This document shows positions 1 through 64,000 of a stretch of 64,000 nt of DNA, piece after piece. The notes under the pieces are model-generated. The model was not told where the DNA came from and did not search any database. It was given only the letters and a program-made list of their open reading frames with translations. The translations under genes were made by a program, and so were the position numbers. Source of the stretch: Enterococcus moraviensis ATCC BAA-383 (GTDB lineage: Bacteria > Bacillota > Bacilli > Lactobacillales > Enterococcaceae); assembly GCF_000407445.1 (NCBI RefSeq), contig NZ_ASWB01000001.1:1-64000 (forward strand), written 5' to 3'. Positions within the stretch are counted from its first letter, which is position 1; the number at the start of each line of letters is the position of its first letter.

Positions 1-5
1 ATTAT

Positions 6-79
6 TCCGGCATAGCTCAGTTGGTAGTAGCGCATGACTGTTAATCATGATGTCGTAGGTTCGAGTCCTACTGCCGGAG
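6..79 (+). tRNA. tRNA-Asn (GTT)
   Basis: Cloverleaf with a 7-bp acceptor (TCCGGCA/TGCCGGA), anticodon GTT and a T-arm with the GTTCGAGTC loop region. No CCA is encoded. It is the first tRNA of a 13-gene array. Confidence 0.95.
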
Positions 80-126
80 TTCCTTAATATAGGATTTAAC
101 GAGTATTGACTGCTTCTTTTAACTCT

Positions 127-215
127 GGAGAGTTGTCCGAGAGGCCGAAGGAGCATGATTGGAAATCATGTAGACGGTGAACGCTGTCTCAAGGGTTCGA
201 ATCCCTTACTCTCCG
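127..215 (+). tRNA. tRNA-Ser (GGA)
   Basis: Type II tRNA with a long variable arm, acceptor GGAGAGT/ACTCTCC, anticodon GGA and an 89-nt span typical for serine. Confidence 0.95.
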
Positions 216-230
216 TATTAAGTTTTTATT

Positions 231-302
231 GGCCCGTTGGTCAAGCGGTTAAGACACCGCCCTTTCACGGCGGTATCACGGGTTCGATTCCCGTACGGGT
301 CA
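231..302 (+). tRNA. tRNA-Glu (TTC)
   Basis: Acceptor GGCCCGT/ACGGGTC with anticodon TTC between the CCGCC/GGCGG stem strands. Normal 72-nt cloverleaf. Confidence 0.95.
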
Positions 303-314
303 TTTATATTTATT

Positions 315-387
315 GGAGGTTTAGCTCAGCTGGGAGAGCACCTGCCTTACAAGCAGGGGGTCGGCGGTTCGATCCCGTCAACCTCCA
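315..387 (+). tRNA. tRNA-Val (TAC)
   Basis: Acceptor GGAGGTT/AACCTCC with the anticodon stem CTGCC/GGCAG-type pairing around TAC. Normal cloverleaf. Confidence 0.95.
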
Positions 388-396
388 TTAAATTAC

Positions 397-470
397 GGTT
401 TGGTAGTTCAGCTGGTTAGAATGCCTGCCTGTCACGCAGGAGGTCGCGGGTTCGAGTCCCGTCCAGACCG
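397..470 (+). tRNA. tRNA-Asp (GTC)
   Basis: Acceptor GGTTTGG/CCAGACC (one G-T pair), anticodon GTC and discriminator G, as expected for aspartate. Confidence 0.95.
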
Positions 471-483
471 TTTTATATTTTTT

Positions 484-556
484 GGCGCAGTAGCTCAGTT
501 GGTAGAGCAACGGATTGAAGCTCCGTGTGTCGGCAGTTCGATTCTGTCTTGCGCCA
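484..556 (+). tRNA. tRNA-Phe (GAA)
   Basis: Acceptor GGCGCAG/TTGCGCC with a G-T pair, anticodon GAA and discriminator A. Confidence 0.95.
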
Positions 557-559
557 TTT

Positions 560-640
560 GGAGGAATAGCGAAGTGGCTAAACGCGACGGACTGTAAATC
601 CGTTCCTTAGGGTTCAGTGGTTCGAATCCACTTTCCTCCA
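560..640 (+). tRNA. tRNA-Tyr (GTA)
   Basis: Bacterial type II tyrosine tRNA with an extended variable arm, acceptor GGAGGAA/TTCCTCC and anticodon GTA. Confidence 0.95.
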
Positions 641-649
641 TTACATAGT

Positions 650-720
650 AGGGATATAGTTAAACGGTATAACTACGGTCTCCAAAACCGTCATTGTGGG
701 TTCGATTCCTACTATCCCTG
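650..720 (+). tRNA. tRNA-Trp (CCA)
   Basis: Acceptor AGGGATA/TATCCCT, anticodon CCA and discriminator G, matching Firmicute tRNA-Trp. Confidence 0.95.
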
Positions 721-732
721 TTAATATTTTAT

Positions 733-806
733 GGCGATTGTGGTGAAGTGGTTAACACAGCGGATTGTGGTTCCGCCATGCGTGGGTTCGATCCCCATCA
801 GTCGCC
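733..806 (+). tRNA. tRNA-His (GTG), copy 1
   Basis: Carries the histidine-specific extra G(-1), paired with C73, followed by acceptor GCGATTG/CAGTCGC. Anticodon GTG. It differs from the next copy at two bases, one in the variable region and one in the T-loop. Confidence 0.95.
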
Positions 807-836
807 CTTAGTTTTAAATATTATAATATGCGTTAT

Positions 837-910
837 GGCGATTGTGGTGAAGTGGTTAACACAGCGGATTGTGGTTCCGCCACGCGTGGGTTCGATTCCC
901 ATCAGTCGCC
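837..910 (+). tRNA. tRNA-His (GTG), copy 2
   Basis: Near-identical tandem copy of the preceding tRNA-His. The flanking CTTAGTTTTAAA after each copy is also shared, which points to a recent tandem duplication of about 100 bp. Confidence 0.95.
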
Positions 911-926
911 CTTAGTTTTAAAATTT

Positions 927-998
927 TGGGGTATAGCCAAGCGGTAAGGCAACAGGTTTTGATCCTGTCATGCGTTGGTTCGAATCCAGCTACCCCAG
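927..998 (+). tRNA. tRNA-Gln (TTG)
   Basis: Acceptor TGGGGTA/TACCCCA, anticodon TTG and discriminator G. Confidence 0.95.
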
Positions 999-1031
999 TT
1001 TCTCTTTTTGAGAATCATTAAATTGTAATAT

Positions 1032-1102
<71 letters not shown>

Positions 1103-1118
1103 TGCAAATTTATTTCAT

Positions 1119-1202
1119 GCCGGCGTGGCGGAATTGGCAGACGCGCTGGACTCAAAATCCAGTGCCCGCGAGGGCGTGCCGGTTCGACCCCGGCCGCCGG
1201 TA
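1119..1202 (+). tRNA. tRNA-Leu (CAA)
   Basis: Type II tRNA with a long variable arm (GCCCGCGAGGGC). Acceptor GCCGGCG/CGCCGGT, anticodon CAA in loop CTCAAAA. Last tRNA of the array. Confidence 0.95.
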
Positions 1203-1206
1203 TTCT

Positions 1207-1247
1207 AAAAACACCAACGTTTCTAACGATTCGTTGGTGTTTTTTTT
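1207..1247 (+). terminator. Rho-independent terminator of the tRNA array
   Basis: The inverted repeat ACACCAACG/CGTTGGTGT encloses a loop of about 12 nt and is followed by a run of eight T. It ends the tRNA transcript, which probably begins at an rRNA operon left of the window (inference). Confidence 0.92.
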
Positions 1248-1249
1248 GA

Positions 1250-2047
1250 ATTTTTACTTGGCAATTTCACTCAGTTAGATAATATGTAGAGTGGTAGAAT
1301 TTGATATATTTTCGGTGCATTCCTTATTTTAAAATGGCTGACTATCTTAATAAAGAATAGCTGCACGAACAGTAGAATTCTATTTTACTATGCTATATCT
1401 TCATTCTATTGTTATTAGAAGAGCAATGTATAAGAACATGATGTATACAAATGATGTTTAAGCAATATCAATTTTAGTTAATAATAAAAAATAAATGTTT
1501 TATAATTTTGTTTTATTCTATAAAATATCTATTCATTTTCATTTACATCTTAAATTGATTTAACTAAGATATGACATGTATTTCATTTGACTAAAAGGAG
1601 TAATATTACTGATTATATATCAAAAATATATTCATAAAAAGATATATAATGTGTTATAATATGTATTATTTAGTTAGATTACTTTGCATGTGATAAGAAT
1701 ATTGTTATCAATAGTGGCAATACTTTTTAAGTATTGATTGTTTTAGTAAAGATGGGTGTACGCGACGAAAAGTGGGGTGATTTGGATAAAATAAGTGTAA
1801 GTTTTTTCTAGTACTCTATTCTCGAACTAAAAATAAAAGATCAGACATCTCTTTACACTAATGCAGTATCATGTTATTATCTAAACATACCGACGGTCAG
1901 TATAAAATATTTTGGGAATGAAATCCATTATTTTATGATTTGTCGTGATAGTGCGTTCCAACTATTTTTACTCACATACTAACTACCTTAACTAAATATT
2001 ATGTGCTAACAAACAAAAAGAAATAGCAGATTAGGAGATGAAACAAC
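1250..2047. other. AT-rich intergenic stretch, no convincing gene
   Basis: About 800 bp of very AT-rich DNA between the tRNA terminator and the next gene. I found no open frame with a ribosome-binding site. A 19-codon frame at 1752-1811 (ATG to TAG) reads like protein but lacks a clear Shine-Dalgarno and may be a gene remnant. Several TATAAT-like boxes occur near 1640-1670, but in DNA this AT-rich they carry little weight. Confidence 0.6.
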
Positions 2048-2257
2048 ATGAGAGAGAATATTCCACTTTTTCGCATGGCTAAAAAATATTTGAATCCTAG
2101 TGAAAATGTTGCACGCAAAACAACTGCTCCATCTATTGTTGCTGGAGCGGCAATTGTAGTAACAGGAATGGCTATAGGTTCAAAAAAGACAATTGCTTTA
2201 GGAGCATTAATGAGTGCAGGTAATTTATTATTTCTAAAATCTAGAACAGGAAAATAG
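2048..2257 (+). CDS. Small membrane protein, 69 aa, unknown function
   Basis: I do not recognise a family. The start is supported by a good Shine-Dalgarno (TTAGGAGATG) about 10 nt upstream. The product is basic at the N-terminus and has two hydrophobic stretches (about residues 28-46 and 50-63) that could form a membrane hairpin, with a basic C-terminal tail. It stands alone, with about 800 bp of empty DNA upstream and a terminator downstream, so it is probably its own transcript and not part of the peptide-synthetase operon. Whether its position next to that cluster matters cannot be told from sequence. Confidence 0.65.
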   Translation: MRENIPLFRMAKKYLNPSENVARKTTAPSIVAGAAIVVTGMAIGSKKTIALGALMSAGNLLFLKSRTGK

Positions 2258-2336
2258 CACATTTCTATGATGGATCATGAAAAAGAATAATCTATATTAA
2301 AAAGGTGAAGGTATGAATAAGAGAGTAAAAAACCAT

Positions 2337-2387
2337 GAAAGCTGAGTCTATAATGGTATGTTTCATTATAATCTCGGCTTTTTTTAA
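2337..2387 (+). terminator. Terminator after the 69-aa gene
   Basis: Long hairpin, with AAAGCTGAG pairing with CTCGGCTTT and an inner TATAATG/CATTATA stem, followed by seven T. It separates the small gene from the NRPS operon. A 10-codon frame with a weak ribosome-binding site (2313-2345) runs into its left arm. Confidence 0.85.
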
Positions 2388-2393
2388 ACTTTC

Positions 2394-2403
2394 GTTTCGA
2401 AAC
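2394..2403. promoter_or_regulatory. Perfect palindrome GTTTCGAAAC upstream of the NRPS operon
   Basis: A 10-bp perfect palindrome lies 135 bp before the first synthetase gene. A TATAAG box begins at 2417, so the palindrome covers the place where a -35 element would sit, though the -35 match is poor. The remaining 130 bp up to the gene is an AT-rich leader with no ORF. It may be an operator for the cluster's TetR-type regulator; this is inference. Confidence 0.35.
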
Positions 2404-2537
2404 ATATCTTACCTACTATAAGAAGCATTTATCTATTTAAATAAAATGCGAAGTTGGGCGCAATATAACTAAAATGAAAATCGATAGTTAGCGTTTTAAC
2501 AATAATTAAAATATCTAACAAAGGTAGGTAATTTGGC

Positions 2538-5500
2538 GTGATAAATATATTAAGGGGCAAGCAAACTGTTTTGGAAGAAAAAAAACTTATCAGTCAAACA
2601 ATCATTCAGTTGTTTGAGCAACAAGTTTTTTATAATCCAGAAAGAGTGGCCATTCGTTACTTAGGAGAAGAAGTGACATACGCACAATTGAATGAACGTG
2701 CGAATTATTTAGGAGATAAACTTAGAAAATTTGGTGTACAAGCAAACGATGTCGTAGCTATTTTGTCCAAACAGAATTTGGATATGATTGTTGCAATAAT
2801 AGGTGTTTTAAAATCAGGTGCTGCATATTTACCAATAGCATTAGATACACCGATTAATCGTATTAAATATATTTTAGAAGATAGTCAGTCAAAAATAGTC
2901 TTAACGAACAGTAAAGACGATCTGATTAAAGAAAATCTAAATATTCCTTTTGTAACAATAGACCAAGAGAAAACACTAAAGGATAATTTACCGATTATTA
3001 ATACACCTAATGATTTATTGTATGTTATTTATACGTCAGGAACAACAGGAAATCCAAAAGGTGTGATGATCGAAAATAGAAATCTTGCTAACACGATAAA
3101 TTGGCGTATCCAAACAGGTAGCGTTACAAATCAAAGTGTATTCTTACAAAAGTCTGCCTACGTGTTTGATGTCTCTGTGGGAGAGATATTTTCAACGTTA
3201 TTAGCGGGTGCAGAATTACAATTATTATCTGAAGAACAAAATAATAATTTTGAAGAACTAGTAAGTGTAATTTACGAAAGTAAAGTCACACATATATCTA
3301 TCGTTTCAACATTTTTCTTTGAACTACTTGAATACTTAAAAGAAAATAATACTGCCTGGAAATTGGATTCTTTGAAGACTATCTACCTTGGTGGGGATTC
3401 AGTTACACTTTCCTTGTTAAATAAATACCGTGAAGTCATGACTTCAGATCCGAATTTCAGTAAATTATTTAATGAGTATGGACCAACAGAATGTACAATT
3501 ACTGCCACATCATGCCATTTAAAAGACTTTAGTGGCAATACTATGACAATAGGGAAACCCATTTCCAATACGACTGTACTGATTCTTAATGACGAAGGGG
3601 AGCAATGCCAAGAGGATGAAATTGGTGAGCTTTGTATCGGGGGTGCCGGCGTTTCTAGAGGGTATTTAAACCATCAAGAATTAACAGCTGAGAAATTCAT
3701 TGAAAATCCTTTTAAACAAGGAGAAAAATTATACCGAAGTGGTGACTTAGCGAAATACGCAAGTGATGGAAATATTATTTTTCTTGGGAGAATGGATGAT
3801 CAAGTAAAAATTAGAGGATACCGAATTGAATTAGATGAAATCAAAGATGCTTTGTGTGAATTACCAGAAATTGATTCCGCAGCAGTTTCTATATGGGAAA
3901 AAGATGGTAGTCAACACTTATGTGGATATGTTGTTTTTTCAAAAGATCGCCAGTTAACACGACAACAAATCAATAAGAGGTTATCCACTCGACTTTCTAG
4001 CTATATGATTCCGACGTTTATTGTACCAATCGATAAAATACCTTTAACAGTCAATGGGAAATTAGATAAAAGAAAATTACCAGCACCTGAAATGGCTCAA
4101 TCAAAAGAGATTGTGTTGCCGACGACAAAAGAACAAGAAATTACAGTTCGAGTTTTTAAAGAGATTTTAGGAATAAATGAAGTTAGTATTAACGACAGCT
4201 TTTTTGAATTAGGTGGCGATTCCATCAAGGCAATTCGAATGATCTCTAGATTTAGAAAATATGATTATAGTATTGATTTACCGACGATTATGGAAAGCCG
4301 TTACGTAGAAACAATTAGTGAAAAAATCGCACAAATTGTTACAACGTCTGACAGTTATGATGAAGTGACTGGCGACGTTTTACTGACACCAATTCAGAAA
4401 TTGTTCTTTAAGAGTAAGCTGAATGAACCACAGCATTTTAATCAATCATTTTTACTTGAAAGTCAGGAGAGACTTCAAAAAGAGCCATTGGAAAATGCAT
4501 TTCAGGTATTATTGTCTCACCATGATATGTTAAGAGCGGTTTATCCAAACGATGCTCAAACTATCTTATCTCTTAAAGAGTCAAAAACTGTACCAATCGA
4601 GTACTTCTATTTTCCAGATATTGAAGAAGACGAAGAAATAAAAATGCAAATAGAAGCGGCAAGTAACCAGTATCAGGCTAGCTTAGATTTGGCTACGGGA
4701 CCTCTAGTTAAGGCGCTATGTTTTTCAACAAAAAGAAGAGATTTTTTATTGGTCATTATTCATCATTTAGTTGTCGATGGAATTTCTTGGCGAATTATTG
4801 TTGAAGATTTGAATACGAGCTATCTTGCTGCAAAAGAGCAACAAGAAATTATCTTACCTGCTAAAACCGACTCTTTCCAAAAATGGTGTGAGTTACTCGC
4901 TCAATATGGCAAAAGCTATCGTGTGCAACAAGAACTTCCATTATGGGAGGAAACGGTAAAATCAATTGAAAAATCAAGAATTAGTGATGTAGAACTTGAT
5001 TCGATTCCATCAGAATTGAAATTAAAAACACTTCATTTTGATGCAGATATAACAAATAACCTGTTGTATGAAGCTGGAAAGTCTTATAATCTTGAAATCA
5101 ATGATCTTTTGCTAACAGCTCTATTTAGAACGGTGAATAAATTGGCTTCATCTTCTACTGTTTCAGTACAATTAGAAGGACATGGAAGAGAAATCATTGA
5201 CCAAGGAGAATCAATCGATAGAACAGTAGGCTGGTTTACGATTATGTATCCTATTACTGTCAATAATATTGGTAGATCTCTTGCAACTGATTTGAAAAAT
5301 ACCAAAGAAACATTGAGAAGAATTCCAAAGCATGGTATTGGCTATGGTGTCTTGTGTGAACAGTATCCACACTTAGAACAAGATCAAGCTGAAATTACGT
5401 TTAACTATTTAGGTGTGTTCAATGAGGAAGCCGATTCAGATTTAATTAAAATCGATACCGTTGAATTTGGCAACCAAGTATCATCTAAGAATCGCTTTGG

Positions 5501-8500
5501 AACAAAAATTAACATGGATAGCTCTGTTTCTAATGGTGAGCTGATTCTGAATATTTCTTATGATGCGGCATTTTTCAGCGAAGAATTGGTTATGGCGTTA
5601 CAAGAAACCTATTATAGTGAACTTCTTGCTGTTGTTGAGCACTGCCTAAGCGTAAATGAAACAGAATATAGTGCTTCTGATTTTGGTGAATTGGAATGGT
5701 CACAGCAAGAGTTTGATAGAGTCAATTTAGAAATCATCCAGAAAAAAGATCGCATTCAAAAAATCTTCCCCCTAACAACGATGCAAGAAGGAATGCTTTT
5801 CCATAAATTAATAGATGAAGCGTCTACTAGTTATGTTGTTCAGAATAATTTTAAAATAGATGGAACAATCGATTATAATTCTCTGGTAGATAGTTTAGAT
5901 ATATTAGCAAAAAAACACAGAATACTGCGGGCGATGATCAAGTACAAAGGTGTGAAAGAGCCTAGATTGGTCATTTTAGAAAATAAACAAATTGAGTCTC
6001 AATATGTTGATATTTCAGCAGATCTTCAACCAGATAAACAAATCGAAAAGTTAAAGGAGCAAGATTTAGCTCGTGGATTTGATTTAGAAAACGATGCTTT
6101 GTTCAGAATTAGGTTTATCAAAACGTCGGATAATCAAAGTCATTTGATTATGAGCTTTCACCATATAATTTTGGATGGTTGGTGTTTAGGTCCATTACTC
6201 TCTGATTTAAATGATTTTTATACAAAATTGAGTAATGGGATGACAAAAGAAGAACTAATCAAACAAATTCCAGAAGATACGAGCTATGAAGACTATTTAA
6301 AAGTCATGAATCTAAAAGATAAGGAAAAAGCTCTAGAGTATTGGACGAATTTATTAGCTGATTATAGTGAGACGGCAACCATTATCCCTGAAGGAAATCC
6401 AATCAAGTCAAATGAAGAAGTTAGACTGATTCAGCAAGTTTTAACGACACAGCAGTATGATAAGTTAAAACAGTTTAGTCAAGAAAATGGTCAAACAACT
6501 AGCTCTGTTATTGAGTCAGTTTGGGGAACTGTTTTAGCAGCGTACAATAATACCGATGATGTTGTATTTGGAAAAGTAGTCTCTGGTAGAAATGTAGATG
6601 TCAAAGATATTGAAAGTGCATTAGGCTTGTTTATTAATACGATTCCAGTAAGGATGAAATTTGAAAAACACCAGGCGTTTATTGATGTAGTTAAACAGCT
6701 GCAAAAGCAATCATTTGAAAGTGAAAAATATGATTACTGCTCGTTGGTTGAAATCCAAAATGAAAATTCATTGGGGCAAGATCTTTTTCAATCGATTGTT
6801 GTTTTTGAAAATGAGTATCATTCAGAAGAAGACAGTTACTTGAAGTTCAAACCAGAAGGAATTAGAGAACAGACAAACTATCCAATAACGGTTAGTGTGG
6901 TTCAAGGCGAGACATTAAATCTAAGAATATCATATGATACAGAGCAATATAATCAAAAAGAAATGGTACAAGTTTTAACTCACTTTACCAATGCGTTACT
7001 TCATGTTTTAGAACAACCAAATAAAGCTATGGCTGATATTAGTCTGATGGATAGTGAAGAAGAGAATATAGTGTTGAACAGATTCAATCAGACTAAGGTG
7101 GAAAATAAATCTATTACATTTATTCAAGCATTTAATGAACAAGTGAAAAAAACACCAAATAGTCCAGCAATAAGAATCGCCAATGAAACAATCACCTATT
7201 TAGAGTTAAATGAAAAAGCGAATGCATTAGGAAAACAATTACGAGCAAAAGGTGTTGGCCGTGACTCTATTGTAGGTATTTTGGCCGATAGATCACTAGA
7301 AATGATTATTGGTATGTACGGTATCCTGAAAGCTGGTGGGGCATATCTTCCGATTGATCCAGGCAATCCTATAGATCGAATTGAGTATACAATAAAAAAT
7401 AGTGAAGCGTTGCTCTTGTTGGTGGATGCTCCAAATGCAGAGTTGGTTAAAACTATAGAGGTTGAACAAATCGTCTTAACGGATATACAAAGAGAATCAG
7501 AAGATTTAATGGTGATCAATCAACCAAACGATTTAGCCTATGTTATTTATACCTCTGGTACGACCGGAATGCCAAAAGGAGTAATGGTAGAACACCGGAA
7601 TTTAGTGAATAGTTTAAATTGGCATATCAAAGACTCTTTTATTAAGAATGACAGTGTGATTTTACAAAAATCCAGTTTTGCATTTGATGTATCCGTTGCT
7701 GAAATTTTTACATGTGGACTGACAGGTGCGTGTTTGCAGTTGCTTACAACGGAAGAAAATGACAATTTTAGTCTTTTGGCTGGTGTTATTGAAAAAAATC
7801 AAGTGACCCATTTCTTTATGGTCTCTACATTATTTACTGTATTTTTGGATTATTTAGCTGAAATCGATAAGAAAGCTGTTTTATCAAGTTTGAAACATGT
7901 TTATCTTGGCGGTGATAAAATGACGCTAGATATGATGAGTAAATTGAATGATCAATACAAAGAATATTCGTTTACTATCAGTAATGCTTATGGGCCAACA
8001 GAATGCGCGATTGCAGCAACCTCTTACAAAATGACATCATTTGTTGAAGAGGGAATCCTACCGATCGGCAAACCAATCGATAATGTAAAATTATATGTAA
8101 TGAATGATGGGAAACTTTGCGGTATTGGCATGCCAGGGGAACTGTTCATTGGAGGTGCTGGTGTATCAAGAGGTTATCTTAATAATGAAACACTGACACA
8201 CAAAATGTTTACTGAAAATCCATACTGTGAGGGTGAACGAATCTATCGTACAGGAGACTTAGTTCGCTGGTTGGGTGATGGAAATATTGACATTCTAGGA
8301 AGAATAGATGAGCAAGTAAAAATTCGTGGATTTAGGATTGAACTTGGAGAAATCAAAACAAAATTGACAGAGTTTCCTGCAATTACAGATGCAGCCGTTA
8401 TTATTCAAGAAGTCAACGGAAGTCATTTGTTAAATGCTTTTGTTGTAGGCGAACAGCTAGATGTACACGCTATAAAAGAACAACTGAAGAAACTGCTCCC

Positions 8501-11500
8501 TGCATATATGGTACCTGATTTTATCCAAGAAATTAATGAAATCCCAATCACAAGAAATGGAAAGTTAGATAAAGCTAAATTGCCAGTACCAGAAATCAAG
8601 CAAGATAAAGAAATTGTGTTACCTCAAAGTCCAATAGAAGAAACGATCCATAGACTCTTTAAAGAAATTCTAAATGTGGAACAAGTTAGTATTCATAATA
8701 GTTTCTTCGATTTAGGAGGTCATTCTTTAAAAGCAATTCGTTTAGCGGGTGCAATTGAAAAAGAGTTACACGCACAATTGTCTATTGGCGAGATTTTAGA
8801 AGCTCAAACAATTGAACAAATAGCAAAAAAAGTGCAAATCAAGCAAAAAGAATATGCTGGCTATCAAAAATTAGAGAAAACTGATTACACGGAAATGAGT
8901 TCAGTACAACGTAGGCTATATGCATTAAATCAATTGGAACCTGAAAGCATTTTATATAATGTACCCGTAATAATGAAAGCAAATGGTAACATTGACAAAT
9001 TGGACCTACAATGCGCATTAGAAAAATTAATAGCCCGTCATGAGCCATTAAGAACTGTTTTTTCACTAGAGAATAATCAATTTCTGCAAACTGTTTTGGA
9101 TAATGCTCACATTGATGTTTTAACAGAAGAAATAGAGGTTGAAGAAATAAACGATCAAATCAATAAATTTATTCAGCCTTTCGACTTGAGTAAAGCACCA
9201 TTATTTAGAGCAAAAGTCTTTTATTTATCAGATAATACCTCAATTTTAGCTCTTGATTTTCATCATCTTATTTTTGATGGTGGTTCACTTCCGTATTTAT
9301 TACAAGATTTATCTAGTTATTACGGAAATGAAGAATTGATACCATTGGAATATCAATACAAAGATTATTGTGCGTATGCAAGTAAACAAGAGTTAGACGA
9401 ACAAGAGCAATTTTGGCTGAAGGAATTTGAACAAGGGATAGAACGAATGAACATCCCAACTGATTTTTCTAGACCTGCTACTCAAAGCTTTAACGGTCGC
9501 ACGGTGAATGGAAAACTCGATTCAAAAATTAAAGAAAATGTTCAATTATTATCAAAACAAACGAATATGACGGAGTATGCAATTATCCTTGCAGCCTTCA
9601 ATTTATTACTATCTAGGTATTGTCAAACCAATGACGTTATCGTCGGTGTACCCGTATCTGGAAGAACACATCCAGATATTCAAGATATGATTGGGATGTT
9701 CGTCAATACACTTGTATTAAAAAATCATGTAAATGAAGAAGAGACCTTTGAATCATTTGTCAAAGACGTTCAAAACAGAAGTTTAATTGCTTTTGAACAT
9801 CAGGATTATCCATATGAAGAGTTAGTCAAGCAGTTGGAACCTGAAAGAGACCAGTCTCGTAACCCACTCTTTGATATCATGTTTGCTTTTGAAAAAGAAG
9901 GAGATCAAGCAATTCAACTAGGGGATCTTCAATTAGAAGAACTATCGATCGATGGAGGAATTTCTAAATTTGATTTGACTTTAAACATTCATGAACGAAA
10001 AGATAGCTATGAAATGTTTTGGGAATATAACACAGACTTATTTACAGAAATAACGATTCAAAACATCATGAATAGTTTTTGTACGATTCTTGCAACTGCA
10101 CTCAATAACACACAAATGGAGTTGAACCAAATTCCATCTTTGAGTCAGAAAAAACAAGCAGAAGTTTATGAAAGTTTGAATGATACAAAAACAAAATTAC
10201 CTGAACAAACATTGATGGAACTTTTTGAAAAAACAAGTATGGCTAAAGCTAAGAACAAGGCTATTTCGTATGGTGATACGATTATGACCTATGCCGAAAT
10301 GAATCAAGCGTCGAACCGTATTGCACACAAATTAAAAGAACTTGGTTTTGGGACTAAAGACCATATCGGAATCGAAGGTCATAAAAATATTGAAACGATT
10401 ATAGGGATTTTAGCTATCTTAAAAGTGGGTGGCGCTTATGTTCCACTCGATCCTAAAAATCCTATAAGTCGACAAGAGCACATTATTCAAGATAGTGAAA
10501 TCAAAATTGTCTTAACGAGTGATGAAGAGTCACCGCTAAATAATTTAGTGGAGATCTTAGGACTCGATTTAGCTCAATTTGATTATTGTCCAAATGAAAA
10601 TCTTGAAATAACAGCAAACCAAGAAGATACGGCTTATATCATCTATACCTCTGGAACAACAGGCTTACCAAAAGGGGTAGAGGTAACACACAAAAATATT
10701 ATTAGATTAGTTAAAAATACTAATTTAATAGAGGATACCGACTTAAATATTTTACAAACCGGATCATTAGCGTTTGATGCTTCAACATTTGAAATTTGGG
10801 GTTCGTTATTAAATGGTGGAAGTCTTACAATGATCGACCAAACGACTCTATTTGATACGACGCTTTTGTCTAATGTAATCAAAGAAGCAAAAATTGATGC
10901 CATGTTTATGACAACGTCATTGTTTAATCAATTGGTTTCAGAAGATGTGCATGTTTTTGATCATCTGGGAATGATTATTGTCGGAGGTGAGAAGCTTTCT
11001 GAGTACCACGTCCAACTATTAAGGGATAACAATGCAACAATCCAAATTAAAAATGGTTATGGTCCAACTGAAACGACTACATTTGCCTTAACTTATACAG
11101 TTGGAGAAACGATTCCAGAACCAATCCCAATTGGGGCGCCAATCGGAAATACAACAGCCTATGTCGTTTATAAAGACAATTTATGTACGATAGGAATGCC
11201 AGGTGAGTTATATATTGGCGGAGCTGGTGTGAGTAAAGGCTATTTAAATCAAGTTGAATTAACAGCAGAAAGGTTTGTTTCACATCCTACTTTTGCAACG
11301 GATGAAGATTATCTTTATCGTACGGGTGACTTAGTAAAAATCAATGCAGATGGTTTGATTGACTATTTAGGAAGAATTGATGAACAGGTCAAAATTCGGG
11401 GTTATCGAATCGAACTAAGTGAAATTTCAAAACAAATCAATGAACTACCTAATGTTTTAGAAACGTTGACAATTGTGAACGAAGCATCTGGCACAAAAGA

Positions 11501-14500
11501 AATTGTCAGTTATGTTGTTACAGATATTGAACTGGACAAACAATTGATTCTTGAACAGTTACAAGAGACACTGCCTGAATACATGATTCCCAAACAAATC
11601 ATGCTACTCAATGAGTTACCAAAGACAAAAAATGGAAAAGTAGACATTAAGCTTCTTCCAAAAGTTGAACGCGCTAGTTCAAAAGACTATATTGCACCGA
11701 GAAGTGAGAAAGAAAAAGAAATCACAGAAATTTTTAAAATGATTTTAGACATTCCTAAGATAGGAATCGATGATGGATTCTTCGAACTTGGTGGAGACTC
11801 AATCAAAGCAATTAGAATTGTTTCTAAATTAAGAGAAAACCAATACCAAGTATCGACAAAAGCGATTATGGAACTAAAAACGATTAGACGAATCAGTGCT
11901 TCGATTGAGCGCTCGATTCAACTGAATACGAGTGAGCAACAAGTATCTGGTGAAGGTAAATTTACGCCAATTCAACAAGAATTTTTCCGTGAAAGATTAC
12001 CAAAACCAGCACATTTCAATCAGTCATTACTCTTAGAGAGTGTGGCACATTTTAACGAAAAGAGCGTAAAACAAAGCTTAGACTTTTTAGTGGCATATCA
12101 TGATAATTTGAGAGCTGTTTATAAGGAAGATACATTTATTATCCCTGAAAGTTCTCAACAAGATCATTGTGAATACCAGGCAGTTACGCTACCAGTAGAT
12201 AATGAAATTACTACGATTGAAGAAATAGGAAATGAAGCGCAAAAACAATTTAATATACAATCAGGACCTTTATTTAAAGCGATTCACTTTAAAGGACTGC
12301 ACAAAGATTATTTATTATTAATTGCACATCATTTAGTAATTGACGGTGTTTCTTGGCGTATTCTATTTGAAGATTTCACTCGTTGTTATGAACAGGTTGA
12401 AAACAACGAAGAAATCACTCTACCTGCAAAAACGTATTCTTATCTAAAATGGAGTGAAACATTAGAACAGTATGGCGAAAGTGTGCTCTCAGCAAAAGAA
12501 ATTCGTTATTGGGAAGAGATAGAAGAAAAAATCACTGAACCGATATTTGCTCGTGGCTCTCAAAAAGAAGAATTGCCTTTAACAACAATTGAATTGAAGT
12601 TTTCTAAAAATCTTACAGAACAGTTATTAAAAGATGCAGGCCAAGCCTATAATACTAAAACCAATGACTTAGTTTTGACAGCATTCGTTACAACGATTCA
12701 GAAACTATTTTCTAGGAAAGATGTAACAGTCAATATCGAAGGGCACGGACGTGAACAACTCAGTCAAGAAATCGTAACAGACAGAACCGTTGGCTGGTTT
12801 ACAAGTATCTATCCAGTGGTATTTGATTTATCAGGAGACGGACTGGCTGAAAACATTAAAACAGTCAAAGAAACAGTAAGACGGGTTCCTAATAATGGCG
12901 TGGGTTATGGCATTTTAAAAGCCTATCGTCAACTTTTCCATAAGCTTCCTGAATTTACGTTTAATTATCTAGGAGAAATTGGTGAAGAAGGAACAATGGA
13001 GACAAGTATTTCAATATCTGATCAAGCATCATTTGAAGAAATCGATTTACTGAATAAGTTTGGCTCTCCAATCACATTGAATGCTCTAGTAAGGAATAAA
13101 GCGTTAGAAGTAGCCTTAAACTTTGATCCAGATTATGTATCAGATTCATCTCTACAAAACCAATTCGCTTCAATTTTTGAGGAAACATTAAAAGAAATCA
13201 TTACACAATGCGTAGCTGTTAAAGAAACAGAATATACTGTTTCAGATTTTGGTGAACTGGTTTGGAATGATCAAGAATTTAAACAAATGCTGTTTGATCA
13301 AGACAGAGATATTCACAATATTGAACGGATTTTACCGATGACACCAATGCAACAAGGGATGCTGTATCATAAGGCCGTTGATTCAGATTCTACTAGCTAT
13401 GTAATCCAAAGCGAATTCCAAATCCACGCGATTGATTTTGATTCAGCTCGTTTGAATGAAGCGTTCCAACTAATCGCTGAAAAATACAGTATTTTACGAA
13501 CCAATGTTGTCTATAGACAGGTAGAAGAACCACGGATGATTCTTCAAAAAGAAAAAGCGATCGAATCCCATTGTATTGATCTTTCTCTGAACCAAAATCC
13601 AATGGTTGAGTATCAAAGAATAGTACAGGATGACGTTCAACGAGGCTTTGATTTAGAAAAAGATTCATTGCTGAGAACCAAGATAATAGAACTTCCAAAT
13701 AATGAAGTTCGTCTTGTATTGACCTTCCATCATATTATTTTAGATGGTTGGTGTGTCTCAATCTTAATGAATGAGATCAACCATTTCTATACGGAACTAT
13801 CAAACGGTATTGTTTATTCGGAGATACGTTCACAGCTAGAAATTGACGATAGCTTTGAACAACATGTTCGAAAACTGAATGAGGAAGATTCAGAAGCTGG
13901 CTTGATGTATTGGCAAGACTTGATTTCTGATTATGATTCCACGGCTGAAATAAGTGCAGATCATACAGAAAACCAACAAAATGAACCGATGATTCTTACA
14001 GAAGAAAAGTATGTTTCAAAAGAGTTGAGTCAAAAAGTTAAAGTAGCAGCTCAAACATTAGGTGTAACAATCAATACAATGATTGAAACTGCTTGGGGAA
14101 TTTTACTTCAAAAATATAATTATACGAACGATGTTATTTTTGGAAAAGTTGTTTCTGGTAGAAATGCTGATATCGATGGCATTGAAAATTCTTTAGGATT
14201 GTATATCAATACGATTTTATTACGTGTAGATAGTACAGATAAAACAATAGAAGAATTAGTCAAAGCTATTCAAAAGCAAGCATTAGATAGTGGTAAGTAC
14301 GACCATTGCTCACTAGCAGATATTCAAAATGAGTATCAAGCTAGTACCGATTTAATTCAAACCTTATTTGTTTTTGAAAATTATCATACGCAAGAGGAAT
14401 CTGATAATCAGAAGGCTATTAATTTGGAAATGATCAATGCGCGTGAAGAAACGAACTATGCTATTACATTGAGTGCACAATACACAACGGAGTTAGGCTT

Positions 14501-16451
14501 CAAACTGATGTATGACAGTCAAAAATATGAAACGACGACGATTGTCCGCTTATTAAATAGACTTGTTTCAATAATCGGAGAGTTGGCGAATGATTCTAGA
14601 AAACTAGTTTCTGACATCGAATTATTTGATCATACAGATGAGGAAATATTGTTGACTGTATGCAATCCAAAAGCAGTTAGCTATCCTTCAACTCAAACAA
14701 TTATTGAACTGTTCGAAGAACAAGTGAGACAACGTCCTGATGCAATTGCTGTTAAATATAGAGAACAAGCGTTAACGTATCGTGAATTAGATCAGCAAGC
14801 GAATCACGTAGCTCGCCAACTAATTGAGGCTGGAGTTGAACCTGAACAACCTGTTGGTTTGCTTGTAAGTAAAAAACTCGAAGTGATTGTGGGACTGTTT
14901 GGTATTTTAAAAGCTAATGCTGTATATGTACCGTTAGATCCAAAAAATCCAATGGAACGTAATCAATACATTTTAACGGATAGTCAATGTGAATTAGTCT
15001 TAACACCAGAGTCGGAACCATGTGAATTTATTAAGAGTCAAAAACAAATGACAGTTACTCTTAATAATGATTTAGAGGCAGTGGTGGCGCCTGAATCATG
15101 TACAACTGAGAACAGTTTAGCATATATTATTTATACTTCAGGAACGTCAGGAAAGCCTAAAGGCGTAATGGTAGAGCAACACAATGTGATACGACTAGTT
15201 AAAAACAATACGTATGCTGAATTAGCAGAAGCGAATATTTTACAAGGTGGATCCTTAGCATTTGATGCGTCAACATTTGAAATTTTTGGTGCTTTACTGA
15301 ACGGCGGCAGTCTTTTCTTAGCAGAAGAAGAACAATTGTCAAATCCAGAATTACTCAAAGAAACGATTATAAACAATGAAATCAACTGTATGTTTATCAC
15401 AACAGCCTTATTTAATCAGTTAGTATCGGCAGATGTTCAGTTGTTTGATCATTTGGATACCGTATTAGTGGGTGGAGAAAAAGCATCAGAAAAACACTTT
15501 GCCTTGTTGAGAGAACACAATGCTCAAATTAAATTAAGTAACATTTATGGACCAACTGAAAGTACGACATTTGCTTTGGTTTATCCCATTGAGCAACAGG
15601 TTCCTAAAAAGCTTCCAATCGGCAAGCCAATTGCGAATACTACAGCCTATGTGTTAGATGGGCAAGCACGTTGTGGGATTGATATTCCAGGAGAATTGTG
15701 TTTAGGTGGAGCAGGTATTGCGAGAGGCTACTTTAATCAGCCGGAGTTAACGGAGGAAAAATTTATTCAAATTCCAGCTGTGAGCAATGAGCGTCTTTAT
15801 CGAACGGGAGATTTAGTTAAAATGAACGCTGCAGGTGATATTTTATTCCTAGGCAGAATCGATCATCAAGTCAAGATTCGCGGTTTCCGTATTGAACTAG
15901 ATGAAATCATGAATCAAATTAGATCTATGCCAGAAGTACATGATGCAGTTGTTGTAATCAAAGAACTAAATGATGAAAAAATTATCTGCGGATTTTTAAC
16001 TTTAGAAAATGAAGACTTGGAACTAGATGTTATTCACACGTATTTAGAACAGAAATTACCACATTATATGATTCCAAGTTATTTACAAATTCTTCCAGAG
16101 TTACCGCTCACCAAAAATGGGAAAATCGACATATCGGCTTTACCAGAATTGGAGTACGTAAGTACGAAAGAATATAGTGCACCTACCACAGAAAACGAGA
16201 AAATTCTAGCAGAAATTTTTGAAAAAGTTTTAGAAGTTGATCAAATCGGTATAGATGATAACTTCTTCGAATTAGGCGGACATTCACTAAAAATAATGAA
16301 TGTTGTGAATTTGCTTGAAAAAGAAAAGAACATGACGGTTTCATTTAGATCGATCATTGATGGAAAAACAGTTAGAAAAATAGCGCAAGATATGGACATG
16401 AATTCAAAAGAATATGTGCCAATGGAATTGGATGATGAGGAGGTATTCTGA
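2538..16451 (+). CDS. Non-ribosomal peptide synthetase, modules 1-4 (A-T-E-C-A-T-C-A-T-E-C-A-T)
   Basis: A 4637-aa assembly-line enzyme that activates and joins four amino acids. Approximate domains: A1 20-510, T1 525-595 (GGDS), E1 610-1060 (HHLVVDG, EGHGRE), C2 1080-1510 (HHIILDG), A2 1530-2020, T2 2025-2095 (GGHS), C3 2110-2540 (HHLIFDG), A3 2560-3040, T3 3050-3120 (GGDS), E3 3130-3590 (HHLVIDG), C4 3600-4040 (HHIILDG), A4 4055-4540, T4 4545-4615 (GGHS). All catalytic motifs look intact. It starts with A and has no starter condensation domain, so the N-terminus is probably free. Specificity codes read by eye against GrsA: A1 DVGSYGEITK (unassigned), A2 DVAFYGAIAK (unassigned), A3 DAFFIGGTFK (Val/Ile-like), A4 DAFFLGITFK (Ile-like). 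C2 and C4 show the DCL-type motif that should follow an E domain. The GTG start has AAGGTAGG 9 nt upstream. The C-terminal tail is acidic (MELDDEEVF). Confidence 0.97.
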   Translation: MINILRGKQTVLEEKKLISQTIIQLFEQQVFYNPERVAIRYLGEEVTYAQLNERANYLGDKLRKFGVQANDVVAILSKQNLDMIVAIIGVLKSGAAYLPIALDTPINRIKYILEDSQSKIVLTNSKDDLIKENLNIPFVTIDQEKTLKDNLPIINTPNDLLYVIYTSGTTGNPKGVMIENRNLANTINWRIQTGSVTNQSVFLQKSAYVFDVSVGEIFSTLLAGAELQLLSEEQNNNFEELVSVIYESKVTHISIVSTFFFELLEYLKENNTAWKLDSLKTIYLGGDSVTLSLLNKYREVMTSDPNFSKLFNEYGPTECTITATSCHLKDFSGNTMTIGKPISNTTVLILNDEGEQCQEDEIGELCIGGAGVSRGYLNHQELTAEKFIENPFKQGEKLYRSGDLAKYASDGNIIFLGRMDDQVKIRGYRIELDEIKDALCELPEIDSAAVSIWEKDGSQHLCGYVVFSKDRQLTRQQINKRLSTRLSSYMIPTFIVPIDKIPLTVNGKLDKRKLPAPEMAQSKEIVLPTTKEQEITVRVFKEILGINEVSINDSFFELGGDSIKAIRMISRFRKYDYSIDLPTIMESRYVETISEKIAQIVTTSDSYDEVTGDVLLTPIQKLFFKSKLNEPQHFNQSFLLESQERLQKEPLENAFQVLLSHHDMLRAVYPNDAQTILSLKESKTVPIEYFYFPDIEEDEEIKMQIEAASNQYQASLDLATGPLVKALCFSTKRRDFLLVIIHHLVVDGISWRIIVEDLNTSYLAAKEQQEIILPAKTDSFQKWCELLAQYGKSYRVQQELPLWEETVKSIEKSRISDVELDSIPSELKLKTLHFDADITNNLLYEAGKSYNLEINDLLLTALFRTVNKLASSSTVSVQLEGHGREIIDQGESIDRTVGWFTIMYPITVNNIGRSLATDLKNTKETLRRIPKHGIGYGVLCEQYPHLEQDQAEITFNYLGVFNEEADSDLIKIDTVEFGNQVSSKNRFGTKINMDSSVSNGELILNISYDAAFFSEELVMALQETYYSELLAVVEHCLSVNETEYSASDFGELEWSQQEFDRVNLEIIQKKDRIQKIFPLTTMQEGMLFHKLIDEASTSYVVQNNFKIDGTIDYNSLVDSLDILAKKHRILRAMIKYKGVKEPRLVILENKQIESQYVDISADLQPDKQIEKLKEQDLARGFDLENDALFRIRFIKTSDNQSHLIMSFHHIILDGWCLGPLLSDLNDFYTKLSNGMTKEELIKQIPEDTSYEDYLKVMNLKDKEKALEYWTNLLADYSETATIIPEGNPIKSNEEVRLIQQVLTTQQYDKLKQFSQENGQTTSSVIESVWGTVLAAYNNTDDVVFGKVVSGRNVDVKDIESALGLFINTIPVRMKFEKHQAFIDVVKQLQKQSFESEKYDYCSLVEIQNENSLGQDLFQSIVVFENEYHSEEDSYLKFKPEGIREQTNYPITVSVVQGETLNLRISYDTEQYNQKEMVQVLTHFTNALLHVLEQPNKAMADISLMDSEEENIVLNRFNQTKVENKSITFIQAFNEQVKKTPNSPAIRIANETITYLELNEKANALGKQLRAKGVGRDSIVGILADRSLEMIIGMYGILKAGGAYLPIDPGNPIDRIEYTIKNSEALLLLVDAPNAELVKTIEVEQIVLTDIQRESEDLMVINQPNDLAYVIYTSGTTGMPKGVMVEHRNLVNSLNWHIKDSFIKNDSVILQKSSFAFDVSVAEIFTCGLTGACLQLLTTEENDNFSLLAGVIEKNQVTHFFMVSTLFTVFLDYLAEIDKKAVLSSLKHVYLGGDKMTLDMMSKLNDQYKEYSFTISNAYGPTECAIAATSYKMTSFVEEGILPIGKPIDNVKLYVMNDGKLCGIGMPGELFIGGAGVSRGYLNNETLTHKMFTENPYCEGERIYRTGDLVRWLGDGNIDILGRIDEQVKIRGFRIELGEIKTKLTEFPAITDAAVIIQEVNGSHLLNAFVVGEQLDVHAIKEQLKKLLPAYMVPDFIQEINEIPITRNGKLDKAKLPVPEIKQDKEIVLPQSPIEETIHRLFKEILNVEQVSIHNSFFDLGGHSLKAIRLAGAIEKELHAQLSIGEILEAQTIEQIAKKVQIKQKEYAGYQKLEKTDYTEMSSVQRRLYALNQLEPESILYNVPVIMKANGNIDKLDLQCALEKLIARHEPLRTVFSLENNQFLQTVLDNAHIDVLTEEIEVEEINDQINKFIQPFDLSKAPLFRAKVFYLSDNTSILALDFHHLIFDGGSLPYLLQDLSSYYGNEELIPLEYQYKDYCAYASKQELDEQEQFWLKEFEQGIERMNIPTDFSRPATQSFNGRTVNGKLDSKIKENVQLLSKQTNMTEYAIILAAFNLLLSRYCQTNDVIVGVPVSGRTHPDIQDMIGMFVNTLVLKNHVNEEETFESFVKDVQNRSLIAFEHQDYPYEELVKQLEPERDQSRNPLFDIMFAFEKEGDQAIQLGDLQLEELSIDGGISKFDLTLNIHERKDSYEMFWEYNTDLFTEITIQNIMNSFCTILATALNNTQMELNQIPSLSQKKQAEVYESLNDTKTKLPEQTLMELFEKTSMAKAKNKAISYGDTIMTYAEMNQASNRIAHKLKELGFGTKDHIGIEGHKNIETIIGILAILKVGGAYVPLDPKNPISRQEHIIQDSEIKIVLTSDEESPLNNLVEILGLDLAQFDYCPNENLEITANQEDTAYIIYTSGTTGLPKGVEVTHKNIIRLVKNTNLIEDTDLNILQTGSLAFDASTFEIWGSLLNGGSLTMIDQTTLFDTTLLSNVIKEAKIDAMFMTTSLFNQLVSEDVHVFDHLGMIIVGGEKLSEYHVQLLRDNNATIQIKNGYGPTETTTFALTYTVGETIPEPIPIGAPIGNTTAYVVYKDNLCTIGMPGELYIGGAGVSKGYLNQVELTAERFVSHPTFATDEDYLYRTGDLVKINADGLIDYLGRIDEQVKIRGYRIELSEISKQINELPNVLETLTIVNEASGTKEIVSYVVTDIELDKQLILEQLQETLPEYMIPKQIMLLNELPKTKNGKVDIKLLPKVERASSKDYIAPRSEKEKEITEIFKMILDIPKIGIDDGFFELGGDSIKAIRIVSKLRENQYQVSTKAIMELKTIRRISASIERSIQLNTSEQQVSGEGKFTPIQQEFFRERLPKPAHFNQSLLLESVAHFNEKSVKQSLDFLVAYHDNLRAVYKEDTFIIPESSQQDHCEYQAVTLPVDNEITTIEEIGNEAQKQFNIQSGPLFKAIHFKGLHKDYLLLIAHHLVIDGVSWRILFEDFTRCYEQVENNEEITLPAKTYSYLKWSETLEQYGESVLSAKEIRYWEEIEEKITEPIFARGSQKEELPLTTIELKFSKNLTEQLLKDAGQAYNTKTNDLVLTAFVTTIQKLFSRKDVTVNIEGHGREQLSQEIVTDRTVGWFTSIYPVVFDLSGDGLAENIKTVKETVRRVPNNGVGYGILKAYRQLFHKLPEFTFNYLGEIGEEGTMETSISISDQASFEEIDLLNKFGSPITLNALVRNKALEVALNFDPDYVSDSSLQNQFASIFEETLKEIITQCVAVKETEYTVSDFGELVWNDQEFKQMLFDQDRDIHNIERILPMTPMQQGMLYHKAVDSDSTSYVIQSEFQIHAIDFDSARLNEAFQLIAEKYSILRTNVVYRQVEEPRMILQKEKAIESHCIDLSLNQNPMVEYQRIVQDDVQRGFDLEKDSLLRTKIIELPNNEVRLVLTFHHIILDGWCVSILMNEINHFYTELSNGIVYSEIRSQLEIDDSFEQHVRKLNEEDSEAGLMYWQDLISDYDSTAEISADHTENQQNEPMILTEEKYVSKELSQKVKVAAQTLGVTINTMIETAWGILLQKYNYTNDVIFGKVVSGRNADIDGIENSLGLYINTILLRVDSTDKTIEELVKAIQKQALDSGKYDHCSLADIQNEYQASTDLIQTLFVFENYHTQEESDNQKAINLEMINAREETNYAITLSAQYTTELGFKLMYDSQKYETTTIVRLLNRLVSIIGELANDSRKLVSDIELFDHTDEEILLTVCNPKAVSYPSTQTIIELFEEQVRQRPDAIAVKYREQALTYRELDQQANHVARQLIEAGVEPEQPVGLLVSKKLEVIVGLFGILKANAVYVPLDPKNPMERNQYILTDSQCELVLTPESEPCEFIKSQKQMTVTLNNDLEAVVAPESCTTENSLAYIIYTSGTSGKPKGVMVEQHNVIRLVKNNTYAELAEANILQGGSLAFDASTFEIFGALLNGGSLFLAEEEQLSNPELLKETIINNEINCMFITTALFNQLVSADVQLFDHLDTVLVGGEKASEKHFALLREHNAQIKLSNIYGPTESTTFALVYPIEQQVPKKLPIGKPIANTTAYVLDGQARCGIDIPGELCLGGAGIARGYFNQPELTEEKFIQIPAVSNERLYRTGDLVKMNAAGDILFLGRIDHQVKIRGFRIELDEIMNQIRSMPEVHDAVVVIKELNDEKIICGFLTLENEDLELDVIHTYLEQKLPHYMIPSYLQILPELPLTKNGKIDISALPELEYVSTKEYSAPTTENEKILAEIFEKVLEVDQIGIDDNFFELGGHSLKIMNVVNLLEKEKNMTVSFRSIIDGKTVRKIAQDMDMNSKEYVPMELDDEEVF

Positions 16452-16453
16452 TT

Positions 16454-19400
16454 TTGCAAAAAAAATATTTAATGAGTGCTGCACAACAAAGATTATTTGC
16501 GATTGATCAATTGCAGGAACAGAATACAACTTACAATGTTCCCATAATAATGAAAGTGGAAAATCAACTCGACATTGAGAGATTGACACGCGTTATCAAT
16601 CAGTTGTGTGAAAGACATGAAATTTTAAGAACCAATTTTTCTGTAATGGATGGAAAAATGGTTCAGATGGTTAGCAGTGAAAGAACCATTGAGATTGACT
16701 ACATGAAAGGGGAAGAAAATCAAATTGAGCAAGTAATTGGTCATTTCGTTAAGTCATTTGACTTAACGAAAGACCCTCTTTTGAGAGTATGCTTATTTGA
16801 ATATGCTCCTAATGAGTCCTTATTAATGTTTGATTTTCATCATATAATTTTTGATGGAGAGTCGATGTATCCATTCTTTTCAGATTTGGTCAAGCTTTAT
16901 AATGAAGAAACATTACCAGACTTAAAACTTCAATATAGAAATTTCAGTAGTTGGCACAATAAACTAGATATTTCATGTCAAAAAGAATATTGGTTAAATG
17001 AATTATCAGGTGATTTACCTGTAACAGAAATTCCCACAGATTACCCTAGACCTAAAGAAAAAGTTTACACCGGAAAATCATTAACGACTGAATTCGATCG
17101 GGAATCCTATCAAAAGGTAAAACAGTTAGCATTAAAATTTGAAACGACAGAGTACGTTATTTTATTTACTATTTTTATGGTATTGCTATCAAAATATAGT
17201 AATAATCGTGAAGTAATGGTTGGTTCTCCAGTATCAGGTCGCACACATCCAGATGTTCAAGAAATGATTGGGATGTTTGTAAACACTGTGGTGATCAGAG
17301 AAACATTTGAAAAAGACGATACGTTTAGAGATGCTGTAAAAAAAGTGAAAGAAAAATTTTTAACCGCATATGAAAATCAAGATTATGCTTTCGACGCATT
17401 AGTAGAGGATTTAGATATCAAACGAGATTCTTCAAGAAATCCGTTATTTGATTATACGTTTGTTTATCAAAAGGGGAATACTGAAACATTACAGTTGGGT
17501 GAAGCAATTTTATCTGATTATCCACTAGAACCAAGTGTTTCTAAGTTTGATTTAACATTAACAGCCAGTGATATTGGTGAAAATTATTTGTTCAATTTAG
17601 AATACTGTTCAGAACTGTTTGAACCGCATACGATAGAACGATTTGCAAAACATTATATGAACTTAATTCATTCTACGCTGAAAGACGATAGTCAGTTGAT
17701 TGATAAGCTTTCTTATATTGATAATGAAGAATACCGTCAGTTGGTATCTCAGTGTGATCAAATAAGTTATCCAGTTTCCAAAATGAATTCGATCATTGAA
17801 CAATTTGAATCGATCGTTGAAAAAAATCCAAATCAGTATGCACTTTGTTTACAAGGGCAGAAACTAACGTATGGTGAATTGAATGAAAAAGCAAACAGTG
17901 TTGGAGCCAAATTAAGAGCAGAAGGAATTGGTAGAGAAGACATTGTTGCATTAGTAATGGATCGCTCTTTTGAGATGATTTTAGGTATTTTAGGTATTTT
18001 AAAGGCCGGAGCAGCATTTTTGCCGATTGCCGAAGATGCACCGTTGTCGCGTATAGAATTTATACTAGCAGATAGTCAAGCAAAAATGATCATAACTGAT
18101 CAAAAAAATGAATCTACTGTAAATCTTTTGAAAAATAAAGCTGTTTATGTTTTGAAAGAATCGGAAACCAGCAAGATAGAGAATTTGAGCAAAATAAATC
18201 AGCCAGAAGATTTGGCTTATATCATCTATACATCTGGAACTACAGGAAATCCTAAAGGTGTTATGATCGAAAATAGGAATGTACTAAACTTATTTGACTG
18301 GTTGATCCCTTTTAGCGAAGTTTCTTCAAACAGTGTAATACTTCAAAAAGCAACCTACACATTTGATGCGTTTGTTTTTGAATTATTTTGGGCGCTCCTC
18401 TCTGGAGTACAGTTACAGCTTTTAACATCAGAAGAAAATAAAGATTACAGTCATTTGTTACGTGTTATCAAAGAAAATAAGGTAACACACGCGATTATGA
18501 TACCGACCATGTTTTCATCTCTTTTAGATTATATAAGAGTCAAAGGGTATGCCCATGAGTTTGCCTCTTTAGAAAAAATTTATTTTGGAGGAGAAGCATT
18601 AACGAAAAATTTAGTAGAAAACTATCGGAATTTAGTTGGAAGCGACGCATGTCATCTAGGAAATTTATATGGGCCAACGGAAACAACGATTTGTGCGACC
18701 GGCTTTATGATTCCAGAAAAGATAGAATCAGAAAATATTCCTATTGGGACGACGGTCAATAATGTTCACGCTTATATCATGAGTAATGGTGAACTATGCG
18801 GTATCGGGGTTCCAGGTGAACTTTGTATTTCTGGAAAGAATAATGCAAGAGGCTACCTGAATTTACCAGAAATGACGAAAGAAAAGTTCAGTGTCGATCC
18901 ATTTGATCCTGAAGGAACCTTATATCATACTGGTGATTTAGCAAGATGGCGTTCAGACGGTCAACTCGAATGTTTGGGTAGAATCGATGAGCAAGTAAAA
19001 ATTAGAGGATTCAGAATTGAACTAAGCGAAATTGAAACTAGATTGAAAGAAATAAGTGCTGTTCAAGATGCAACAGTAATCGCTAAAAAAATAACAGATG
19101 TGACAGATGACTTGCAGTTATGTGCATACATTGTGGTATCAAGTGAGTTAGAAATAACTCAAATAAAAGAGCGGCTAAAACAAGAATTACCTGATTATAT
19201 GGTGCCACCTTATATTATGATTGTCGATGAAATACCGATAACGAAAAATGGCAAAGTAGATAAAGCAAATCTACCTCTTCCAAAAATACAAGAACTACGT
19301 ACGTATATTTTACCAAGCACTGAAACAGAAAAACGTATTCTAGCTATTTTTCAAGAGGTACTCGGAATAGACAAAATAAGTATCCATGATAGCTTTTTCG

Positions 19401-22400
19401 AATTAGGCGGCCACTCAATAAAAGCAATGAAACTAGCGAGCTTGTTACAAAAAGAGTTTGAAATACCCGTTTCTTTAAGGGATATTTTAGAGCAAGAAAC
19501 AATTGCTAAAATCGCCCAAAGGTTAGATCAAAAAGAAAAAGTAACGAAAAATGGCATAACAAAGGCAACAAATGATTTTGATGAAATGAGTTCTGTACAA
19601 AAAAGGATTTTTGCAATTGAGCAATCAACGCCGTCTAATACCAATTACAACATGCCCTTTTTTATGGAAGTTATCGGCACAATCGATCTTTCAAAATTAA
19701 ATAATGCATTTAATCAACTGATTCAACGACATGAAAGTTTACGTACGATATTTGATGTAGTGGATGGTAATTTTCATCAATATGTTCAAGAAAAGTTGGA
19801 GATTACGATTGAACAATACTCAGTGAATAAAGAGGAAATTGATTCGGTGACAGAGGCATTTGTTCAGCCGTTTGACTTAATAAATGGACCGTTGATTCGT
19901 GTAGGTTTTATTAATACCGAGTCAGACATGGCCATTCTTATGATCGATTTACATCATATTATTTTTGATGGATTTTCATTGTCCCTATTTTTTGATGAAC
20001 TGATCAAGTTCTATGATGAGACAACTTTAGCACCCTTAACTTTACAGTATAAAGATTATGCTGCTTGGCATAAATCATTAGATTTATCCCAACAAAAGCA
20101 GTATTGGCTAAATGAACTGAAAGATATGGGAGAAATTGCTAAAATACCAGCGGATCATATGGAAAAAGATGGCGAAAAATCTGAAGGTGAATCAGTAACC
20201 ATTATGTTAAGTCAAGCTGTGACAGATTCAGTCAAGCAATTTGCCAAACAACAAAGTGTAACAGAGTATATGGTATTTCTAAGCTCATTTATGATCTTAC
20301 TTTCCAGATATAGCAGACAGGAAGAAGTTTCTGTTGGAACAGCGGTTTCAGGTAGAACGGATCAAGAGCTTGAAAAAATGATTGGTATGTTTGTGAATAC
20401 AGTCGTTATCAAAGGGGATATTCAGCGAACGGATACCTTTGAAAATATAGTAAAAGCGATGAAAGAGAAAACCCTGAAGGCAAATGAGAACCAAGATTAT
20501 CCATATGAAAAGCTGATTGAATTAGTGACAAAATCAGATGAACATTCACGTAGTTCGTTATTCAATATTATGTTTTCTAGTGAAGTTGACAGTATGCAAG
20601 AGCTGCAATTAGGGCAAACCAAATTGCGCCCGATTCAAATAGATTCTGAAAACGTTAAGTTTGATTTGATGTTTTCCGTTAACGGGATGAATGATAACTA
20701 CGCGGTTATGCTTGAGTATGATACACGTTTATATAAGAAAGAGAGCATGGAACGAGTAGGGAAGCAATTCATTAGTTTGATGGAGAATCTCATTAAAAAA
20801 CCGAGTGAGCAAATTGAAAAAATAGGAGTCTTAAAATCAGACGAGATCCAACAATTGATCGAAGAGAATTTAGCGACTAATACAGAGTGGCCAAAAGATA
20901 AATCAGTTCTTGAACTATTCGATGAGCAAGTAAAACGTACTCCAGAAAAAATTGCATTAGGAACAGACCAAAGAAGGTTCACTTATCTTGAATTGAATCA
21001 ACGAGCGAATCAAATTGCGCATCTACTAATAGATTTAGGTGTACAAAATGAGGAATTTATTGGATTTATCGCTGATAAAAATAGTGAAACAGTACCAATT
21101 ATGCTAGGAATATTAAAAGCTGGGGCAGCATATCTTCCATTGGATAGAAAAAATCCGATTGAACGACAAGAATATATCCTGCGTGATAGTCAGACTCGCA
21201 TTATCTTAACAGCTGAAAAGGCTGATAAGAACGTGTACGATTCTTTGGCAACGGTTGTACCGATCTCAGATAGCCAGTTATTGGATAGATCAACAGAGAA
21301 TCCAGGTATTCAGGTTTCCCCTGATCAATTGATTTATTTAATGTATACCTCTGGTACAACTGGAAATCCCAAAGGTACAATGATTGAACATCGAAATGTA
21401 GTTAGGCTTGTTAAAAATACGAATTATCTAAACTTTGAGAATATACGTATTGCGCAAACCGGCTCTATCGCATTTGATGCTTCGACATTTGAAATCTGGG
21501 GAGCATTGCTCAATGGAGGATATGTTTTCCTTGCTGATCCGGATGTTTTAATGGATGGCTACTTGTTGGAAACCACTATCAAAGAAGAAAAAATCGATAC
21601 AATTTTTATGACAGTAACGTTATTTAATCAGATGGTTCTTACCCGTATTACAGCTTTTGATCAATTGGAGCATATTCTAGTTGGTGGAGAAAAAGTATCA
21701 GAGAAGCATATTCGATTGTTAAAAAATAAAAATAAATCAATTGAATTTATCAATATTTATGGTCCTACAGAAAGTACTACATTCGCATTATTTTATCCAG
21801 TAGATCAGGAAGTTCCAGAGGAAATTCCAATTGGTAGACCAATAGCGAATACAACAGTGTATGTATTTGATGGTGATCAATTAAGTGGTTTTGGGATTCC
21901 TGGCGAATTGTACCTTGGCGGTGCTGGACTTGCTAGAGGCTATTTAAACCAAGAAGAAATGACCAATGACAAATTTATAGATAGTCCATTTCAGGCGGAT
22001 GAGCGACTGTATCGAACAGGTGACTTAGTTAAACTAAATGAAGCACATCAAATTGAATATCTAGGACGTATCGATAACCAAGTCAAGTTAAGAGGGTATC
22101 GGATCGAACTAGATGAAATTAAAAAAGCACTATTGGAACTGCCAAAAATAGTAGAGGCAGAAGTAATTCTTAAAACGGTGAAAGAATCTCCTCTATTGTG
22201 TGCCTATCTTTCACAGGATGGTGGAATGACTGAAAGCCAAATTGACTTTGAACTTAGAAAAGTACTTCCAACCTATATGATTCCTTCGGTTATCATCATT
22301 ATGGACAAATTGCCAGTCAATCGAAATGGTAAAGTAGATCATCAAGCATTGCCAACGCCAAAAATAAACGAAAATCAGACTCAACGACACTATAGTCCTC

Positions 22401-25400
22401 CTGAAAATGACACGCAAAAGATAATTTGTGGCATATTCAGTGATGTTTTGTCAGTAGTAAAAGTTGGTGTAGATGATAATTTCTTCGAACTTGGAGGAGA
22501 TTCTATCAAGGCAATCAGCATCGTATCAAAACTACGAGCAGCTGGATTTGAAGTGAGCGTAATGGCTATCATGAGTGAGCGAACAATTCGTAAGATTGAA
22601 CGTAAAACAAAGGTGATTACAAAAGCAAGCATGATCGATCAAGGAATGGTAACAGGTAAAACAATACTTTCACCAATACAACAACTATTTTTCAGTAAAC
22701 AATTACCAAAACCAAATCACTTCAACCAATCGTTTATGTTTAAGAGTAAAGAACCCATTCAAAAGGAGAAACTACAACAAACAGTCAATATCTTAATAGC
22801 ACATCATGATGCGTTAAGAACAAGATTTGATGGAACAACTCAAGAAGTATTGGCCTATCAAGAAGACTCAAATTTCTTATTTGATTACCACGATTTAAGT
22901 GAGATAACAATTGACGATGATGTTATGACTGAAATTCAGAGAATAAGCACTCGCGCGCAAGAGACACTGAATATTGAAACTGGGGAATTAGTCAATGTTC
23001 AATTATTTCACACAAATGATCAAGATTATCTGTTAATGATTGTTCACCATCTAGTAATTGATGGCGTTTCATGGCGTATATTGATTGAAGATTTTAACAC
23101 GGTCTACCATGCTTTAACAACTGAAAATCAGTATTTGTTACCAGAGAAAACGACTGCATTTATTCACTGGACGGATGCCTTAAAAGAATATAGTAAGTCA
23201 GAAGAAATCATAAAGGAACGACCTTATTGGCAAAAAATCGAAACAAGTATCAAAGAGGCAATGCCTGATGAAAATGAGACGCATTCTCTTGAACAAACAG
23301 TTGAAGAAGTGGAAGATGATCTGTCAATAGCATTAACTAGAAAATTACTCTATGATTCAACTTTTGCGTATGATACTGAAATCAATGATCTGTTATTAAC
23401 GGCTGTGTCTAGAGCTGTCGGTGAAACGATTGGAACCAATGCTGTTTCTTACTCGATGGAAAGTCATGGACGTAGAGAATTAGGCGAAAACAAACCATTG
23501 ATCGATCGAACACTAGGGTGGTTCACTAGCATTTACCCTGTCGTATTTACTGGTATCGGACAAACAATTGCAGAGGATATCGAAGTAGTGAAAAAGACTC
23601 TGAAAGAAGTACCTAATCAAGGATTAGGTTACAGTTTATTACAAACATACGGAGAGTTGCCTTTGGAAAATATTGAGCCTGAAATCACGTTCAACTATTT
23701 AGGTGATTTGGAATCAATGAGTAACCAATCAAACTTTTTACAGATTGCAAAAGTGCGACATGGTGAAGACATTTCTGAAGTGAACCATTTTGGAACACCA
23801 CTTTTGATCAACACGGTTGTTATTGAAGGTCGTTTACACATTCAAATGAGTTTTAATCAAAAAAGATATAAAAAAGAATTGATTGATCAACTGATCAAGA
23901 ACATTATGACACAACTGGAAGCAGTGATTTTACACTGCAGTAAGCTGAAAAATGAACGTGGAGCAAATCCGCTTGAATCCTTTATAACGAGTGAATATGA
24001 CCGTCAAAGTATCTACACGTCCTATTCAATTGAAGGAGAAGTTTGTCGATTATTATTTGTTGAAAACTTAACACTAGAATTTTATCGTACGTTACAATCA
24101 GCTCTTGCAAAAGGAAAGCTTGTTGAAGTACCTGATTATTTTGTTGATTTAGACAAGTATGAGGATCAGTTAGCATTTTCAACTCGAAGTGAATTAGAAG
24201 CATTTGTGAGGTCGCCAAATATGCTGGAGACATGTACGTTTGCTGGCTTTGATTTTAGTGACCATGAGATTGAGCATAAGTATCCTGCTGCAACGATCCA
24301 ACGTAAATATTTGGAGCAGTTTAATGACACGATTGTCTCTCATGTTTTGACGATTGATGGATATTATCCTAAAGATAAATTAATCAATGGAGTCAAAGAA
24401 ATTATCAGAACGCAACCGTCACTGAGATCTTCTTATAGTCAACAAGAAAATCAAATGACGATTGTTGAGCATGCTTTTTCGAATGAATGGCCAGTTACGT
24501 ATGTGAACAATAGTTATGGTGAAGTCCTTGATCCAATAAATTCAAGTAGTCTTCATACAGATAGCGCCATGCAAGTATTAAGTAGCATCACACTAGTCAA
24601 AGTATCTGAAAAACGACATCAGGTTCACATTAATGCTTCTCACAGTATTTGGGACAAAACCAGTTCGACAATAATTGAACAATTGTTAGTACAATATTTG
24701 CAACATGAGACGCCCCAAACGCTAGAGATGCATGAAGGTCTTAGACACTATGCAACCAATGTGGAACAACGAAAGAATTCAAATAAGAATCAAAAAATTG
24801 TTACTGATTATCAACTAGCTTCATTTAGTCAACTTGCGGATCAGTTTCTTCTGGAAAATAAAGAAAACTCTCTCTCTCAATCAGAGTTTGTGGTTTTAAA
24901 ACTAGGGAAACATCTGAATGAATTTTATGAAAATAATACTTGGGGATTATTAACCTATTTCATGAAAATCATTGCAAAAGAGAGTGGGATGATCAAGCAT
25001 CAAGAGTCCAAATTACCGTTTTATATTTTACAAGAAAATAGACGTTATTTAGGAAAACAATACCTGGAATCTTTAGGAGCATTCTTAGATTGTATACCGA
25101 TTGTGATTGATCAAGAGCATAGTGAAAATGATTCGAAAATACATGAAAATGTTACCCAAATTCAGCACTTAATGTCTGATATGAGTGTAATGGACATTTT
25201 GGAAGAAGAACAACCATTACCAATCGATAAACTAATCTCAATCAATAATCAAAGTGCTTTTGGGTTAACGTTTGATCAGTTTAAAGACCTTCAATTACTT
25301 TTTGAAGAAAATGAGATTTGTTCATACGAGGTGTTGGTAAATAAATACTTGAATAATTTAGTCTTGGGTGTTCCTAAGACAATGAAAAACCAACGGAAGA

Positions 25401-25462
25401 TGCAACAAGTATTAGAAGAAGAATGTAGTCGTTTGGAAGAAAAACTTAAAAAAAGTGAATGA
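16454..25462 (+). CDS. Non-ribosomal peptide synthetase, modules 5-6 plus terminal C-like domain
   Basis: A 3002-aa second synthetase. Approximate domains: C5 5-430 (HHIIFDG), A5 450-940, T5 950-1020 (GGHS), C6 1040-1470 (HHIIFDG), A6 1490-1970, T6 1980-2045 (GGDS), E6 2065-2485 (HHLVIDG, ESHGRRE), a linker of about 110 aa, then a divergent condensation-like domain (about 2590-2990) with SHSIWDK at 2729-2735 where HHxxxDG is expected; the second His and the Asp remain. There is no thioesterase or reductase at the end, so this domain is the only candidate for product release. Codes by eye: A5 DAFIYGLICK (unassigned, hydrophobic), A6 DAFFLGITFK (Ile-like, identical to A4). C5 and C6 are LCL type. 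The TTG start follows NRPS1 by 2 nt, with GAGGAGG 10 nt upstream; an ATG six codons later is too far from it. The first residues are basic (MQKK), a possible electrostatic match to the acidic tail of the first protein. Confidence 0.96.
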   Translation: MQKKYLMSAAQQRLFAIDQLQEQNTTYNVPIIMKVENQLDIERLTRVINQLCERHEILRTNFSVMDGKMVQMVSSERTIEIDYMKGEENQIEQVIGHFVKSFDLTKDPLLRVCLFEYAPNESLLMFDFHHIIFDGESMYPFFSDLVKLYNEETLPDLKLQYRNFSSWHNKLDISCQKEYWLNELSGDLPVTEIPTDYPRPKEKVYTGKSLTTEFDRESYQKVKQLALKFETTEYVILFTIFMVLLSKYSNNREVMVGSPVSGRTHPDVQEMIGMFVNTVVIRETFEKDDTFRDAVKKVKEKFLTAYENQDYAFDALVEDLDIKRDSSRNPLFDYTFVYQKGNTETLQLGEAILSDYPLEPSVSKFDLTLTASDIGENYLFNLEYCSELFEPHTIERFAKHYMNLIHSTLKDDSQLIDKLSYIDNEEYRQLVSQCDQISYPVSKMNSIIEQFESIVEKNPNQYALCLQGQKLTYGELNEKANSVGAKLRAEGIGREDIVALVMDRSFEMILGILGILKAGAAFLPIAEDAPLSRIEFILADSQAKMIITDQKNESTVNLLKNKAVYVLKESETSKIENLSKINQPEDLAYIIYTSGTTGNPKGVMIENRNVLNLFDWLIPFSEVSSNSVILQKATYTFDAFVFELFWALLSGVQLQLLTSEENKDYSHLLRVIKENKVTHAIMIPTMFSSLLDYIRVKGYAHEFASLEKIYFGGEALTKNLVENYRNLVGSDACHLGNLYGPTETTICATGFMIPEKIESENIPIGTTVNNVHAYIMSNGELCGIGVPGELCISGKNNARGYLNLPEMTKEKFSVDPFDPEGTLYHTGDLARWRSDGQLECLGRIDEQVKIRGFRIELSEIETRLKEISAVQDATVIAKKITDVTDDLQLCAYIVVSSELEITQIKERLKQELPDYMVPPYIMIVDEIPITKNGKVDKANLPLPKIQELRTYILPSTETEKRILAIFQEVLGIDKISIHDSFFELGGHSIKAMKLASLLQKEFEIPVSLRDILEQETIAKIAQRLDQKEKVTKNGITKATNDFDEMSSVQKRIFAIEQSTPSNTNYNMPFFMEVIGTIDLSKLNNAFNQLIQRHESLRTIFDVVDGNFHQYVQEKLEITIEQYSVNKEEIDSVTEAFVQPFDLINGPLIRVGFINTESDMAILMIDLHHIIFDGFSLSLFFDELIKFYDETTLAPLTLQYKDYAAWHKSLDLSQQKQYWLNELKDMGEIAKIPADHMEKDGEKSEGESVTIMLSQAVTDSVKQFAKQQSVTEYMVFLSSFMILLSRYSRQEEVSVGTAVSGRTDQELEKMIGMFVNTVVIKGDIQRTDTFENIVKAMKEKTLKANENQDYPYEKLIELVTKSDEHSRSSLFNIMFSSEVDSMQELQLGQTKLRPIQIDSENVKFDLMFSVNGMNDNYAVMLEYDTRLYKKESMERVGKQFISLMENLIKKPSEQIEKIGVLKSDEIQQLIEENLATNTEWPKDKSVLELFDEQVKRTPEKIALGTDQRRFTYLELNQRANQIAHLLIDLGVQNEEFIGFIADKNSETVPIMLGILKAGAAYLPLDRKNPIERQEYILRDSQTRIILTAEKADKNVYDSLATVVPISDSQLLDRSTENPGIQVSPDQLIYLMYTSGTTGNPKGTMIEHRNVVRLVKNTNYLNFENIRIAQTGSIAFDASTFEIWGALLNGGYVFLADPDVLMDGYLLETTIKEEKIDTIFMTVTLFNQMVLTRITAFDQLEHILVGGEKVSEKHIRLLKNKNKSIEFINIYGPTESTTFALFYPVDQEVPEEIPIGRPIANTTVYVFDGDQLSGFGIPGELYLGGAGLARGYLNQEEMTNDKFIDSPFQADERLYRTGDLVKLNEAHQIEYLGRIDNQVKLRGYRIELDEIKKALLELPKIVEAEVILKTVKESPLLCAYLSQDGGMTESQIDFELRKVLPTYMIPSVIIIMDKLPVNRNGKVDHQALPTPKINENQTQRHYSPPENDTQKIICGIFSDVLSVVKVGVDDNFFELGGDSIKAISIVSKLRAAGFEVSVMAIMSERTIRKIERKTKVITKASMIDQGMVTGKTILSPIQQLFFSKQLPKPNHFNQSFMFKSKEPIQKEKLQQTVNILIAHHDALRTRFDGTTQEVLAYQEDSNFLFDYHDLSEITIDDDVMTEIQRISTRAQETLNIETGELVNVQLFHTNDQDYLLMIVHHLVIDGVSWRILIEDFNTVYHALTTENQYLLPEKTTAFIHWTDALKEYSKSEEIIKERPYWQKIETSIKEAMPDENETHSLEQTVEEVEDDLSIALTRKLLYDSTFAYDTEINDLLLTAVSRAVGETIGTNAVSYSMESHGRRELGENKPLIDRTLGWFTSIYPVVFTGIGQTIAEDIEVVKKTLKEVPNQGLGYSLLQTYGELPLENIEPEITFNYLGDLESMSNQSNFLQIAKVRHGEDISEVNHFGTPLLINTVVIEGRLHIQMSFNQKRYKKELIDQLIKNIMTQLEAVILHCSKLKNERGANPLESFITSEYDRQSIYTSYSIEGEVCRLLFVENLTLEFYRTLQSALAKGKLVEVPDYFVDLDKYEDQLAFSTRSELEAFVRSPNMLETCTFAGFDFSDHEIEHKYPAATIQRKYLEQFNDTIVSHVLTIDGYYPKDKLINGVKEIIRTQPSLRSSYSQQENQMTIVEHAFSNEWPVTYVNNSYGEVLDPINSSSLHTDSAMQVLSSITLVKVSEKRHQVHINASHSIWDKTSSTIIEQLLVQYLQHETPQTLEMHEGLRHYATNVEQRKNSNKNQKIVTDYQLASFSQLADQFLLENKENSLSQSEFVVLKLGKHLNEFYENNTWGLLTYFMKIIAKESGMIKHQESKLPFYILQENRRYLGKQYLESLGAFLDCIPIVIDQEHSENDSKIHENVTQIQHLMSDMSVMDILEEEQPLPIDKLISINNQSAFGLTFDQFKDLQLLFEENEICSYEVLVNKYLNNLVLGVPKTMKNQRKMQQVLEEECSRLEEKLKKSE

Positions 25463-25484
25463 CCAACATTTTAAACAATTTTCT

Positions 25485-25520
25485 TTTTCACCCAAATTTT
25501 TTAACGATTTGGGTGGAAAA
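25485..25520 (+). other. Intergenic hairpin between NRPS and exporter genes
   Basis: TTTTCACCCAAAT pairs with ATTTGGGTGGAAAA (one bulged base) over a 9-nt loop. No T-run follows, so it is not a normal terminator. It could be an RNA-processing or stability element that lowers or separates expression of the transport genes. Confidence 0.55.
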
Positions 25521-25610
25521 GTATCAAGTAAAAGAAGCCTCATACGAAGTGAAGTGTAAACGCCTTTTAATACAGTGCGATGTTAAGTAGAAAAATACAA
25601 GGAGATAATA

Positions 25611-27341
25611 ATGGAGCAAAATATGGAAAAGAAATTCAGTCTATTTAAAAATAATCGATGGTTATTGTTTGCAACAATTGTAGTATCTGTGATTGCACAA
25701 TTGAGTTTAGTTCTGCTAGCACTTTCATTGAAGAGTTTGATGGATGCCGGAACAGCAATGGATCTTCAAGCGTTGTATCGCCAAATATATGTTTGTTTAG
25801 TTATCTTGATTGCAATGACCGTTTTTAGTTATAGTGCGTCACAATTGAAAAATCTTTATATTTATAGAACGATGCGTAAATTTAAAGAAGATATTTTTGA
25901 GGAAGTAATTCACCAAGACTATGTTACGTTTCAAAAAGTGAATTCAGGTAGTTACCTGTCCATGTTAACAAGTGGTTTTCAAAAAATCGATGAAGAGTAT
26001 TTGTCTTCTTTCTTTGAGATCATAAAAAGTGGCGTTTTGTTGGTGTTTGCATTGTTTTCAATGTTTTTAAGTAATTATAAATTAGCAATGATGATCATTG
26101 TTGTTTGTATTCTGCCAATTGCTATTTCGGGATTATTTGCAAAAAAAATGGAACAGGCTCAAACGTTAGAGACAATTAATGATGAAAGTTATATTGCGAA
26201 AGTAAAAGATATTTTGTTGGGATTTTTGGTTATCAAAAGTTTTCATGTAGAGGATCAAATCAAAAAAGATTATATGAAATACAACGAAAAACAAGTGAAA
26301 ACAAAATATTCTTCAAGAAAAATTACAGAGTTGATTATTGCTATTTCAAAAATGTCTAGTTTTTCAGTTATATTTGTGGCGTTAGCTGGTGGTTTGTTTA
26401 TGGTCATCAAAGGGAATGCAACCGTGGGAGATATTATTGCAGTGACACAATTAGTAAACTTTGTTGTTATGCCAATCAATGAATTAGGCGTTCTAATGAC
26501 TAAGTATAAGAGTGGTCAAACAGCGTACAAAAATGTTTTAGCAAGTATTGAACCTAAGCAGACAATTAAACTAACGGATAAAACGGATTTTGTAAAAGAT
26601 ATTCGCTTTAAAGATGTTCAATTTGCATATCCATCTGATGAAAAGAATCCTGTCAATGTATTGAAGAATTTTAATTTTGTTATTGAAAAAAATAAGAAAT
26701 ATGCAGTTGTAGGGTTATCTGGAAGTGGGAAATCGACAATTTTAAGATTATTATTGAGATTTTTTGACATGCAAAAAGGTCAAGGAACACTTGATATTGA
26801 TGGCATGAATATTGCAGATATTTCTCAAGAAAGTATTTATGAAATGATGTCGATCATTCAACAAGATGTGTATGTTTTTGATCAATCGTTAAGAGATAAT
26901 ATCACATTGAACCAAGAATTTTCAGAAGAGGCAATAGAAGAGGCAGTACGTTTATCTGGTATGAAAGAATTTGTTAGCAGAAAACCATTAGGTATCGATA
27001 TGGCCTGTGGAGAAAATGGAAAACTTTTATCTGGAGGAGAAAAACAACGATTGTCGATTGCCCGCTCCTTAATTAGAAAAACACCAATTCTATTGATGGA
27101 CGAAGCAACATCAGCGTTGGATCAGACAACTAGTTTTGAAGTAGAGCAAGCTATTTTAAAAATTCCTCAACTGACAGCAATTGTTATTACGCATAAATTA
27201 AATGGCGAACTATTATCGCAATATGACGAAATCGTTGTTATGAACAATGGCCGAATCGTTGAACAAGGTCCATTTGAACAATTGTTGAAGCAAGAAGGCG
27301 ATTTTTCAAAATTATATCAAGTTGTTCAATTAGAAGATTAA
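25611..27341 (+). CDS. ABC exporter, fused membrane and ATPase domains (peptide export)
   Basis: 576 aa with an N-terminal six-helix membrane domain (about residues 15-310) and a C-terminal ATPase: Walker A GLSGSGKST, Q-loop, signature LSGGEKQ, Walker B ILLMDEATSALD, and the H-loop in ITHKL. This is the half-transporter type of lipid and peptide exporters (MsbA/BmrA class), and it would act as a homodimer in the cell membrane. The start has AAGGAG about 8 nt upstream. Lying directly behind the synthetases and before the thioesterase, it most likely exports the peptide. No peptidase C39 domain is present, so it should not process a leader peptide. Confidence 0.9.
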   Translation: MEQNMEKKFSLFKNNRWLLFATIVVSVIAQLSLVLLALSLKSLMDAGTAMDLQALYRQIYVCLVILIAMTVFSYSASQLKNLYIYRTMRKFKEDIFEEVIHQDYVTFQKVNSGSYLSMLTSGFQKIDEEYLSSFFEIIKSGVLLVFALFSMFLSNYKLAMMIIVVCILPIAISGLFAKKMEQAQTLETINDESYIAKVKDILLGFLVIKSFHVEDQIKKDYMKYNEKQVKTKYSSRKITELIIAISKMSSFSVIFVALAGGLFMVIKGNATVGDIIAVTQLVNFVVMPINELGVLMTKYKSGQTAYKNVLASIEPKQTIKLTDKTDFVKDIRFKDVQFAYPSDEKNPVNVLKNFNFVIEKNKKYAVVGLSGSGKSTILRLLLRFFDMQKGQGTLDIDGMNIADISQESIYEMMSIIQQDVYVFDQSLRDNITLNQEFSEEAIEEAVRLSGMKEFVSRKPLGIDMACGENGKLLSGGEKQRLSIARSLIRKTPILLMDEATSALDQTTSFEVEQAILKIPQLTAIVITHKLNGELLSQYDEIVVMNNGRIVEQGPFEQLLKQEGDFSKLYQVVQLED

Positions 27342-27359
27342 ATCAAGGGGAATCGAAGC

Positions 27360-28040
27360 ATGGCAAAGAAAGTTTACTGTATTCCGTATGCAGGAGGATC
27401 AACATTATTTTATTCAAAGCTCTATCATTATTTGGCTAAAGATATTGAACTTGTACCTCTTGAACTAAGTGGAAGAGGGTTAAGAATGGAAGAACCACTT
27501 TATGAAGAGTTTCAGGAAGCATTAATGGATCTCCACGATCATTTTTTAAAGAATCATCAACCAAATGATTCGTTCATCATTCTTGGTTATAGCATGGGCG
27601 CACTACTTGCTTATGAACTGACCCGAATAATTGAAAAACAAGAAATTTTCCCTACCACCCTGATTTGTGCAGCAAGTGATCCGCCAGGAACTTTAAGAGA
27701 TTTTAGTTCTGTCTCATCATTAACAGATGAACAAATGATCGATTATTATATTAATGCTGGCGGAATGGAAGAATTAACGGTAGATGAAAGAGAACTGATG
27801 AAATGCTTCCTGCCGATTATCCGTAATGATTTGAATATGTTGGGAAACTATCGTCCATCTAAAACAAAACTTTCTACTCCTATGTCGATATATAGTGGTA
27901 AAGCAGATCATCTAAAAGAATTACCTGGATGGACAAATTATGGGGAAAAAATAAGCTATATAACATTTGAAGGAAATCATTATTTTTTGAAAACGAATTA
28001 TCAACACGTGGCGAATGAAATCAATAAATTATTTTGCTAG
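27360..28040 (+). CDS. Type II thioesterase (NRPS editing enzyme)
   Basis: 226 aa, alpha/beta-hydrolase of the GrsT/SrfAD family. Visible are the early IPYAGG oxyanion motif, the nucleophile elbow GYSMGA (Ser), Asp in SGKADH and the catalytic His in GNHYFL. Such stand-alone thioesterases hydrolyse stalled or wrongly loaded acyl groups from carrier proteins. AAGGGG lies about 9 nt before the ATG. It follows the exporter by 18 bp and presumably shares its transcript. It might also take part in product release, since neither synthetase carries its own thioesterase, but this family usually edits. Confidence 0.93.
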   Translation: MAKKVYCIPYAGGSTLFYSKLYHYLAKDIELVPLELSGRGLRMEEPLYEEFQEALMDLHDHFLKNHQPNDSFIILGYSMGALLAYELTRIIEKQEIFPTTLICAASDPPGTLRDFSSVSSLTDEQMIDYYINAGGMEELTVDERELMKCFLPIIRNDLNMLGNYRPSKTKLSTPMSIYSGKADHLKELPGWTNYGEKISYITFEGNHYFLKTNYQHVANEINKLFC

Positions 28041-28057
28041 AAAAAGGGAGTGAGAAG

Positions 28058-28813
28058 TTGACGAATGCAATTGTAACTGAAAATGTCAGTAAAACAATCG
28101 ATCAAAAAAAAATAGTTGATGATATCTCAATTCAGGTAGCGCAAGGAGAGATTCTAGGTATTCTAGGAAGAAACGGTGCAGGAAAAACTTCTCTAATGAA
28201 ACTATTATTGAATATTATTTCTCCAAGCACAGGTACGATCCAATTATTAGATAAAACCGTTACTACACAAGACAATAGTGTATTAGGCGAAATTGGCTGC
28301 TTAATTGAAACGCCAGTGTTTTATAATCAGTTATCTGCTAGAGAAAATTTAGAAATTCATTGTTTGTATATTGATGAAAAACATTGCGAAAATATTTCTG
28401 AAACAATGGCTTTGGTCGGATTAGGTGGAAAAGAAAATGAGTTGGTTTCAAGTTTTTCTTTAGGTATGAAGCAGCGTTTGGGGATTGCAAGAGCGATAGT
28501 GACGAAACCTAAAATTTTGATTCTAGACGAACCTATCAATGGATTGGATCCGATTGGAATGATCGATGTTCGAAATATACTATCTGAAATGAATCAAACC
28601 TATCAAACAACCATTTTGATTTCAAGTCATATCATCACAGAGCTTAGTCAAATTGCAAGTCGAATTATCATCATGGAGGAAGGGAAAATTATCCGTTCTT
28701 TAGACCAAATTGAACTAGAGCGAGAAGAAAGAAGTTTAGAAGAAGTATTTATCGAAATTATTCAGAACTATCAAAATCCAGCCAAAAATTTTGTGAACGG
28801 GGAGAGTCAATGA
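28058..28813 (+). CDS. ABC transporter ATPase (BcrA/lantibiotic-immunity type)
   Basis: 251 aa cytoplasmic ATPase with Walker A GRNGAGKTS, signature SLGMKQR, Walker B ILILDEPINGLDP and an H-loop near SSHII. The closest familiar group is the BcrA / lantibiotic-immunity ATPases that pair with a separate permease. I place the start at TTG 28058, which has GGGAG 7 nt upstream; an earlier in-frame TTG at 28034 overlaps the thioesterase gene and lacks a ribosome-binding site. The stop overlaps the permease start (ATGA). In a peptide cluster it probably removes the peptide from the membrane as self-protection (inference). Confidence 0.9.
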   Translation: MTNAIVTENVSKTIDQKKIVDDISIQVAQGEILGILGRNGAGKTSLMKLLLNIISPSTGTIQLLDKTVTTQDNSVLGEIGCLIETPVFYNQLSARENLEIHCLYIDEKHCENISETMALVGLGGKENELVSSFSLGMKQRLGIARAIVTKPKILILDEPINGLDPIGMIDVRNILSEMNQTYQTTILISSHIITELSQIASRIIIMEEGKIIRSLDQIELEREERSLEEVFIEIIQNYQNPAKNFVNGESQ

Positions 28814-29505
28814 AAGCTTATGCAAAAATCGAGCTAAAAAAAATTAGTTTGAAGAGTCAATTCGTCGGATTATTGATTGCGAATATATTTATTATGCTAC
28901 TTTCAGTATCTTTAGGGATGCTGATTCCCATGTCAGTAGAATTGATGGAAGGAATGAATTTTTCAATTAGTGCGGGTATGTTAGTAGATACGTTGATCAA
29001 AGCAATTTTTATTGTTTGGGAAGCGATCTTGTTGGCAATGCTAATCGTGAGTGAGTTTCAAAATAATACGGCCTTGATGTTTTATACATATCCGGTCCAG
29101 GTCAAAGAAATCATTATGGCAAAAGTTGTGATTGTCCTTTCGATCATAACAAGCTTTATATTTATTTCTGAATTTGTTCAAAATGTTATTTTATACTTAG
29201 TAAGTTTTATTTTTCCAAGTATAAATTATCAATTTAATTTCAGTTTACTTGTTACGATGGTTATTACAACAGTAGGAAGTGTCCTGATGGGATTGATTCC
29301 TTTATTTTTCGGGATGCTCAACAAATCAGTTATTGTTACAGTAACAGTTTCAATTTTTATTATGTGTATTGTTACGTCTTCTGCAGCAGGTCCTGGTGGA
29401 ATTCTGTCAAAAGGAGCAGCAGCTATTTTTCTTGGAATTTTAGGTCTAATAGCTGGTAAAGCAACGTTTTCTAGAATTGAAAAAGAAGATTTTAAATCAA
29501 AATAA
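28810..29505 (+). CDS. ABC transporter permease (partner of the preceding ATPase)
   Basis: 231 aa integral membrane protein with about six hydrophobic segments (near residues 20-38, 65-85, 108-125, 140-160, 170-190, 200-218), a length and layout typical of ABC-2 type immunity permeases such as BcrB. The 4-nt ATGA overlap with the ATPase gene indicates translational coupling and a shared complex. Function in self-immunity or efflux of the cluster product is inferred from context. Confidence 0.85.
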   Translation: MKAYAKIELKKISLKSQFVGLLIANIFIMLLSVSLGMLIPMSVELMEGMNFSISAGMLVDTLIKAIFIVWEAILLAMLIVSEFQNNTALMFYTYPVQVKEIIMAKVVIVLSIITSFIFISEFVQNVILYLVSFIFPSINYQFNFSLLVTMVITTVGSVLMGLIPLFFGMLNKSVIVTVTVSIFIMCIVTSSAAGPGGILSKGAAAIFLGILGLIAGKATFSRIEKEDFKSK

Positions 29506-29536
29506 AAAATTATAGCGATGAGAGGGGCAAAAAGAA

Positions 29537-29755
29537 ATGAGACCAATGATGCCAAAAATGAATAAAGAGATTGTTTTAATGGGGAATTATGTATTTGTAG
29601 TAGTAGGAATTGCTTTGTTTATCATAGGATTGATCATCTATTTGTTAACAAGAAAAAAAGAAAAGAAAGCCTTAAAATATACTGGGCTAGGCATGATGGC
29701 GGTTGGCATTTTATCCGTATTAAACAATATTATTCAATACTTTATTTTTAAATAG
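29537..29755 (+). CDS. Small membrane protein, 72 aa, unknown
   Basis: Two predicted membrane helices (about residues 16-37 and 48-68) joined by a strongly basic loop (TRKKEKKALKY). GAGGGG lies about 10 nt before the ATG. It is the last gene of the peptide operon, 31 bp after the permease. I recognise no family. Small proteins with two helices and a basic loop often accompany antimicrobial-peptide loci as immunity or accessory factors, so that is the leading guess, not a demonstrated role. Confidence 0.75.
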   Translation: MRPMMPKMNKEIVLMGNYVFVVVGIALFIIGLIIYLLTRKKEKKALKYTGLGMMAVGILSVLNNIIQYFIFK

Positions 29756-29782
29756 TAAGATACTTTAGATTCGTAGGTTTGA

Positions 29783-29805
29783 TTATTCGTAATAGGATCG
29801 AATAA
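29783..29805. promoter_or_regulatory. Inverted repeat TTATTCG-N9-CGAATAA before the TetR gene
   Basis: Seven-base arms separated by 9 nt lie in the gap between the last transport gene and the TetR-type regulator, about 50 bp upstream of its promoter. The size fits a TetR-family operator. No identical copy occurs before the synthetase genes, so it may serve autoregulation only. It could also be part of a weak terminator, but no T-run follows. Confidence 0.35.
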
Positions 29806-29853
29806 AGAGACGATAATTAAGACAATTTGTATTATCCATATTTATACTCGTTT

Positions 29854-29882
29854 TTGAATAACACCTTTACACTAGAAATAAT
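29854..29882 (+). promoter_or_regulatory. Promoter of the TetR-type regulator gene
   Basis: -35 TTGAAT (29854-29859), 17-nt spacer and -10 AATAAT (29877-29882), 50 bp before the GTG start. It suggests the regulator has its own transcript. Confidence 0.5.
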
Positions 29883-29931
29883 AAATGCTACGATTTAGCT
29901 ATAAGTAAACTATTAGAACGGAGGCGAGTAT

Positions 29932-30606
29932 GTGTCTAGGAACAAAAATCCAGAAGTAACGATTGAAAAAATTCTAGTGATTTCCGAAAACTTGTTTCAA
30001 ACAAAAGGATACGATAAGACAACTATTCATGACATTATTAGAGAATTAGGAATGTCTAAAGGGGCTATTTATTATCATTTCACTTCAAAAGAGGAAATAT
30101 TAGAAGCCGTTATACAAAAACAATTCAAGAATTCTCATGATGATTTGATCAAGATGATCGGTACGATCGAAGCAGAAAATGCCAAAGAAAAATTAATTAA
30201 GCTGATGAATTTAATCGAGCAAAGAACATCAAAGACCAGAGTGACAGCTGTTCAAGAAGTAATGATCAATCAAGCAAATAATCCTCAATTTGTTATTTCA
30301 GGGATGCAAATAGCTGTGCAACAAGAGGCCCCTTTATTTGCTGAAATCATAAAAGAAGGAATTCAGGATGGTTCATTAGAAACTGAATATCCAAATGAAT
30401 GTGCAGAAATGTTTTTATTGCTGATCAATTTATGGTGTAGTCCATTTGTTTTTGAATCAAGCTTGGAACAAGTGAAGAGTCGTTTGTTATTTTTAAGGCA
30501 TAATATGCAGTTATTAGGGTTAGATATTATTAGTGACCAATTAATTTCAGATTTAATTGGTTTTTATCAAGAAATATACGATGAACATGAAATGGTTGAA
30601 AAATGA
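29932..30606 (+). CDS. TetR/AcrR-family transcriptional regulator
   Basis: 224 aa. The N-terminal helix-turn-helix (about residues 10-58) is typical: ISENLFQTKGYDKTTIHDI, then MSKGAIYYHFTSKEEIL. The C-terminal ligand-binding part is all helical and not assignable to a subtype. The GTG start has GGAGG 7 nt upstream; an ATG two bases earlier is out of frame and stops after nine codons. Being last in the locus and transcribed alone, it is the likely local regulator of the peptide cluster or its transporters, possibly responding to the peptide or an intermediate (inference). Confidence 0.92.
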   Translation: MSRNKNPEVTIEKILVISENLFQTKGYDKTTIHDIIRELGMSKGAIYYHFTSKEEILEAVIQKQFKNSHDDLIKMIGTIEAENAKEKLIKLMNLIEQRTSKTRVTAVQEVMINQANNPQFVISGMQIAVQQEAPLFAEIIKEGIQDGSLETEYPNECAEMFLLLINLWCSPFVFESSLEQVKSRLLFLRHNMQLLGLDIISDQLISDLIGFYQEIYDEHEMVEK

Positions 30607-30616
30607 AAGTACAAAT

Positions 30617-30669
30617 AAAAAGTGATCAAGACAAAGCATGCACACGCTCTTGTCTTGATCGCTTTTTTT
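30617..30669. terminator. Bidirectional terminator between TetR and PadR genes
   Basis: AAAGTGATCAAGACAA pairs with TTGTCTTGATCGCTTT, with a T-run on the + side and an A-run on the other. It ends the convergent TetR (+) and PadR (-) transcripts and marks a natural right border of the peptide locus. Confidence 0.92.
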
Positions 30670-30683
30670 AAAAGAGATAGAAG

Positions 30684-31220
30684 TCACATCTTAGCAAATA
30701 ACGCTTCAACTTGCTCTTCTGCCCACTGACACCAACTCAATTCTTCCTTACACATCCGGATTTTCCTTTGAATAACTAGGAAACGACCAAAGTTTTTTTG
30801 ACGTTCCAACGGATCAGTAATCTGATCGATTTGTTCTTGTTTTTCTTGGTTCCTTTTTAAAATCTTTAGTTGATGTTGTTTTCGTTCAAATAATAATCCT
30901 CTAACAGTATCTTTTTCTAAGATAGCCGCTACATACATTTTAGCGAGAAATTCATCTTTTTGAGAAGGTTCGTTTGTTTCTTCTTGAATCCAGATGCTTA
31001 CAACCTTTTCTCCTTTTTCAGTTAGGTGATAAATTTTCTTTTGCGCATGTTTTTCATCGTTTTCTACGCGAACGTATTCTTCTTTTAATAGTTTAGATAA
31101 AGAGGTGTAGATCTGACTGTGATGTGCTTCCCAGAAAAGTGCTAAATACTGTTTCAATTCATAGCCAGTACAAGGTTTTCGAACTAACATACACAATAAA
31201 ATATAACTAAGAGTATTCAT
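30684..31220 (-). CDS. PadR-family transcriptional regulator
   Basis: 178 aa. The N-terminal winged helix (about residues 1-85) has the PadR pattern: an ILLCML start, GYELKQYL, then SQIYTSLSKLLKEEYV. The C-terminal half is a charged coiled helix region that would mediate dimerisation (PadR_C type). I choose the ATG at 31220, which has AAGGAGCG about 9 nt upstream; a TTG three codons earlier would abut the ribosome-binding site. It is divergent from an MFS transporter gene, and the shared gap holds a perfect palindrome with the PadR ATGT-N8-ACAT signature, so it very probably represses that transporter and itself. Confidence 0.92.
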   Translation of the reverse strand: MNTLSYILLCMLVRKPCTGYELKQYLALFWEAHHSQIYTSLSKLLKEEYVRVENDEKHAQKKIYHLTEKGEKVVSIWIQEETNEPSQKDEFLAKMYVAAILEKDTVRGLLFERKQHQLKILKRNQEKQEQIDQITDPLERQKNFGRFLVIQRKIRMCKEELSWCQWAEEQVEALFAKM

Positions 31221-31300
31221 AGCAAACAACGCTCCTTATTATTTTTGAATCCGCTTATTTTTTTATTATAGCACAAATTATGCTGTTCTTTAGAATGAAC

Positions 31301-31324
31301 TTACATGTCAATATTGACATGTAA
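31301..31324. promoter_or_regulatory. PadR operator, perfect 24-bp palindrome
   Basis: The half-site TTACATGTCAAT is repeated exactly in inverted orientation. The core ATGT-N8-ACAT equals the recognised PadR-family operator pattern. It overlaps the -35 element of the MFS gene promoter, so a bound repressor would block RNA polymerase. Confidence 0.85.
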
Positions 31325-31342
31325 ATAATTTTAGTGTAATTT
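31314..31342 (+). promoter_or_regulatory. Promoter of the MFS transporter gene
   Basis: -35 TTGACA (31314-31319), lying inside the palindrome, a 17-nt spacer and -10 TAATTT (31337-31342). The gene starts 24 bp further on. Confidence 0.7.
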
Positions 31343-31366
31343 TTTATATAGAGAGAAGGGAATTAA

Positions 31367-32572
31367 ATGGAAGAAACAGATTATTTGGAAGAACAGTTAG
31401 CAGAAGTAGCGATTGAAAAAGGAGGGTTGCGTTCAGCCTATGCAGTCGCATTTACATGTATGATTGCATTTATGGGGATTGGCTTAGTTGATCCTATACT
31501 AAAAACAATTGCACAACAGCTAGATGCTACACCTGCTCAGACAACATTACTATTTACAAGTTATATGTTAGTAACAGGTGTGATGATGCTTTTTACAGGA
31601 TTTATTTCCAGTCGAATCGGTGCTAAGAAGACATTGATCTTTGGACTTATCATTATTATTATGTTTTCTTGTTTAGCAGGTTTTTCTGAAACAATTAAAG
31701 GATTAATCTATTTACGTGCAGGTTGGGGACTGGGTAATGCCTTGTTCATTTCGACAGCACTATCTGCAATTGTTGGTGTTTTAGCAGGACAAACAGAAAA
31801 GGCAATTATTATGTATGAGGCTTCAATGGGTCTAGGAATGTCGATTGGCCCCTTATTAGGTGGCGTTTTAGGTAGCGCATCTTGGCGATTACCATTTTTT
31901 GGTGTGGCATTTTTGATGTTTATTGCGACATTAGCAATTTCGTTTCTTTTAACGCCAATTGTTAAACCAAAAGAAAAAGTTTCTATATTTGCTGGTATCA
32001 AAGCGCTAAAAAATCATAAGTTACGGTCGATAGGTGTTATCGCACTATTGTACAATTTTGGTTTTTTTACTTTATTAGCATATGCACCATTTTTACTTGA
32101 AGGATTTACAGAGATGCAAGTTGGTTTTGTCTTTTTCGGGTGGGGAGCATTACTTGCTGTTGCATCAGTCTTTATCGCACCAATTTTGGAAAAAAGAATC
32201 AACACGTATCGTACTATTTTGTTAGCCTTATTCTTTTTCCTTGCAAGTTTGTTTTTTATTGGGCTTAATGCACAAAATCCTCAATTTGTAGCGATAGGCG
32301 TTATAATAGCTGGTTTCTTTCAAGGGTTGATCAATACACTTTTAACAACCATTGCTATGGAGATTCCCACTATTGAAAGAAGTGTCGCTTCTTCATCTTA
32401 TAGTTTTATTCGTTTTTTTGGTGGAGCTATTGCACCTTTTGTTGCTGGAAAGTTAGCTGAAACTTGGAACTCAAGTGTCACTTTTTACTTTGCTGCCTTG
32501 ATGGTACTGATTGGTTTAATTTTTGTCATAGTGCATAGCCAGTATTTTGCAACAGAAGAGGAATATGAATAA
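31367..32572 (+). CDS. MFS transporter (drug-efflux type)
   Basis: 401 aa with twelve hydrophobic segments, a cytoplasmic N-terminus, and a loop 2-3 region (SRIGAKKT) typical of 12-helix proton-driven exporters. GAGAGAAGGG lies about 7 nt before the ATG. It is under a palindromic PadR operator and divergent from the PadR gene, the usual arrangement for an inducible toxic-compound efflux pump. It could help export the neighbouring peptide, but a terminator separates the units and its substrate cannot be told from sequence. Confidence 0.88.
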   Translation: MEETDYLEEQLAEVAIEKGGLRSAYAVAFTCMIAFMGIGLVDPILKTIAQQLDATPAQTTLLFTSYMLVTGVMMLFTGFISSRIGAKKTLIFGLIIIIMFSCLAGFSETIKGLIYLRAGWGLGNALFISTALSAIVGVLAGQTEKAIIMYEASMGLGMSIGPLLGGVLGSASWRLPFFGVAFLMFIATLAISFLLTPIVKPKEKVSIFAGIKALKNHKLRSIGVIALLYNFGFFTLLAYAPFLLEGFTEMQVGFVFFGWGALLAVASVFIAPILEKRINTYRTILLALFFFLASLFFIGLNAQNPQFVAIGVIIAGFFQGLINTLLTTIAMEIPTIERSVASSSYSFIRFFGGAIAPFVAGKLAETWNSSVTFYFAALMVLIGLIFVIVHSQYFATEEEYE

Positions 32573-32583
32573 ACAGAAAAAAG

Positions 32584-32622
32584 AAGTAGGGAATAACGAA
32601 AACCGTTATTCCCTACTTTTTT
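32584..32622. terminator. Bidirectional terminator after MFS and LevR-type genes
   Basis: Perfect stem AAGTAGGGAATAACG/CGTTATTCCCTACTT with a 5-nt loop, T-run on the right and A-run on the left. It serves both convergent genes. Confidence 0.93.
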
Positions 32623-32647
32623 AACTTTAAATAGTAGTGACAAAAAT

Positions 32648-35311
32648 TTAGATAAAGGATTCATTCATAAAGAAAGCTGTGATGTAGAATACTTCGTCAT
32701 TTGGTATTGTGATTGCATAATAGGCTTCTAAGAATTGAGTATTTTTTTGTACACAAGCAATTTCTTTTACATATTTTTCCTGAAAAGATATATGTTGCGG
32801 AAAACTACTAACATTTTTTCCTTGTTTCAAGCGATCAATCATACAAACAACATGACAAGCTAAACCGACTTTTATCTCATATGAAATAGTAGGATTTATT
32901 TCATGAGCCATTGTTTCGACCCATTCCCTGATTGACGCAATCAGTTTTTCGCCGTGCTCATATTCTAACATACCGGCAATGTTGGTTCTCATACCTTCGA
33001 AAGAAATTTCATAATCAATAAGTGACTGAATCTTTTGTGTTTTTATTGGATCTAACGCTTCTGAGATAGAGAAGTGTGGCGTTGTTATGGGTGATTCGAA
33101 AGGTCCAACTGTACATATGATCTTACCAGAACGTGTTAAGTTATTGATCGTTTCGGACAATAATGTTGCATCAGTTAGTTGTAATGAGACGATTTCACAG
33201 GTACCACCTCTTAAATTTAAACGACTACTTAACATTTTTTTGATTAATTGAGCAGAGCCTTCACCAGTAGTACAAAGCGTTAAAATATATAATTTTATCG
33301 TTTTATCCTCAGCTGGAGTGTTTGTTTTGTAACTAGAAAGTCCCCTTATATTGACTGTAGACTCAAAAACTTCATTCAAACCATGACCCAAAGAAGCTTT
33401 TCTACTTGCCTCTAAAACATGTAGCGTACTAACAAGTTCAATACAACGAATCTGAATAGTCAATTCCTTTTGTAACTCATCACTGAAATTGATCAAAGAT
33501 CCCATATCAACAAGCAAAAGAACATCTTTTAGCTGGTCTTTTGCACTTAAATAATCTTTGATAGTTGTTAATGTAACGATTGGTTTTTCATCAAGGCTCA
33601 TATCGAAACCGACTGCTATTTGTTCACCAAGTAATTTGTTGACGACATTAGCCATACTTGTTGCGGTTGATTCGCCATGGGCAACAACGATAACTTCAAC
33701 TGTTGAATGTTTCTTGGTTTTATTTTCATTGGGTGTAAAGAATAATGCTAGAAAGCCTGCTTCATCTTCTGGAAGCTGGACACTAAAATCAGCTTCAATA
33801 ATGGAGAGGCAATGTTGAGCCGCGTCAAAAAGACTAGGATGTTCCACTTTAATTTCAGAAATACGAGGATTGCTGATCGTTTGACCTCTTTTAACACGTT
33901 GAATCGTATTGTACAAATGAAGCGCTAATCCGTAACGAACATTATCAGACAAGTAAAAATTCAGTAATCGAGAGGCTTTCGCGCAAACTTTATTTGCAGT
34001 TGCAACGATTTCAGATCCCACGATTTGCTCTAAGTTAGTTAAATCAACAGTTGAATCAGTATTATAAGAGTGATAATAATTCGTAATGGTTGACTCGATA
34101 ATTTCTGAAGTTTGAGATAGATCTAAACCGATCCGTTCCATGTCACTCATTTTTTGTTCAATGATTTGGTAAATATCATGTCCTTTCGTATCATTTGGTA
34201 GCATTAGTGTGGTTTCTTCTTCGTCAAAAAGGAAAAAGCGCGTATTCGTATTTGGCAATAAAAACCAGATTTTCTTTCGATCTTCTGTGTTATACAGCCC
34301 TTCACGGATATAATGAGGGAGCTCATAACTACTGATTTTGATCGTTTCTTCTTGTCTGGCAATAAATTGAGAATAAGCTTTTGCACACAATAGCTGGATA
34401 TCAGCTTTTAATTGTCCAACATTATTTGAACAGTGATAGCCTAGTAACGCTCGAATAGTATTTGTCGAAACTTCAATTGGTGTTTGTAATTTTTTTGTTT
34501 CAGTTTGAAAGAAAGTAGAAATCAGACTTAGCCGTTCTTCAAGACCACGATCTTCTAGGTTAGGTATTTCGATTCTCATTGGAATACGGCGAATGAATGT
34601 TTGAAGCAATGAAGACGAAGTATCTTCAGTCGTCGCGCAAATAAGTAAGACTTGCGCTTTCCGTTCACTATTTGTTTCGCCTAATCTACGGTAAACACCT
34701 CGGTCAATAAACGTAAACAACATTTCTTGACCTTCAGGTGGAAGTCGATGAATTTCATCTAAAAATAGAATACCGCCATTTGCCTTTTCTAATAGTCCTA
34801 CACGATCATCATGCGCACCGGTATATGCTCCTTTTAGAATCCCAAAGATAGACCCTACGAGTAATTGCGGATTATTTGCATAATCTGCACAATTAAATGT
34901 GACAAATTCGGAATCCGCTTTCACTTTTTTCTGTGACGTAGCATAAGAAAAAATTAATTCTGCGAACATACTTTTTCCAACACCAGTCTCTCCTGTAAGT
35001 AGGATATGCATGCCATGCGGGGGGTATAAAACAGCTGCTTTCGCCTGCTCGCCACAATGAAAAAGACTGGGGCTTTTTTGGATGAAATCATCTAAACTAT
35101 TCTTTTCTGTTGCCTTTTTTGGTGTAGTTGAAAAAAAGTAAACTGGTTTGGTGCCAGTTTTTTTTGCTTTTCCAATTTTTACTAATTGATTTAAATCGCT
35201 GCTAACATTTGCTCGTGTAATATTTAGCTGCGTAGCAAGTTCAGTTGCAGTGACAGGTTTCTCTTCAGTGTAGTCATTCAGTGTATGAGCGACTTTATCG
35301 ATTCTTTTCAT
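32648..35311 (-). CDS. LevR-type sigma-54-dependent activator with PTS regulation domains
   Basis: 887 aa. Order: N-terminal winged helix (1-65), AAA+ sigma-54 interaction domain (about 90-330) with Walker A GETGVGKS, the loop GAYTGA in place of the common GAFTGA, and Walker B ILFLDEI; then PRD1 (around 470, GLALHLYN), a mannose-type EIIA-like domain (around 540, VAHGES), an EIIB-like segment, and PRD2 (around 830, ACHVVC). Such activators (LevR, CelR, MptR) are switched by phosphorylation from the PTS and drive sigma-54 promoters. GGGAG precedes the ATG. It faces a lactose/cellobiose-type PTS operon with a clear -24/-12 promoter, its evident target. Confidence 0.95.
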   Translation of the reverse strand: MKRIDKVAHTLNDYTEEKPVTATELATQLNITRANVSSDLNQLVKIGKAKKTGTKPVYFFSTTPKKATEKNSLDDFIQKSPSLFHCGEQAKAAVLYPPHGMHILLTGETGVGKSMFAELIFSYATSQKKVKADSEFVTFNCADYANNPQLLVGSIFGILKGAYTGAHDDRVGLLEKANGGILFLDEIHRLPPEGQEMLFTFIDRGVYRRLGETNSERKAQVLLICATTEDTSSSLLQTFIRRIPMRIEIPNLEDRGLEERLSLISTFFQTETKKLQTPIEVSTNTIRALLGYHCSNNVGQLKADIQLLCAKAYSQFIARQEETIKISSYELPHYIREGLYNTEDRKKIWFLLPNTNTRFFLFDEEETTLMLPNDTKGHDIYQIIEQKMSDMERIGLDLSQTSEIIESTITNYYHSYNTDSTVDLTNLEQIVGSEIVATANKVCAKASRLLNFYLSDNVRYGLALHLYNTIQRVKRGQTISNPRISEIKVEHPSLFDAAQHCLSIIEADFSVQLPEDEAGFLALFFTPNENKTKKHSTVEVIVVAHGESTATSMANVVNKLLGEQIAVGFDMSLDEKPIVTLTTIKDYLSAKDQLKDVLLLVDMGSLINFSDELQKELTIQIRCIELVSTLHVLEASRKASLGHGLNEVFESTVNIRGLSSYKTNTPAEDKTIKLYILTLCTTGEGSAQLIKKMLSSRLNLRGGTCEIVSLQLTDATLLSETINNLTRSGKIICTVGPFESPITTPHFSISEALDPIKTQKIQSLIDYEISFEGMRTNIAGMLEYEHGEKLIASIREWVETMAHEINPTISYEIKVGLACHVVCMIDRLKQGKNVSSFPQHISFQEKYVKEIACVQKNTQFLEAYYAITIPNDEVFYITAFFMNESFI

Positions 35312-35410
35312 GTTCTCCCGACCTTTAACAAATAGTTTGGTTCCAGTAATTTACCATAAGTATAATGTTGTAAAAGCAATTAGTCAAAGTCATCTGTTTT
35401 ACTTTCTGTA

Positions 35411-35466
35411 ATGTGTTTTATTTGATCGCTCGAATGTGTTTTATCATTTGTTTTTTTAAAACACAT
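35411..35466. promoter_or_regulatory. Upstream activator sites, three copies of ATGTGTTTTA-like element
   Basis: Direct copies at 35411-35420 and 35434-35443 (ATGTGTTTTA) plus an inverted copy AAAACACAT at 35458-35466. They lie 40-95 bp before the -24 box, where enhancer sites for LevR-type activators sit. Confidence 0.7.
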
Positions 35467-35503
35467 GGGTTGTAGCGACTGGTTTAATACTGTTTAGATT
35501 GTT

Positions 35504-35519
35504 TGGCACAGTAATTGCT
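35504..35519 (+). promoter_or_regulatory. Sigma-54 promoter (-24/-12)
   Basis: TGGCAC-N5-TTGCT, an exact match to the sigma-54 consensus with correct spacing, 49 bp before the first PTS gene. It makes the operon dependent on RpoN and the adjacent activator. Confidence 0.93.
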
Positions 35520-35567
35520 TATAGTAATATGATGATGTTAGTCACTAGTTGAAAGGGAGAGGGTTCG

Positions 35568-35903
35568 ATGATTTCAGAAATAGATGTCATGCAAATCATT
35601 GTTTATGCAGGTAACGCTAAGTCACTTGCAATGAACGCAATCAATGAAGCAAAAAAAGGAAAGATAGTTGAAGCAAAAAAAATGCTGGAAGAGAGTAAGA
35701 GTAATTTAAAGATTGCGCATCAACAACATACAGATATTTTGCAAAAATTTGCGAATAATCCAGATGAGCCGGCTAATATGTTTTTGACCCATGCACAAGA
35801 TCATATGATGGCAGCAATCACTGCGACAGATTTTACAAAAGAAATGATTGATTTGCATGAAGAAATACAGAAATTGCGTATCTTAATTAAAGGGAAGAGT
35901 TAA
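35568..35903 (+). CDS. PTS lactose/cellobiose-family IIA component
   Basis: 111 aa helical protein of the lactose/cellobiose IIA family. The phosphorylated His lies in the THAQDHMM motif near residue 81. It carries phosphate from HPr to IIB in the cytoplasm. A strong Shine-Dalgarno (AAGGGAGAGGG) precedes the ATG. First gene of a IIA-IIB-IIC-phosphatase operon behind the sigma-54 promoter. Substrate is most likely cellobiose or another beta-glucoside by family; chitobiose is also possible. Confidence 0.92.
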   Translation: MISEIDVMQIIVYAGNAKSLAMNAINEAKKGKIVEAKKMLEESKSNLKIAHQQHTDILQKFANNPDEPANMFLTHAQDHMMAAITATDFTKEMIDLHEEIQKLRILIKGKS

Positions 35904-35921
35904 AAAAATAGAAAGGGATGA

Positions 35922-36236
35922 GTGAATATGAAAATTACGTTAGCGTGTGCAGGTGGAATGTCGACAGGAATGTTAGTGAAAAAAATGGAGGAATATGCCG
36001 AGACACAAGGAATCAAGGCCGATATTTCAGCTTGTGGTCTTAGTGAATTGGAAGAAAAAGTAGTTGGATCAGATATCATCTTACTAGGTCCTCAAGTTGG
36101 CTATCAACAAGAGAATGTAAAAAAAGAATATCCGACTATTCCTGTTATGGTAATCGAAATGATGGATTACGGCATGATGAATGGAGAGAAAGTTTTTAAA
36201 CATGCTCAAGAAGTAATTACGGCTAATGCGGGTTAA
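35922..36236 (+). CDS. PTS lactose/cellobiose-family IIB component
   Basis: 104 aa. The N-terminal phosphocysteine loop is LACAGGMSTGML (Cys at about residue 9), as in cellobiose IIB (CelA). It accepts phosphate from IIA and passes it to the sugar bound by IIC. The gene lies 18 bp after IIA and 17 bp before IIC, inside the same transcript. Confidence 0.93.
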   Translation: MNMKITLACAGGMSTGMLVKKMEEYAETQGIKADISACGLSELEEKVVGSDIILLGPQVGYQQENVKKEYPTIPVMVIEMMDYGMMNGEKVFKHAQEVITANAG

Positions 36237-36253
36237 TTAAAGGGGGATTACGA

Positions 36254-37513
36254 ATGTCAGACGTGAAAAAAAGTTCGTTTATCAATGGATTGAATCTGTT
36301 TGTTAATAAATTTTCAAATAATATTTTTGTTAAAAGTATTGCGAACGGTATGATGATGACACTACCAATCACGATCGTAGGAAGTTTGACTACGATTATT
36401 GGGATGATTCCAGGGTTACCAGAAATTGTGGTGAAAGCTTGTTCGTTAGGGACATCAATTTCAAGTAATCTAATTACAGTATACGTAATCATCGGGATTT
36501 CAAGTGCAATGGCAAGGGAGAAAAAAGGAGATGTTATTGCTTCTATTATTCTCTCGCTAGCAACATTTTTTGTTTTGACACCTATTACGGCATTTGATAT
36601 TGGACAGGAAAAGCCAGCAATGGCATTTGAGTTAACATATTTAGGCTCAAAAGGAATTTTCGTGGGAATGATCGTTGCACTTTTTGTAACTTGGCTTTTT
36701 GCCAAAATGGTAGAAAAACGGATTACATTTAGGATGCCAGAAAGTGTACCGACAGCTATCGCTAAAACCTTTGAGGCCATTGTACCCGCTGCAATTATTT
36801 TTATAGTAGCTATTATGATTAGTACAGCCTTTGCTGAAACCCAATTTGGAAATATTCATGACTTTATTTATACCAATCTACAAACGCCTCTTGAAGCCTT
36901 AGGTGGATCGATTTGGTCAGCTCTTTTCATCATGTTTTTATCGGAACTATTATGGTTTTTCGGAATTCATGGGAGTATGGTCGTGGGCTCTGTTATTGCT
37001 GTTTTATTCACAACGCAAGCGTACGCTAATATGGAAGCTGTAGCAGCTGGAGAAGTGGCTACGAATATTATCAATTCTTTTTTCTTAGATGCATTTAAAG
37101 GACCAAGAGCTTTGGCGTTAGCTGTTATTTTGGTTTGGATGAGTAGAAGCGAAAAATTTAAATCAATCGGTAAAATTTCATTGATTCCTAGTATTTTTGG
37201 TATCACTGAACCAATGAAATTTGGAATACCAATGATCATGAACGCAATCATTTTTATTCCGTTGACTCTTTCGGCAGCAGTTTGCGTAGGAATTGCCTAC
37301 TTGGCGACAATTATTGGTTTTTTACCAGTCATCAGTGTGAATGTACCCAAAAATTTACCAACTTTCTTATCTGGTTTTATGGCGGCTGGCTGGCAAGGAT
37401 TGGTTGTACAATTGATTCAATTTGTTGTGGTAGTATTATTGTATCTACCGTTTATGAAAAAATTGGATAAACAAGGAGTTGTCGAAGAAGAAGCAACTGT
37501 AAAAAATGAATAG
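36254..37513 (+). CDS. PTS lactose/cellobiose-family IIC permease
   Basis: 419 aa polytopic membrane protein with about ten hydrophobic segments and the conserved IIC region FGITEPMKFGIPM near residue 315. It moves and phosphorylates a disaccharide. The length is that of CelB-type permeases. AAAGGGGG precedes the ATG. It works with the two upstream proteins. Confidence 0.93.
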   Translation: MSDVKKSSFINGLNLFVNKFSNNIFVKSIANGMMMTLPITIVGSLTTIIGMIPGLPEIVVKACSLGTSISSNLITVYVIIGISSAMAREKKGDVIASIILSLATFFVLTPITAFDIGQEKPAMAFELTYLGSKGIFVGMIVALFVTWLFAKMVEKRITFRMPESVPTAIAKTFEAIVPAAIIFIVAIMISTAFAETQFGNIHDFIYTNLQTPLEALGGSIWSALFIMFLSELLWFFGIHGSMVVGSVIAVLFTTQAYANMEAVAAGEVATNIINSFFLDAFKGPRALALAVILVWMSRSEKFKSIGKISLIPSIFGITEPMKFGIPMIMNAIIFIPLTLSAAVCVGIAYLATIIGFLPVISVNVPKNLPTFLSGFMAAGWQGLVVQLIQFVVVVLLYLPFMKKLDKQGVVEEEATVKNE

Positions 37514-37525
37514 GAGCGTGAAAAG

Positions 37526-38578
37526 ATGCGAGCACTTGAGGTAAAAAGAAATGAAAACGAGTTAGCAATCTATATTCCAGATGCAGCAGTGCTACCAGCG
37601 AACGTTTATTATGGGCTAGATAATTCAGGAGAAACAAACACTGATTTTATAGAATTTACTGAAAAAGGTTGGCAAACGATAGCGGATCCTAATAAGGATG
37701 AACGTCTTTACTTTCAATTAAAAGCAAATTCAGAATCTTTTATTGGAGCAGAGCGGCGTTTACCTTTAACTAAATTATATAACTGTCGAGATATGGGGGG
37801 CTATTTGGCTACAGATGGTCGTTTGACAAAGTGGGGGGAAGTTTTTCGTTCAGATGCGTTACATCAAATTGATACAGCTGGTCAAGCTTATATTGAACGT
37901 ATCGGGGTAAAACGAATCATTGATTTTCGTTCGCCAGAAGAAATAATGAAAAATCCTAATAAGAGAATTTCAACTAGTGAGCTAGCCAATTTTAATCCTC
38001 ATGCTGATATGGCACAGCAAGCGAGTACTCAGTCTATTTCGAAAAAAGATGAAGATAAAATTGCACAACTAGAGGAAATGGTAAAAACTGAAGAAGGTCG
38101 ATTGCAACTGGTTAAAAATCGGAATGTTATGATCAAACAAATGGAACAACTTGCTATAGGTGGGAAAGCTATTGAAGCATATAAGCAATTTTTTAATGTT
38201 CTTTTACAAGATTCAGTAACACCACTGATTTTCCACTGCCAAGGGGGCAAAGATCGGACTGGTTGGGCAGCTGCGCTATATTTAGGTGCTCTAGGTGTAG
38301 GCAAAGAGCAAATTTATCAAGATTATCTTTTAACAGAGAAAATGAATGCTCCTAGAAATGCGAAAAGAATGAAAATTTATAAAAAATATACGGACAATGA
38401 GGATGTTTTGGCATTTTTATCATCACTGCAACAAACAAGAGTCGACTATCTAGATGGTGCATATAAAACAATAGAGACACGGTATGGAACGATGAAAGAG
38501 TATTTAAATGAGGCGTTAGGGATTGATGGGAATCAGCTAGAAATACTGAGAACGAAATATCTCTATGACATAGACTAA
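37526..38578 (+). CDS. Tyrosine phosphatase-like protein (Y_phosphatase3 family)
   Basis: 350 aa. The phosphatase P-loop HCQGGKDRTG (about residues 235-244) and the upstream motif YNCRDMGGY are typical of the bacterial tyrosine/lipid phosphatases related to PtpB. The N-terminal 80 residues form an extra beta-rich part. No signal peptide, so probably cytoplasmic. The gene is 12 bp after the PTS permease and shares its sigma-54 promoter, which suggests a role linked to the imported phospho-sugar or to its regulation. The operon has no phospho-beta-glucosidase of its own. Substrate unknown. Confidence 0.88.
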   Translation: MRALEVKRNENELAIYIPDAAVLPANVYYGLDNSGETNTDFIEFTEKGWQTIADPNKDERLYFQLKANSESFIGAERRLPLTKLYNCRDMGGYLATDGRLTKWGEVFRSDALHQIDTAGQAYIERIGVKRIIDFRSPEEIMKNPNKRISTSELANFNPHADMAQQASTQSISKKDEDKIAQLEEMVKTEEGRLQLVKNRNVMIKQMEQLAIGGKAIEAYKQFFNVLLQDSVTPLIFHCQGGKDRTGWAAALYLGALGVGKEQIYQDYLLTEKMNAPRNAKRMKIYKKYTDNEDVLAFLSSLQQTRVDYLDGAYKTIETRYGTMKEYLNEALGIDGNQLEILRTKYLYDID

Positions 38579-38600
38579 AAGCAATCACTAAGAAGGGGGA

Positions 38601-38639
38601 AACTAGCAAGACAGAGAAAATAAATCTGTTTTGCTAGTT
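38601..38639 (+). other. Strong hairpin after the PTS operon
   Basis: AACTAGCAAGACAGA pairs almost perfectly with TCTGTTTTGCTAGTT over a 9-nt loop. No T-run follows, so it is an imperfect terminator or a transcript-end stabiliser for the operon. Confidence 0.6.
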
Positions 38640-38718
38640 GTTGATTGATCGGAAATTTCAGAAGTGTTTAATTAACCAAGATCGCCTTGTTAAAAATATA
38701 AAACAACTTTTTACTTTG

Positions 38719-38747
38719 TTGACAACGCTTTACTTTCATGTTTTAAT
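38719..38747 (+). promoter_or_regulatory. Promoter of the BglG-type antiterminator gene
   Basis: -35 TTGACA (38719-38724), 17-nt spacer and -10 TTTAAT (38742-38747). Transcription would begin just before the RNA antiterminator-like element at 38761. The region around the -35 (TGACAACGCTTTAC) partly resembles a CcpA cre site but misses its last bases. Confidence 0.65.
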
Positions 38748-38760
38748 AACAAGAGAAATC

Positions 38761-38791
38761 AAGATTGTTACTGAATTTTCAGGCTATACTT
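38761..38791 (+). promoter_or_regulatory. RAT-like antiterminator element in the leader of the antiterminator gene
   Basis: AAGATTGTTACTG...CAGGCTATACTT closely matches the ribonucleic antiterminator bound by LicT/BglG proteins and the second copy at 39686. No clear terminator stem overlaps it here, so it may be a degenerate or autoregulatory copy. Confidence 0.65.
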
Positions 38792-38849
38792 TATTTCTTT
38801 TTATCAACATTTAATTAGCTAGCTGATCTAATCTCATTGAGGAGATATT

Positions 38850-39686
38850 ATGGAAGTAAAAAAAGTAATCAATAATAATATTGTAAAGTCTCTTGATTCA
38901 GATGGTCATGAAGTGTTAGTGATGGGTAAAGGAATTGGCTTTAAAAAAAATATCGGTGATGTTATTGAGGATATGCTTATCGAAAAAGTATACACAAGCA
39001 ACGCTGATCTAAATACAAATAAGCTTACTCAATTATTAGCGAATGTTCGTTTAGAACATTTACAAGTTGCAAATGAAATCATTGGTTTTGCTAAAGTTTC
39101 TTTGGGAAAAAAGTTGAACGAGAATATTTATCTTACGTTGACTGATCATATTGATTATGCAATTGAGCGACATAATAGTGGTTTACCTGTTCGAAATGCT
39201 CTTTTATGGGAGATCAAGCGCTTTTACAATCATGAATATTTGATTGGTAAAGAAGCGTTGACTATTATTTCTAATCGTTTGGATATCGTTTTACCGGAAG
39301 ACGAAGCAGGCTTTATTGCATTGCATATTGTGAATGCTGAATTGGATTTGTCACAAGTCAGTCAAGTATCTGAAATGACAAAAGTCATTCAAAAAATCAT
39401 TAATATTGTAAAATATCATTATAAAACAGATTTGGATGAATATACATTAAATTACGAACGTTTCATTACGCATTTAAAATTTTTTGTCCAGCGATTGTTT
39501 AGTGGAATAGAGTTGGATAAGGATAAAGATGAGGGCTTCTTGTTTATGTTGAAAGAAAAATATCAAGAAGAATATCTTTGTGCTTTAAAAATTCGCGAAT
39601 ACATCGCTAAAGAATTTGGTCGTGATTTAAAAGAGGATGAGATGATTTACCTAACGATTCATATCAGAAGAATAACGAACAATTAA
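38850..39686 (+). CDS. BglG/LicT-family transcriptional antiterminator
   Basis: 278 aa with an N-terminal RNA-binding CAT domain (1-56; begins MEVKKVINNNIV, with GKGIGF) followed by PRD1 (about 65-170, His in DHIDYAIERH and ALHIVNA) and PRD2 (about 171-278, His in HLKFFV and LTIHIRR). When beta-glucosides are present, the dephosphorylated PRD1 lets the CAT dimer bind the RAT hairpin and prevents termination. TTGAGGAG precedes the ATG. The RAT and terminator follow at once, before the permease gene, so its target is obvious. Confidence 0.95.
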   Translation: MEVKKVINNNIVKSLDSDGHEVLVMGKGIGFKKNIGDVIEDMLIEKVYTSNADLNTNKLTQLLANVRLEHLQVANEIIGFAKVSLGKKLNENIYLTLTDHIDYAIERHNSGLPVRNALLWEIKRFYNHEYLIGKEALTIISNRLDIVLPEDEAGFIALHIVNAELDLSQVSQVSEMTKVIQKIINIVKYHYKTDLDEYTLNYERFITHLKFFVQRLFSGIELDKDKDEGFLFMLKEKYQEEYLCALKIREYIAKEFGRDLKEDEMIYLTIHIRRITNN

Positions 39687-39719
39687 AGGATTGTTACTGT
39701 ATAAAAACAGGCTATACCT
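39686..39719 (+). promoter_or_regulatory. RAT antiterminator before the beta-glucoside permease gene
   Basis: AAGGATTGTTACTG and CAGGCTATACCT form the two conserved halves of the LicT/BglG recognition hairpin. Its 3' part overlaps the left arm of the terminator at 39715, so the two structures exclude each other. Confidence 0.88.
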
Positions 39720-39763
39720 AAGAAAAATCTCTTTAAATAAAGAGGTTTCTTAGGTATTTTTTT
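39715..39763 (+). terminator. Conditional terminator controlled by the RAT
   Basis: TACCTAAGAAA pairs with TTTCTTAGGTA, with an inner CTCTTT/AAAGAG stem, then seven T. It sits 59 bp before the permease gene and would stop transcription unless the antiterminator protein is bound. Confidence 0.93.
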
Positions 39764-39821
39764 GTGTCATCGAGTCAATTGAACTTTCAAGATTTATGAA
39801 GAGAGATTTGGAGGAAAAGGA

Positions 39822-41702
39822 ATGAATTATCAAGAATTAGCACACAAAATTATCGAAGACATTGGTGGAGATAAAAATGTAAGTGGATTGACACATTGCG
39901 CGACAAGACTACGTTTTAATTTGAAAGATGAAAGTAAAGCGCTAACGGATAGTATCAAAAATACTGCTGGTGTGATGGGTGTAGTTTCAAAAGGAGGACA
40001 ATATCAGGTCATTATTGGCAGCGATGTAGGAAGTGTATACAAAGAGATCATAAAAGAAATACCAGCATTAGATGGTCAATCGACAGAGTCAAATGAAAAA
40101 GATGATCGTGGAACAGCTTCAAAAATCATTGATACGATCACAGGGATTTTTACACCGATTTTACCAGCTATTACTGCGGCTGGAATGCTAAAAGCTGTAC
40201 TTTCGCTATTAGTTGTTTTTAATGCAATCGATAAGACAGGACAAACATATATCATCATTGATTTTATGGCAGATTCAGCTTTTTATTTCTTACCGATTTT
40301 ATTAGCTGCATCTTCAGCCCAAAAATTTAAAACAAATATGTATTTAGCGATGATGGTAGGAGGAATTTTACTTCACCCGAATTTTGTAGGAATGGTCAAC
40401 GCCATCAAGGAAGCTGGAGAGGGTGGGATTCATTTATTCGGGATGCCGATTTCTGCGGTAACATATGGTTCATCTGTAATTCCAATTATCTTGTCTGTTT
40501 GGTTTATGTCTTATGTGGAGCCGATTGCAGATAAGGCATCACCTAAAGTAATCAAGTTCTTCAGTAAACCTTTGATTACGATTGCGGTTGTAGGAACGAT
40601 TTCATTAGTTGTTATTGGTCCTGTTGGGTATTTCATTAGTGATGGTATTTCAAATGGAATCAAAGCGTTAGAAAACTTTAGCCCTTGGTTGGTTCCAACC
40701 ATTATTGGTGCCTTCACTCCGTTATTTGTAGCTACTGGTACACATTACGGTCTTGTGCCGATCGGTATCAATAATCGAATGACAACAGGTTATGATTCAG
40801 TAATTTATCCAGGAATGTTAGCATCTAATCTTGGGCAAGGTGCTGCTTCGTTAGCTGTTGGTCTTAAAAGTAAAGATTCTTCAATCAAACAATTGGCAGC
40901 ATCAGCAGGTTTGACTGGTTTATTTGGTATTACAGAGCCTGCTTTATATGGTGTTAACTTGAGATTTAAAACGCCTTTATATGCAGCGATGATCGGTGGT
41001 GGGGTTGGTGGCTTATTCATGGGGATTAGCCGCGTGAAAAACTTTACTGGTGGTTCACCAGGCTTGTTGACACTTCCAAGTTACATTGGAGATGATACAT
41101 TAAAACACTTATACATGGCGTGTATTGGCGCAGCAATCAGTATCGTGATTTCATTTGTTGTCTCATACATTTTATATAAAGAACCCGCTACAGAAGTAAA
41201 ACAAAAAGAGAGCAATGATACAGCAATGAATACTGCCGCTGTAGAAGATGTATTAAATGTTGCAACACCCGTCAAAGGAGAAATCGTTCCTTTATCAGCG
41301 GTTGAAGATGGCATGTTTTCTGAAGAAATCTTGGGTAAAGGTTTTGCCGTAAAACCCGTAGAAGGTCTTGTTTATGCACCATTTTCTGGAACAGTTACGG
41401 CAGTTTTCGATTCTAAACATGCTATTGGTTTAACAAGTGAGTCTGGTGTGGAACTCTTGATTCATATTGGCATTGACACAGTTCAATTAAATGGATCCGG
41501 GTATGACTATTTTGTAGAAAAAGGTCAAAAAATCCAAACGGGTGATAAATTAATTCAATTTGACTTAGAAAAAATTACGGAAAAAGGCTATAATATAATT
41601 ACACCCGTTGTTGTAACTAATTCAACAGATTTTGGGGACATTATCACATTGACTAAGGTATTGTCTGTACCAGGTGAACAAGTAATGAAGGTTATTCGAT
41701 AA
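39822..41702 (+). CDS. bglP: Beta-glucoside PTS permease, EIIBCA
   Basis: 626 aa in B-C-A order. The EIIB phosphocysteine is in GLTHCATRLRF (about residue 26), the EIIC membrane domain spans about 105-460 with GITEPALYGV, and the C-terminal glucose-type EIIA (about 490-615) has the phospho-His in LLIHIGIDTVQLNG. It takes up and phosphorylates beta-glucosides such as salicin, arbutin or cellobiose. GGAGGAAAAGG precedes the ATG. It is under RAT control and co-transcribed with the glycosidase gene 41 bp downstream. Confidence 0.94.
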   Translation: MNYQELAHKIIEDIGGDKNVSGLTHCATRLRFNLKDESKALTDSIKNTAGVMGVVSKGGQYQVIIGSDVGSVYKEIIKEIPALDGQSTESNEKDDRGTASKIIDTITGIFTPILPAITAAGMLKAVLSLLVVFNAIDKTGQTYIIIDFMADSAFYFLPILLAASSAQKFKTNMYLAMMVGGILLHPNFVGMVNAIKEAGEGGIHLFGMPISAVTYGSSVIPIILSVWFMSYVEPIADKASPKVIKFFSKPLITIAVVGTISLVVIGPVGYFISDGISNGIKALENFSPWLVPTIIGAFTPLFVATGTHYGLVPIGINNRMTTGYDSVIYPGMLASNLGQGAASLAVGLKSKDSSIKQLAASAGLTGLFGITEPALYGVNLRFKTPLYAAMIGGGVGGLFMGISRVKNFTGGSPGLLTLPSYIGDDTLKHLYMACIGAAISIVISFVVSYILYKEPATEVKQKESNDTAMNTAAVEDVLNVATPVKGEIVPLSAVEDGMFSEEILGKGFAVKPVEGLVYAPFSGTVTAVFDSKHAIGLTSESGVELLIHIGIDTVQLNGSGYDYFVEKGQKIQTGDKLIQFDLEKITEKGYNIITPVVVTNSTDFGDIITLTKVLSVPGEQVMKVIR

Positions 41703-41737
41703 TAAGAAGCCTTTTATTCTAATAAATTGGAGGATGA

Positions 41738-43174
<1,437 letters not shown>

Positions 43175-43194
43175 AGTTACCTTAAACAAAAAAT

Positions 43195-43235
43195 AAAGAC
43201 AAAGATGAGTTGTTCAAACTCGTCTTTGTCTTTTT
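43195..43235 (+). terminator. Terminator after the beta-glucoside operon
   Basis: AAAGACAAAGATGAGTT pairs with AAACTCGTCTTTGTCTTT over a 4-5 nt loop, followed by T residues. Confidence 0.92.
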
Positions 43236-43289
43236 CTATGTCCATACTTTTTTGTGATGTAACCTGTTACTCAAAATGGAACAAAATAC

Positions 43290-43328
43290 AAGCGGCTTTT
43301 CTCTTCGTCAAGAGTTTAGAAACCGCTT
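43290..43328 (+). other. Leader hairpin before the agmatine operon
   Basis: AAGCGG/CCGCTT with an inner CTCTT/AAGAG stem, separated by a bulge, lies 95 bp before the first gene start. The leader frame is open from 43276 and in frame with the gene, but lacks a ribosome-binding site. It may be a regulatory RNA or protein-binding element for the operon. Confidence 0.4.
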
Positions 43329-43422
43329 TAAAAACGATCAAGTTCGAGGTATGCTTATCTCGTCAAAAGGAAAACTCGAGGAATCCGACAATAAAATTAA
43401 AAATAGATTGGTGGAAGAAAAA

Positions 43423-44448
43423 ATGAAAAAAAGAGACTTTGTTGATACAAATAATTTTACGAAAGCAGAAATCGATTTTATGATCCAACTTGCTTTAAAA
43501 CTAAAAGAATCAATTAAGAATGGTTATTATCCTCCACTTTTAAAAGATAAGACTTTAGGAATGATATTTGAACAATCCTCAACTCGAACTAGAGTATCGT
43601 TTGAAACAGCTATGACACAACTTGGTGGTCATGCACAGTACCTAGCACCTGGGCAAATTCAATTAGGTGGGCATGAATCAGTAGGGGACACCGCTCGAGT
43701 ATTATCTCGTTTAGTCGATATTTTAATGGCGCGTGTTGAACGTCATCAAACAATCGTTGATTTAGCAAAAGATGCAACAATTCCAGTTATTAATGGAATG
43801 AGTGATTATAATCATCCTACACAAGAATTAGGCGACATTATTACCATGACAGAACATTTACCAGCTGGTAAAAAACTGAGTGATTGTAAAATTGTTTTTG
43901 TCGGTGATGCTACTCAAGTATGTGTTTCCACAATGTTCATGGCAACAAAAATGGGCATGGATTTTGTTCAATTTGGACCAAAAGGTTTCCAAATCAAAGA
44001 GGAGACCTTAGCAATTGGGCAAAAGAATGCAGAACTCTCTGGTGGTAGTGTATTGATTACAGAAAATGCGGAAGAAGCGATGAAAGATGCTGACTTTATC
44101 TATACAGATGTTTGGTATGGTTTATATGAAGCAGAATTATCAGAAGAAGAACGTATGGCTACTTTCTATCCAAAATATCAAGTGAATCAGTCATTGATCG
44201 ATCTAGCTGCACCTCATGTTAAATTTTTACACTGTTTACCTGCAACAAGAGGTGAAGAGGTGACAGATGAAGTGTTAGATGCTCCTTATTCAGTTGTTTT
44301 AGATGAGGCTGAAAATCGTCTAACTGCAATGCGATCTTTATTGATTTACTTCATGAATCCATACTTGGATTATGCAAGCGAAGCAGTTGGAAAACAATAT
44401 GATGCAGAATTTGAACTGATGTTAAGAAATGCTGTAGTCGCTAAGTGA
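43423..44448 (+). CDS. ptcA: Putrescine carbamoyltransferase
   Basis: 341 aa of the aspartate/ornithine carbamoyltransferase superfamily. It phosphorolyses N-carbamoylputrescine to putrescine and carbamoyl phosphate. The carbamoyl-phosphate site [18 protein letters not shown] and HCLPATRG are visible. The sequence closely resembles the E. faecalis enzyme as I recall it (start [31 protein letters not shown]). The ATG at 43423 is preferred because GGTGG lies 6 nt upstream and the length matches the family; a longer in-frame reading from 43276 has no ribosome-binding site. First gene of the agmatine operon. Confidence 0.94.
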
Positions 44449-44463
44449 TTTTTAAGAAATTTT

Positions 44464-44510
44464 GAAATAGAAGTGGTGTTGATGCTGAACATACTTCCTG
44501 CTTCTATTTC
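44464..44510 (+). other. Hairpin between the first two agmatine genes
   Basis: Perfect arms GAAATAGAAG/CTTCTATTTC around a 27-nt loop. No T-run follows, so read-through is expected; it may be an mRNA processing or stability site giving unequal expression. Confidence 0.5.
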
Positions 44511-44540
44511 AATCTCTTTAATGAAAGGTGCGTACAAAAC

Positions 44541-45947
44541 ATGAAAGAAAAAAAGAAATTTCGGTTGTTTGACGCAGTTCTAATGGCAGTCGTTGTCATA
44601 CTCGTTGTGGAATCTGCCGCTCCTGCAGCTGCAATCGGTTCGTCGCAGTTTTTTTGGTGGGGCATCTTGTTAATTTTATTCTTCTTGCCTTATGGCTTGA
44701 TCTCAGCTGAACTAGGAACAACATATACGGGAGACGGTGGTATTTATGATTGGGTAAAAATGGCTTTTGGTCGGCGCTGGGGTGCTCGTGTGGCGTGGTT
44801 TTATTGGATTAATTTTCCAATTTGGATGGCAAGTTTAGCCGTTCTTTTCACTGAAGTTATGACCCAAATTTTCGGATTGGAGTTAGGAACGTCAGCGTTA
44901 ATAATTGGCCAATTAGTATTTATTTGGGCAGTTACTTTCATTAGTTGTTATCCTGTTAGTGATAGTAAATGGATTTTGAACCTGGCTGCTTTTGCTAAGG
45001 TGGCAATCATGGTCTGTTTAGGTGTGTTAGGGATTTATCATGCGGTGACAAAAGGGATGGCAAATGATTTTTCTGGAAAAGCATTATTGCCTACTTTTGA
45101 TTTGGAAAGTTTAAGTTTTATCTCTGTCATTTTATTTAACTTCTTAGGATTTGAAGTAGTGACCACTTTAGCAAGTGATATGGAAAATCCTAAAAAACAA
45201 ATTCCGCAAGCAATCATTTTCGGAGGGATTTTAATTGCGTTCTTCTATCTATTTGCTGCATTTGGAATGGGAGCGGCAGTACCAGCAGATCAATTGTCGA
45301 CATCGGGTGGATTGATCGATAGTTTTATCTTATTAGTTGGTGGCATCAATCCGTTTGTAATCATTATTGGTCTATTGTTCATGTACACATTAGCAGCCAA
45401 TCTGATCTCATGGGCGTTGGGGGTAAACTATGTTGCTTTTTATGCCGCTAAAAATCATGATATGCCAAAAATCTTTGCAAAAGAAAACCCTAAAAATGAA
45501 ATGCCAGTCGGAGCTTCTGTTGTGAATGGAGTAGTTGCTTCGGTGCTAGTGATTGCAGCACCATTTATTCCAAACGAAAACATCTTTTGGGCATTCTTTG
45601 CATTAAATGTGGTGGCATTATTACTATCTTATATTATGATGTTTCCAGCTTTCTTAAAATTACGTAAAATCGATCCAACTAAAGAACGACCATTCAAAGT
45701 ACCAGGTGGTCCTGTACTATTGAAAATTATCGCTTATATTCCATTGGCGTTATTGATCATTACACTATTTTTCTCAATTGTACCGTTATCAAGTGCCGAG
45801 TTTACTGAAAAAATACCAATCTTGATTGGAACACTTGCTGCAACAATTATTGGGGAAATCTGTATACGCTTAGGGGATAAAGAATATACGAAAAAAGAAG
45901 TAGAAAAAAATCAAGAAAAAGGGAGTTTAGACCATGAAAACAATTGA
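44541..45947 (+). CDS. aguD: Agmatine/putrescine antiporter
   Basis: 468 aa permease of the amino acid-polyamine-organocation (APC) superfamily with about twelve hydrophobic segments. It would import agmatine in exchange for putrescine, which drives the pathway. GAAAGGTGCG lies upstream of the ATG. The end overlaps the agmatine deiminase gene by 14 nt. Function is assigned by family and by its place in the operon. Confidence 0.9.
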
Positions 45948-47025
45948 TAGTTCACCGAAAAAAGACGGATTCCGTATGCCGGGAGAATTTGAAGCGCACC
46001 AAGGCGTATATATTTTATGGCCAGAGCGTCCAGACAATTGGCGTAATGGTGGTAAGCCAGCACAAAAAACATTTGTGGATGTAGCAGTTGCTATCACTGA
46101 ATTTGAACCAGTGACTGTCGGTGTTTCTGCTGAACAGTATGATAATGCACGTCATATGTTGCCTGAAACAGTTCGTGTTGTTGAGATCGCTAATGATGAT
46201 GCTTGGGTTCGAGATTGTGGCCCGACCTTTGTCAAAAACGATAAGGGAGAAATTCGTGGAGTAGATTGGACCTTCAATTCATGGGGAGGCTTGGTTGATG
46301 GTCTTTATTTTCCTTGGGATAAAGATGACCAAGTCGCACAAAAAATATGTGAAGTCGAATGGAAAGATCGCTACCGTTTAAATGATTTTGTTTTAGAAGG
46401 CGGTTCAATTCATGTTGATGGTGAGGGAACATTGATCACAACAGAGGAATGTTTACTTTCAGAAGGTCGAAATGCCCAACTTTCGAAAGAACAAATAGAA
46501 CAAGTGTTAAAAGAATATCTTTCATTAGAAAAAATCATTTGGTTAAAACGTGGTATTTATTTAGATGAAACCAATGGTCATGTGGATAATATCGTGAATT
46601 TCGTGAAACCAGGAGAAGTTGTGTTAGCTTGGACCGACGATGAAAATGATCCCCAATATGAAATCTCAAAAGAATGTTTGGAGATTTTAGAAAACGAAAC
46701 AGATGCTCATGGTCGCAAGTTAGTGGTCCACAAATTGTACGTACCTAAACCTATCTTAATAACAGAAGAGGAAAGTTTGGGCGTAGATGCTGTAGCAGGA
46801 ACACTACCAAGAGAAAAAGGGGATCGATTAGCAGCGAGTTATGCAAATTATTACACAGCGAATGGTGGGATTGTTTTACCATTATTTGATGATCCGAATG
46901 ATGAAAAAGCGATTGCGTTATTACAAGAATTATATCCTGACAGAAAGATTGTTGGCGTGCCTGCTAGAGAAATTCTATTAGGTGGTGGGAATATTCACTG
47001 TATTACCCAGCAAGTGCCAAAGTGA
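45934..47025 (+). CDS. aguA: Agmatine deiminase
   Basis: 363 aa. It converts agmatine to N-carbamoylputrescine and ammonia. Catalytic residues of the guanidine-modifying fold are in place: DAWVRDCGP, Glu in [12 protein letters not shown], His216 in ETNGHVDN and nucleophile Cys356 in GGGNIHC. Residue positions agree within one or two with the E. faecalis enzyme as recalled. Its start lies inside the end of the antiporter gene, with AGGGAG upstream, so the two are translationally coupled. It is the active member of two paralogues in the locus. Confidence 0.96.
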
Positions 47026-47035
47026 GGTGGACTAA

Positions 47036-47974
47036 GTGAAAAAACGTATCGTAGTTGCACTAGGAGGAAATGCGATTTTAACGACAGACCCTAGTGCCAA
47101 AGGACAGCAAAAAGCGTTAGCGCAAACAGCTTATTATTTAGCTGATTTTGTCGAAGCAGGTCATGAATTGATCATCACACACGGAAATGGCCCTCAAGTA
47201 GGGAATTTATTATTACAGCAACAAAAAGGCTCAACGGAGAAAAATCCAGCAATGCCTGTTGATACGGCCGTTGCAATGACCCAAGGTAGCATTGGCTACT
47301 GGCTAGAAAATGCGCTAGTCGATGAGTTAAAAAAAAGGAATATCTCTAAGAATGCAGCAACCATTTTAACCCAAGTTGTTGTAAGTGAAACGGATCCTGC
47401 TTTTCAAACACCCAGCAAACCAATTGGTCCTTTTTTAAGTGAAGCAGAAATGAAAGCAGAAAAAAAGAAAACACGAGCAACTTTTGTTGAAGATTCTGGG
47501 CGCGGTTTCCGTAAGGTCGTTCCTTCACCAAAACCAATTGGCATCGTTGAATATCCTGTGATCAAACAATTGGTAGAAAATGGGATCATTACGATTGCAG
47601 GTGGCGGAGGCGGCATTCCTGTAATTGTTAAGGATGGAACCTATCAAGGAGTGGAGGCTGTCATTGATAAAGACTTTGCTTCTGAAAAAATTGCCGCTTT
47701 GGTTCATGCCGATATGTTAGTCATTTTGACGGGTGTAGATCATGTTAGCATTAATTTCAATCAACCTAATCAGTCTGATTTAACTAAAGTTAGCGTAGCG
47801 GATATGGAGAAGTATGTTGAGGAAAATCAGTTTGCTCCTGGTAGTATGCTTCCAAAAGTGCAAGCGGCAATAACTTTTATTAAAGAAAATGCTAAGGGTA
47901 AAGCCGTAATTACTTCTTTAGAAAATGTCAAAAACTTACTAACAGAAGAAACCGGTACAATTATTACAGCCTAG
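47036..47974 (+). CDS. aguC: Carbamate kinase
   Basis: 312 aa amino-acid kinase family enzyme. It makes ATP from carbamoyl phosphate and ADP, completing the energy-yielding agmatine pathway. Motifs: [31 protein letters not shown]. The GTG start has GAGGTGG 5 nt upstream and lies 10 bp after the deiminase stop. A paralogue for the arginine deiminase pathway is usual elsewhere in such genomes, but context assigns this copy to agmatine. Confidence 0.95.
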
Positions 47975-47981
47975 CTTTTTT

Positions 47982-48020
47982 TGAAAGAGTAGAAGCAAAA
48001 ACTAGTTTCTACTCTTTCTT
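47982..48020 (+). terminator. Terminator or attenuator after carbamate kinase gene
   Basis: GAAAGAGTAGAA pairs with TTTCTACTCTTTC, followed by TTTCT. The T-run is short and interrupted, so partial read-through into the second deiminase gene is likely. Confidence 0.75.
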
Positions 48021-48086
48021 TCTGCTATATTAAAATATATCGCTTACATATAAAAATGATGAGGAAGATAAAGGAGGGCAGCTCGT

Positions 48087-49184
48087 ATGAAATTAACATC
48101 TAGCAATCCTAAAAAGGACGGTTTTTACGCACCTGGAGAATTTGAGCCCCATCAAGAAACATACATGATTTGGCCAGAACGAGCGGATAATTGGCGTAAC
48201 GGTGGGAAACCTGCTCAAACAGCTTATGCGCAAGTCGCACAAGCTATTTCTATGTTTGAACCAGTTACAATGTTCGTTTCGGCTAAACAATATAAAAATG
48301 CACGTCAAGTATTGCCAGCACCAATTCGAGTAATGGAAATGAGTAATAATGATGCTTGGATCAAAGACTATGGCCCAATTTATGTAACGAATAAAAAAGG
48401 AGAAGTTCGTGGCGTAGATTGGCGGTTTAACGCGTGGGGTGGTTTATTAGATGGACTTTATTTTCCATGGGATCAGGATGATTTGATTGCAGAAAAACTA
48501 TGCGAATTCAATCGTATCGATTATTATTCTCTAGATGATTTCATTTTAGAAGGTTGCTCCATTCACTTGGATGGTGAGGGCACACTGTTTACAACGGAAG
48601 AAGTTTTACTTTCAGAAGGGAGAAATGGTAAACTTTCTAAAGGAGAAATAGAAGAGCAATTGAAAAGTTATTGTAATGTAGAAAAAATTATTTGGCTAAA
48701 ACAAGGTTTTTTCTTGGATGAAACAAATGGAGACATCGATAATATGCTTAATATTGTTAGACCCGGTGAAATTGTCCTTACATGGACAGAAGATACTGAG
48801 GATCCTCAGTATGAAATCTCTAAAGCAGCTTATGAACAATTGATAAATGAAACAGATGCCAAAGGGAGAAAACTTACGATTCACAAAATGCTAATGCCTG
48901 AACCAATGTACATTACAACAGAAGAAAGTCAGGGCGTAGATCCCGTTAACGGCATGTTGCCAAGGTTTCCAGGAGATCGACTGACAGCAAGCTATGTGAG
49001 CTATTACACAGCTAATGATGGTATTATTTATCCTGTATTTAATGATAAAAATGATCAAGCAGCCGAAGCATTATTGAAACAATTATATCCAAATCGTAAA
49101 ATTATTGGTGTCCCTGCAAGGGAAATTTTGCTCGGTGGTGGAAATATTCATTGTATTGCGCAAAGTATTCCTAAAATCAGATAG
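48087..49184 (+). CDS. Agmatine deiminase paralogue lacking the catalytic His
   Basis: 365 aa, colinear with the deiminase encoded at 45934-47025. The nucleophile Cys (GGGNIHC) and the Glu ([12 protein letters not shown]) are kept, but the catalytic His is replaced by Asp: ETNGDIDN against ETNGHVDN (Asp216, codon 48732-48734). DAWVRDCGP has become DAWIKDYGP. Loss of this His should abolish normal deimination, yet the frame is intact, so it is more likely repurposed than decaying. AAGGAGGG precedes the ATG. A regulator gene follows 11 bp downstream. It could act on another guanidine compound, bind agmatine as a sensor or form mixed oligomers with the active enzyme. Confidence 0.9.
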
Positions 49185-49195
49185 GAGGGAAATAA

Positions 49196-49993
49196 ATGGA
49201 CTTTTTTGAAGTAGTAAACCCTCATGTTTCAGAGTTAACTAAAAATGAACATCTACTGTTTGACTATGTTGTAAAAAATTTAAATGAGATCAAAAATAAG
49301 AGTATTCGAGAGGTAGCGGATGATTGCTTTGTATCAACCACGACTTTTTTAAGATTTGTTAGAAAAATCGGTTTTTCTGGCTATAGTGAATTTACGACGG
49401 TTATAAAATATACCTTATTAAATCAGAAAAAAGAAGAAAAAGTCAGTCCTTTTGTTGTTTCTCAAAAAGATTACCGCGAGGAATATCTTAAAAATATCAA
49501 TGAATCTGTTCGGGTGATTGATAAAAATAGTTTAAGAAAGGTAGGAGAATATTTAAAAAAGAAACCAATTATATACTTATTTGCTAAAGGAATGAATAAA
49601 CAGCTGATGCAGTATGTGAAGTATTTATTTGTCGCTGCTGGGTTTTTGGTAGTATTTCCTGAAGATCAGTCGATGCGAGCCGTGGTTCAAAGACAAATAA
49701 AACCTGAAGATATGGTATTTATTTTAACTTATCAGGGAAAAGATGAAGAATGGGTCCAGTTGATGCAACAATTAAAAAAAGCCGCTCACCCGTTATTAGT
49801 GTCAATTACAGGGGCAGATAATAATGTCGTTCAAAATATGAGTGATGTTAATTTTTATGTTTTTACAGATGAACTTTTCTTAAATAAAATGGAAATCACC
49901 TCTCATATTTCAATGTTGGCCATTCTTGAATTGATTTTATATCAGTATTTGGATAACGCTGAAGAAGGTGAATACCACTTGATTTTTAAATAG
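49196..49993 (+). CDS. RpiR-family transcriptional regulator (HTH-SIS)
   Basis: 265 aa. N-terminal RpiR helix-turn-helix (about 1-80; IREVADDCFVSTTTFLRFVRKIGFSGYSEF) and a C-terminal sugar-isomerase (SIS)-like domain (about 105-245). It follows the second deiminase gene by 11 bp with AGGAGGG before the ATG, so it belongs to the agmatine unit and probably controls it. In E. faecalis the regulator of this pathway is, as I recall, a LuxR-type membrane protein, so an RpiR type here would be a different control solution. Its ligand is unknown. Confidence 0.88.
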   Translation: MDFFEVVNPHVSELTKNEHLLFDYVVKNLNEIKNKSIREVADDCFVSTTTFLRFVRKIGFSGYSEFTTVIKYTLLNQKKEEKVSPFVVSQKDYREEYLKNINESVRVIDKNSLRKVGEYLKKKPIIYLFAKGMNKQLMQYVKYLFVAAGFLVVFPEDQSMRAVVQRQIKPEDMVFILTYQGKDEEWVQLMQQLKKAAHPLLVSITGADNNVVQNMSDVNFYVFTDELFLNKMEITSHISMLAILELILYQYLDNAEEGEYHLIFK

Positions 49994-50023
49994 TTTTTTT
50001 GTTATTGTTTATTTATTTTTCTT

Positions 50024-50070
50024 CAAAAAAAGTTACCTTGCACACTAGTCGTTCAAGGCAACTTTTTTTA
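50024..50070. terminator. Bidirectional terminator after the regulator gene
   Basis: AAAAAGTTACCTTG pairs with CAAGGCAACTTTTT (one mismatch), A-run on the left and seven T on the right. It also ends the small - strand gene that stops at 50071. Confidence 0.88.
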
Positions 50071-50178
50071 TTATATTTTTCCATAATCATAATGATGCTT
50101 TGGTACGTGTTTTAAATAGGTATAGGCCATAAGTGTGAGCGCAGATAATGTTGCTCCTGTAACAACTATTTTTTTCAT
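50071..50178 (-). CDS. 35-aa small membrane or secreted peptide, unknown
   Basis: ATG at 50178 (complement) with GAAGGG about 9 nt upstream, and a stop beside a strong terminator. The peptide starts MKKIVVTGATLSALTLMAYTY, has a basic start and one hydrophobic helix (residues 4-20), then a His- and Lys-rich tail (LKHVPKHHYDYGKI). I recognise no family. The ribosome-binding site, clean stop and terminator make it more than a chance frame. It lies just downstream of a tRNA-like sequence on the same strand and may share its transcript. Confidence 0.6.
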   Translation of the reverse strand: MKKIVVTGATLSALTLMAYTYLKHVPKHHYDYGKI

Positions 50179-50237
50179 GAACATCAATCCCTTCTAAATC
50201 ATTTATGTATCTATATTTCAAGTGCAAAATGCACGTA

Positions 50238-50327
50238 CGTGGACGGTAGGATTCGAACCTACACCTCATCAGGTCGAGAATAAACATCCGTTAGTCCTCA
50301 AAGAGTTTTAACACCACGTTCATCCAC
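50238..50327 (-). tRNA. tRNA-like sequence or tRNA pseudogene
   Basis: On the - strand, a perfect 7-bp acceptor (GTGGATG/CGTCCAC, one G-T pair) and a perfect T-arm (GTAGG-TTCGAAT-CCTAC) frame a 90-nt unit. The middle does not fold as a normal tRNA: the D-arm region is too long, the best anticodon stem has a mismatch, and U33 is missing. A small variable hairpin ACCT-GATG-AGGT is present. It is either a decayed type II tRNA or a tRNA-like RNA with another role. The 400-bp gap around it (50179-50586) holds nothing else except the promoter at its right end. Confidence 0.45.
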
Positions 50328-50521
50328 AAAGTTATTGGTTGTTTACTATGATTAAACTATAACCTTAATAGATTAAATCAAACATAAAAAAGCTTGAAAA
50401 AACTGTGAATTCATTTGAATTTGTTATGAAGAGTATGAATATCCTGCCGAATAAAAAAACAAAGAACGAGCCCAAAACAATCAGAGTTGTTGCTTGAGGT
50501 GTCTGTTTTAATAAAGGGGTA

Positions 50522-50530
50522 TGCTATAAT
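50522..50530 (+). promoter_or_regulatory. Extended -10 promoter of the methionine sulfoxide reductase gene
   Basis: TGCTATAAT is a perfect extended -10 element, 56 bp before the gene. The matching -35 region is weak (TCTGTT at 50502). Confidence 0.65.
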
Positions 50531-50586
50531 TAAAAAATCATCAATAAAGATCAAATTTTATTTATAGAAAAGAGAGTGACACGACA

Positions 50587-51066
50587 ATGTGGAAAAATAA
50601 AGAAGAAAAAGCTGCTACATATGAGCTGTTAGTACAACAACAGGCAGCAATCATTGAAATCGAGCATGATAAAATTGCTAATTTGGCGAACTCTTCAGCG
50701 CTTTTAGCAGATGCTCTGCCAAATACAGTCTTTGCAGGGTATTACTTATTTGATGGCAAAGAATTAGTTTTAGGTCCATTCCAAGGGAAAGTTTCATGTA
50801 CACGCATTAAAATGGGCAAAGGTGTCTGTGGAGAATCGGCAGAAAAGCGTAAAACGTTGATCGTTTCCGATGTGAAAAACCATAAGAACTATATTTCTTG
50901 TGATTCTGCCGCACTTTCTGAGATTGTTGTAACCATGGTCAAAGACGGAAAGCTGTTAGGTGTTTTAGATTTAGATAGCGCAGTCATAAATGGATATGAT
51001 GAAATAGATCAAGAATATTTAGAACAATTCGTTGTAGCACTTTTAAACGATACCGATTTTAATTAA
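50587..51066 (+). CDS. GAF-domain free methionine-R-sulfoxide reductase
   Basis: 159 aa single GAF domain of the YtsP/fRMsr family, which reduces free methionine-R-sulfoxide. The three conserved Cys are visible in [16 protein letters not shown] and YISCDS, and GVLDLDS is the usual C-terminal motif. AAGAGAGTG precedes the ATG. It has its own promoter and no operon partner, and probably serves in oxidative repair in the cytoplasm. Confidence 0.92.
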
Positions 51067-51141
51067 GAGGTGAGCATGCCTTTCGCTTAATCTATTTTCC
51101 TATGAGATAATCATTGAAAATAGTGTGAGAGGATGGTAAAG

Positions 51142-51564
51142 ATGTTAGAGGTATACTTAAATTTTAAAAACGAAGCCGCTGCTGCAATTGCTTTTTATGA
51201 AACAGTATTTCATGTGATTTGTGAAGACAAGATGACATTTGCCGATGCACCAGAAGATCCTAAAAATCCAATACCAGAAGCTTGTAAAGAATTGATCATT
51301 AATGCTTCAATGACAATTGAAGGTGTCCCAGTCATGATTTCTGATGTACCGGATGGAATGGGCTTACCATTTATTGAGGGAAATAATATTTCGCTTGTGA
51401 TCAGTACAGAAGATGAAGTAAAAATCGATCGCATTTTTAGTCGTCTTGCGGAAGGTGGAAAGGTGACGATGCCTCTTGGAGCAACTTTCTGGTCTAAAAA
51501 ATTTGGAATGGTCGTCGATAAATTTGGGATCAACTGGATGCTGAATTATTATACTGAAACATAA
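51142..51564 (+). CDS. VOC-fold protein, PhnB-like
   Basis: 140 aa of the glyoxalase/dioxygenase fold, PhnB-like group (starts LEVYLNFKNEAAAAIAFYETVF; ends WSKKFGMVVDKFGINWMLNY). Members of this group are mostly of unknown function. The ATG at 51142 is preferred because AGAGG lies 9 nt upstream; the ATG at 51133 directly abuts it. It is probably a single gene followed by a terminator. Metal ligands of true glyoxalases are not evident. Confidence 0.85.
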   Translation: MLEVYLNFKNEAAAAIAFYETVFHVICEDKMTFADAPEDPKNPIPEACKELIINASMTIEGVPVMISDVPDGMGLPFIEGNNISLVISTEDEVKIDRIFSRLAEGGKVTMPLGATFWSKKFGMVVDKFGINWMLNYYTET

Positions 51565-51603
51565 AAATGAAATAAAAAAATCTCATTTTTTAATTCATAG
51601 GAG

Positions 51604-51647
51604 AACATCGATAGATTTTGAATGTATATAATCTATTGATGTTTTTT
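51604..51647 (+). terminator. Terminator after the VOC-fold gene
   Basis: AACATCGATAGATT pairs with AATCTATTGATGTT (one G-T), then six T. Confidence 0.88.
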
Positions 51648-51749
51648 AGTTGTGGAGAAAATGCAGGATTTACGTAATGAATCAACATTTATTTTTGTTT
51701 GAATTTTGTTATAATAAAAATGAAGATAAGTTAGGAGGCAGAACGGGCA

Positions 51750-52088
51750 ATGGGGTATGTATATCTTTTTGTTGCAATCATAAGCGAAGTCATCGCAACA
51801 AACTTGTTAAAAGCAACGGATGGATTTTCTAAGTTATGGTCATCAGTGGAATGTTTGGTGGCATATCTTATTTGTTTTTATAGTTTGTCTAAAGCTATAA
51901 AATATATGCCGTTAAACGTGGCGTATGCATTATGGGGCGCCATTGGGATAATTTTGATTACCATTTTTTCAGTTGTTTATTGGAAAGAACAGATCAATGT
52001 ACCAACAGTTATTGGTATTGGTTTTATTGGTATTGGTTTTATTGTGATTGGTACGGTTTTAGTAAACGTATTTGGAACAGGTCATTGA
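51750..52088 (+). CDS. Small multidrug resistance (SMR) transporter
   Basis: 112 aa with four membrane helices. The essential Glu of the EmrE family is present (Glu13 in AIISEVIATNLLK), and the SMR signature around WGAIGIILIT is clear. It exports quaternary ammonium or other cationic compounds, or guanidinium, as a dual-topology dimer in exchange for protons. AGGAGG lies 10 nt before the ATG. It stands alone upstream of ssrA. Confidence 0.92.
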   Translation: MGYVYLFVAIISEVIATNLLKATDGFSKLWSSVECLVAYLICFYSLSKAIKYMPLNVAYALWGAIGIILITIFSVVYWKEQINVPTVIGIGFIGIGFIVIGTVLVNVFGTGH

Positions 52089-52179
52089 TTGTACCCAACT
52101 AATTGGAGTATGTATGTTATCTACTGTCATTAGAATGAGCTAAAATTAACGCTTGATTCTTTAAAAGTCAGATTGAATA

Positions 52180-52188
52180 TGTTATACT
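52180..52188 (+). promoter_or_regulatory. Extended -10 promoter of ssrA
   Basis: TGTTATACT is an extended -10 element about 35 bp upstream of the mature tmRNA. The -35 region (TTTAAA) is weak. Confidence 0.55.
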
Positions 52189-52222
52189 AACAAAAGCGTA
52201 TAGTATGCTATTAAATCCAAAC

Positions 52223-52587
52223 GGGGACGTTACGGATTCGACAGGCATAGTTGAGCTTGAATTGCGTTTCGTAGGTTACGTCTACGTAAAAACGTTACAG
52301 TTAAATATAACTGCTAAAAACGAAAACAATACTTTCGCTCTAGCTGCGTAAAAACAGCGGGTGAAGATCCTCCCGGCATCGCCCATGTGCTCGGGTAAGG
52401 GTCTCAAATTAAGTGGGATACGCTAGATTTTTCCGTCTGTAAAATTTAGAAGAGATCATCAGACTAGCGAGAGTTTGGGCCTGTTATGCGGCATGAACTT
52501 CAGCGAAACCTCAAAATAGTATGACTATGAACGTAGAAGTTTAAGTGGCAATGTGTTTGGACGCGGGTTCGACTCCCGCCGTCTCCA
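52223..52587 (+). ncRNA. ssrA: tmRNA (transfer-messenger RNA)
   Basis: Begins GGGGACGTTACGGATTCGAC and ends with the tRNA-like T-arm GGGTTCGACTCCCGCC and acceptor strand GTCTCC-A; the ends pair as an alanine-type acceptor. The tag frame is at 52313-52351 (GCT to TAA) and encodes AKNENNTFALAA, close to the Enterococcus tag. It rescues stalled ribosomes with SmpB. A phage integrase gene starts its 3' end less than 100 bp downstream, so ssrA is the probable attachment gene. Confidence 0.97.
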
Positions 52588-52599
52588 TTATTAAAGAAT

Positions 52600-52646
52600 A
52601 AAAGGCGTTACAGATGTTGTTATATCAACGTTTGTAACGCCTTTTT
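52600..52646. terminator. Terminator between ssrA and the integrase gene
   Basis: AAAGGCGTTACA pairs with TGTAACGCCTTT, T-run on the right and A-run on the left. It stops both the tmRNA and the integrase transcripts. As it lies beyond the expected attachment core it may be phage-supplied. Confidence 0.88.
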
Positions 52647-52680
52647 GTTTTTCCGATGTAGAGATTGATGTAGATTCAGT

Positions 52681-53826
52681 TTAATTACTCATAAAATTAG
52701 CAAAACGTGCTGCAGTTTCATCTTTCTTTTGTTGAGAAACGTGAGCATAGATGTTCATCGTTGTCTGAATATCTGTATGTCCTAATCGATCTTGAACCTC
52801 TTTAATAGAAGCTCCTGCTTCAAAGAGTAAGCTACAGTGAGTGTGTCTAAATCCATGTGTAGTAATTGGTTTCAACTTATACTTATCACAAACTTGTTTC
52901 ATGTATTTTCTAGTAACAGTGGGTTGCAAAAACTCATTTTTAAGATTGCTAAATACAAGTTGATTTCTACCCAATGTATTTATGCCTATCACAAAGTAGT
53001 CTTTCTTTTGCGTTTTACGCCATTTTTTTAATATGTCGAGTGTTTCATCATCAACACTTACAACACGCTTAGAACTACCTGTTTTTGGTGTTTGAATGAT
53101 AAGTTTAGACTCCTCACCGCGAGTTAAAGTTTTGTTTACCGTGATTGTCTGATCTTCAAAACTTATGTCACTCCAGGTAAGAGCCAAAGCTTCTCCTTTA
53201 CGCATACCTGTGTAAGCTAATACCCTAAATAATGAATAGATTTTTGGTTCGTTTTCTTTTGAAAGGCAATTGAAAAAAAGCGTTAATTCCTCTTTTGTAT
53301 AGAAATTATCTCCTTTTTCCTCAATGGTTTCTTTCGCCATAGGTTTGGTTACTAGTTTAGTTGGGTTAGTATTAATTAGTTCAATACGTACTGCATAATC
53401 AAAAACCATCCCTGCATAGTTCATTATCATATTAAACCGTTTAAGATTTTTAGACCAAAGGTTGATAGCCTTTTGGCAATGTTGTATCTTAATTTTTTTA
53501 ATCCTCATTTCACCAAAATAGGGAAGAATGTGATTTTTAAAAATTCGCTTTGTTTTAACAAATGTACTTTCCTTAACAGTATGTTGATACTGTTCAATCC
53601 AATCATCATAAACTTGTTGAAAAGTGTAATTTACTTCGGTTGTTGAAATACCTGCTTCAAAATCAATCCGCTTTTTATTTAACTTACTTTGGGCTTCTTT
53701 TTTTGTCTTGGCATTTCTAATAGTGACATTTACTTGTTTTCCAGTTACATAGTCGATTCCTAAATAAGCTGTTACCATCCATAACTTCTCGCCATTTTTC
53801 TTTTTGTATTCTTTGAATGTAGCCAT
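52681..53826 (-). CDS. int: Phage tyrosine integrase
   Basis: 381 aa tyrosine recombinase. An N-terminal arm-binding domain (about 1-55), a core-binding helical domain (about 60-160) and the catalytic domain with Arg in YTGMRKGEAL, HGFRHTH (His-x-x-Arg) and LGHTDIQTTMNIYAH with the nucleophile Tyr. It integrates and, with an excisionase, excises the prophage. AAGGAG precedes the ATG. Its stop lies 94 bp from the tmRNA end, typical for int next to attL. Confidence 0.95.
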   Translation of the reverse strand: MATFKEYKKKNGEKLWMVTAYLGIDYVTGKQVNVTIRNAKTKKEAQSKLNKKRIDFEAGISTTEVNYTFQQVYDDWIEQYQHTVKESTFVKTKRIFKNHILPYFGEMRIKKIKIQHCQKAINLWSKNLKRFNMIMNYAGMVFDYAVRIELINTNPTKLVTKPMAKETIEEKGDNFYTKEELTLFFNCLSKENEPKIYSLFRVLAYTGMRKGEALALTWSDISFEDQTITVNKTLTRGEESKLIIQTPKTGSSKRVVSVDDETLDILKKWRKTQKKDYFVIGINTLGRNQLVFSNLKNEFLQPTVTRKYMKQVCDKYKLKPITTHGFRHTHCSLLFEAGASIKEVQDRLGHTDIQTTMNIYAHVSQQKKDETAARFANFMSN

Positions 53827-53841
53827 TTTGTTCTCCTTCTA

Positions 53842-53857
53842 CTTGGGCAAGCAATGA
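53842..53857. repeat. 16-bp direct repeat, copy 1 (int leader)
   Basis: CTTGGGCAAGCAATGA, identical to the copy at 56494-56509. It lies immediately upstream of the integrase ribosome-binding site. A 16-bp exact match 2.6 kb apart is not expected by chance. Possible Int/Xis arm-binding site or recombination scar. Confidence 0.6.
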
Positions 53858-53898
53858 GATACATGACTTTTGGCATCACTCCTTTCAAAAATAAATAG

Positions 53899-54693
53899 CT
53901 ATTGTTTAGTATATTTTTCAAATCCTATACCATCAGTTTCTACAACTGATTTTTTACTTAGAACCCAGTCTCCAAATCCGGTTTTTTTATTTTCAAAAAC
54001 TAAATCGGCACTATATCCAGTTTCATCTGTTGGATAACATACTTCAATGTGAGAATCACCTTCTTCTCCACCTATTACATGACTTGGTACCCCATACTTA
54101 GTAACTATACCCTCTAAGGTTAATTTACCTTCAACAAAAGATTGATAGTCTTTGTAACTCATCACTTGGTTGCCTATCTCATGAGAATTAATGATCGTGT
54201 CAATAATAAAAAATTCTTTTCTTGGCTCAGAGCTGTGTTCATCAGAATCATCTATCTTGTAATTCAAAACTTCCTTTAACATGTCTTGATATTTTGGACT
54301 TACTTTTATTTCAGAAATATCATTAATTTTGTTTAAAATCTTGGACCTATTTGACTGATGATCAGTCCATTTTGGGTAAAAAACGCTAATGTCATCACCG
54401 TATGTTTTTATAATAGATAGTCCGTTATTAAGCTCTCTTATATATTCTTTTGAAAGAGTTGAAAAATCTAAATTTTTAAAATCTTTATTTTCATATTTAT
54501 CAATGATATTAAGCTCTGCGTCAATTCCTTTCTTAGCTTGATCTACTTTTTTATCATTCGAAGCATTATCAGTTAGTTTCCATCTTGATTCTAGAGCGTT
54601 AGCAATATCTTGTACAAAAGCATCATCGCTTTTGTTACTGCATCCAACAATAAATAATGCCACTAAAACAATTGCTACCAAAATTTTTTTCAT
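53899..54693 (-). CDS. Phage lipoprotein, candidate superinfection-exclusion factor
   Basis: 264 aa. N-terminal lipoprotein signal MKKILVAIVLVALFIVGC with the lipidated Cys18, then a hydrophilic, largely helical exported domain. I do not recognise the domain. A lipoprotein gene between integrase and immunity genes is known from Streptococcus thermophilus phage TP-J34 (Ltp), where it blocks DNA entry of other phages. By position this one is a candidate for the same role, though it is longer. A starting Met with AAAGAGAATG nearby supports the start. It would be expressed from the prophage, independent of lytic genes. Confidence 0.8.
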   Translation of the reverse strand: MKKILVAIVLVALFIVGCSNKSDDAFVQDIANALESRWKLTDNASNDKKVDQAKKGIDAELNIIDKYENKDFKNLDFSTLSKEYIRELNNGLSIIKTYGDDISVFYPKWTDHQSNRSKILNKINDISEIKVSPKYQDMLKEVLNYKIDDSDEHSSEPRKEFFIIDTIINSHEIGNQVMSYKDYQSFVEGKLTLEGIVTKYGVPSHVIGGEEGDSHIEVCYPTDETGYSADLVFENKKTGFGDWVLSKKSVVETDGIGFEKYTKQ

Positions 54694-54716
54694 TCTCTTT
54701 CCTCATTCCATAATAA

Positions 54717-55355
54717 TCATAAACTAACACTAATAAATCTAAGGATTTTTGAACTATCACCAGAATATCGATAATTGTTTAAAGCTTGTCTTGCAATACT
54801 TGGATTAAGCATATAAAGTTTGGTCAAAAAATCAAAAATACGAACATAAAGTGCAGCTTTACTTGTTCCAAATTCAACAGTTATGTCTTCAAAACTCATA
54901 TTTTTCCTAAAGCATTCTTTTAAAGCTTCATTGTTAATCATTGTTAATGATGCAAATACATTTGCTCTAGCTTCCTTAGGAAAATCTTCTTCAGAATAAC
55001 CATTCCCTTCTAACAAATCCGAAAAACTTTGAGAAGCCTTTGACTGATCCATATCGAAGTAAAAGTGTCCTAATTCATGAAGAATAGAAAATCTTTGTCT
55101 TCCATAATTCATTAATGAATTAAATGAAATTCCATAATTATTGTCAAACCGTATGATATTTCCAGATAAATGTTCAGTCAATACCTCTCCAAATCTGTAA
55201 GGTATGATTTCAATATTTTCTACATCAATCGCATAATCTTTAAAGTGATTCCAACGAAGATCTTTTAATTCAAGCCCATAGTAGTTAGCAATCTTATCAA
55301 TAATTATGTAAGTTTGGTCATGGTATTCAAAGTAAGAGTCATAGTCTAAGTCCAC
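54717..55355 (-). CDS. ImmA/IrrE-family metalloprotease
   Basis: 212 aa. The zinc-binding HELGH motif is in FSILHELGHFYFD (about residue 93-97), with an acidic residue further on as third ligand. In the ICEBs1 model, ImmA cleaves the neighbouring repressor to start excision. It is next to the CI-type gene (14-bp gap) on the same strand, so the repressor at 55370 is the likely substrate. The C-terminal part (about 130-212) resembles the helical tail of phage ImmA proteins. Confidence 0.92.
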   Translation of the reverse strand: MDLDYDSYFEYHDQTYIIIDKIANYYGLELKDLRWNHFKDYAIDVENIEIIPYRFGEVLTEHLSGNIIRFDNNYGISFNSLMNYGRQRFSILHELGHFYFDMDQSKASQSFSDLLEGNGYSEEDFPKEARANVFASLTMINNEALKECFRKNMSFEDITVEFGTSKAALYVRIFDFLTKLYMLNPSIARQALNNYRYSGDSSKILRFISVSL

Positions 55356-55369
55356 AAGCAGTCATCCAA

Positions 55370-55708
55370 TCATTTGTTTTTTAGTTTGTTTTTCATATAC
55401 TCATAATAATCTCTAAGTTCTTCTTCTAATTTCTTGCGATGTTCTTCTGGGATGTCTTTTGTATCAATACGAAAGAAAGTAGTAAACTCTTCTTCTTTCC
55501 CTTCAATATTGGGGTTGTCCGTACGACCCAATAAATAATCAGTAGATACATTGAAGTAATCTGCAATCTTCCTCAATTTGTCAGCTGCAGGTTCTTTTGT
55601 TTTTAAAGTATACAGATAGTTTTTGCTATAACCAAGTTCAAGAGACACTTCTTTTAAATTTTTATCACGCTTATGCGCAAGTTCTTGAATCCTTTCAAAT
55701 GTTGTCAT
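55370..55708 (-). CDS. CI-type phage repressor (XRE HTH)
   Basis: 112 aa. The N-terminal XRE helix-turn-helix (about 5-60; LKEVSLELGYSKNYLYTLK, then VSTDYLLGRTDNP) is followed by a charged helical tail instead of a LexA-like peptidase domain. Lack of self-cleavage fits control by the adjacent ImmA-type protease. It is divergent from cro, with repeated operator-like sites between them. It should keep the prophage silent. Confidence 0.93.
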   Translation of the reverse strand: MTTFERIQELAHKRDKNLKEVSLELGYSKNYLYTLKTKEPAADKLRKIADYFNVSTDYLLGRTDNPNIEGKEEEFTTFFRIDTKDIPEEHRKKLEEELRDYYEYMKNKLKNK

Positions 55709-55812
55709 AACAGTATTTCCACGCTTTCTATAAGCTTTAAAACAAGATTAGTATAAAAAAGTTGGACAAAACAGTTGACTATCCAACTAAAGTTGGTTAT
55801 ACTCATCTCGTA

Positions 55813-55829
55813 AGCTAATTTAGTTAGCT
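55813..55829. repeat. 17-bp operator-like repeat, copy 1
   Basis: AGCTAATTTAGTTAGCT has AGCTAA/TTAGCT arms around 5 nt. It is identical to the copy at 55979-55995. Confidence 0.75.
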
Positions 55830-55978
55830 AATTATTTGACAAACAAAACCTTAAAACAAATACATTAAATCGTTGGGGAACGGTAGGAATGTTGATTTGT
55901 AGGCTTTTACTAGTCTTATTTAGCTATGGATAAATAGTACACTATAGTTGGATAGTTGTCAACGAATTTTAGAAAATT

Positions 55979-55995
55979 AGCTAATTTAGTTAGCT
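55979..55995. repeat. 17-bp operator-like repeat, copy 2
   Basis: Same 17-mer as at 55813-55829, here 33 bp before the cro start and over its probable -10 region, so a bound protein would block cro transcription. Confidence 0.75.
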
Positions 55996-56027
55996 TACAA
56001 ATAATAAATATGAAAGGAAGTGATTAG

Positions 56028-56222
56028 ATGTCACAAGAATTTATCACATATGTTCGAGTCCAGTTGGCTAAACATAATAAAACTCAGGCGTGGCTTGCAG
56101 ATACGATTAATATCTCTCAACCGTATATGTCAGACATCATGAAGGGGCGTAGAAGTCCTGAAAGCAAGATTCCAGAAATTAAAGCTGCACTTGAATCATT
56201 GGAAGTGATCAAGGAGGTATAA
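56028..56222 (+). CDS. Cro-like regulator
   Basis: 64 aa XRE helix-turn-helix protein (KTQAWLADTINISQPYMSDIMKGRRSP). First gene of the rightward early operon, divergent from the CI-type gene. AAAGGAAG precedes the ATG. It would repress ci and favour lytic growth. The next gene begins 2 bp later. Confidence 0.88.
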   Translation: MSQEFITYVRVQLAKHNKTQAWLADTINISQPYMSDIMKGRRSPESKIPEIKAALESLEVIKEV

Positions 56223-56224
56223 CA

Positions 56225-56491
56225 ATGAACGTAATCTTAACCGATGAAGATGCAAAATCATTAAGACGACATATTTATGAAATTGCAGTTGAAGAGTTCA
56301 AATCTGCAAGGGAAGATGTTCATATTTCAGAGCAACCATACAACCAAACTGAAATTGCTGAAAAAATGAGAGTGTCAACCAAAACAATAAGAGCTTGGGA
56401 AGAATTAGGTATGCCACATGGAACAATCGGTAATTCTAAATTTTACGATTTCATTACTGTTAAGCAATGGGTATTAAAACAAAAATCATGA
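56225..56491 (+). CDS. Small DNA-binding protein, excisionase-like HTH
   Basis: 88 aa. The C-terminal half (NQTEIAEKMRVSTKTIRAWEELGMPHGTIGNSKFYDFITVKQWVLKQ) is a winged-helix of the excisionase/MerR-like type with the usual LGMPHG-type turn. The N-terminal 35 residues are helical. It is the second early gene and could be the excisionase partner of the integrase or another early regulator; GGAGG overlaps the end of cro. A 16-bp repeat shared with the int leader follows its stop directly. Confidence 0.75.
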   Translation: MNVILTDEDAKSLRRHIYEIAVEEFKSAREDVHISEQPYNQTEIAEKMRVSTKTIRAWEELGMPHGTIGNSKFYDFITVKQWVLKQKS

Positions 56492-56493
56492 AT

Positions 56494-56509
56494 CTTGGGC
56501 AAGCAATGA
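56494..56509. repeat. 16-bp direct repeat, copy 2 (early operon)
   Basis: CTTGGGCAAGCAATGA, identical to 53842-53857. It begins directly after the stop of the excisionase-like gene and just before the ribosome-binding site of the next gene. Confidence 0.6.
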
Positions 56510-56519
56510 AAGGAATCAC

Positions 56520-56675
56520 ATGGAATCAAATTTACTACTTATAATTTCTACACTAATTTTATTGATCGTATCGATTATCTGTTTAGCAGCGGGAGAAACG
56601 TTTATGGGAATCGTTCTTATAGCAGTGTTATGGATCGAGAGTATTTTACTAAGGATAAAGGAGGGAAACGAATGA
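56520..56675 (+). CDS. Small phage membrane protein, 51 aa
   Basis: ATG at 56520 with AAAGGAATC about 7 nt upstream, and the stop overlaps the next start (ATGA). Two hydrophobic helices (about residues 5-21 and 25-42) with a short loop. No recognised family. The coupling by overlap and the ribosome-binding site support it as a real gene. Confidence 0.65.
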   Translation: MESNLLLIISTLILLIVSIICLAAGETFMGIVLIAVLWIESILLRIKEGNE

Positions 56676-56950
56676 GTCCAACAGAAGATAAATCAATTAT
56701 GCATTTGAACATGGTACAAAATCTAATCAACAAAGGCGCACGAGTTAACAATATTCAATTATTTAGAGGGGATGTAGTAACAGAGCTAACAGTATATCTG
56801 CCAAATTTTAGAAAATTGACTTACAGCTTAACTCTGTACCCAACTCGTAATCAGTCGGTCAAAATCACTACAGCTAGTAAAGACATCCTTGAAGAAAAAA
56901 CGTTTGATCACGTCTACCATGCTTTGAAATTTATTGAATCTAAGGTTTGA
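56672..56950 (+). CDS. Phage protein of unknown function, 92 aa
   Basis: The start is the ATG overlapping the preceding stop, with AAAGGAGGG 7-8 nt upstream; a longer frame from 56630 lacks a ribosome-binding site. The product (begins MSPTEDKSIMHLNMVQNL) seems a small alpha/beta fold without known motifs. Part of the early operon. Confidence 0.65.
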   Translation: MSPTEDKSIMHLNMVQNLINKGARVNNIQLFRGDVVTELTVYLPNFRKLTYSLTLYPTRNQSVKITTASKDILEEKTFDHVYHALKFIESKV

Positions 56951-56966
56951 GAAAGAGGTAGTAGTA

Positions 56967-57185
56967 ATGAAAAAAATTAAGTTAAGAGTCAGATATGTTG
57001 AGGATTCCGAAAAAAATGAATGGGTGTATTTAGAATCAAAGGAACCAGAATCAAGTTTATGGAGCATCGTTGTTAAATATCCAATCAAAAAAATGCCCGA
57101 CGGTGAAGAAGTGATCGGCTTAGATTTACCTTTACGTATCAGAGATATGATGGAAACTGGTTTTTATGTGTGGTCTCAGTTTTAG
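56967..57185 (+). CDS. Phage protein of unknown function, 72 aa
   Basis: Start chosen at ATG 56967 (MKKIKLRV) because AGAGG lies 8 nt upstream; the frame is open from 56934. Small acidic/basic mixed protein ending in RDMMETGFYVWSQF, no recognised domain. Early operon, spacing of 16 bp from the previous gene. Confidence 0.65.
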   Translation: MKKIKLRVRYVEDSEKNEWVYLESKEPESSLWSIVVKYPIKKMPDGEEVIGLDLPLRIRDMMETGFYVWSQF

Positions 57186-57201
57186 GAAAGGGGCGGTAAT
57201 T

Positions 57202-57474
57202 TTGAAACACAAATTTTTTAAAGCACTAGACGAAACACCTTTTGTTTTATTTCTAGCCGTTATGTCAAGTCTGTGGGTAGTTGCTGGGATGATGATCATT
57301 ATTCTCTGCATTTTGAACAGCACATTGAAATTGAAAGACATTCCTATGGCTCTGTTTGTTGTTGCTACGTCGCATATGTCTATCTGGATCGGTTTAGCTG
57401 TAATTGTCGTTTATGTCATTGTTCGGACATTGGATTTCCATTCATATGTAGTCGGACGGAAAAGATTAAATTAG
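57202..57474 (+). CDS. Phage membrane protein, 90 aa
   Basis: TTG start at 57202 with AAAGGGGCGG about 6-8 nt upstream; the frame is open from 57166 but without a site there. Two long hydrophobic helices (about residues 15-38 and 45-75) separated by a short polar loop. Function unknown. Early operon between two soluble proteins. Confidence 0.65.
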   Translation: MKHKFFKALDETPFVLFLAVMSSLWVVAGMMIIILCILNSTLKLKDIPMALFVVATSHMSIWIGLAVIVVYVIVRTLDFHSYVVGRKRLN

Positions 57475-57485
57475 GAGGGATTTAG

Positions 57486-57914
57486 ATGCCGATTTATTCA
57501 GATTTAAGAGAAATTGTTGAAAAAGAAGGAAATGAGAAAGACTTTCAGTATTGTGGTTATCAATGTCACATCAGACGAGTAGGTGTACCTTATTCTGGGC
57601 ATCTGTGCGGCTATATAGAAATACCAAGAGTTCACATATTGCATGGCTTAAGCTATGACGAAATCGAATCTTTCTATAATTATGAATTACCTGCTCATTA
57701 TGGATTAACTTTTTCAGGAGAAGTTGAAGGGATCCAATGGATTGGCTTTGATTGTGCTCACTCAGGAGATTTATGCCCTATGTATGCAGAAGGTTTTGAA
57801 AAATTTCGCAATGAAACTGATACGTATAAAGACATGGATTACGTTGAAAAGAATATTAAGGAAGTTGTTGATTTTATTTTTGCTCATTCTAAGGAAGGTG
57901 AAACCAATGCTTAA
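57486..57914 (+). CDS. Phage protein of unknown function, 142 aa
   Basis: Soluble protein. Distinctive are YQCHIRRVGVPYSGHLCGYIEIP and GIQWIGFDCAHSGD, patterns I associate with a family of hypothetical proteins in Firmicute phages, with several Cys and His that could bind metal. Good Shine-Dalgarno (AGGAGGG). Ends by overlapping the next gene by 8 nt. Confidence 0.75.
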   Translation: MPIYSDLREIVEKEGNEKDFQYCGYQCHIRRVGVPYSGHLCGYIEIPRVHILHGLSYDEIESFYNYELPAHYGLTFSGEVEGIQWIGFDCAHSGDLCPMYAEGFEKFRNETDTYKDMDYVEKNIKEVVDFIFAHSKEGETNA

Positions 57915-58098
57915 CCAAATGCAAATTGATTTAGTGATCGGTGCAATCAAAGACAAAGTTGATAACTATGCTGAATTACTCAGACATGAAAATGCTAAAC
58001 CATTAGTTGATCAAGATACTAAATTGATTAACCAACTTACTAAAATGTACCACGAATACGACGAAATTTTGAGCGAAGTTCAAAGAGTGGGTGTTTAG
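57907..58098 (+). CDS. Phage protein of unknown function, 63 aa
   Basis: ATG at 57907 lies inside the end of the previous gene with AAGGAAGGTG upstream, which supports this start over the longer frame from 57724. Entirely helical and charged (MLNQMQIDLVIGAIKDKVDNY). No recognised domain. Confidence 0.65.
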   Translation: MLNQMQIDLVIGAIKDKVDNYAELLRHENAKPLVDQDTKLINQLTKMYHEYDEILSEVQRVGV

Positions 58099-58100
58099 AT

Positions 58101-58883
58101 GTGGCTGCTAAAAATTGGACAACCAAAGAAATCGAGTACATCAGGAAAAATGCTCTACTTGCTGAAACGAATGCCGTTCTTAATGTTGATCAATTGGCAA
58201 AGAAACTTTCACGTCCATCAAAATCAGTTGAAATGAAAATATACAAAATGCGAAAAGATGGCCAATTACCTAAAACGGATTATACGAAGTCGTTTGATGC
58301 TAAAGGCAGAAAATTTTCTGCTGAGGAAGATAAACGAATCATAGCAATGTATAAGCAAGAGGAAACTTATCGAGATATAGGTGAGAGTCTTGGAAGATCC
58401 GAACAATCAATCCACGGAAGAATTGTAAGGCTAAAAGAAAGTGGAAAAATCAAACCAAGTGTTACTCAGAAAAATTGGTCAGAGAAGGAAATCCAACTAA
58501 TTATTGAAAATATTCAATTTGATGAAAATGGATTCGTTTTGAATTACCCAGAGTTAGCTCGATTAACAAATAAGAAATATAGCCAAGTTACCAACAGGGT
58601 TTGCCGCCTTAGAAAAAAAGGGTTAATCACAGTTCAGGCTGATAGAAGCAAGACCAGTATTAAGTCTAAAAAAGCAATGGATCGTTTCAATTGTGCCAGA
58701 TTTGGAAAAAGAATGGAGGAACAACCTGTGAAAGATAATTCTGTTCAAACGAATGTAAATATTACAACGCAATCCAAAATGATTCAAATGATCATGACTA
58801 TTGTAGAAATTGGAAATGAGCGAACGACAAATTTCTTTACCACTGAAGGTGAGCTACTAGCAGTCAAGAAAGAGGCGATATAG
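58101..58883 (+). CDS. Phage DNA-binding protein with three Myb/SANT-like repeats
   Basis: 260 aa. Three related segments each begin with a Trp or aromatic and an acidic helix: NWTTKEIEYIRKN (5-17), KFSAEEDKRIIAMYKQEETYRDIGESLGRS (about 72-101), NWSEKEIQLIIENI (about 128-141), each followed by a helix-turn-helix-like RSEQSIHGRIVRL type segment. This resembles SANT/Myb-like repeats of phage regulators. GTG start with weak AGAGTGG upstream. It probably binds DNA as an early or late gene regulator; target unknown. Confidence 0.7.
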   Translation: MAAKNWTTKEIEYIRKNALLAETNAVLNVDQLAKKLSRPSKSVEMKIYKMRKDGQLPKTDYTKSFDAKGRKFSAEEDKRIIAMYKQEETYRDIGESLGRSEQSIHGRIVRLKESGKIKPSVTQKNWSEKEIQLIIENIQFDENGFVLNYPELARLTNKKYSQVTNRVCRLRKKGLITVQADRSKTSIKSKKAMDRFNCARFGKRMEEQPVKDNSVQTNVNITTQSKMIQMIMTIVEIGNERTTNFFTTEGELLAVKKEAI

Positions 58884-59243
58884 ATGAAAGTAACATTTAT
58901 GAACTACGAAAGTGAAGTTGTCTTTTCAAGTTATGCTGACAACGGGAATACAGCAATTCAATTGATTGGTGCTAAAGGTACAGATTATGAAGGCGAATTG
59001 ATTGCTACGGCAAGTGTAAATACAGATGTTTCGTTGGCATCAAATGTAGTCGCAATTAAAGGTTGGTCAGAAAACGAAGGTATGGAAGCAGCACTAATCA
59101 AGTCCAATGTGATTGATTCTAAAGCTACTGGATTAATTACATGCGGTTTCGTAGAAGCAAAAATTTACCAATTAACATCTGAAGCTATTCAAGAACAAAT
59201 AAAACAAGAGCCTGCATCGTCTGCAAACGATACAAGCCATTAA
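58884..59243 (+). CDS. Phage protein of unknown function, 119 aa
   Basis: Beta-rich small protein (MKVTFMNYESEVVFSSYADNG...) with a polar, probably disordered tail. The start directly abuts the previous stop, with AAGAGGCG upstream. I associate the pattern with conserved hypothetical proteins of siphophages. No catalytic motif seen. Confidence 0.7.
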   Translation: MKVTFMNYESEVVFSSYADNGNTAIQLIGAKGTDYEGELIATASVNTDVSLASNVVAIKGWSENEGMEAALIKSNVIDSKATGLITCGFVEAKIYQLTSEAIQEQIKQEPASSANDTSH

Positions 59244-59286
59244 ATAAATTATTCTTATAAAAATTATAACACAGAAAGGGGAAATA

Positions 59287-59583
59287 ATGGCTGGGCCAGA
59301 AAAGAAAATAGAAGACAAAATAAAAAAATATCTTGATTCATTAGGTGCGTATTATTTAAAAGTACACGGTTCTATGTATCAGCCATCTGGTACTCCGGAT
59401 ATTTTGGCTTGTGTAAATGGTCGATTTATTGGGATCGAAGTAAAACGACCAGACGGCAAAGGACGTGAGTCAGCTTTGCAGAAAAGTAAAATAAAAAAAA
59501 TTAGATCTGCAGGAGGTGTGGCATTCTTTGCAAAATCAGTGGAAGAAGTATCCGCAATGCTCAAACATGAAAATGTTATATAA
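59287..59583 (+). CDS. VRR-NUC domain nuclease
   Basis: 98 aa stand-alone VRR-NUC (PD-(D/E)XK) nuclease. The catalytic signature is visible as GTPDILACV (Asp) and GIEVKRP (Glu-x-Lys), followed by the conserved Gln in ESALQKSKI. Stand-alone phage members have structure-selective nuclease activity on DNA junctions. AAAGGGG precedes the ATG. Placed directly before the helicase gene it probably works with it in replication or recombination. Confidence 0.92.
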   Translation: MAGPEKKIEDKIKKYLDSLGAYYLKVHGSMYQPSGTPDILACVNGRFIGIEVKRPDGKGRESALQKSKIKKIRSAGGVAFFAKSVEEVSAMLKHENVI

Positions 59584-60760
59584 CTTTCAAAAACAAAGCA
59601 TTGATACAGCTGACAGTAATTTTCTTTTCGCTTTAGATACTGGTACAGGTAAAACAATCACTTCTATTCATCAATATCTAAAGTGGTCAAATGGGGAACC
59701 GCTGCTAATAGTAATGCCAGCTCAAAAATTAAAAGAACAAGGTTGGCGAAGAGATATTCAAGCTGTTTGTAATTTTTATAAGATTGAAATCACGTTTGCA
59801 GAACTTAGCTATGGAAAATTAGCAGATAGTTACATGCTCTATAAAGGTTGGTTTGTGATTTTTGATGAAGCTCATTATATTAAGAATCCGACAAGTAAAA
59901 GAGGAAAAGCTGCAGTAAAACTAACTAGGCAGTCTACCCACTTTGAATTGTTGACAGCTACGCCAGCATCTAACGGCTGGGAAGATACCTACAATTATTT
60001 CATCATGTTTGGTTATTTCAAGAATAAAAAAGAGATGAATGATCGTCACGCAATATGGGGAACAATGTATTTAGGTACCAGACGTATTCCTAAAATTGAG
60101 GGCTGGAAAAATGAAGACAATCTTCAAGAAATGTACAACAGTTTTACTATTTCGATAAGTAAGGATGATGCGCTGGATCTGCCGCCATTAGTCATCAAAG
60201 ATGTTCCATTTTCCAAAACAAGTGAATACAAGAAAATTTCTAAGGATCGTGTGTATGATGATGTCGATTATGACACACCGTCTAAACTGGCTCATGGATT
60301 GAGGTTCTACGCCAATCAAAAAGACAAGCTTGAATATATAAAGATGCTGTTTGAAGGGACATCCAACAATATTGTGATCTTTTACTATTATCAAAAAGAG
60401 TTAGAAGAATTGAAGAAACTGGCCAAAGATAAAACTATTTATGAAGTAAATGGCCAAGCTTCCAAACTGCCAAAAAAAGAAACGTGGCCAAGTATAAAAA
60501 ATTCAGTGACATTCGTCCAGTACATGGCAGGTAGTGCAGGTATCGAACTTCAGTATGCTAATTTAGTTGTCTTTTATACACCGACTTATTCATACCAGGA
60601 CTACAGTCAAGCTTTAGGTCGTGCCTATAGAAATGGCCAGACTAAAAAAGTTACTGTGCTTCGGTTTATCACACAAGCAACGATTGAACAGGCGGTGTAT
60701 GAAGCCTTAGAGCAAAAACAAGATTTTTCAGAAGAACTGTATATGAGAACTAAATTGTGA
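59567..60760 (+). CDS. SNF2/DEAD-type phage helicase
   Basis: 397 aa superfamily 2 helicase. Motif I DTGTGKT, motif II DEAH in IFDEAHYIKN, motif III TATPA, motif V/VI region with QYMAGSAGIELQYA and QALGRAYRNGQ. The ATG at 59567 overlaps the VRR-NUC gene by 17 nt; a longer frame from 59516 would overlap more without a site. VRR-NUC and SNF2-type helicase pairs are a common phage replication unit. It likely remodels DNA at forks. Confidence 0.92.
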   Translation: MKMLYNFQKQSIDTADSNFLFALDTGTGKTITSIHQYLKWSNGEPLLIVMPAQKLKEQGWRRDIQAVCNFYKIEITFAELSYGKLADSYMLYKGWFVIFDEAHYIKNPTSKRGKAAVKLTRQSTHFELLTATPASNGWEDTYNYFIMFGYFKNKKEMNDRHAIWGTMYLGTRRIPKIEGWKNEDNLQEMYNSFTISISKDDALDLPPLVIKDVPFSKTSEYKKISKDRVYDDVDYDTPSKLAHGLRFYANQKDKLEYIKMLFEGTSNNIVIFYYYQKELEELKKLAKDKTIYEVNGQASKLPKKETWPSIKNSVTFVQYMAGSAGIELQYANLVVFYTPTYSYQDYSQALGRAYRNGQTKKVTVLRFITQATIEQAVYEALEQKQDFSEELYMRTKL

Positions 60761-60770
60761 GGTGAAAAAA

Positions 60771-61015
60771 ATGTCAGATGAAAAAAAGATTGGATAAGCA
60801 TTACTTTAACGTATTTCAAGTCTACAGGTAAGTATTATTCAGAGGATGAAGTTTTAGTGCCTAATGATATTTCATTTTATGATCGTAGAATCTTCTTGGA
60901 AAACTATATTGAATCTATCGACGGGAATGAACCATTCACATTTGTATCTATTGATTCTAATGTTCTAGGATTCCCGTTTATGAGAGTAGCAAAAAGGGAC
61001 TGGTATAAAAATTAG
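60771..61015 (+). pseudogene. Phage gene with a -1 frame break in an A7 run
   Basis: ATG 60771 follows a strong GAGGTG site, but the frame stops after eight codons. Moving to the -1 frame at the seven A (60781-60787) gives a continuous protein of about 81 aa (MSDEKKDWISITLTYFKS... to TAG 61015). The break falls on A-AAA-AAG in the zero frame, the classic -1 slippery heptamer. It is either a programmed frameshift, a true one-base deletion or a sequencing error in a homopolymer. Phage early protein of unknown function. Confidence 0.7.
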
Positions 61016-61030
61016 TAAGGAGGCCTTTAA

Positions 61031-61936
61031 ATGTTCGGATTAGAAAAAACAGATACTAATGTAACGAATAATCGGAGTTCTTTTGTCGGTGGTTCAGATG
61101 TTCCGGTCATTCTAGGACTATCAAAATACAAGACACAGTTTCAGTTGGCACAGGAAAAAGCTGGAATTGTTAAACCAGAAAATATCAGTAATCCATATAT
61201 TCAATTTGGAAATAAAATGGAACCATCTATTCGGGAATATATCAACACAAAGAATAGTTTGCATTTTCATCCGGATACTTTTATTGATAAGGACGACATG
61301 ATCCGATCAAACGTCGATGGTATTGATGATGAAAATAAAATCCTTTTGGAAATTAAAACACACGGAGCTAAACCAACTCTGAAAGTTTATGAAGCTCAAA
61401 TGCAGCTCTATTTTCATCAAACTGGTTGTGATTATGGATGGTTGGCGATGTATCAACGCCCTGCCGATTTTGATCTTGAGTTTGATGCATCAAACCTTAA
61501 GATAAAAGAAATTGAACGGGATCAGCATGCGATTGAAAAAATACTTGATGCGATCGAAACATTCTGGATCCGTCTTGAGTATTTGAAAGAAAAGCCTGAT
61601 ATGACCGAAACAGAATATTATACGATCGGTAATGATGTCGATAAGCTGGTTGCTCGTGTAGAACGCTTTGAACTGCAGATGATCGAATTCAAAGAAAAAG
61701 CCAAAATTCTTGAAACGCAACAAAAAGAGTTCAGAGAGCGGCTGTATAAAAAAATGGAAGAAAACGACATCAAGAAAATTGATACAGGTGATTTAGTCAT
61801 TACTAGAGTTCTTCCTACAGTCCGCAAAGCAATTGATAGCACCAGATTAAAAAAAGAGCAACCTGATATTTATGAAAATTACTCGAAAGAATCTCAGGTT
61901 AAAGGCTCGATCAGAATCAAGGCAAAGACTGACTAA
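61031..61936 (+). CDS. YqaJ-type viral recombinase nuclease
   Basis: 301 aa. The N-terminal YqaJ nuclease domain (about 12-170) shows GGSDVPVILGLSKYKT, FGNKMEPSIREYI and the catalytic LLEIKTHG with Asp upstream in NVDGIDD. This is a lambda-exonuclease-like 5'-3' exonuclease that creates single strands for annealing. The C-terminal third is a coiled coil (about 215-265). AAGGAGGCC precedes the ATG. It forms the phage recombination module with the ATPase at 62603. Confidence 0.92.
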   Translation: MFGLEKTDTNVTNNRSSFVGGSDVPVILGLSKYKTQFQLAQEKAGIVKPENISNPYIQFGNKMEPSIREYINTKNSLHFHPDTFIDKDDMIRSNVDGIDDENKILLEIKTHGAKPTLKVYEAQMQLYFHQTGCDYGWLAMYQRPADFDLEFDASNLKIKEIERDQHAIEKILDAIETFWIRLEYLKEKPDMTETEYYTIGNDVDKLVARVERFELQMIEFKEKAKILETQQKEFRERLYKKMEENDIKKIDTGDLVITRVLPTVRKAIDSTRLKKEQPDIYENYSKESQVKGSIRIKAKTD

Positions 61937-61937
61937 T

Positions 61938-62393
61938 ATGAAATCTACTACTAAAGATATTCGTCATGCTACCAGTTTCATCGAATCTAAATTGCTGGAA
62001 GAAGGTGTGGTCATTCAAAAATACGAGGCTTATTCAACAAATAGTGTCTATCTTAAATTTGATTGTGGGCTATCCAATTCTTTAAGAATTGGTGATCATG
62101 CTGGTAAACAACATCTTAGCTATATGTTTATGGTAGATGTGACTCATTCAGGAAGACGGATTGTAAAACAAGAAAGATTTACTCAATACACGTATGCTGC
62201 AACAAAAAAACAATTAAGAAAAGTTGTAAAGCATATTCTTGATCATCGAGATCGAAGGATTGATCAGTATGGAGGGTACGCAAATTACAGGGAACAAATG
62301 AAACACCAGTATATAAAAAGCAAAGACCAGAAAGGATTTTGGTCACAAGCTGAATTTATAAATAAAAAGAGAGAAGGAATAAAAAATGATTAG
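61938..62393 (+). CDS. Phage protein of unknown function, 151 aa
   Basis: Start taken at ATG 61938, just after the nuclease gene; the frame is open from 61872. Basic protein (KDIRHATSFIESKLLEEG... ; HILDHRDRRIDQYGGYANYREQMKHQ) with features of a nucleic-acid binding protein, but no known domain. It overlaps the next gene by 8 nt. Confidence 0.7.
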   Translation: MKSTTKDIRHATSFIESKLLEEGVVIQKYEAYSTNSVYLKFDCGLSNSLRIGDHAGKQHLSYMFMVDVTHSGRRIVKQERFTQYTYAATKKQLRKVVKHILDHRDRRIDQYGGYANYREQMKHQYIKSKDQKGFWSQAEFINKKREGIKND

Positions 62394-62598
62394 ACCATTA
62401 AAAACAACTACAAAATATTATGCAACTACTGAAGCAGAGGCAAAAAGTAAAGTTGATGAAATCAAAGAGAAATCAACTGGTTTAGTTACAAGTACTAAAA
62501 TCGATCAAAAATCTCATAAAGAAGCTGGTGATTATTTTGAATTGACAGTTGTTCAAACTTTTACTTCTAGTAAAGACATTATCGAAAGTGGGGTGTAA
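62386..62598 (+). CDS. Phage protein of unknown function, 70 aa
   Basis: Small soluble protein (MIRPLKTTTKYYATTEAEAKSK...) with an AGAAGGAAT site before the ATG and overlap with the previous gene. Conserved-looking position between YqaJ nuclease and Sak4-like ATPase genes. No recognised motif. Confidence 0.7.
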   Translation: MIRPLKTTTKYYATTEAEAKSKVDEIKEKSTGLVTSTKIDQKSHKEAGDYFELTVVQTFTSSKDIIESGV

Positions 62599-62602
62599 TT
62601 AA

Positions 62603-63526
62603 ATGTCGATTTTACCACCGAACAAACCACAGGTACCAAAAGATACACCAAGAAATTTCTTCATCTGGGGCCCAACTATGGGCGGGAAATCATTTCTAGC
62701 AACACAGTTTCCAAACCCTCTTGTTTTTAATACTGATGGAAATGCAGAAGCCAATACTGTTCCTTCAGTTCAGCTTCGGAATATTAAAGACGAAAAAGGA
62801 AAAATTAAGCGGTCAGTGATTGATCAACTTGATAAACTGATCACTGCGCTGCAGACAGAAAAGCATACCTATCAAACAGTCGTTCTTGATGTAATTGACG
62901 ACATTATCGTAATGATCGAACAATACATCTGTGATAAGGAAGATGTTGAAACATTAGGAGATATTCCTTATGGGAAAGGCTATGCAGCTTTCACCAATAT
63001 TTTTCAGCAGCTGGTTATTGAATTGAAATCTCTACCAATGAATGTCATCTACATTTCTAGAAATGCTTCTAAGATGGAAGGATTGACAGAAATTGAAATT
63101 CCTTCTTTAAAAGAAAAGCATCAAAATATCGTAAACGGAAACTGTGATCTATCTATCCAATGTAAGAAGGTCGGGAAAAATTATATCCGTGTGGCCAAAG
63201 CTAGACGGAAAGATTATATGAGAGACCAGGTGGATGATCCAGCTATTCTAAAAATCTTAGATTCAATCACAGGCGTTTTCGGGAAATCTCCAAAAACTAC
63301 AAAAAAACAACAAGAAGCGATCGTCAAAGAAATCGAGAAAAAAGAAGACGTTCTTCTAGCTGCTGAATCTGGAGAAGATACTCCCAGTGATGAATCAGCT
63401 GAAAAAACTGAAACAAAAGAAGAAACTAAGCCAGCAAGAAAGCAGACAGCTCCAGTTAATCAACAGGCATCAAAAGTGGCAGCAAATACCGCTGCTACAG
63501 GCAAACGAGTTCGACCACAAATCTAA
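62603..63526 (+). CDS. Sak4-like RecA-fold ATPase (phage recombination)
   Basis: 307 aa. Walker A GPTMGGKSF (about 24-32), Walker B TVVLDVIDD (about 93-101), then ISRNASKMEG and a RecA-like core to about 225; the C-terminal 80 residues are charged and low in complexity (KKEDVLLAAESGEDTPSDESA...). Sak4-type proteins promote single-strand annealing together with an SSB and a nuclease. GGGGTG precedes the ATG. The nearby YqaJ nuclease supports a recombination role. Confidence 0.88.
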   Translation: MSILPPNKPQVPKDTPRNFFIWGPTMGGKSFLATQFPNPLVFNTDGNAEANTVPSVQLRNIKDEKGKIKRSVIDQLDKLITALQTEKHTYQTVVLDVIDDIIVMIEQYICDKEDVETLGDIPYGKGYAAFTNIFQQLVIELKSLPMNVIYISRNASKMEGLTEIEIPSLKEKHQNIVNGNCDLSIQCKKVGKNYIRVAKARRKDYMRDQVDDPAILKILDSITGVFGKSPKTTKKQQEAIVKEIEKKEDVLLAAESGEDTPSDESAEKTETKEETKPARKQTAPVNQQASKVAANTAATGKRVRPQI

Positions 63527-63561
63527 AACACTACTACAGAAAATGAAAGAGGTAATGAAAC

Positions 63562-64000
63562 ATGGGACTTAAAGATTTAGCAAATGAAGTATTATCAAAA
63601 TTTGATCCAAAGAATGACGATCCGAATGCTGGAGGCTTCGACAATTTACCGGATGGTGAATATGATGTGACCTTAGCAAAAGCAGAACATAAAATTTTTG
63701 AAAAAAGCGGCTGGGAATGCTTGTCGTTTGAAAATGAAGTAACTGTTGGTGAAATGTCTGGAAGAAAAGAATTTATCAACATGAGCTTCGATCAATCTAG
63801 TACACCAGAGTTTGTCTTAAATAAAAATATTAAGTTAGTGGCCAAACTCGCTGCGGTAATTGGTTTGACGCTTACGGACGAGGATTGGGAAGACGAAACG
63901 ACAATGGCACAAGCATTTCAGGATGGCATCGGTAGTCAATATGTACTGAAAGTAACATCCTCACCAAACAAAAAAGATCCAACGAAGCCATACAGAAATT
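63562..64000 (+). CDS. DUF669-like phage protein (cut by window end)
   Basis: Begins MGLKDLANEVLSKFDPKNDD with AGAGG 9 nt upstream. The readable 146 residues (GGFDNLPDGEYDVTLAKAEHK, ... FINMSFD, ... LAAVIGLTL) match the DUF669 type that follows Sak4-like ATPases in many phages and may act as a single-strand DNA-binding protein. The gene continues beyond the window. Confidence 0.85.
   Translation, partial: MGLKDLANEVLSKFDPKNDDPNAGGFDNLPDGEYDVTLAKAEHKIFEKSGWECLSFENEVTVGEMSGRKEFINMSFDQSSTPEFVLNKNIKLVAKLAAVIGLTLTDEDWEDETTMAQAFQDGIGSQYVLKVTSSPNKKDPTKPYRN

Follow-up and report, generated by a model that had tools for sequence, protein, structure and literature searches.

A six-module peptide synthetase of Enterococcus moraviensis ends in a condensation-like domain that may release a cyclic hexapeptide

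Enterococcus moraviensis ATCC BAA-383 encodes a six-module peptide synthetase (NRPS) that is a new version of a known type of machine, with an unusual end domain replacing the usual thioesterase. We lean toward the view that its cluster is functional and species-restricted, and that it makes a hexapeptide with the configuration D1-L2-D3-L4-L5-D6 and Val- or Ile-like residues at positions 3, 4, and 6, which the C-terminal condensation-like (CT) domain would release as a head-to-tail ring.

Two synthetases with six modules

The window, by which we mean the whole 64,000-nucleotide stretch that was analyzed, contains a unit at 2538-30606 with all of its genes on the + strand. ORF calling and domain mapping give two intact NRPSs, of 4637 and 3002 amino acids, and an ORF scan finds both frames to be long and uninterrupted. 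Profiles made from the window's own domains place six modules along them. NRPS1 (2538..16451) has no starter C domain and reads A1-T1-E1, C2-A2-T2, C3-A3-T3-E3, C4-A4-T4, followed by an acidic tail; NRPS2 (16454..25462) reads C5-A5-T5, C6-A6-T6-E6, and then CT. Pfam finds nine Condensation stretches (five in NRPS1 and four in NRPS2), six AMP-binding stretches (four and two), and six PP-binding stretches (four and two). At E 0.001, the sole families in the two proteins are these three and AMP-binding_C, and neither protein contains a thioesterase in cis at that threshold.

This is the modular C-A-T architecture of an NRPS, with intact core motifs: A3, A5, A7, A8, and A10 were found in every A domain, GG[HD]S in every T domain, and HHxxxDG in the five C and three E domains. 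An earlier note on this DNA was right that there are two intact synthetases with six modules and that the scanned motifs occur in each C, A, T, and E domain. It overlooked the ninth C-superfamily domain, at the C-terminus of NRPS2, and the mode of release.

NRPS2 starts 2 nt past the stop codon of NRPS1. The C-terminus of NRPS1 is acidic (MELDDEEVF) and the N-terminus of NRPS2 is LQKKYLMS; the joints of other enterococcal lines likewise have acidic tails and similar N-termini. We infer that the two proteins dock via this tail and N-terminus.

The predicted peptide

Module 1 (2592..5687) comprises A1 (2592-4097), T1 (4104-4337), and E1 (4350-5687). Module 2 (5754..8843) has C2 (5754-7079), A2 (7110-8600), and T2 (8607-8843), while module 3 (8877..13253) has C3 (8877-10172), A3 (10203-11675), T3 (11682-11915), and E3 (11928-13253). 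NRPS1 closes with module 4 (13320..16403), with C4 at 13320-14657, A4 at 14691-16160, and T4 at 16167-16403. In NRPS2, module 5 (16454..19534) contains C5 (16454-17749), A5 (17783-19291), and T5 (19298-19534), and module 6 (19568..23986) contains C6 (19568-20863), A6 (20897-22369), T6 (22385-22618), and E6 (22634-23986).

Because E domains stand after modules 1, 3, and 6, we predict that the first, third, and sixth residues of the peptide are D-configured. In all three E domains, HHxxxD is intact and the E-G/S-HGR motif has its Glu; for example, E1 has HHLVVDGIS and EGHGR, and E6 has HHLVIDGVS and ESHGR. The grouping of C domains in our tree (described below) agrees with the positions of the E domains: C2 and C4, which both follow an E domain, share one group, and C3, C5, and C6 lie in another. 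The group with C2 and C4 has 22 rows that represent 21 domains, of which 19 follow a visible E domain, one follows a T domain, and one has nothing visible upstream.

To predict the substrates, we read pocket codes by alignment, at positions that we take to be those of the GrsA numbering. The codes have nine positions, as the tenth column was off by one residue and was left out. They are DVGSYGEIT for A1, DVAFYGAIA for A2, DAFFIGGTF for A3, DAFFLGITF for both A4 and A6, and DAFIYGLIC for A5. Judging by reference codes, A3 is presumably Val-like, and A4 and A6 are presumably Ile/Val-like. The codes of A1, A2, and A5 match no specificity that we could name; an aromatic substrate for A5 is a guess. 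The A3, A4, and A6 codes also resemble Ile/Val codes in the table of the thermoactinoamide report (PMC7253712).

The terminal domain belongs to a separate group

The CT domain (24104..25459, + strand) is a C-superfamily domain at the C-terminus, after E6, in a protein without a thioesterase. Its motif is SHSIWDKTS: the HxxxDxxS is retained and the first His of HHxxxDG is gone. It has Leu where E domains have the Glu of the E-G/S-HGR motif. HxxxDxxS is also the motif stated for fungal CT domains that close macrocycles (PMC11546977).

On its own, the domain is hard to recognize. The last ~450 residues have no significant match to any Pfam family (best E 0.57), and a phmmer search against the PDB gives just a marginal match (TycC, E 0.07). 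A profile of eight enterococcal terminal domains, which are 15-25% identical to the window's CT in the eight-row alignment, has 33 C-superfamily matches in the PDB at E 0.01. The best is bacitracin synthase 3 (9rde, E 2e-19), and this match spans most of the profile's length.

A tree of 102 rows separates into three groups: 20 CT rows (support 99), 20 E rows (support 100), and 62 C rows (support 99). The 62 C rows represent 60 C domains, with two partial duplicates from overlapping stretches (L045/L046 and L053/L054). This is a quick tree with several long branches, and all 20 CT rows were collected via the profile built from eight terminal domains; we dropped the rows from G009 (near-copies) and excluded domains whose match spanned no more than 350 positions, and near-copies from sister genomes are still included. 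The groups also differ in position and motifs. Every CT domain ends within 110 amino acids of the stop codon, as do 2 of 20 E domains and none of the 60 C domains. All 20 CT domains conserve an Arg and the three named residues of HxxxDxxS; the first His of HH is present in four and lost in 16. The E-motif Glu is found in 20 of 20 E domains and 0 of 20 CT domains. (HHxxxD is missing from a single E row, in L046.)

We considered that the terminal domain might be a seventh extension C domain, but no A or T domain follows it and the tree places CT apart from all C rows. We also rejected a further E domain, as the E-motif Glu is absent. We propose that CT is a chain-release or cyclization domain. 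We found no characterized member of this CT subtype.

Spread of related domains

With a threshold of 1e-6, a family-level search found the CT profile in 15 of 105 genomes. Eleven of the 22 genomes from the genus have full-length matches, as does one genome from another genus (G034); the matches in G008, G075, and G076 are partial. At the level of the order, where at most four candidates per genome were scored, 14 of 395 genomes match, and all of these are Enterococcaceae. A class-level search at 1e-8 matched 93 of 398 genomes, with many of the listed matches spanning just part of the model. In 10 of the 11 genomes with long matches that we fetched, the CT domain ends an NRPS or a hybrid line; in the eleventh (G611), the match is an incomplete domain at the end of a contig, and nothing can be seen upstream of it. 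"Hybrid" refers to ketosynthase domains, which Pfam finds in all three proteins that we tested (L050 from G014, L098, and L102). Since CT domains of this kind occur at the end of NRPS-PKS hybrids as well, the type of ring may differ among lines.

Searching contigs with the window's CT alone gave no matches, and with the CT alignment it gave three enterococci (E. ureilyticus, E. ureasiticus, and Enterococcus sp. BWB1-3). In PLSDB, the window's CT had one weak match, from Paenibacillus, and the CT of G014 matched eight records, none from Staphylococcus.

Our tentative idea, which may well be wrong, is that Bacilli and especially this genus of enterococci have their own family of CT domains, distinct from both C and E domains, and that this family performs ring closure with no need of a thioesterase. 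Enterococci would then use CT domains in several assembly lines, and here for a new class of cyclic hexapeptides, formed from a D-configured chain end.

How the chain might be released

NRPS1 has no starter C domain, so it would begin on a free amino acid and would assemble D1-L2-D3-L4. It would pass this tetrapeptide to NRPS2, which would add L5 and D6. CT would then accept the D-ending peptidyl chain from T6, the amine of residue 1 would attack, and a head-to-tail cyclic hexapeptide would be released. We think that attack by this amine is the most likely because there is no starter C domain and because CT shares its motif with CT domains that reportedly cyclize (PMC11546977).

The same source describes the reason that a linear product is the main rival: fungal IvoA (A-T-E-CT) hydrolyzes its chain rather than cyclizing it (PMC11546977). 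If CT were likewise a hydrolase, then the product would be a linear hexapeptide acid with a D end. Both TqaA and IvoA have a C-terminal condensation-like domain with HxxxDxxS, which is intact in our CT as well, and in IvoA the E domain lies directly before CT, as it does here (PMC11546977). On the other hand, IvoA is a single-module fungal protein, and a free N-terminal residue suits head-to-tail cyclization. We consider hydrolysis unlikely, albeit worth keeping in mind. A point against our own reading is that TqaA and IvoA are eukaryotic and that the structure of TqaA's CT domain (5DIJ) is absent from the 33 PDB matches of our CT profile, so a common origin of the two CT types would be conjecture.

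That a six-module line without a thioesterase can make a cyclic hexapeptide is feasible because the thermoactinoamide synthetase of Thermoactinomyces vulgaris (ThdA/ThdB) does so. ThdA/ThdB resembles our cluster in that two NRPSs share six modules, three of the modules (among them the last) have an E domain, most residues are aliphatic, and there is no thioesterase in cis (PMC7253712). It differs in its 3+3 split of the modules (4+2 here), in having E domains in modules 2, 3, and 6 (1, 3, and 6 here), in the truncated starter C domain of ThdA (NRPS1 has none), and in that ThdB ends in E without CT (NRPS2 ends in E-CT), the authors having found no CT (PMC7253712). Our cluster thus lacks the combination of C* start, E domains in modules 2, 3, and 6, and terminal E without CT that characterizes the thermoactinoamide type in that account (PMC7253712). 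Because the thermoactinoamide synthetase ends in an E domain, with neither TE nor CT, some Bacilli must have a release route outside of the assembly line (PMC7253712).

This raises the question of whether CT is non-catalytic here, with release by the stand-alone thioesterase or by spontaneous attack. Besides the example of ThdA/ThdB, which makes its cyclohexapeptide with neither TE nor CT (PMC7253712), this would fit with the strong divergence of the domain, with the loss of the first His of HHxxxDG (gone from 16 of the 20 CT domains), and with the type II thioesterase gene close to the NRPS genes. But the second His, the Asp, and the Ser are kept in 20 of 20 CT domains, despite identities of 15-25% in the eight-row alignment, and we think it quite unlikely that CT has no catalytic role.

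The CT sequence alone leaves the type of acceptor undecided. C-type folds in which HxxxD is intact are able to use external acceptors, and terminal C domains with amine acceptors exist. CT might therefore employ an amine from outside, or a second chain, as the acceptor, which would give an amide-capped or dimeric product. None of the seven unit proteins that we scanned looks dedicated to supplying such an amine, and this outcome seems improbable to us.

Ring formation by CT has a precedent in Firmicutes in the epifadin synthetase of Staphylococcus epidermidis, whose CT domain was assigned this role (PMC11310079). By architecture, EfiA-E is like our cluster in ending in CT and in having PPTase, stand-alone thioesterase, and ABC transporter genes; unlike ours, it is a hybrid NRPS-PKS that makes a tetramic acid ring, it has its PPTase in the cluster, and it is plasmid-borne (PMC11310079).

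A comparable architecture exists in other enterococci. E. ureilyticus LMG 26676, E. ureasiticus DSM 23328, and Enterococcus sp. BWB1-3 (L060, L059, and L058, at G020:C6, G019:C11, and G016:C65) have a three-gene NRPS that also has six modules, an A-T-E start, an E-CT end, and a Val-like last residue, with a related ABC pair and thioesterase in G020 and G016. It is encoded by three genes (about 3150, 2530, and 1880 amino acids) instead of two, with E domains in modules 1, 4, and 6 instead of 1, 3, and 6. Its CT is 24-27% identical to the window's CT (best tblastn segment), it lies at another genomic place, and its PPTase gene is linked, whereas the window's is not. A survey of lactic acid bacteria counted 1,333 NRPS clusters (1.0% of biosynthetic gene clusters), and E. 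ureasiticus DSM 23328 was one of several enterococci among the strains that it cultured (PMC10134562). The part of the survey that was available reports no NRPS product from these strains (PMC10134562), and among the matches listed in our literature search there was no enterococcal NRPS product, of this kind or another. The suggestion that the architecture matches no described product holds for those listed matches and for the profile libraries that we compared.

Priming of the T domains

An Sfp-type phosphopantetheinyl transferase (PPTase) encoded far from the cluster would prime the six T domains. PF01648 has two matches in this genome: a 118-aa frame (C5:93942), which has the size of AcpS, and a 232-aa frame on the minus strand of C1. 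The ORF of this second frame (G000:C1:968942-969496, where G000 is the window's genome) is of the Sfp type and is 0.94 Mb from the cluster; a PDB search links it to Bacillus Sfp (1qr0, E 6.1e-30), and it has the motifs GIDIE and W-x-x-KES. The expectation that priming depends on an enzyme encoded elsewhere was thus supported by the whole-genome search. So was the lack of an MbtH-like gene: none turned up in this genome or elsewhere in the genus (0 of 22 genomes), and the same search was positive in the E. coli and B. subtilis controls.

Of the 22 genomes from the genus, 13 have a relative of the Sfp-type PPTase (E 0.001), and these are exactly the genomes with a Condensation match (G000, G002, G004, G006, G008, G009, G011, G013-G016, G019, and G020). 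The weakest relative (G013; 28.6 bits over 111 residues, E 2.3e-6) adjoins that genome's only Condensation match. In several relatives the PPTase gene is near NRPS genes, for example at G011:C13, G016:C65, G019:C11, G020:C6, and G015:C23, and it is unlinked in G000 and G014. Because all nine Condensation matches of G000 are in the window's cluster, this is the sole NRPS client that we found for its PPTase.

If the cluster were silent or decaying, then it would make nothing in this strain. That the cluster is found in just one genome of the genus and that the PPTase is unlinked would both fit this idea. Yet the long ORFs and the scanned motifs are intact across 28 kb, and the PPTase has been retained even though all nine C-domain matches lie in this one cluster. 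We consider a silent cluster highly improbable, and we continue to favor an active one that makes a ring.

Accessory genes

Downstream of the NRPSs, all on the + strand, Pfam finds an ABC exporter, a thioesterase, an ABC ATPase, an ABC-2 permease, and TetR_N, in that order. With a small membrane-like protein from the ORF list, this is the gene content that the earlier note had described. The exporter (25611..27341; 576 aa), in which membrane and ATPase domains are fused, would secrete the product. A relative that is 46% identical lies beside a different NRPS (G016:C45), and relatives at two further loci are 29-31% identical over most of the length. The stand-alone (type II, editing) thioesterase (27360..28040; 226 aa) would clear misprimed carriers; it has relatives at several enterococcal and some other NRPS loci (23-32% identity). 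In these comparisons, L058 and L060 are repeats of L053 and L044.

The second ABC pair and the small membrane protein may provide self-protection, under the control of TetR. The best curated match of the ABC ATPase (28034..28813) is a lantibiotic-protection ABC ATPase, but at 206 bits it falls below that model's cut-off of 309.75. It is 41-42% identical to relatives at five NRPS loci, and its partner, the ABC-2 permease (28810..29505), is 31-34% identical to relatives at three. The 72-aa membrane-like protein (29537..29755) has no relative among the NRPS loci that we fetched.

The TetR-family regulator (29932..30606) is not a useful marker for such clusters: relatives at 1e-25 are found in 12 of 22 genomes, seven with and five without NRPS domains. 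We also dropped the idea that NRPS1 and tetR have the same TetR operator in front of them, as their upstream regions have just short AT-rich words in common, of at most 14 bases. Promoter scans gave results near chance.

Distribution and genomic setting

NRPS loci had been thought unusual for enterococci. As such they are not, since 13 of 22 genomes in our sample of the genus (one per species) contain Condensation domains, in several different architectures; but this particular locus was found in one of the 22 only.

The cluster lies between a 13-tRNA cluster that ends with tRNA-Leu(CAA) (1..1203, + strand), the left border of the segment that is missing in relatives, and padR (- strand) with an MFS transporter gene (+ strand), the conserved right border (30684..32572). 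The MFS gene is 87-90% identical in seven other genomes with an intact copy and is fragmented in G003. In five of the seven relatives' stretches (G001, G004, G005, G009, and G019), the tRNA cluster is 0.36-2.9 kb from the padR match, versus 29.5 kb in the window; in G008 and G014, it is not within their 12 kb. Four of the five gaps contain one large ORF of ~760-820 codons, whose product, on visual inspection, resembles a surface protein that is secreted, and the gap in G019 is nearly empty. Because the tRNA cluster and padR lie close together in these five relatives, without the NRPS cluster, it appears that the cluster was gained here or lost elsewhere. We rejected an island flanked by a transposon, integrase, or att sites: Pfam finds no integrase among the seven unit proteins scanned, and there are no exact repeats of at least 12 bases between 1101-1320 and 30501-31300.

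Implications

Enterococci are known for their ribosomal bacteriocins. If our interpretation is correct, then a group of enterococci also makes cyclic peptides that contain D residues. More than the six modules themselves, it is the group of CT release domains and the spread of such lines within the genus that make the cluster interesting. The co-presence of PPTase and NRPS genes offers a simple handle for genetics. If CT domains act as we propose, then they would give bacterial NRPSs a way to release their chains without a thioesterase, which could be tested with one enzyme.

Other peptide synthetase loci of the genus

Further NRPS loci with differing architectures are found in four other genomes of the same genus, namely G016 (contig C45, stretch L051), G011 (C13, L047 and L048), G015 (C23, L045 and L046), and G008 (C1, L052). 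Exporter and ABC genes akin to those of the six-module cluster in the window are carried at G011 and at G016:C45. The G015 synthetase (L046:1253-10996) perhaps includes a degenerate or unusual module: only a fragment of its first C domain is visible, its A domain has the odd code STSLEGAVI, and its E-like end lacks the HHxxxD motif.

Another genome, G014, encodes a hybrid line on contig C1 (L049 and L050), in an open frame of 5395 aa. This line contains a ketosynthase, additional carrier domains, and, at its end, a CT (the C-terminal condensation-like domain that we propose for release), which in the domain tree clusters with CTs from other Bacilli (L090 and L094-L096). Possibly, this line is an epifadin-like candidate.

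The genus also has a second, small type of NRPS-like locus, in which a low-scoring lone condensation domain directly adjoins a short Sfp-like gene, that is, a relative of phosphopantetheinyl transferases. We found it in three genomes (G004:C1:954789-956413, G008:C1:439644-441267, and G013:C1:3421504-3423127).

Genomic surroundings of the cluster

Upstream of NRPS1 lies a small ORF of 69 aa (2048-2257), membrane-like by eye, for which no relative was found among the loci that we fetched. There is an inverted repeat 3' of it, near 2349, where the terminator scan made no call. Downstream of the cluster, the region 32648-43174 is ordinary, with two PTS sugar loci, PRD regulators, and a GH1 glycosidase. 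Farther on, 52223-63782 has the appearance of a prophage, or of a similar element, that is integrated next to ssrA and continues past the end of the window: the tmRNA gene (ssrA, 52223-52590) is followed by a tyrosine integrase (52681-53826, minus strand), by genes for an IrrE-type peptidase and an HTH regulator, and by plus-strand recombination/helicase genes (at 59516, 61031, and 62603).

The cluster itself is bordered by tRNA-Leu and padR. When we compared this site across stretches L103, L106, L107, L109, and L104, the gap between these two genes in four relatives held a single large ORF of about 760-820 codons, whose product by eye resembles secreted surface proteins, whereas the gap of G019 (L104) is reduced to a short stretch. 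Possibly, the tRNA-Leu/padR site is a variable-gene hotspot.
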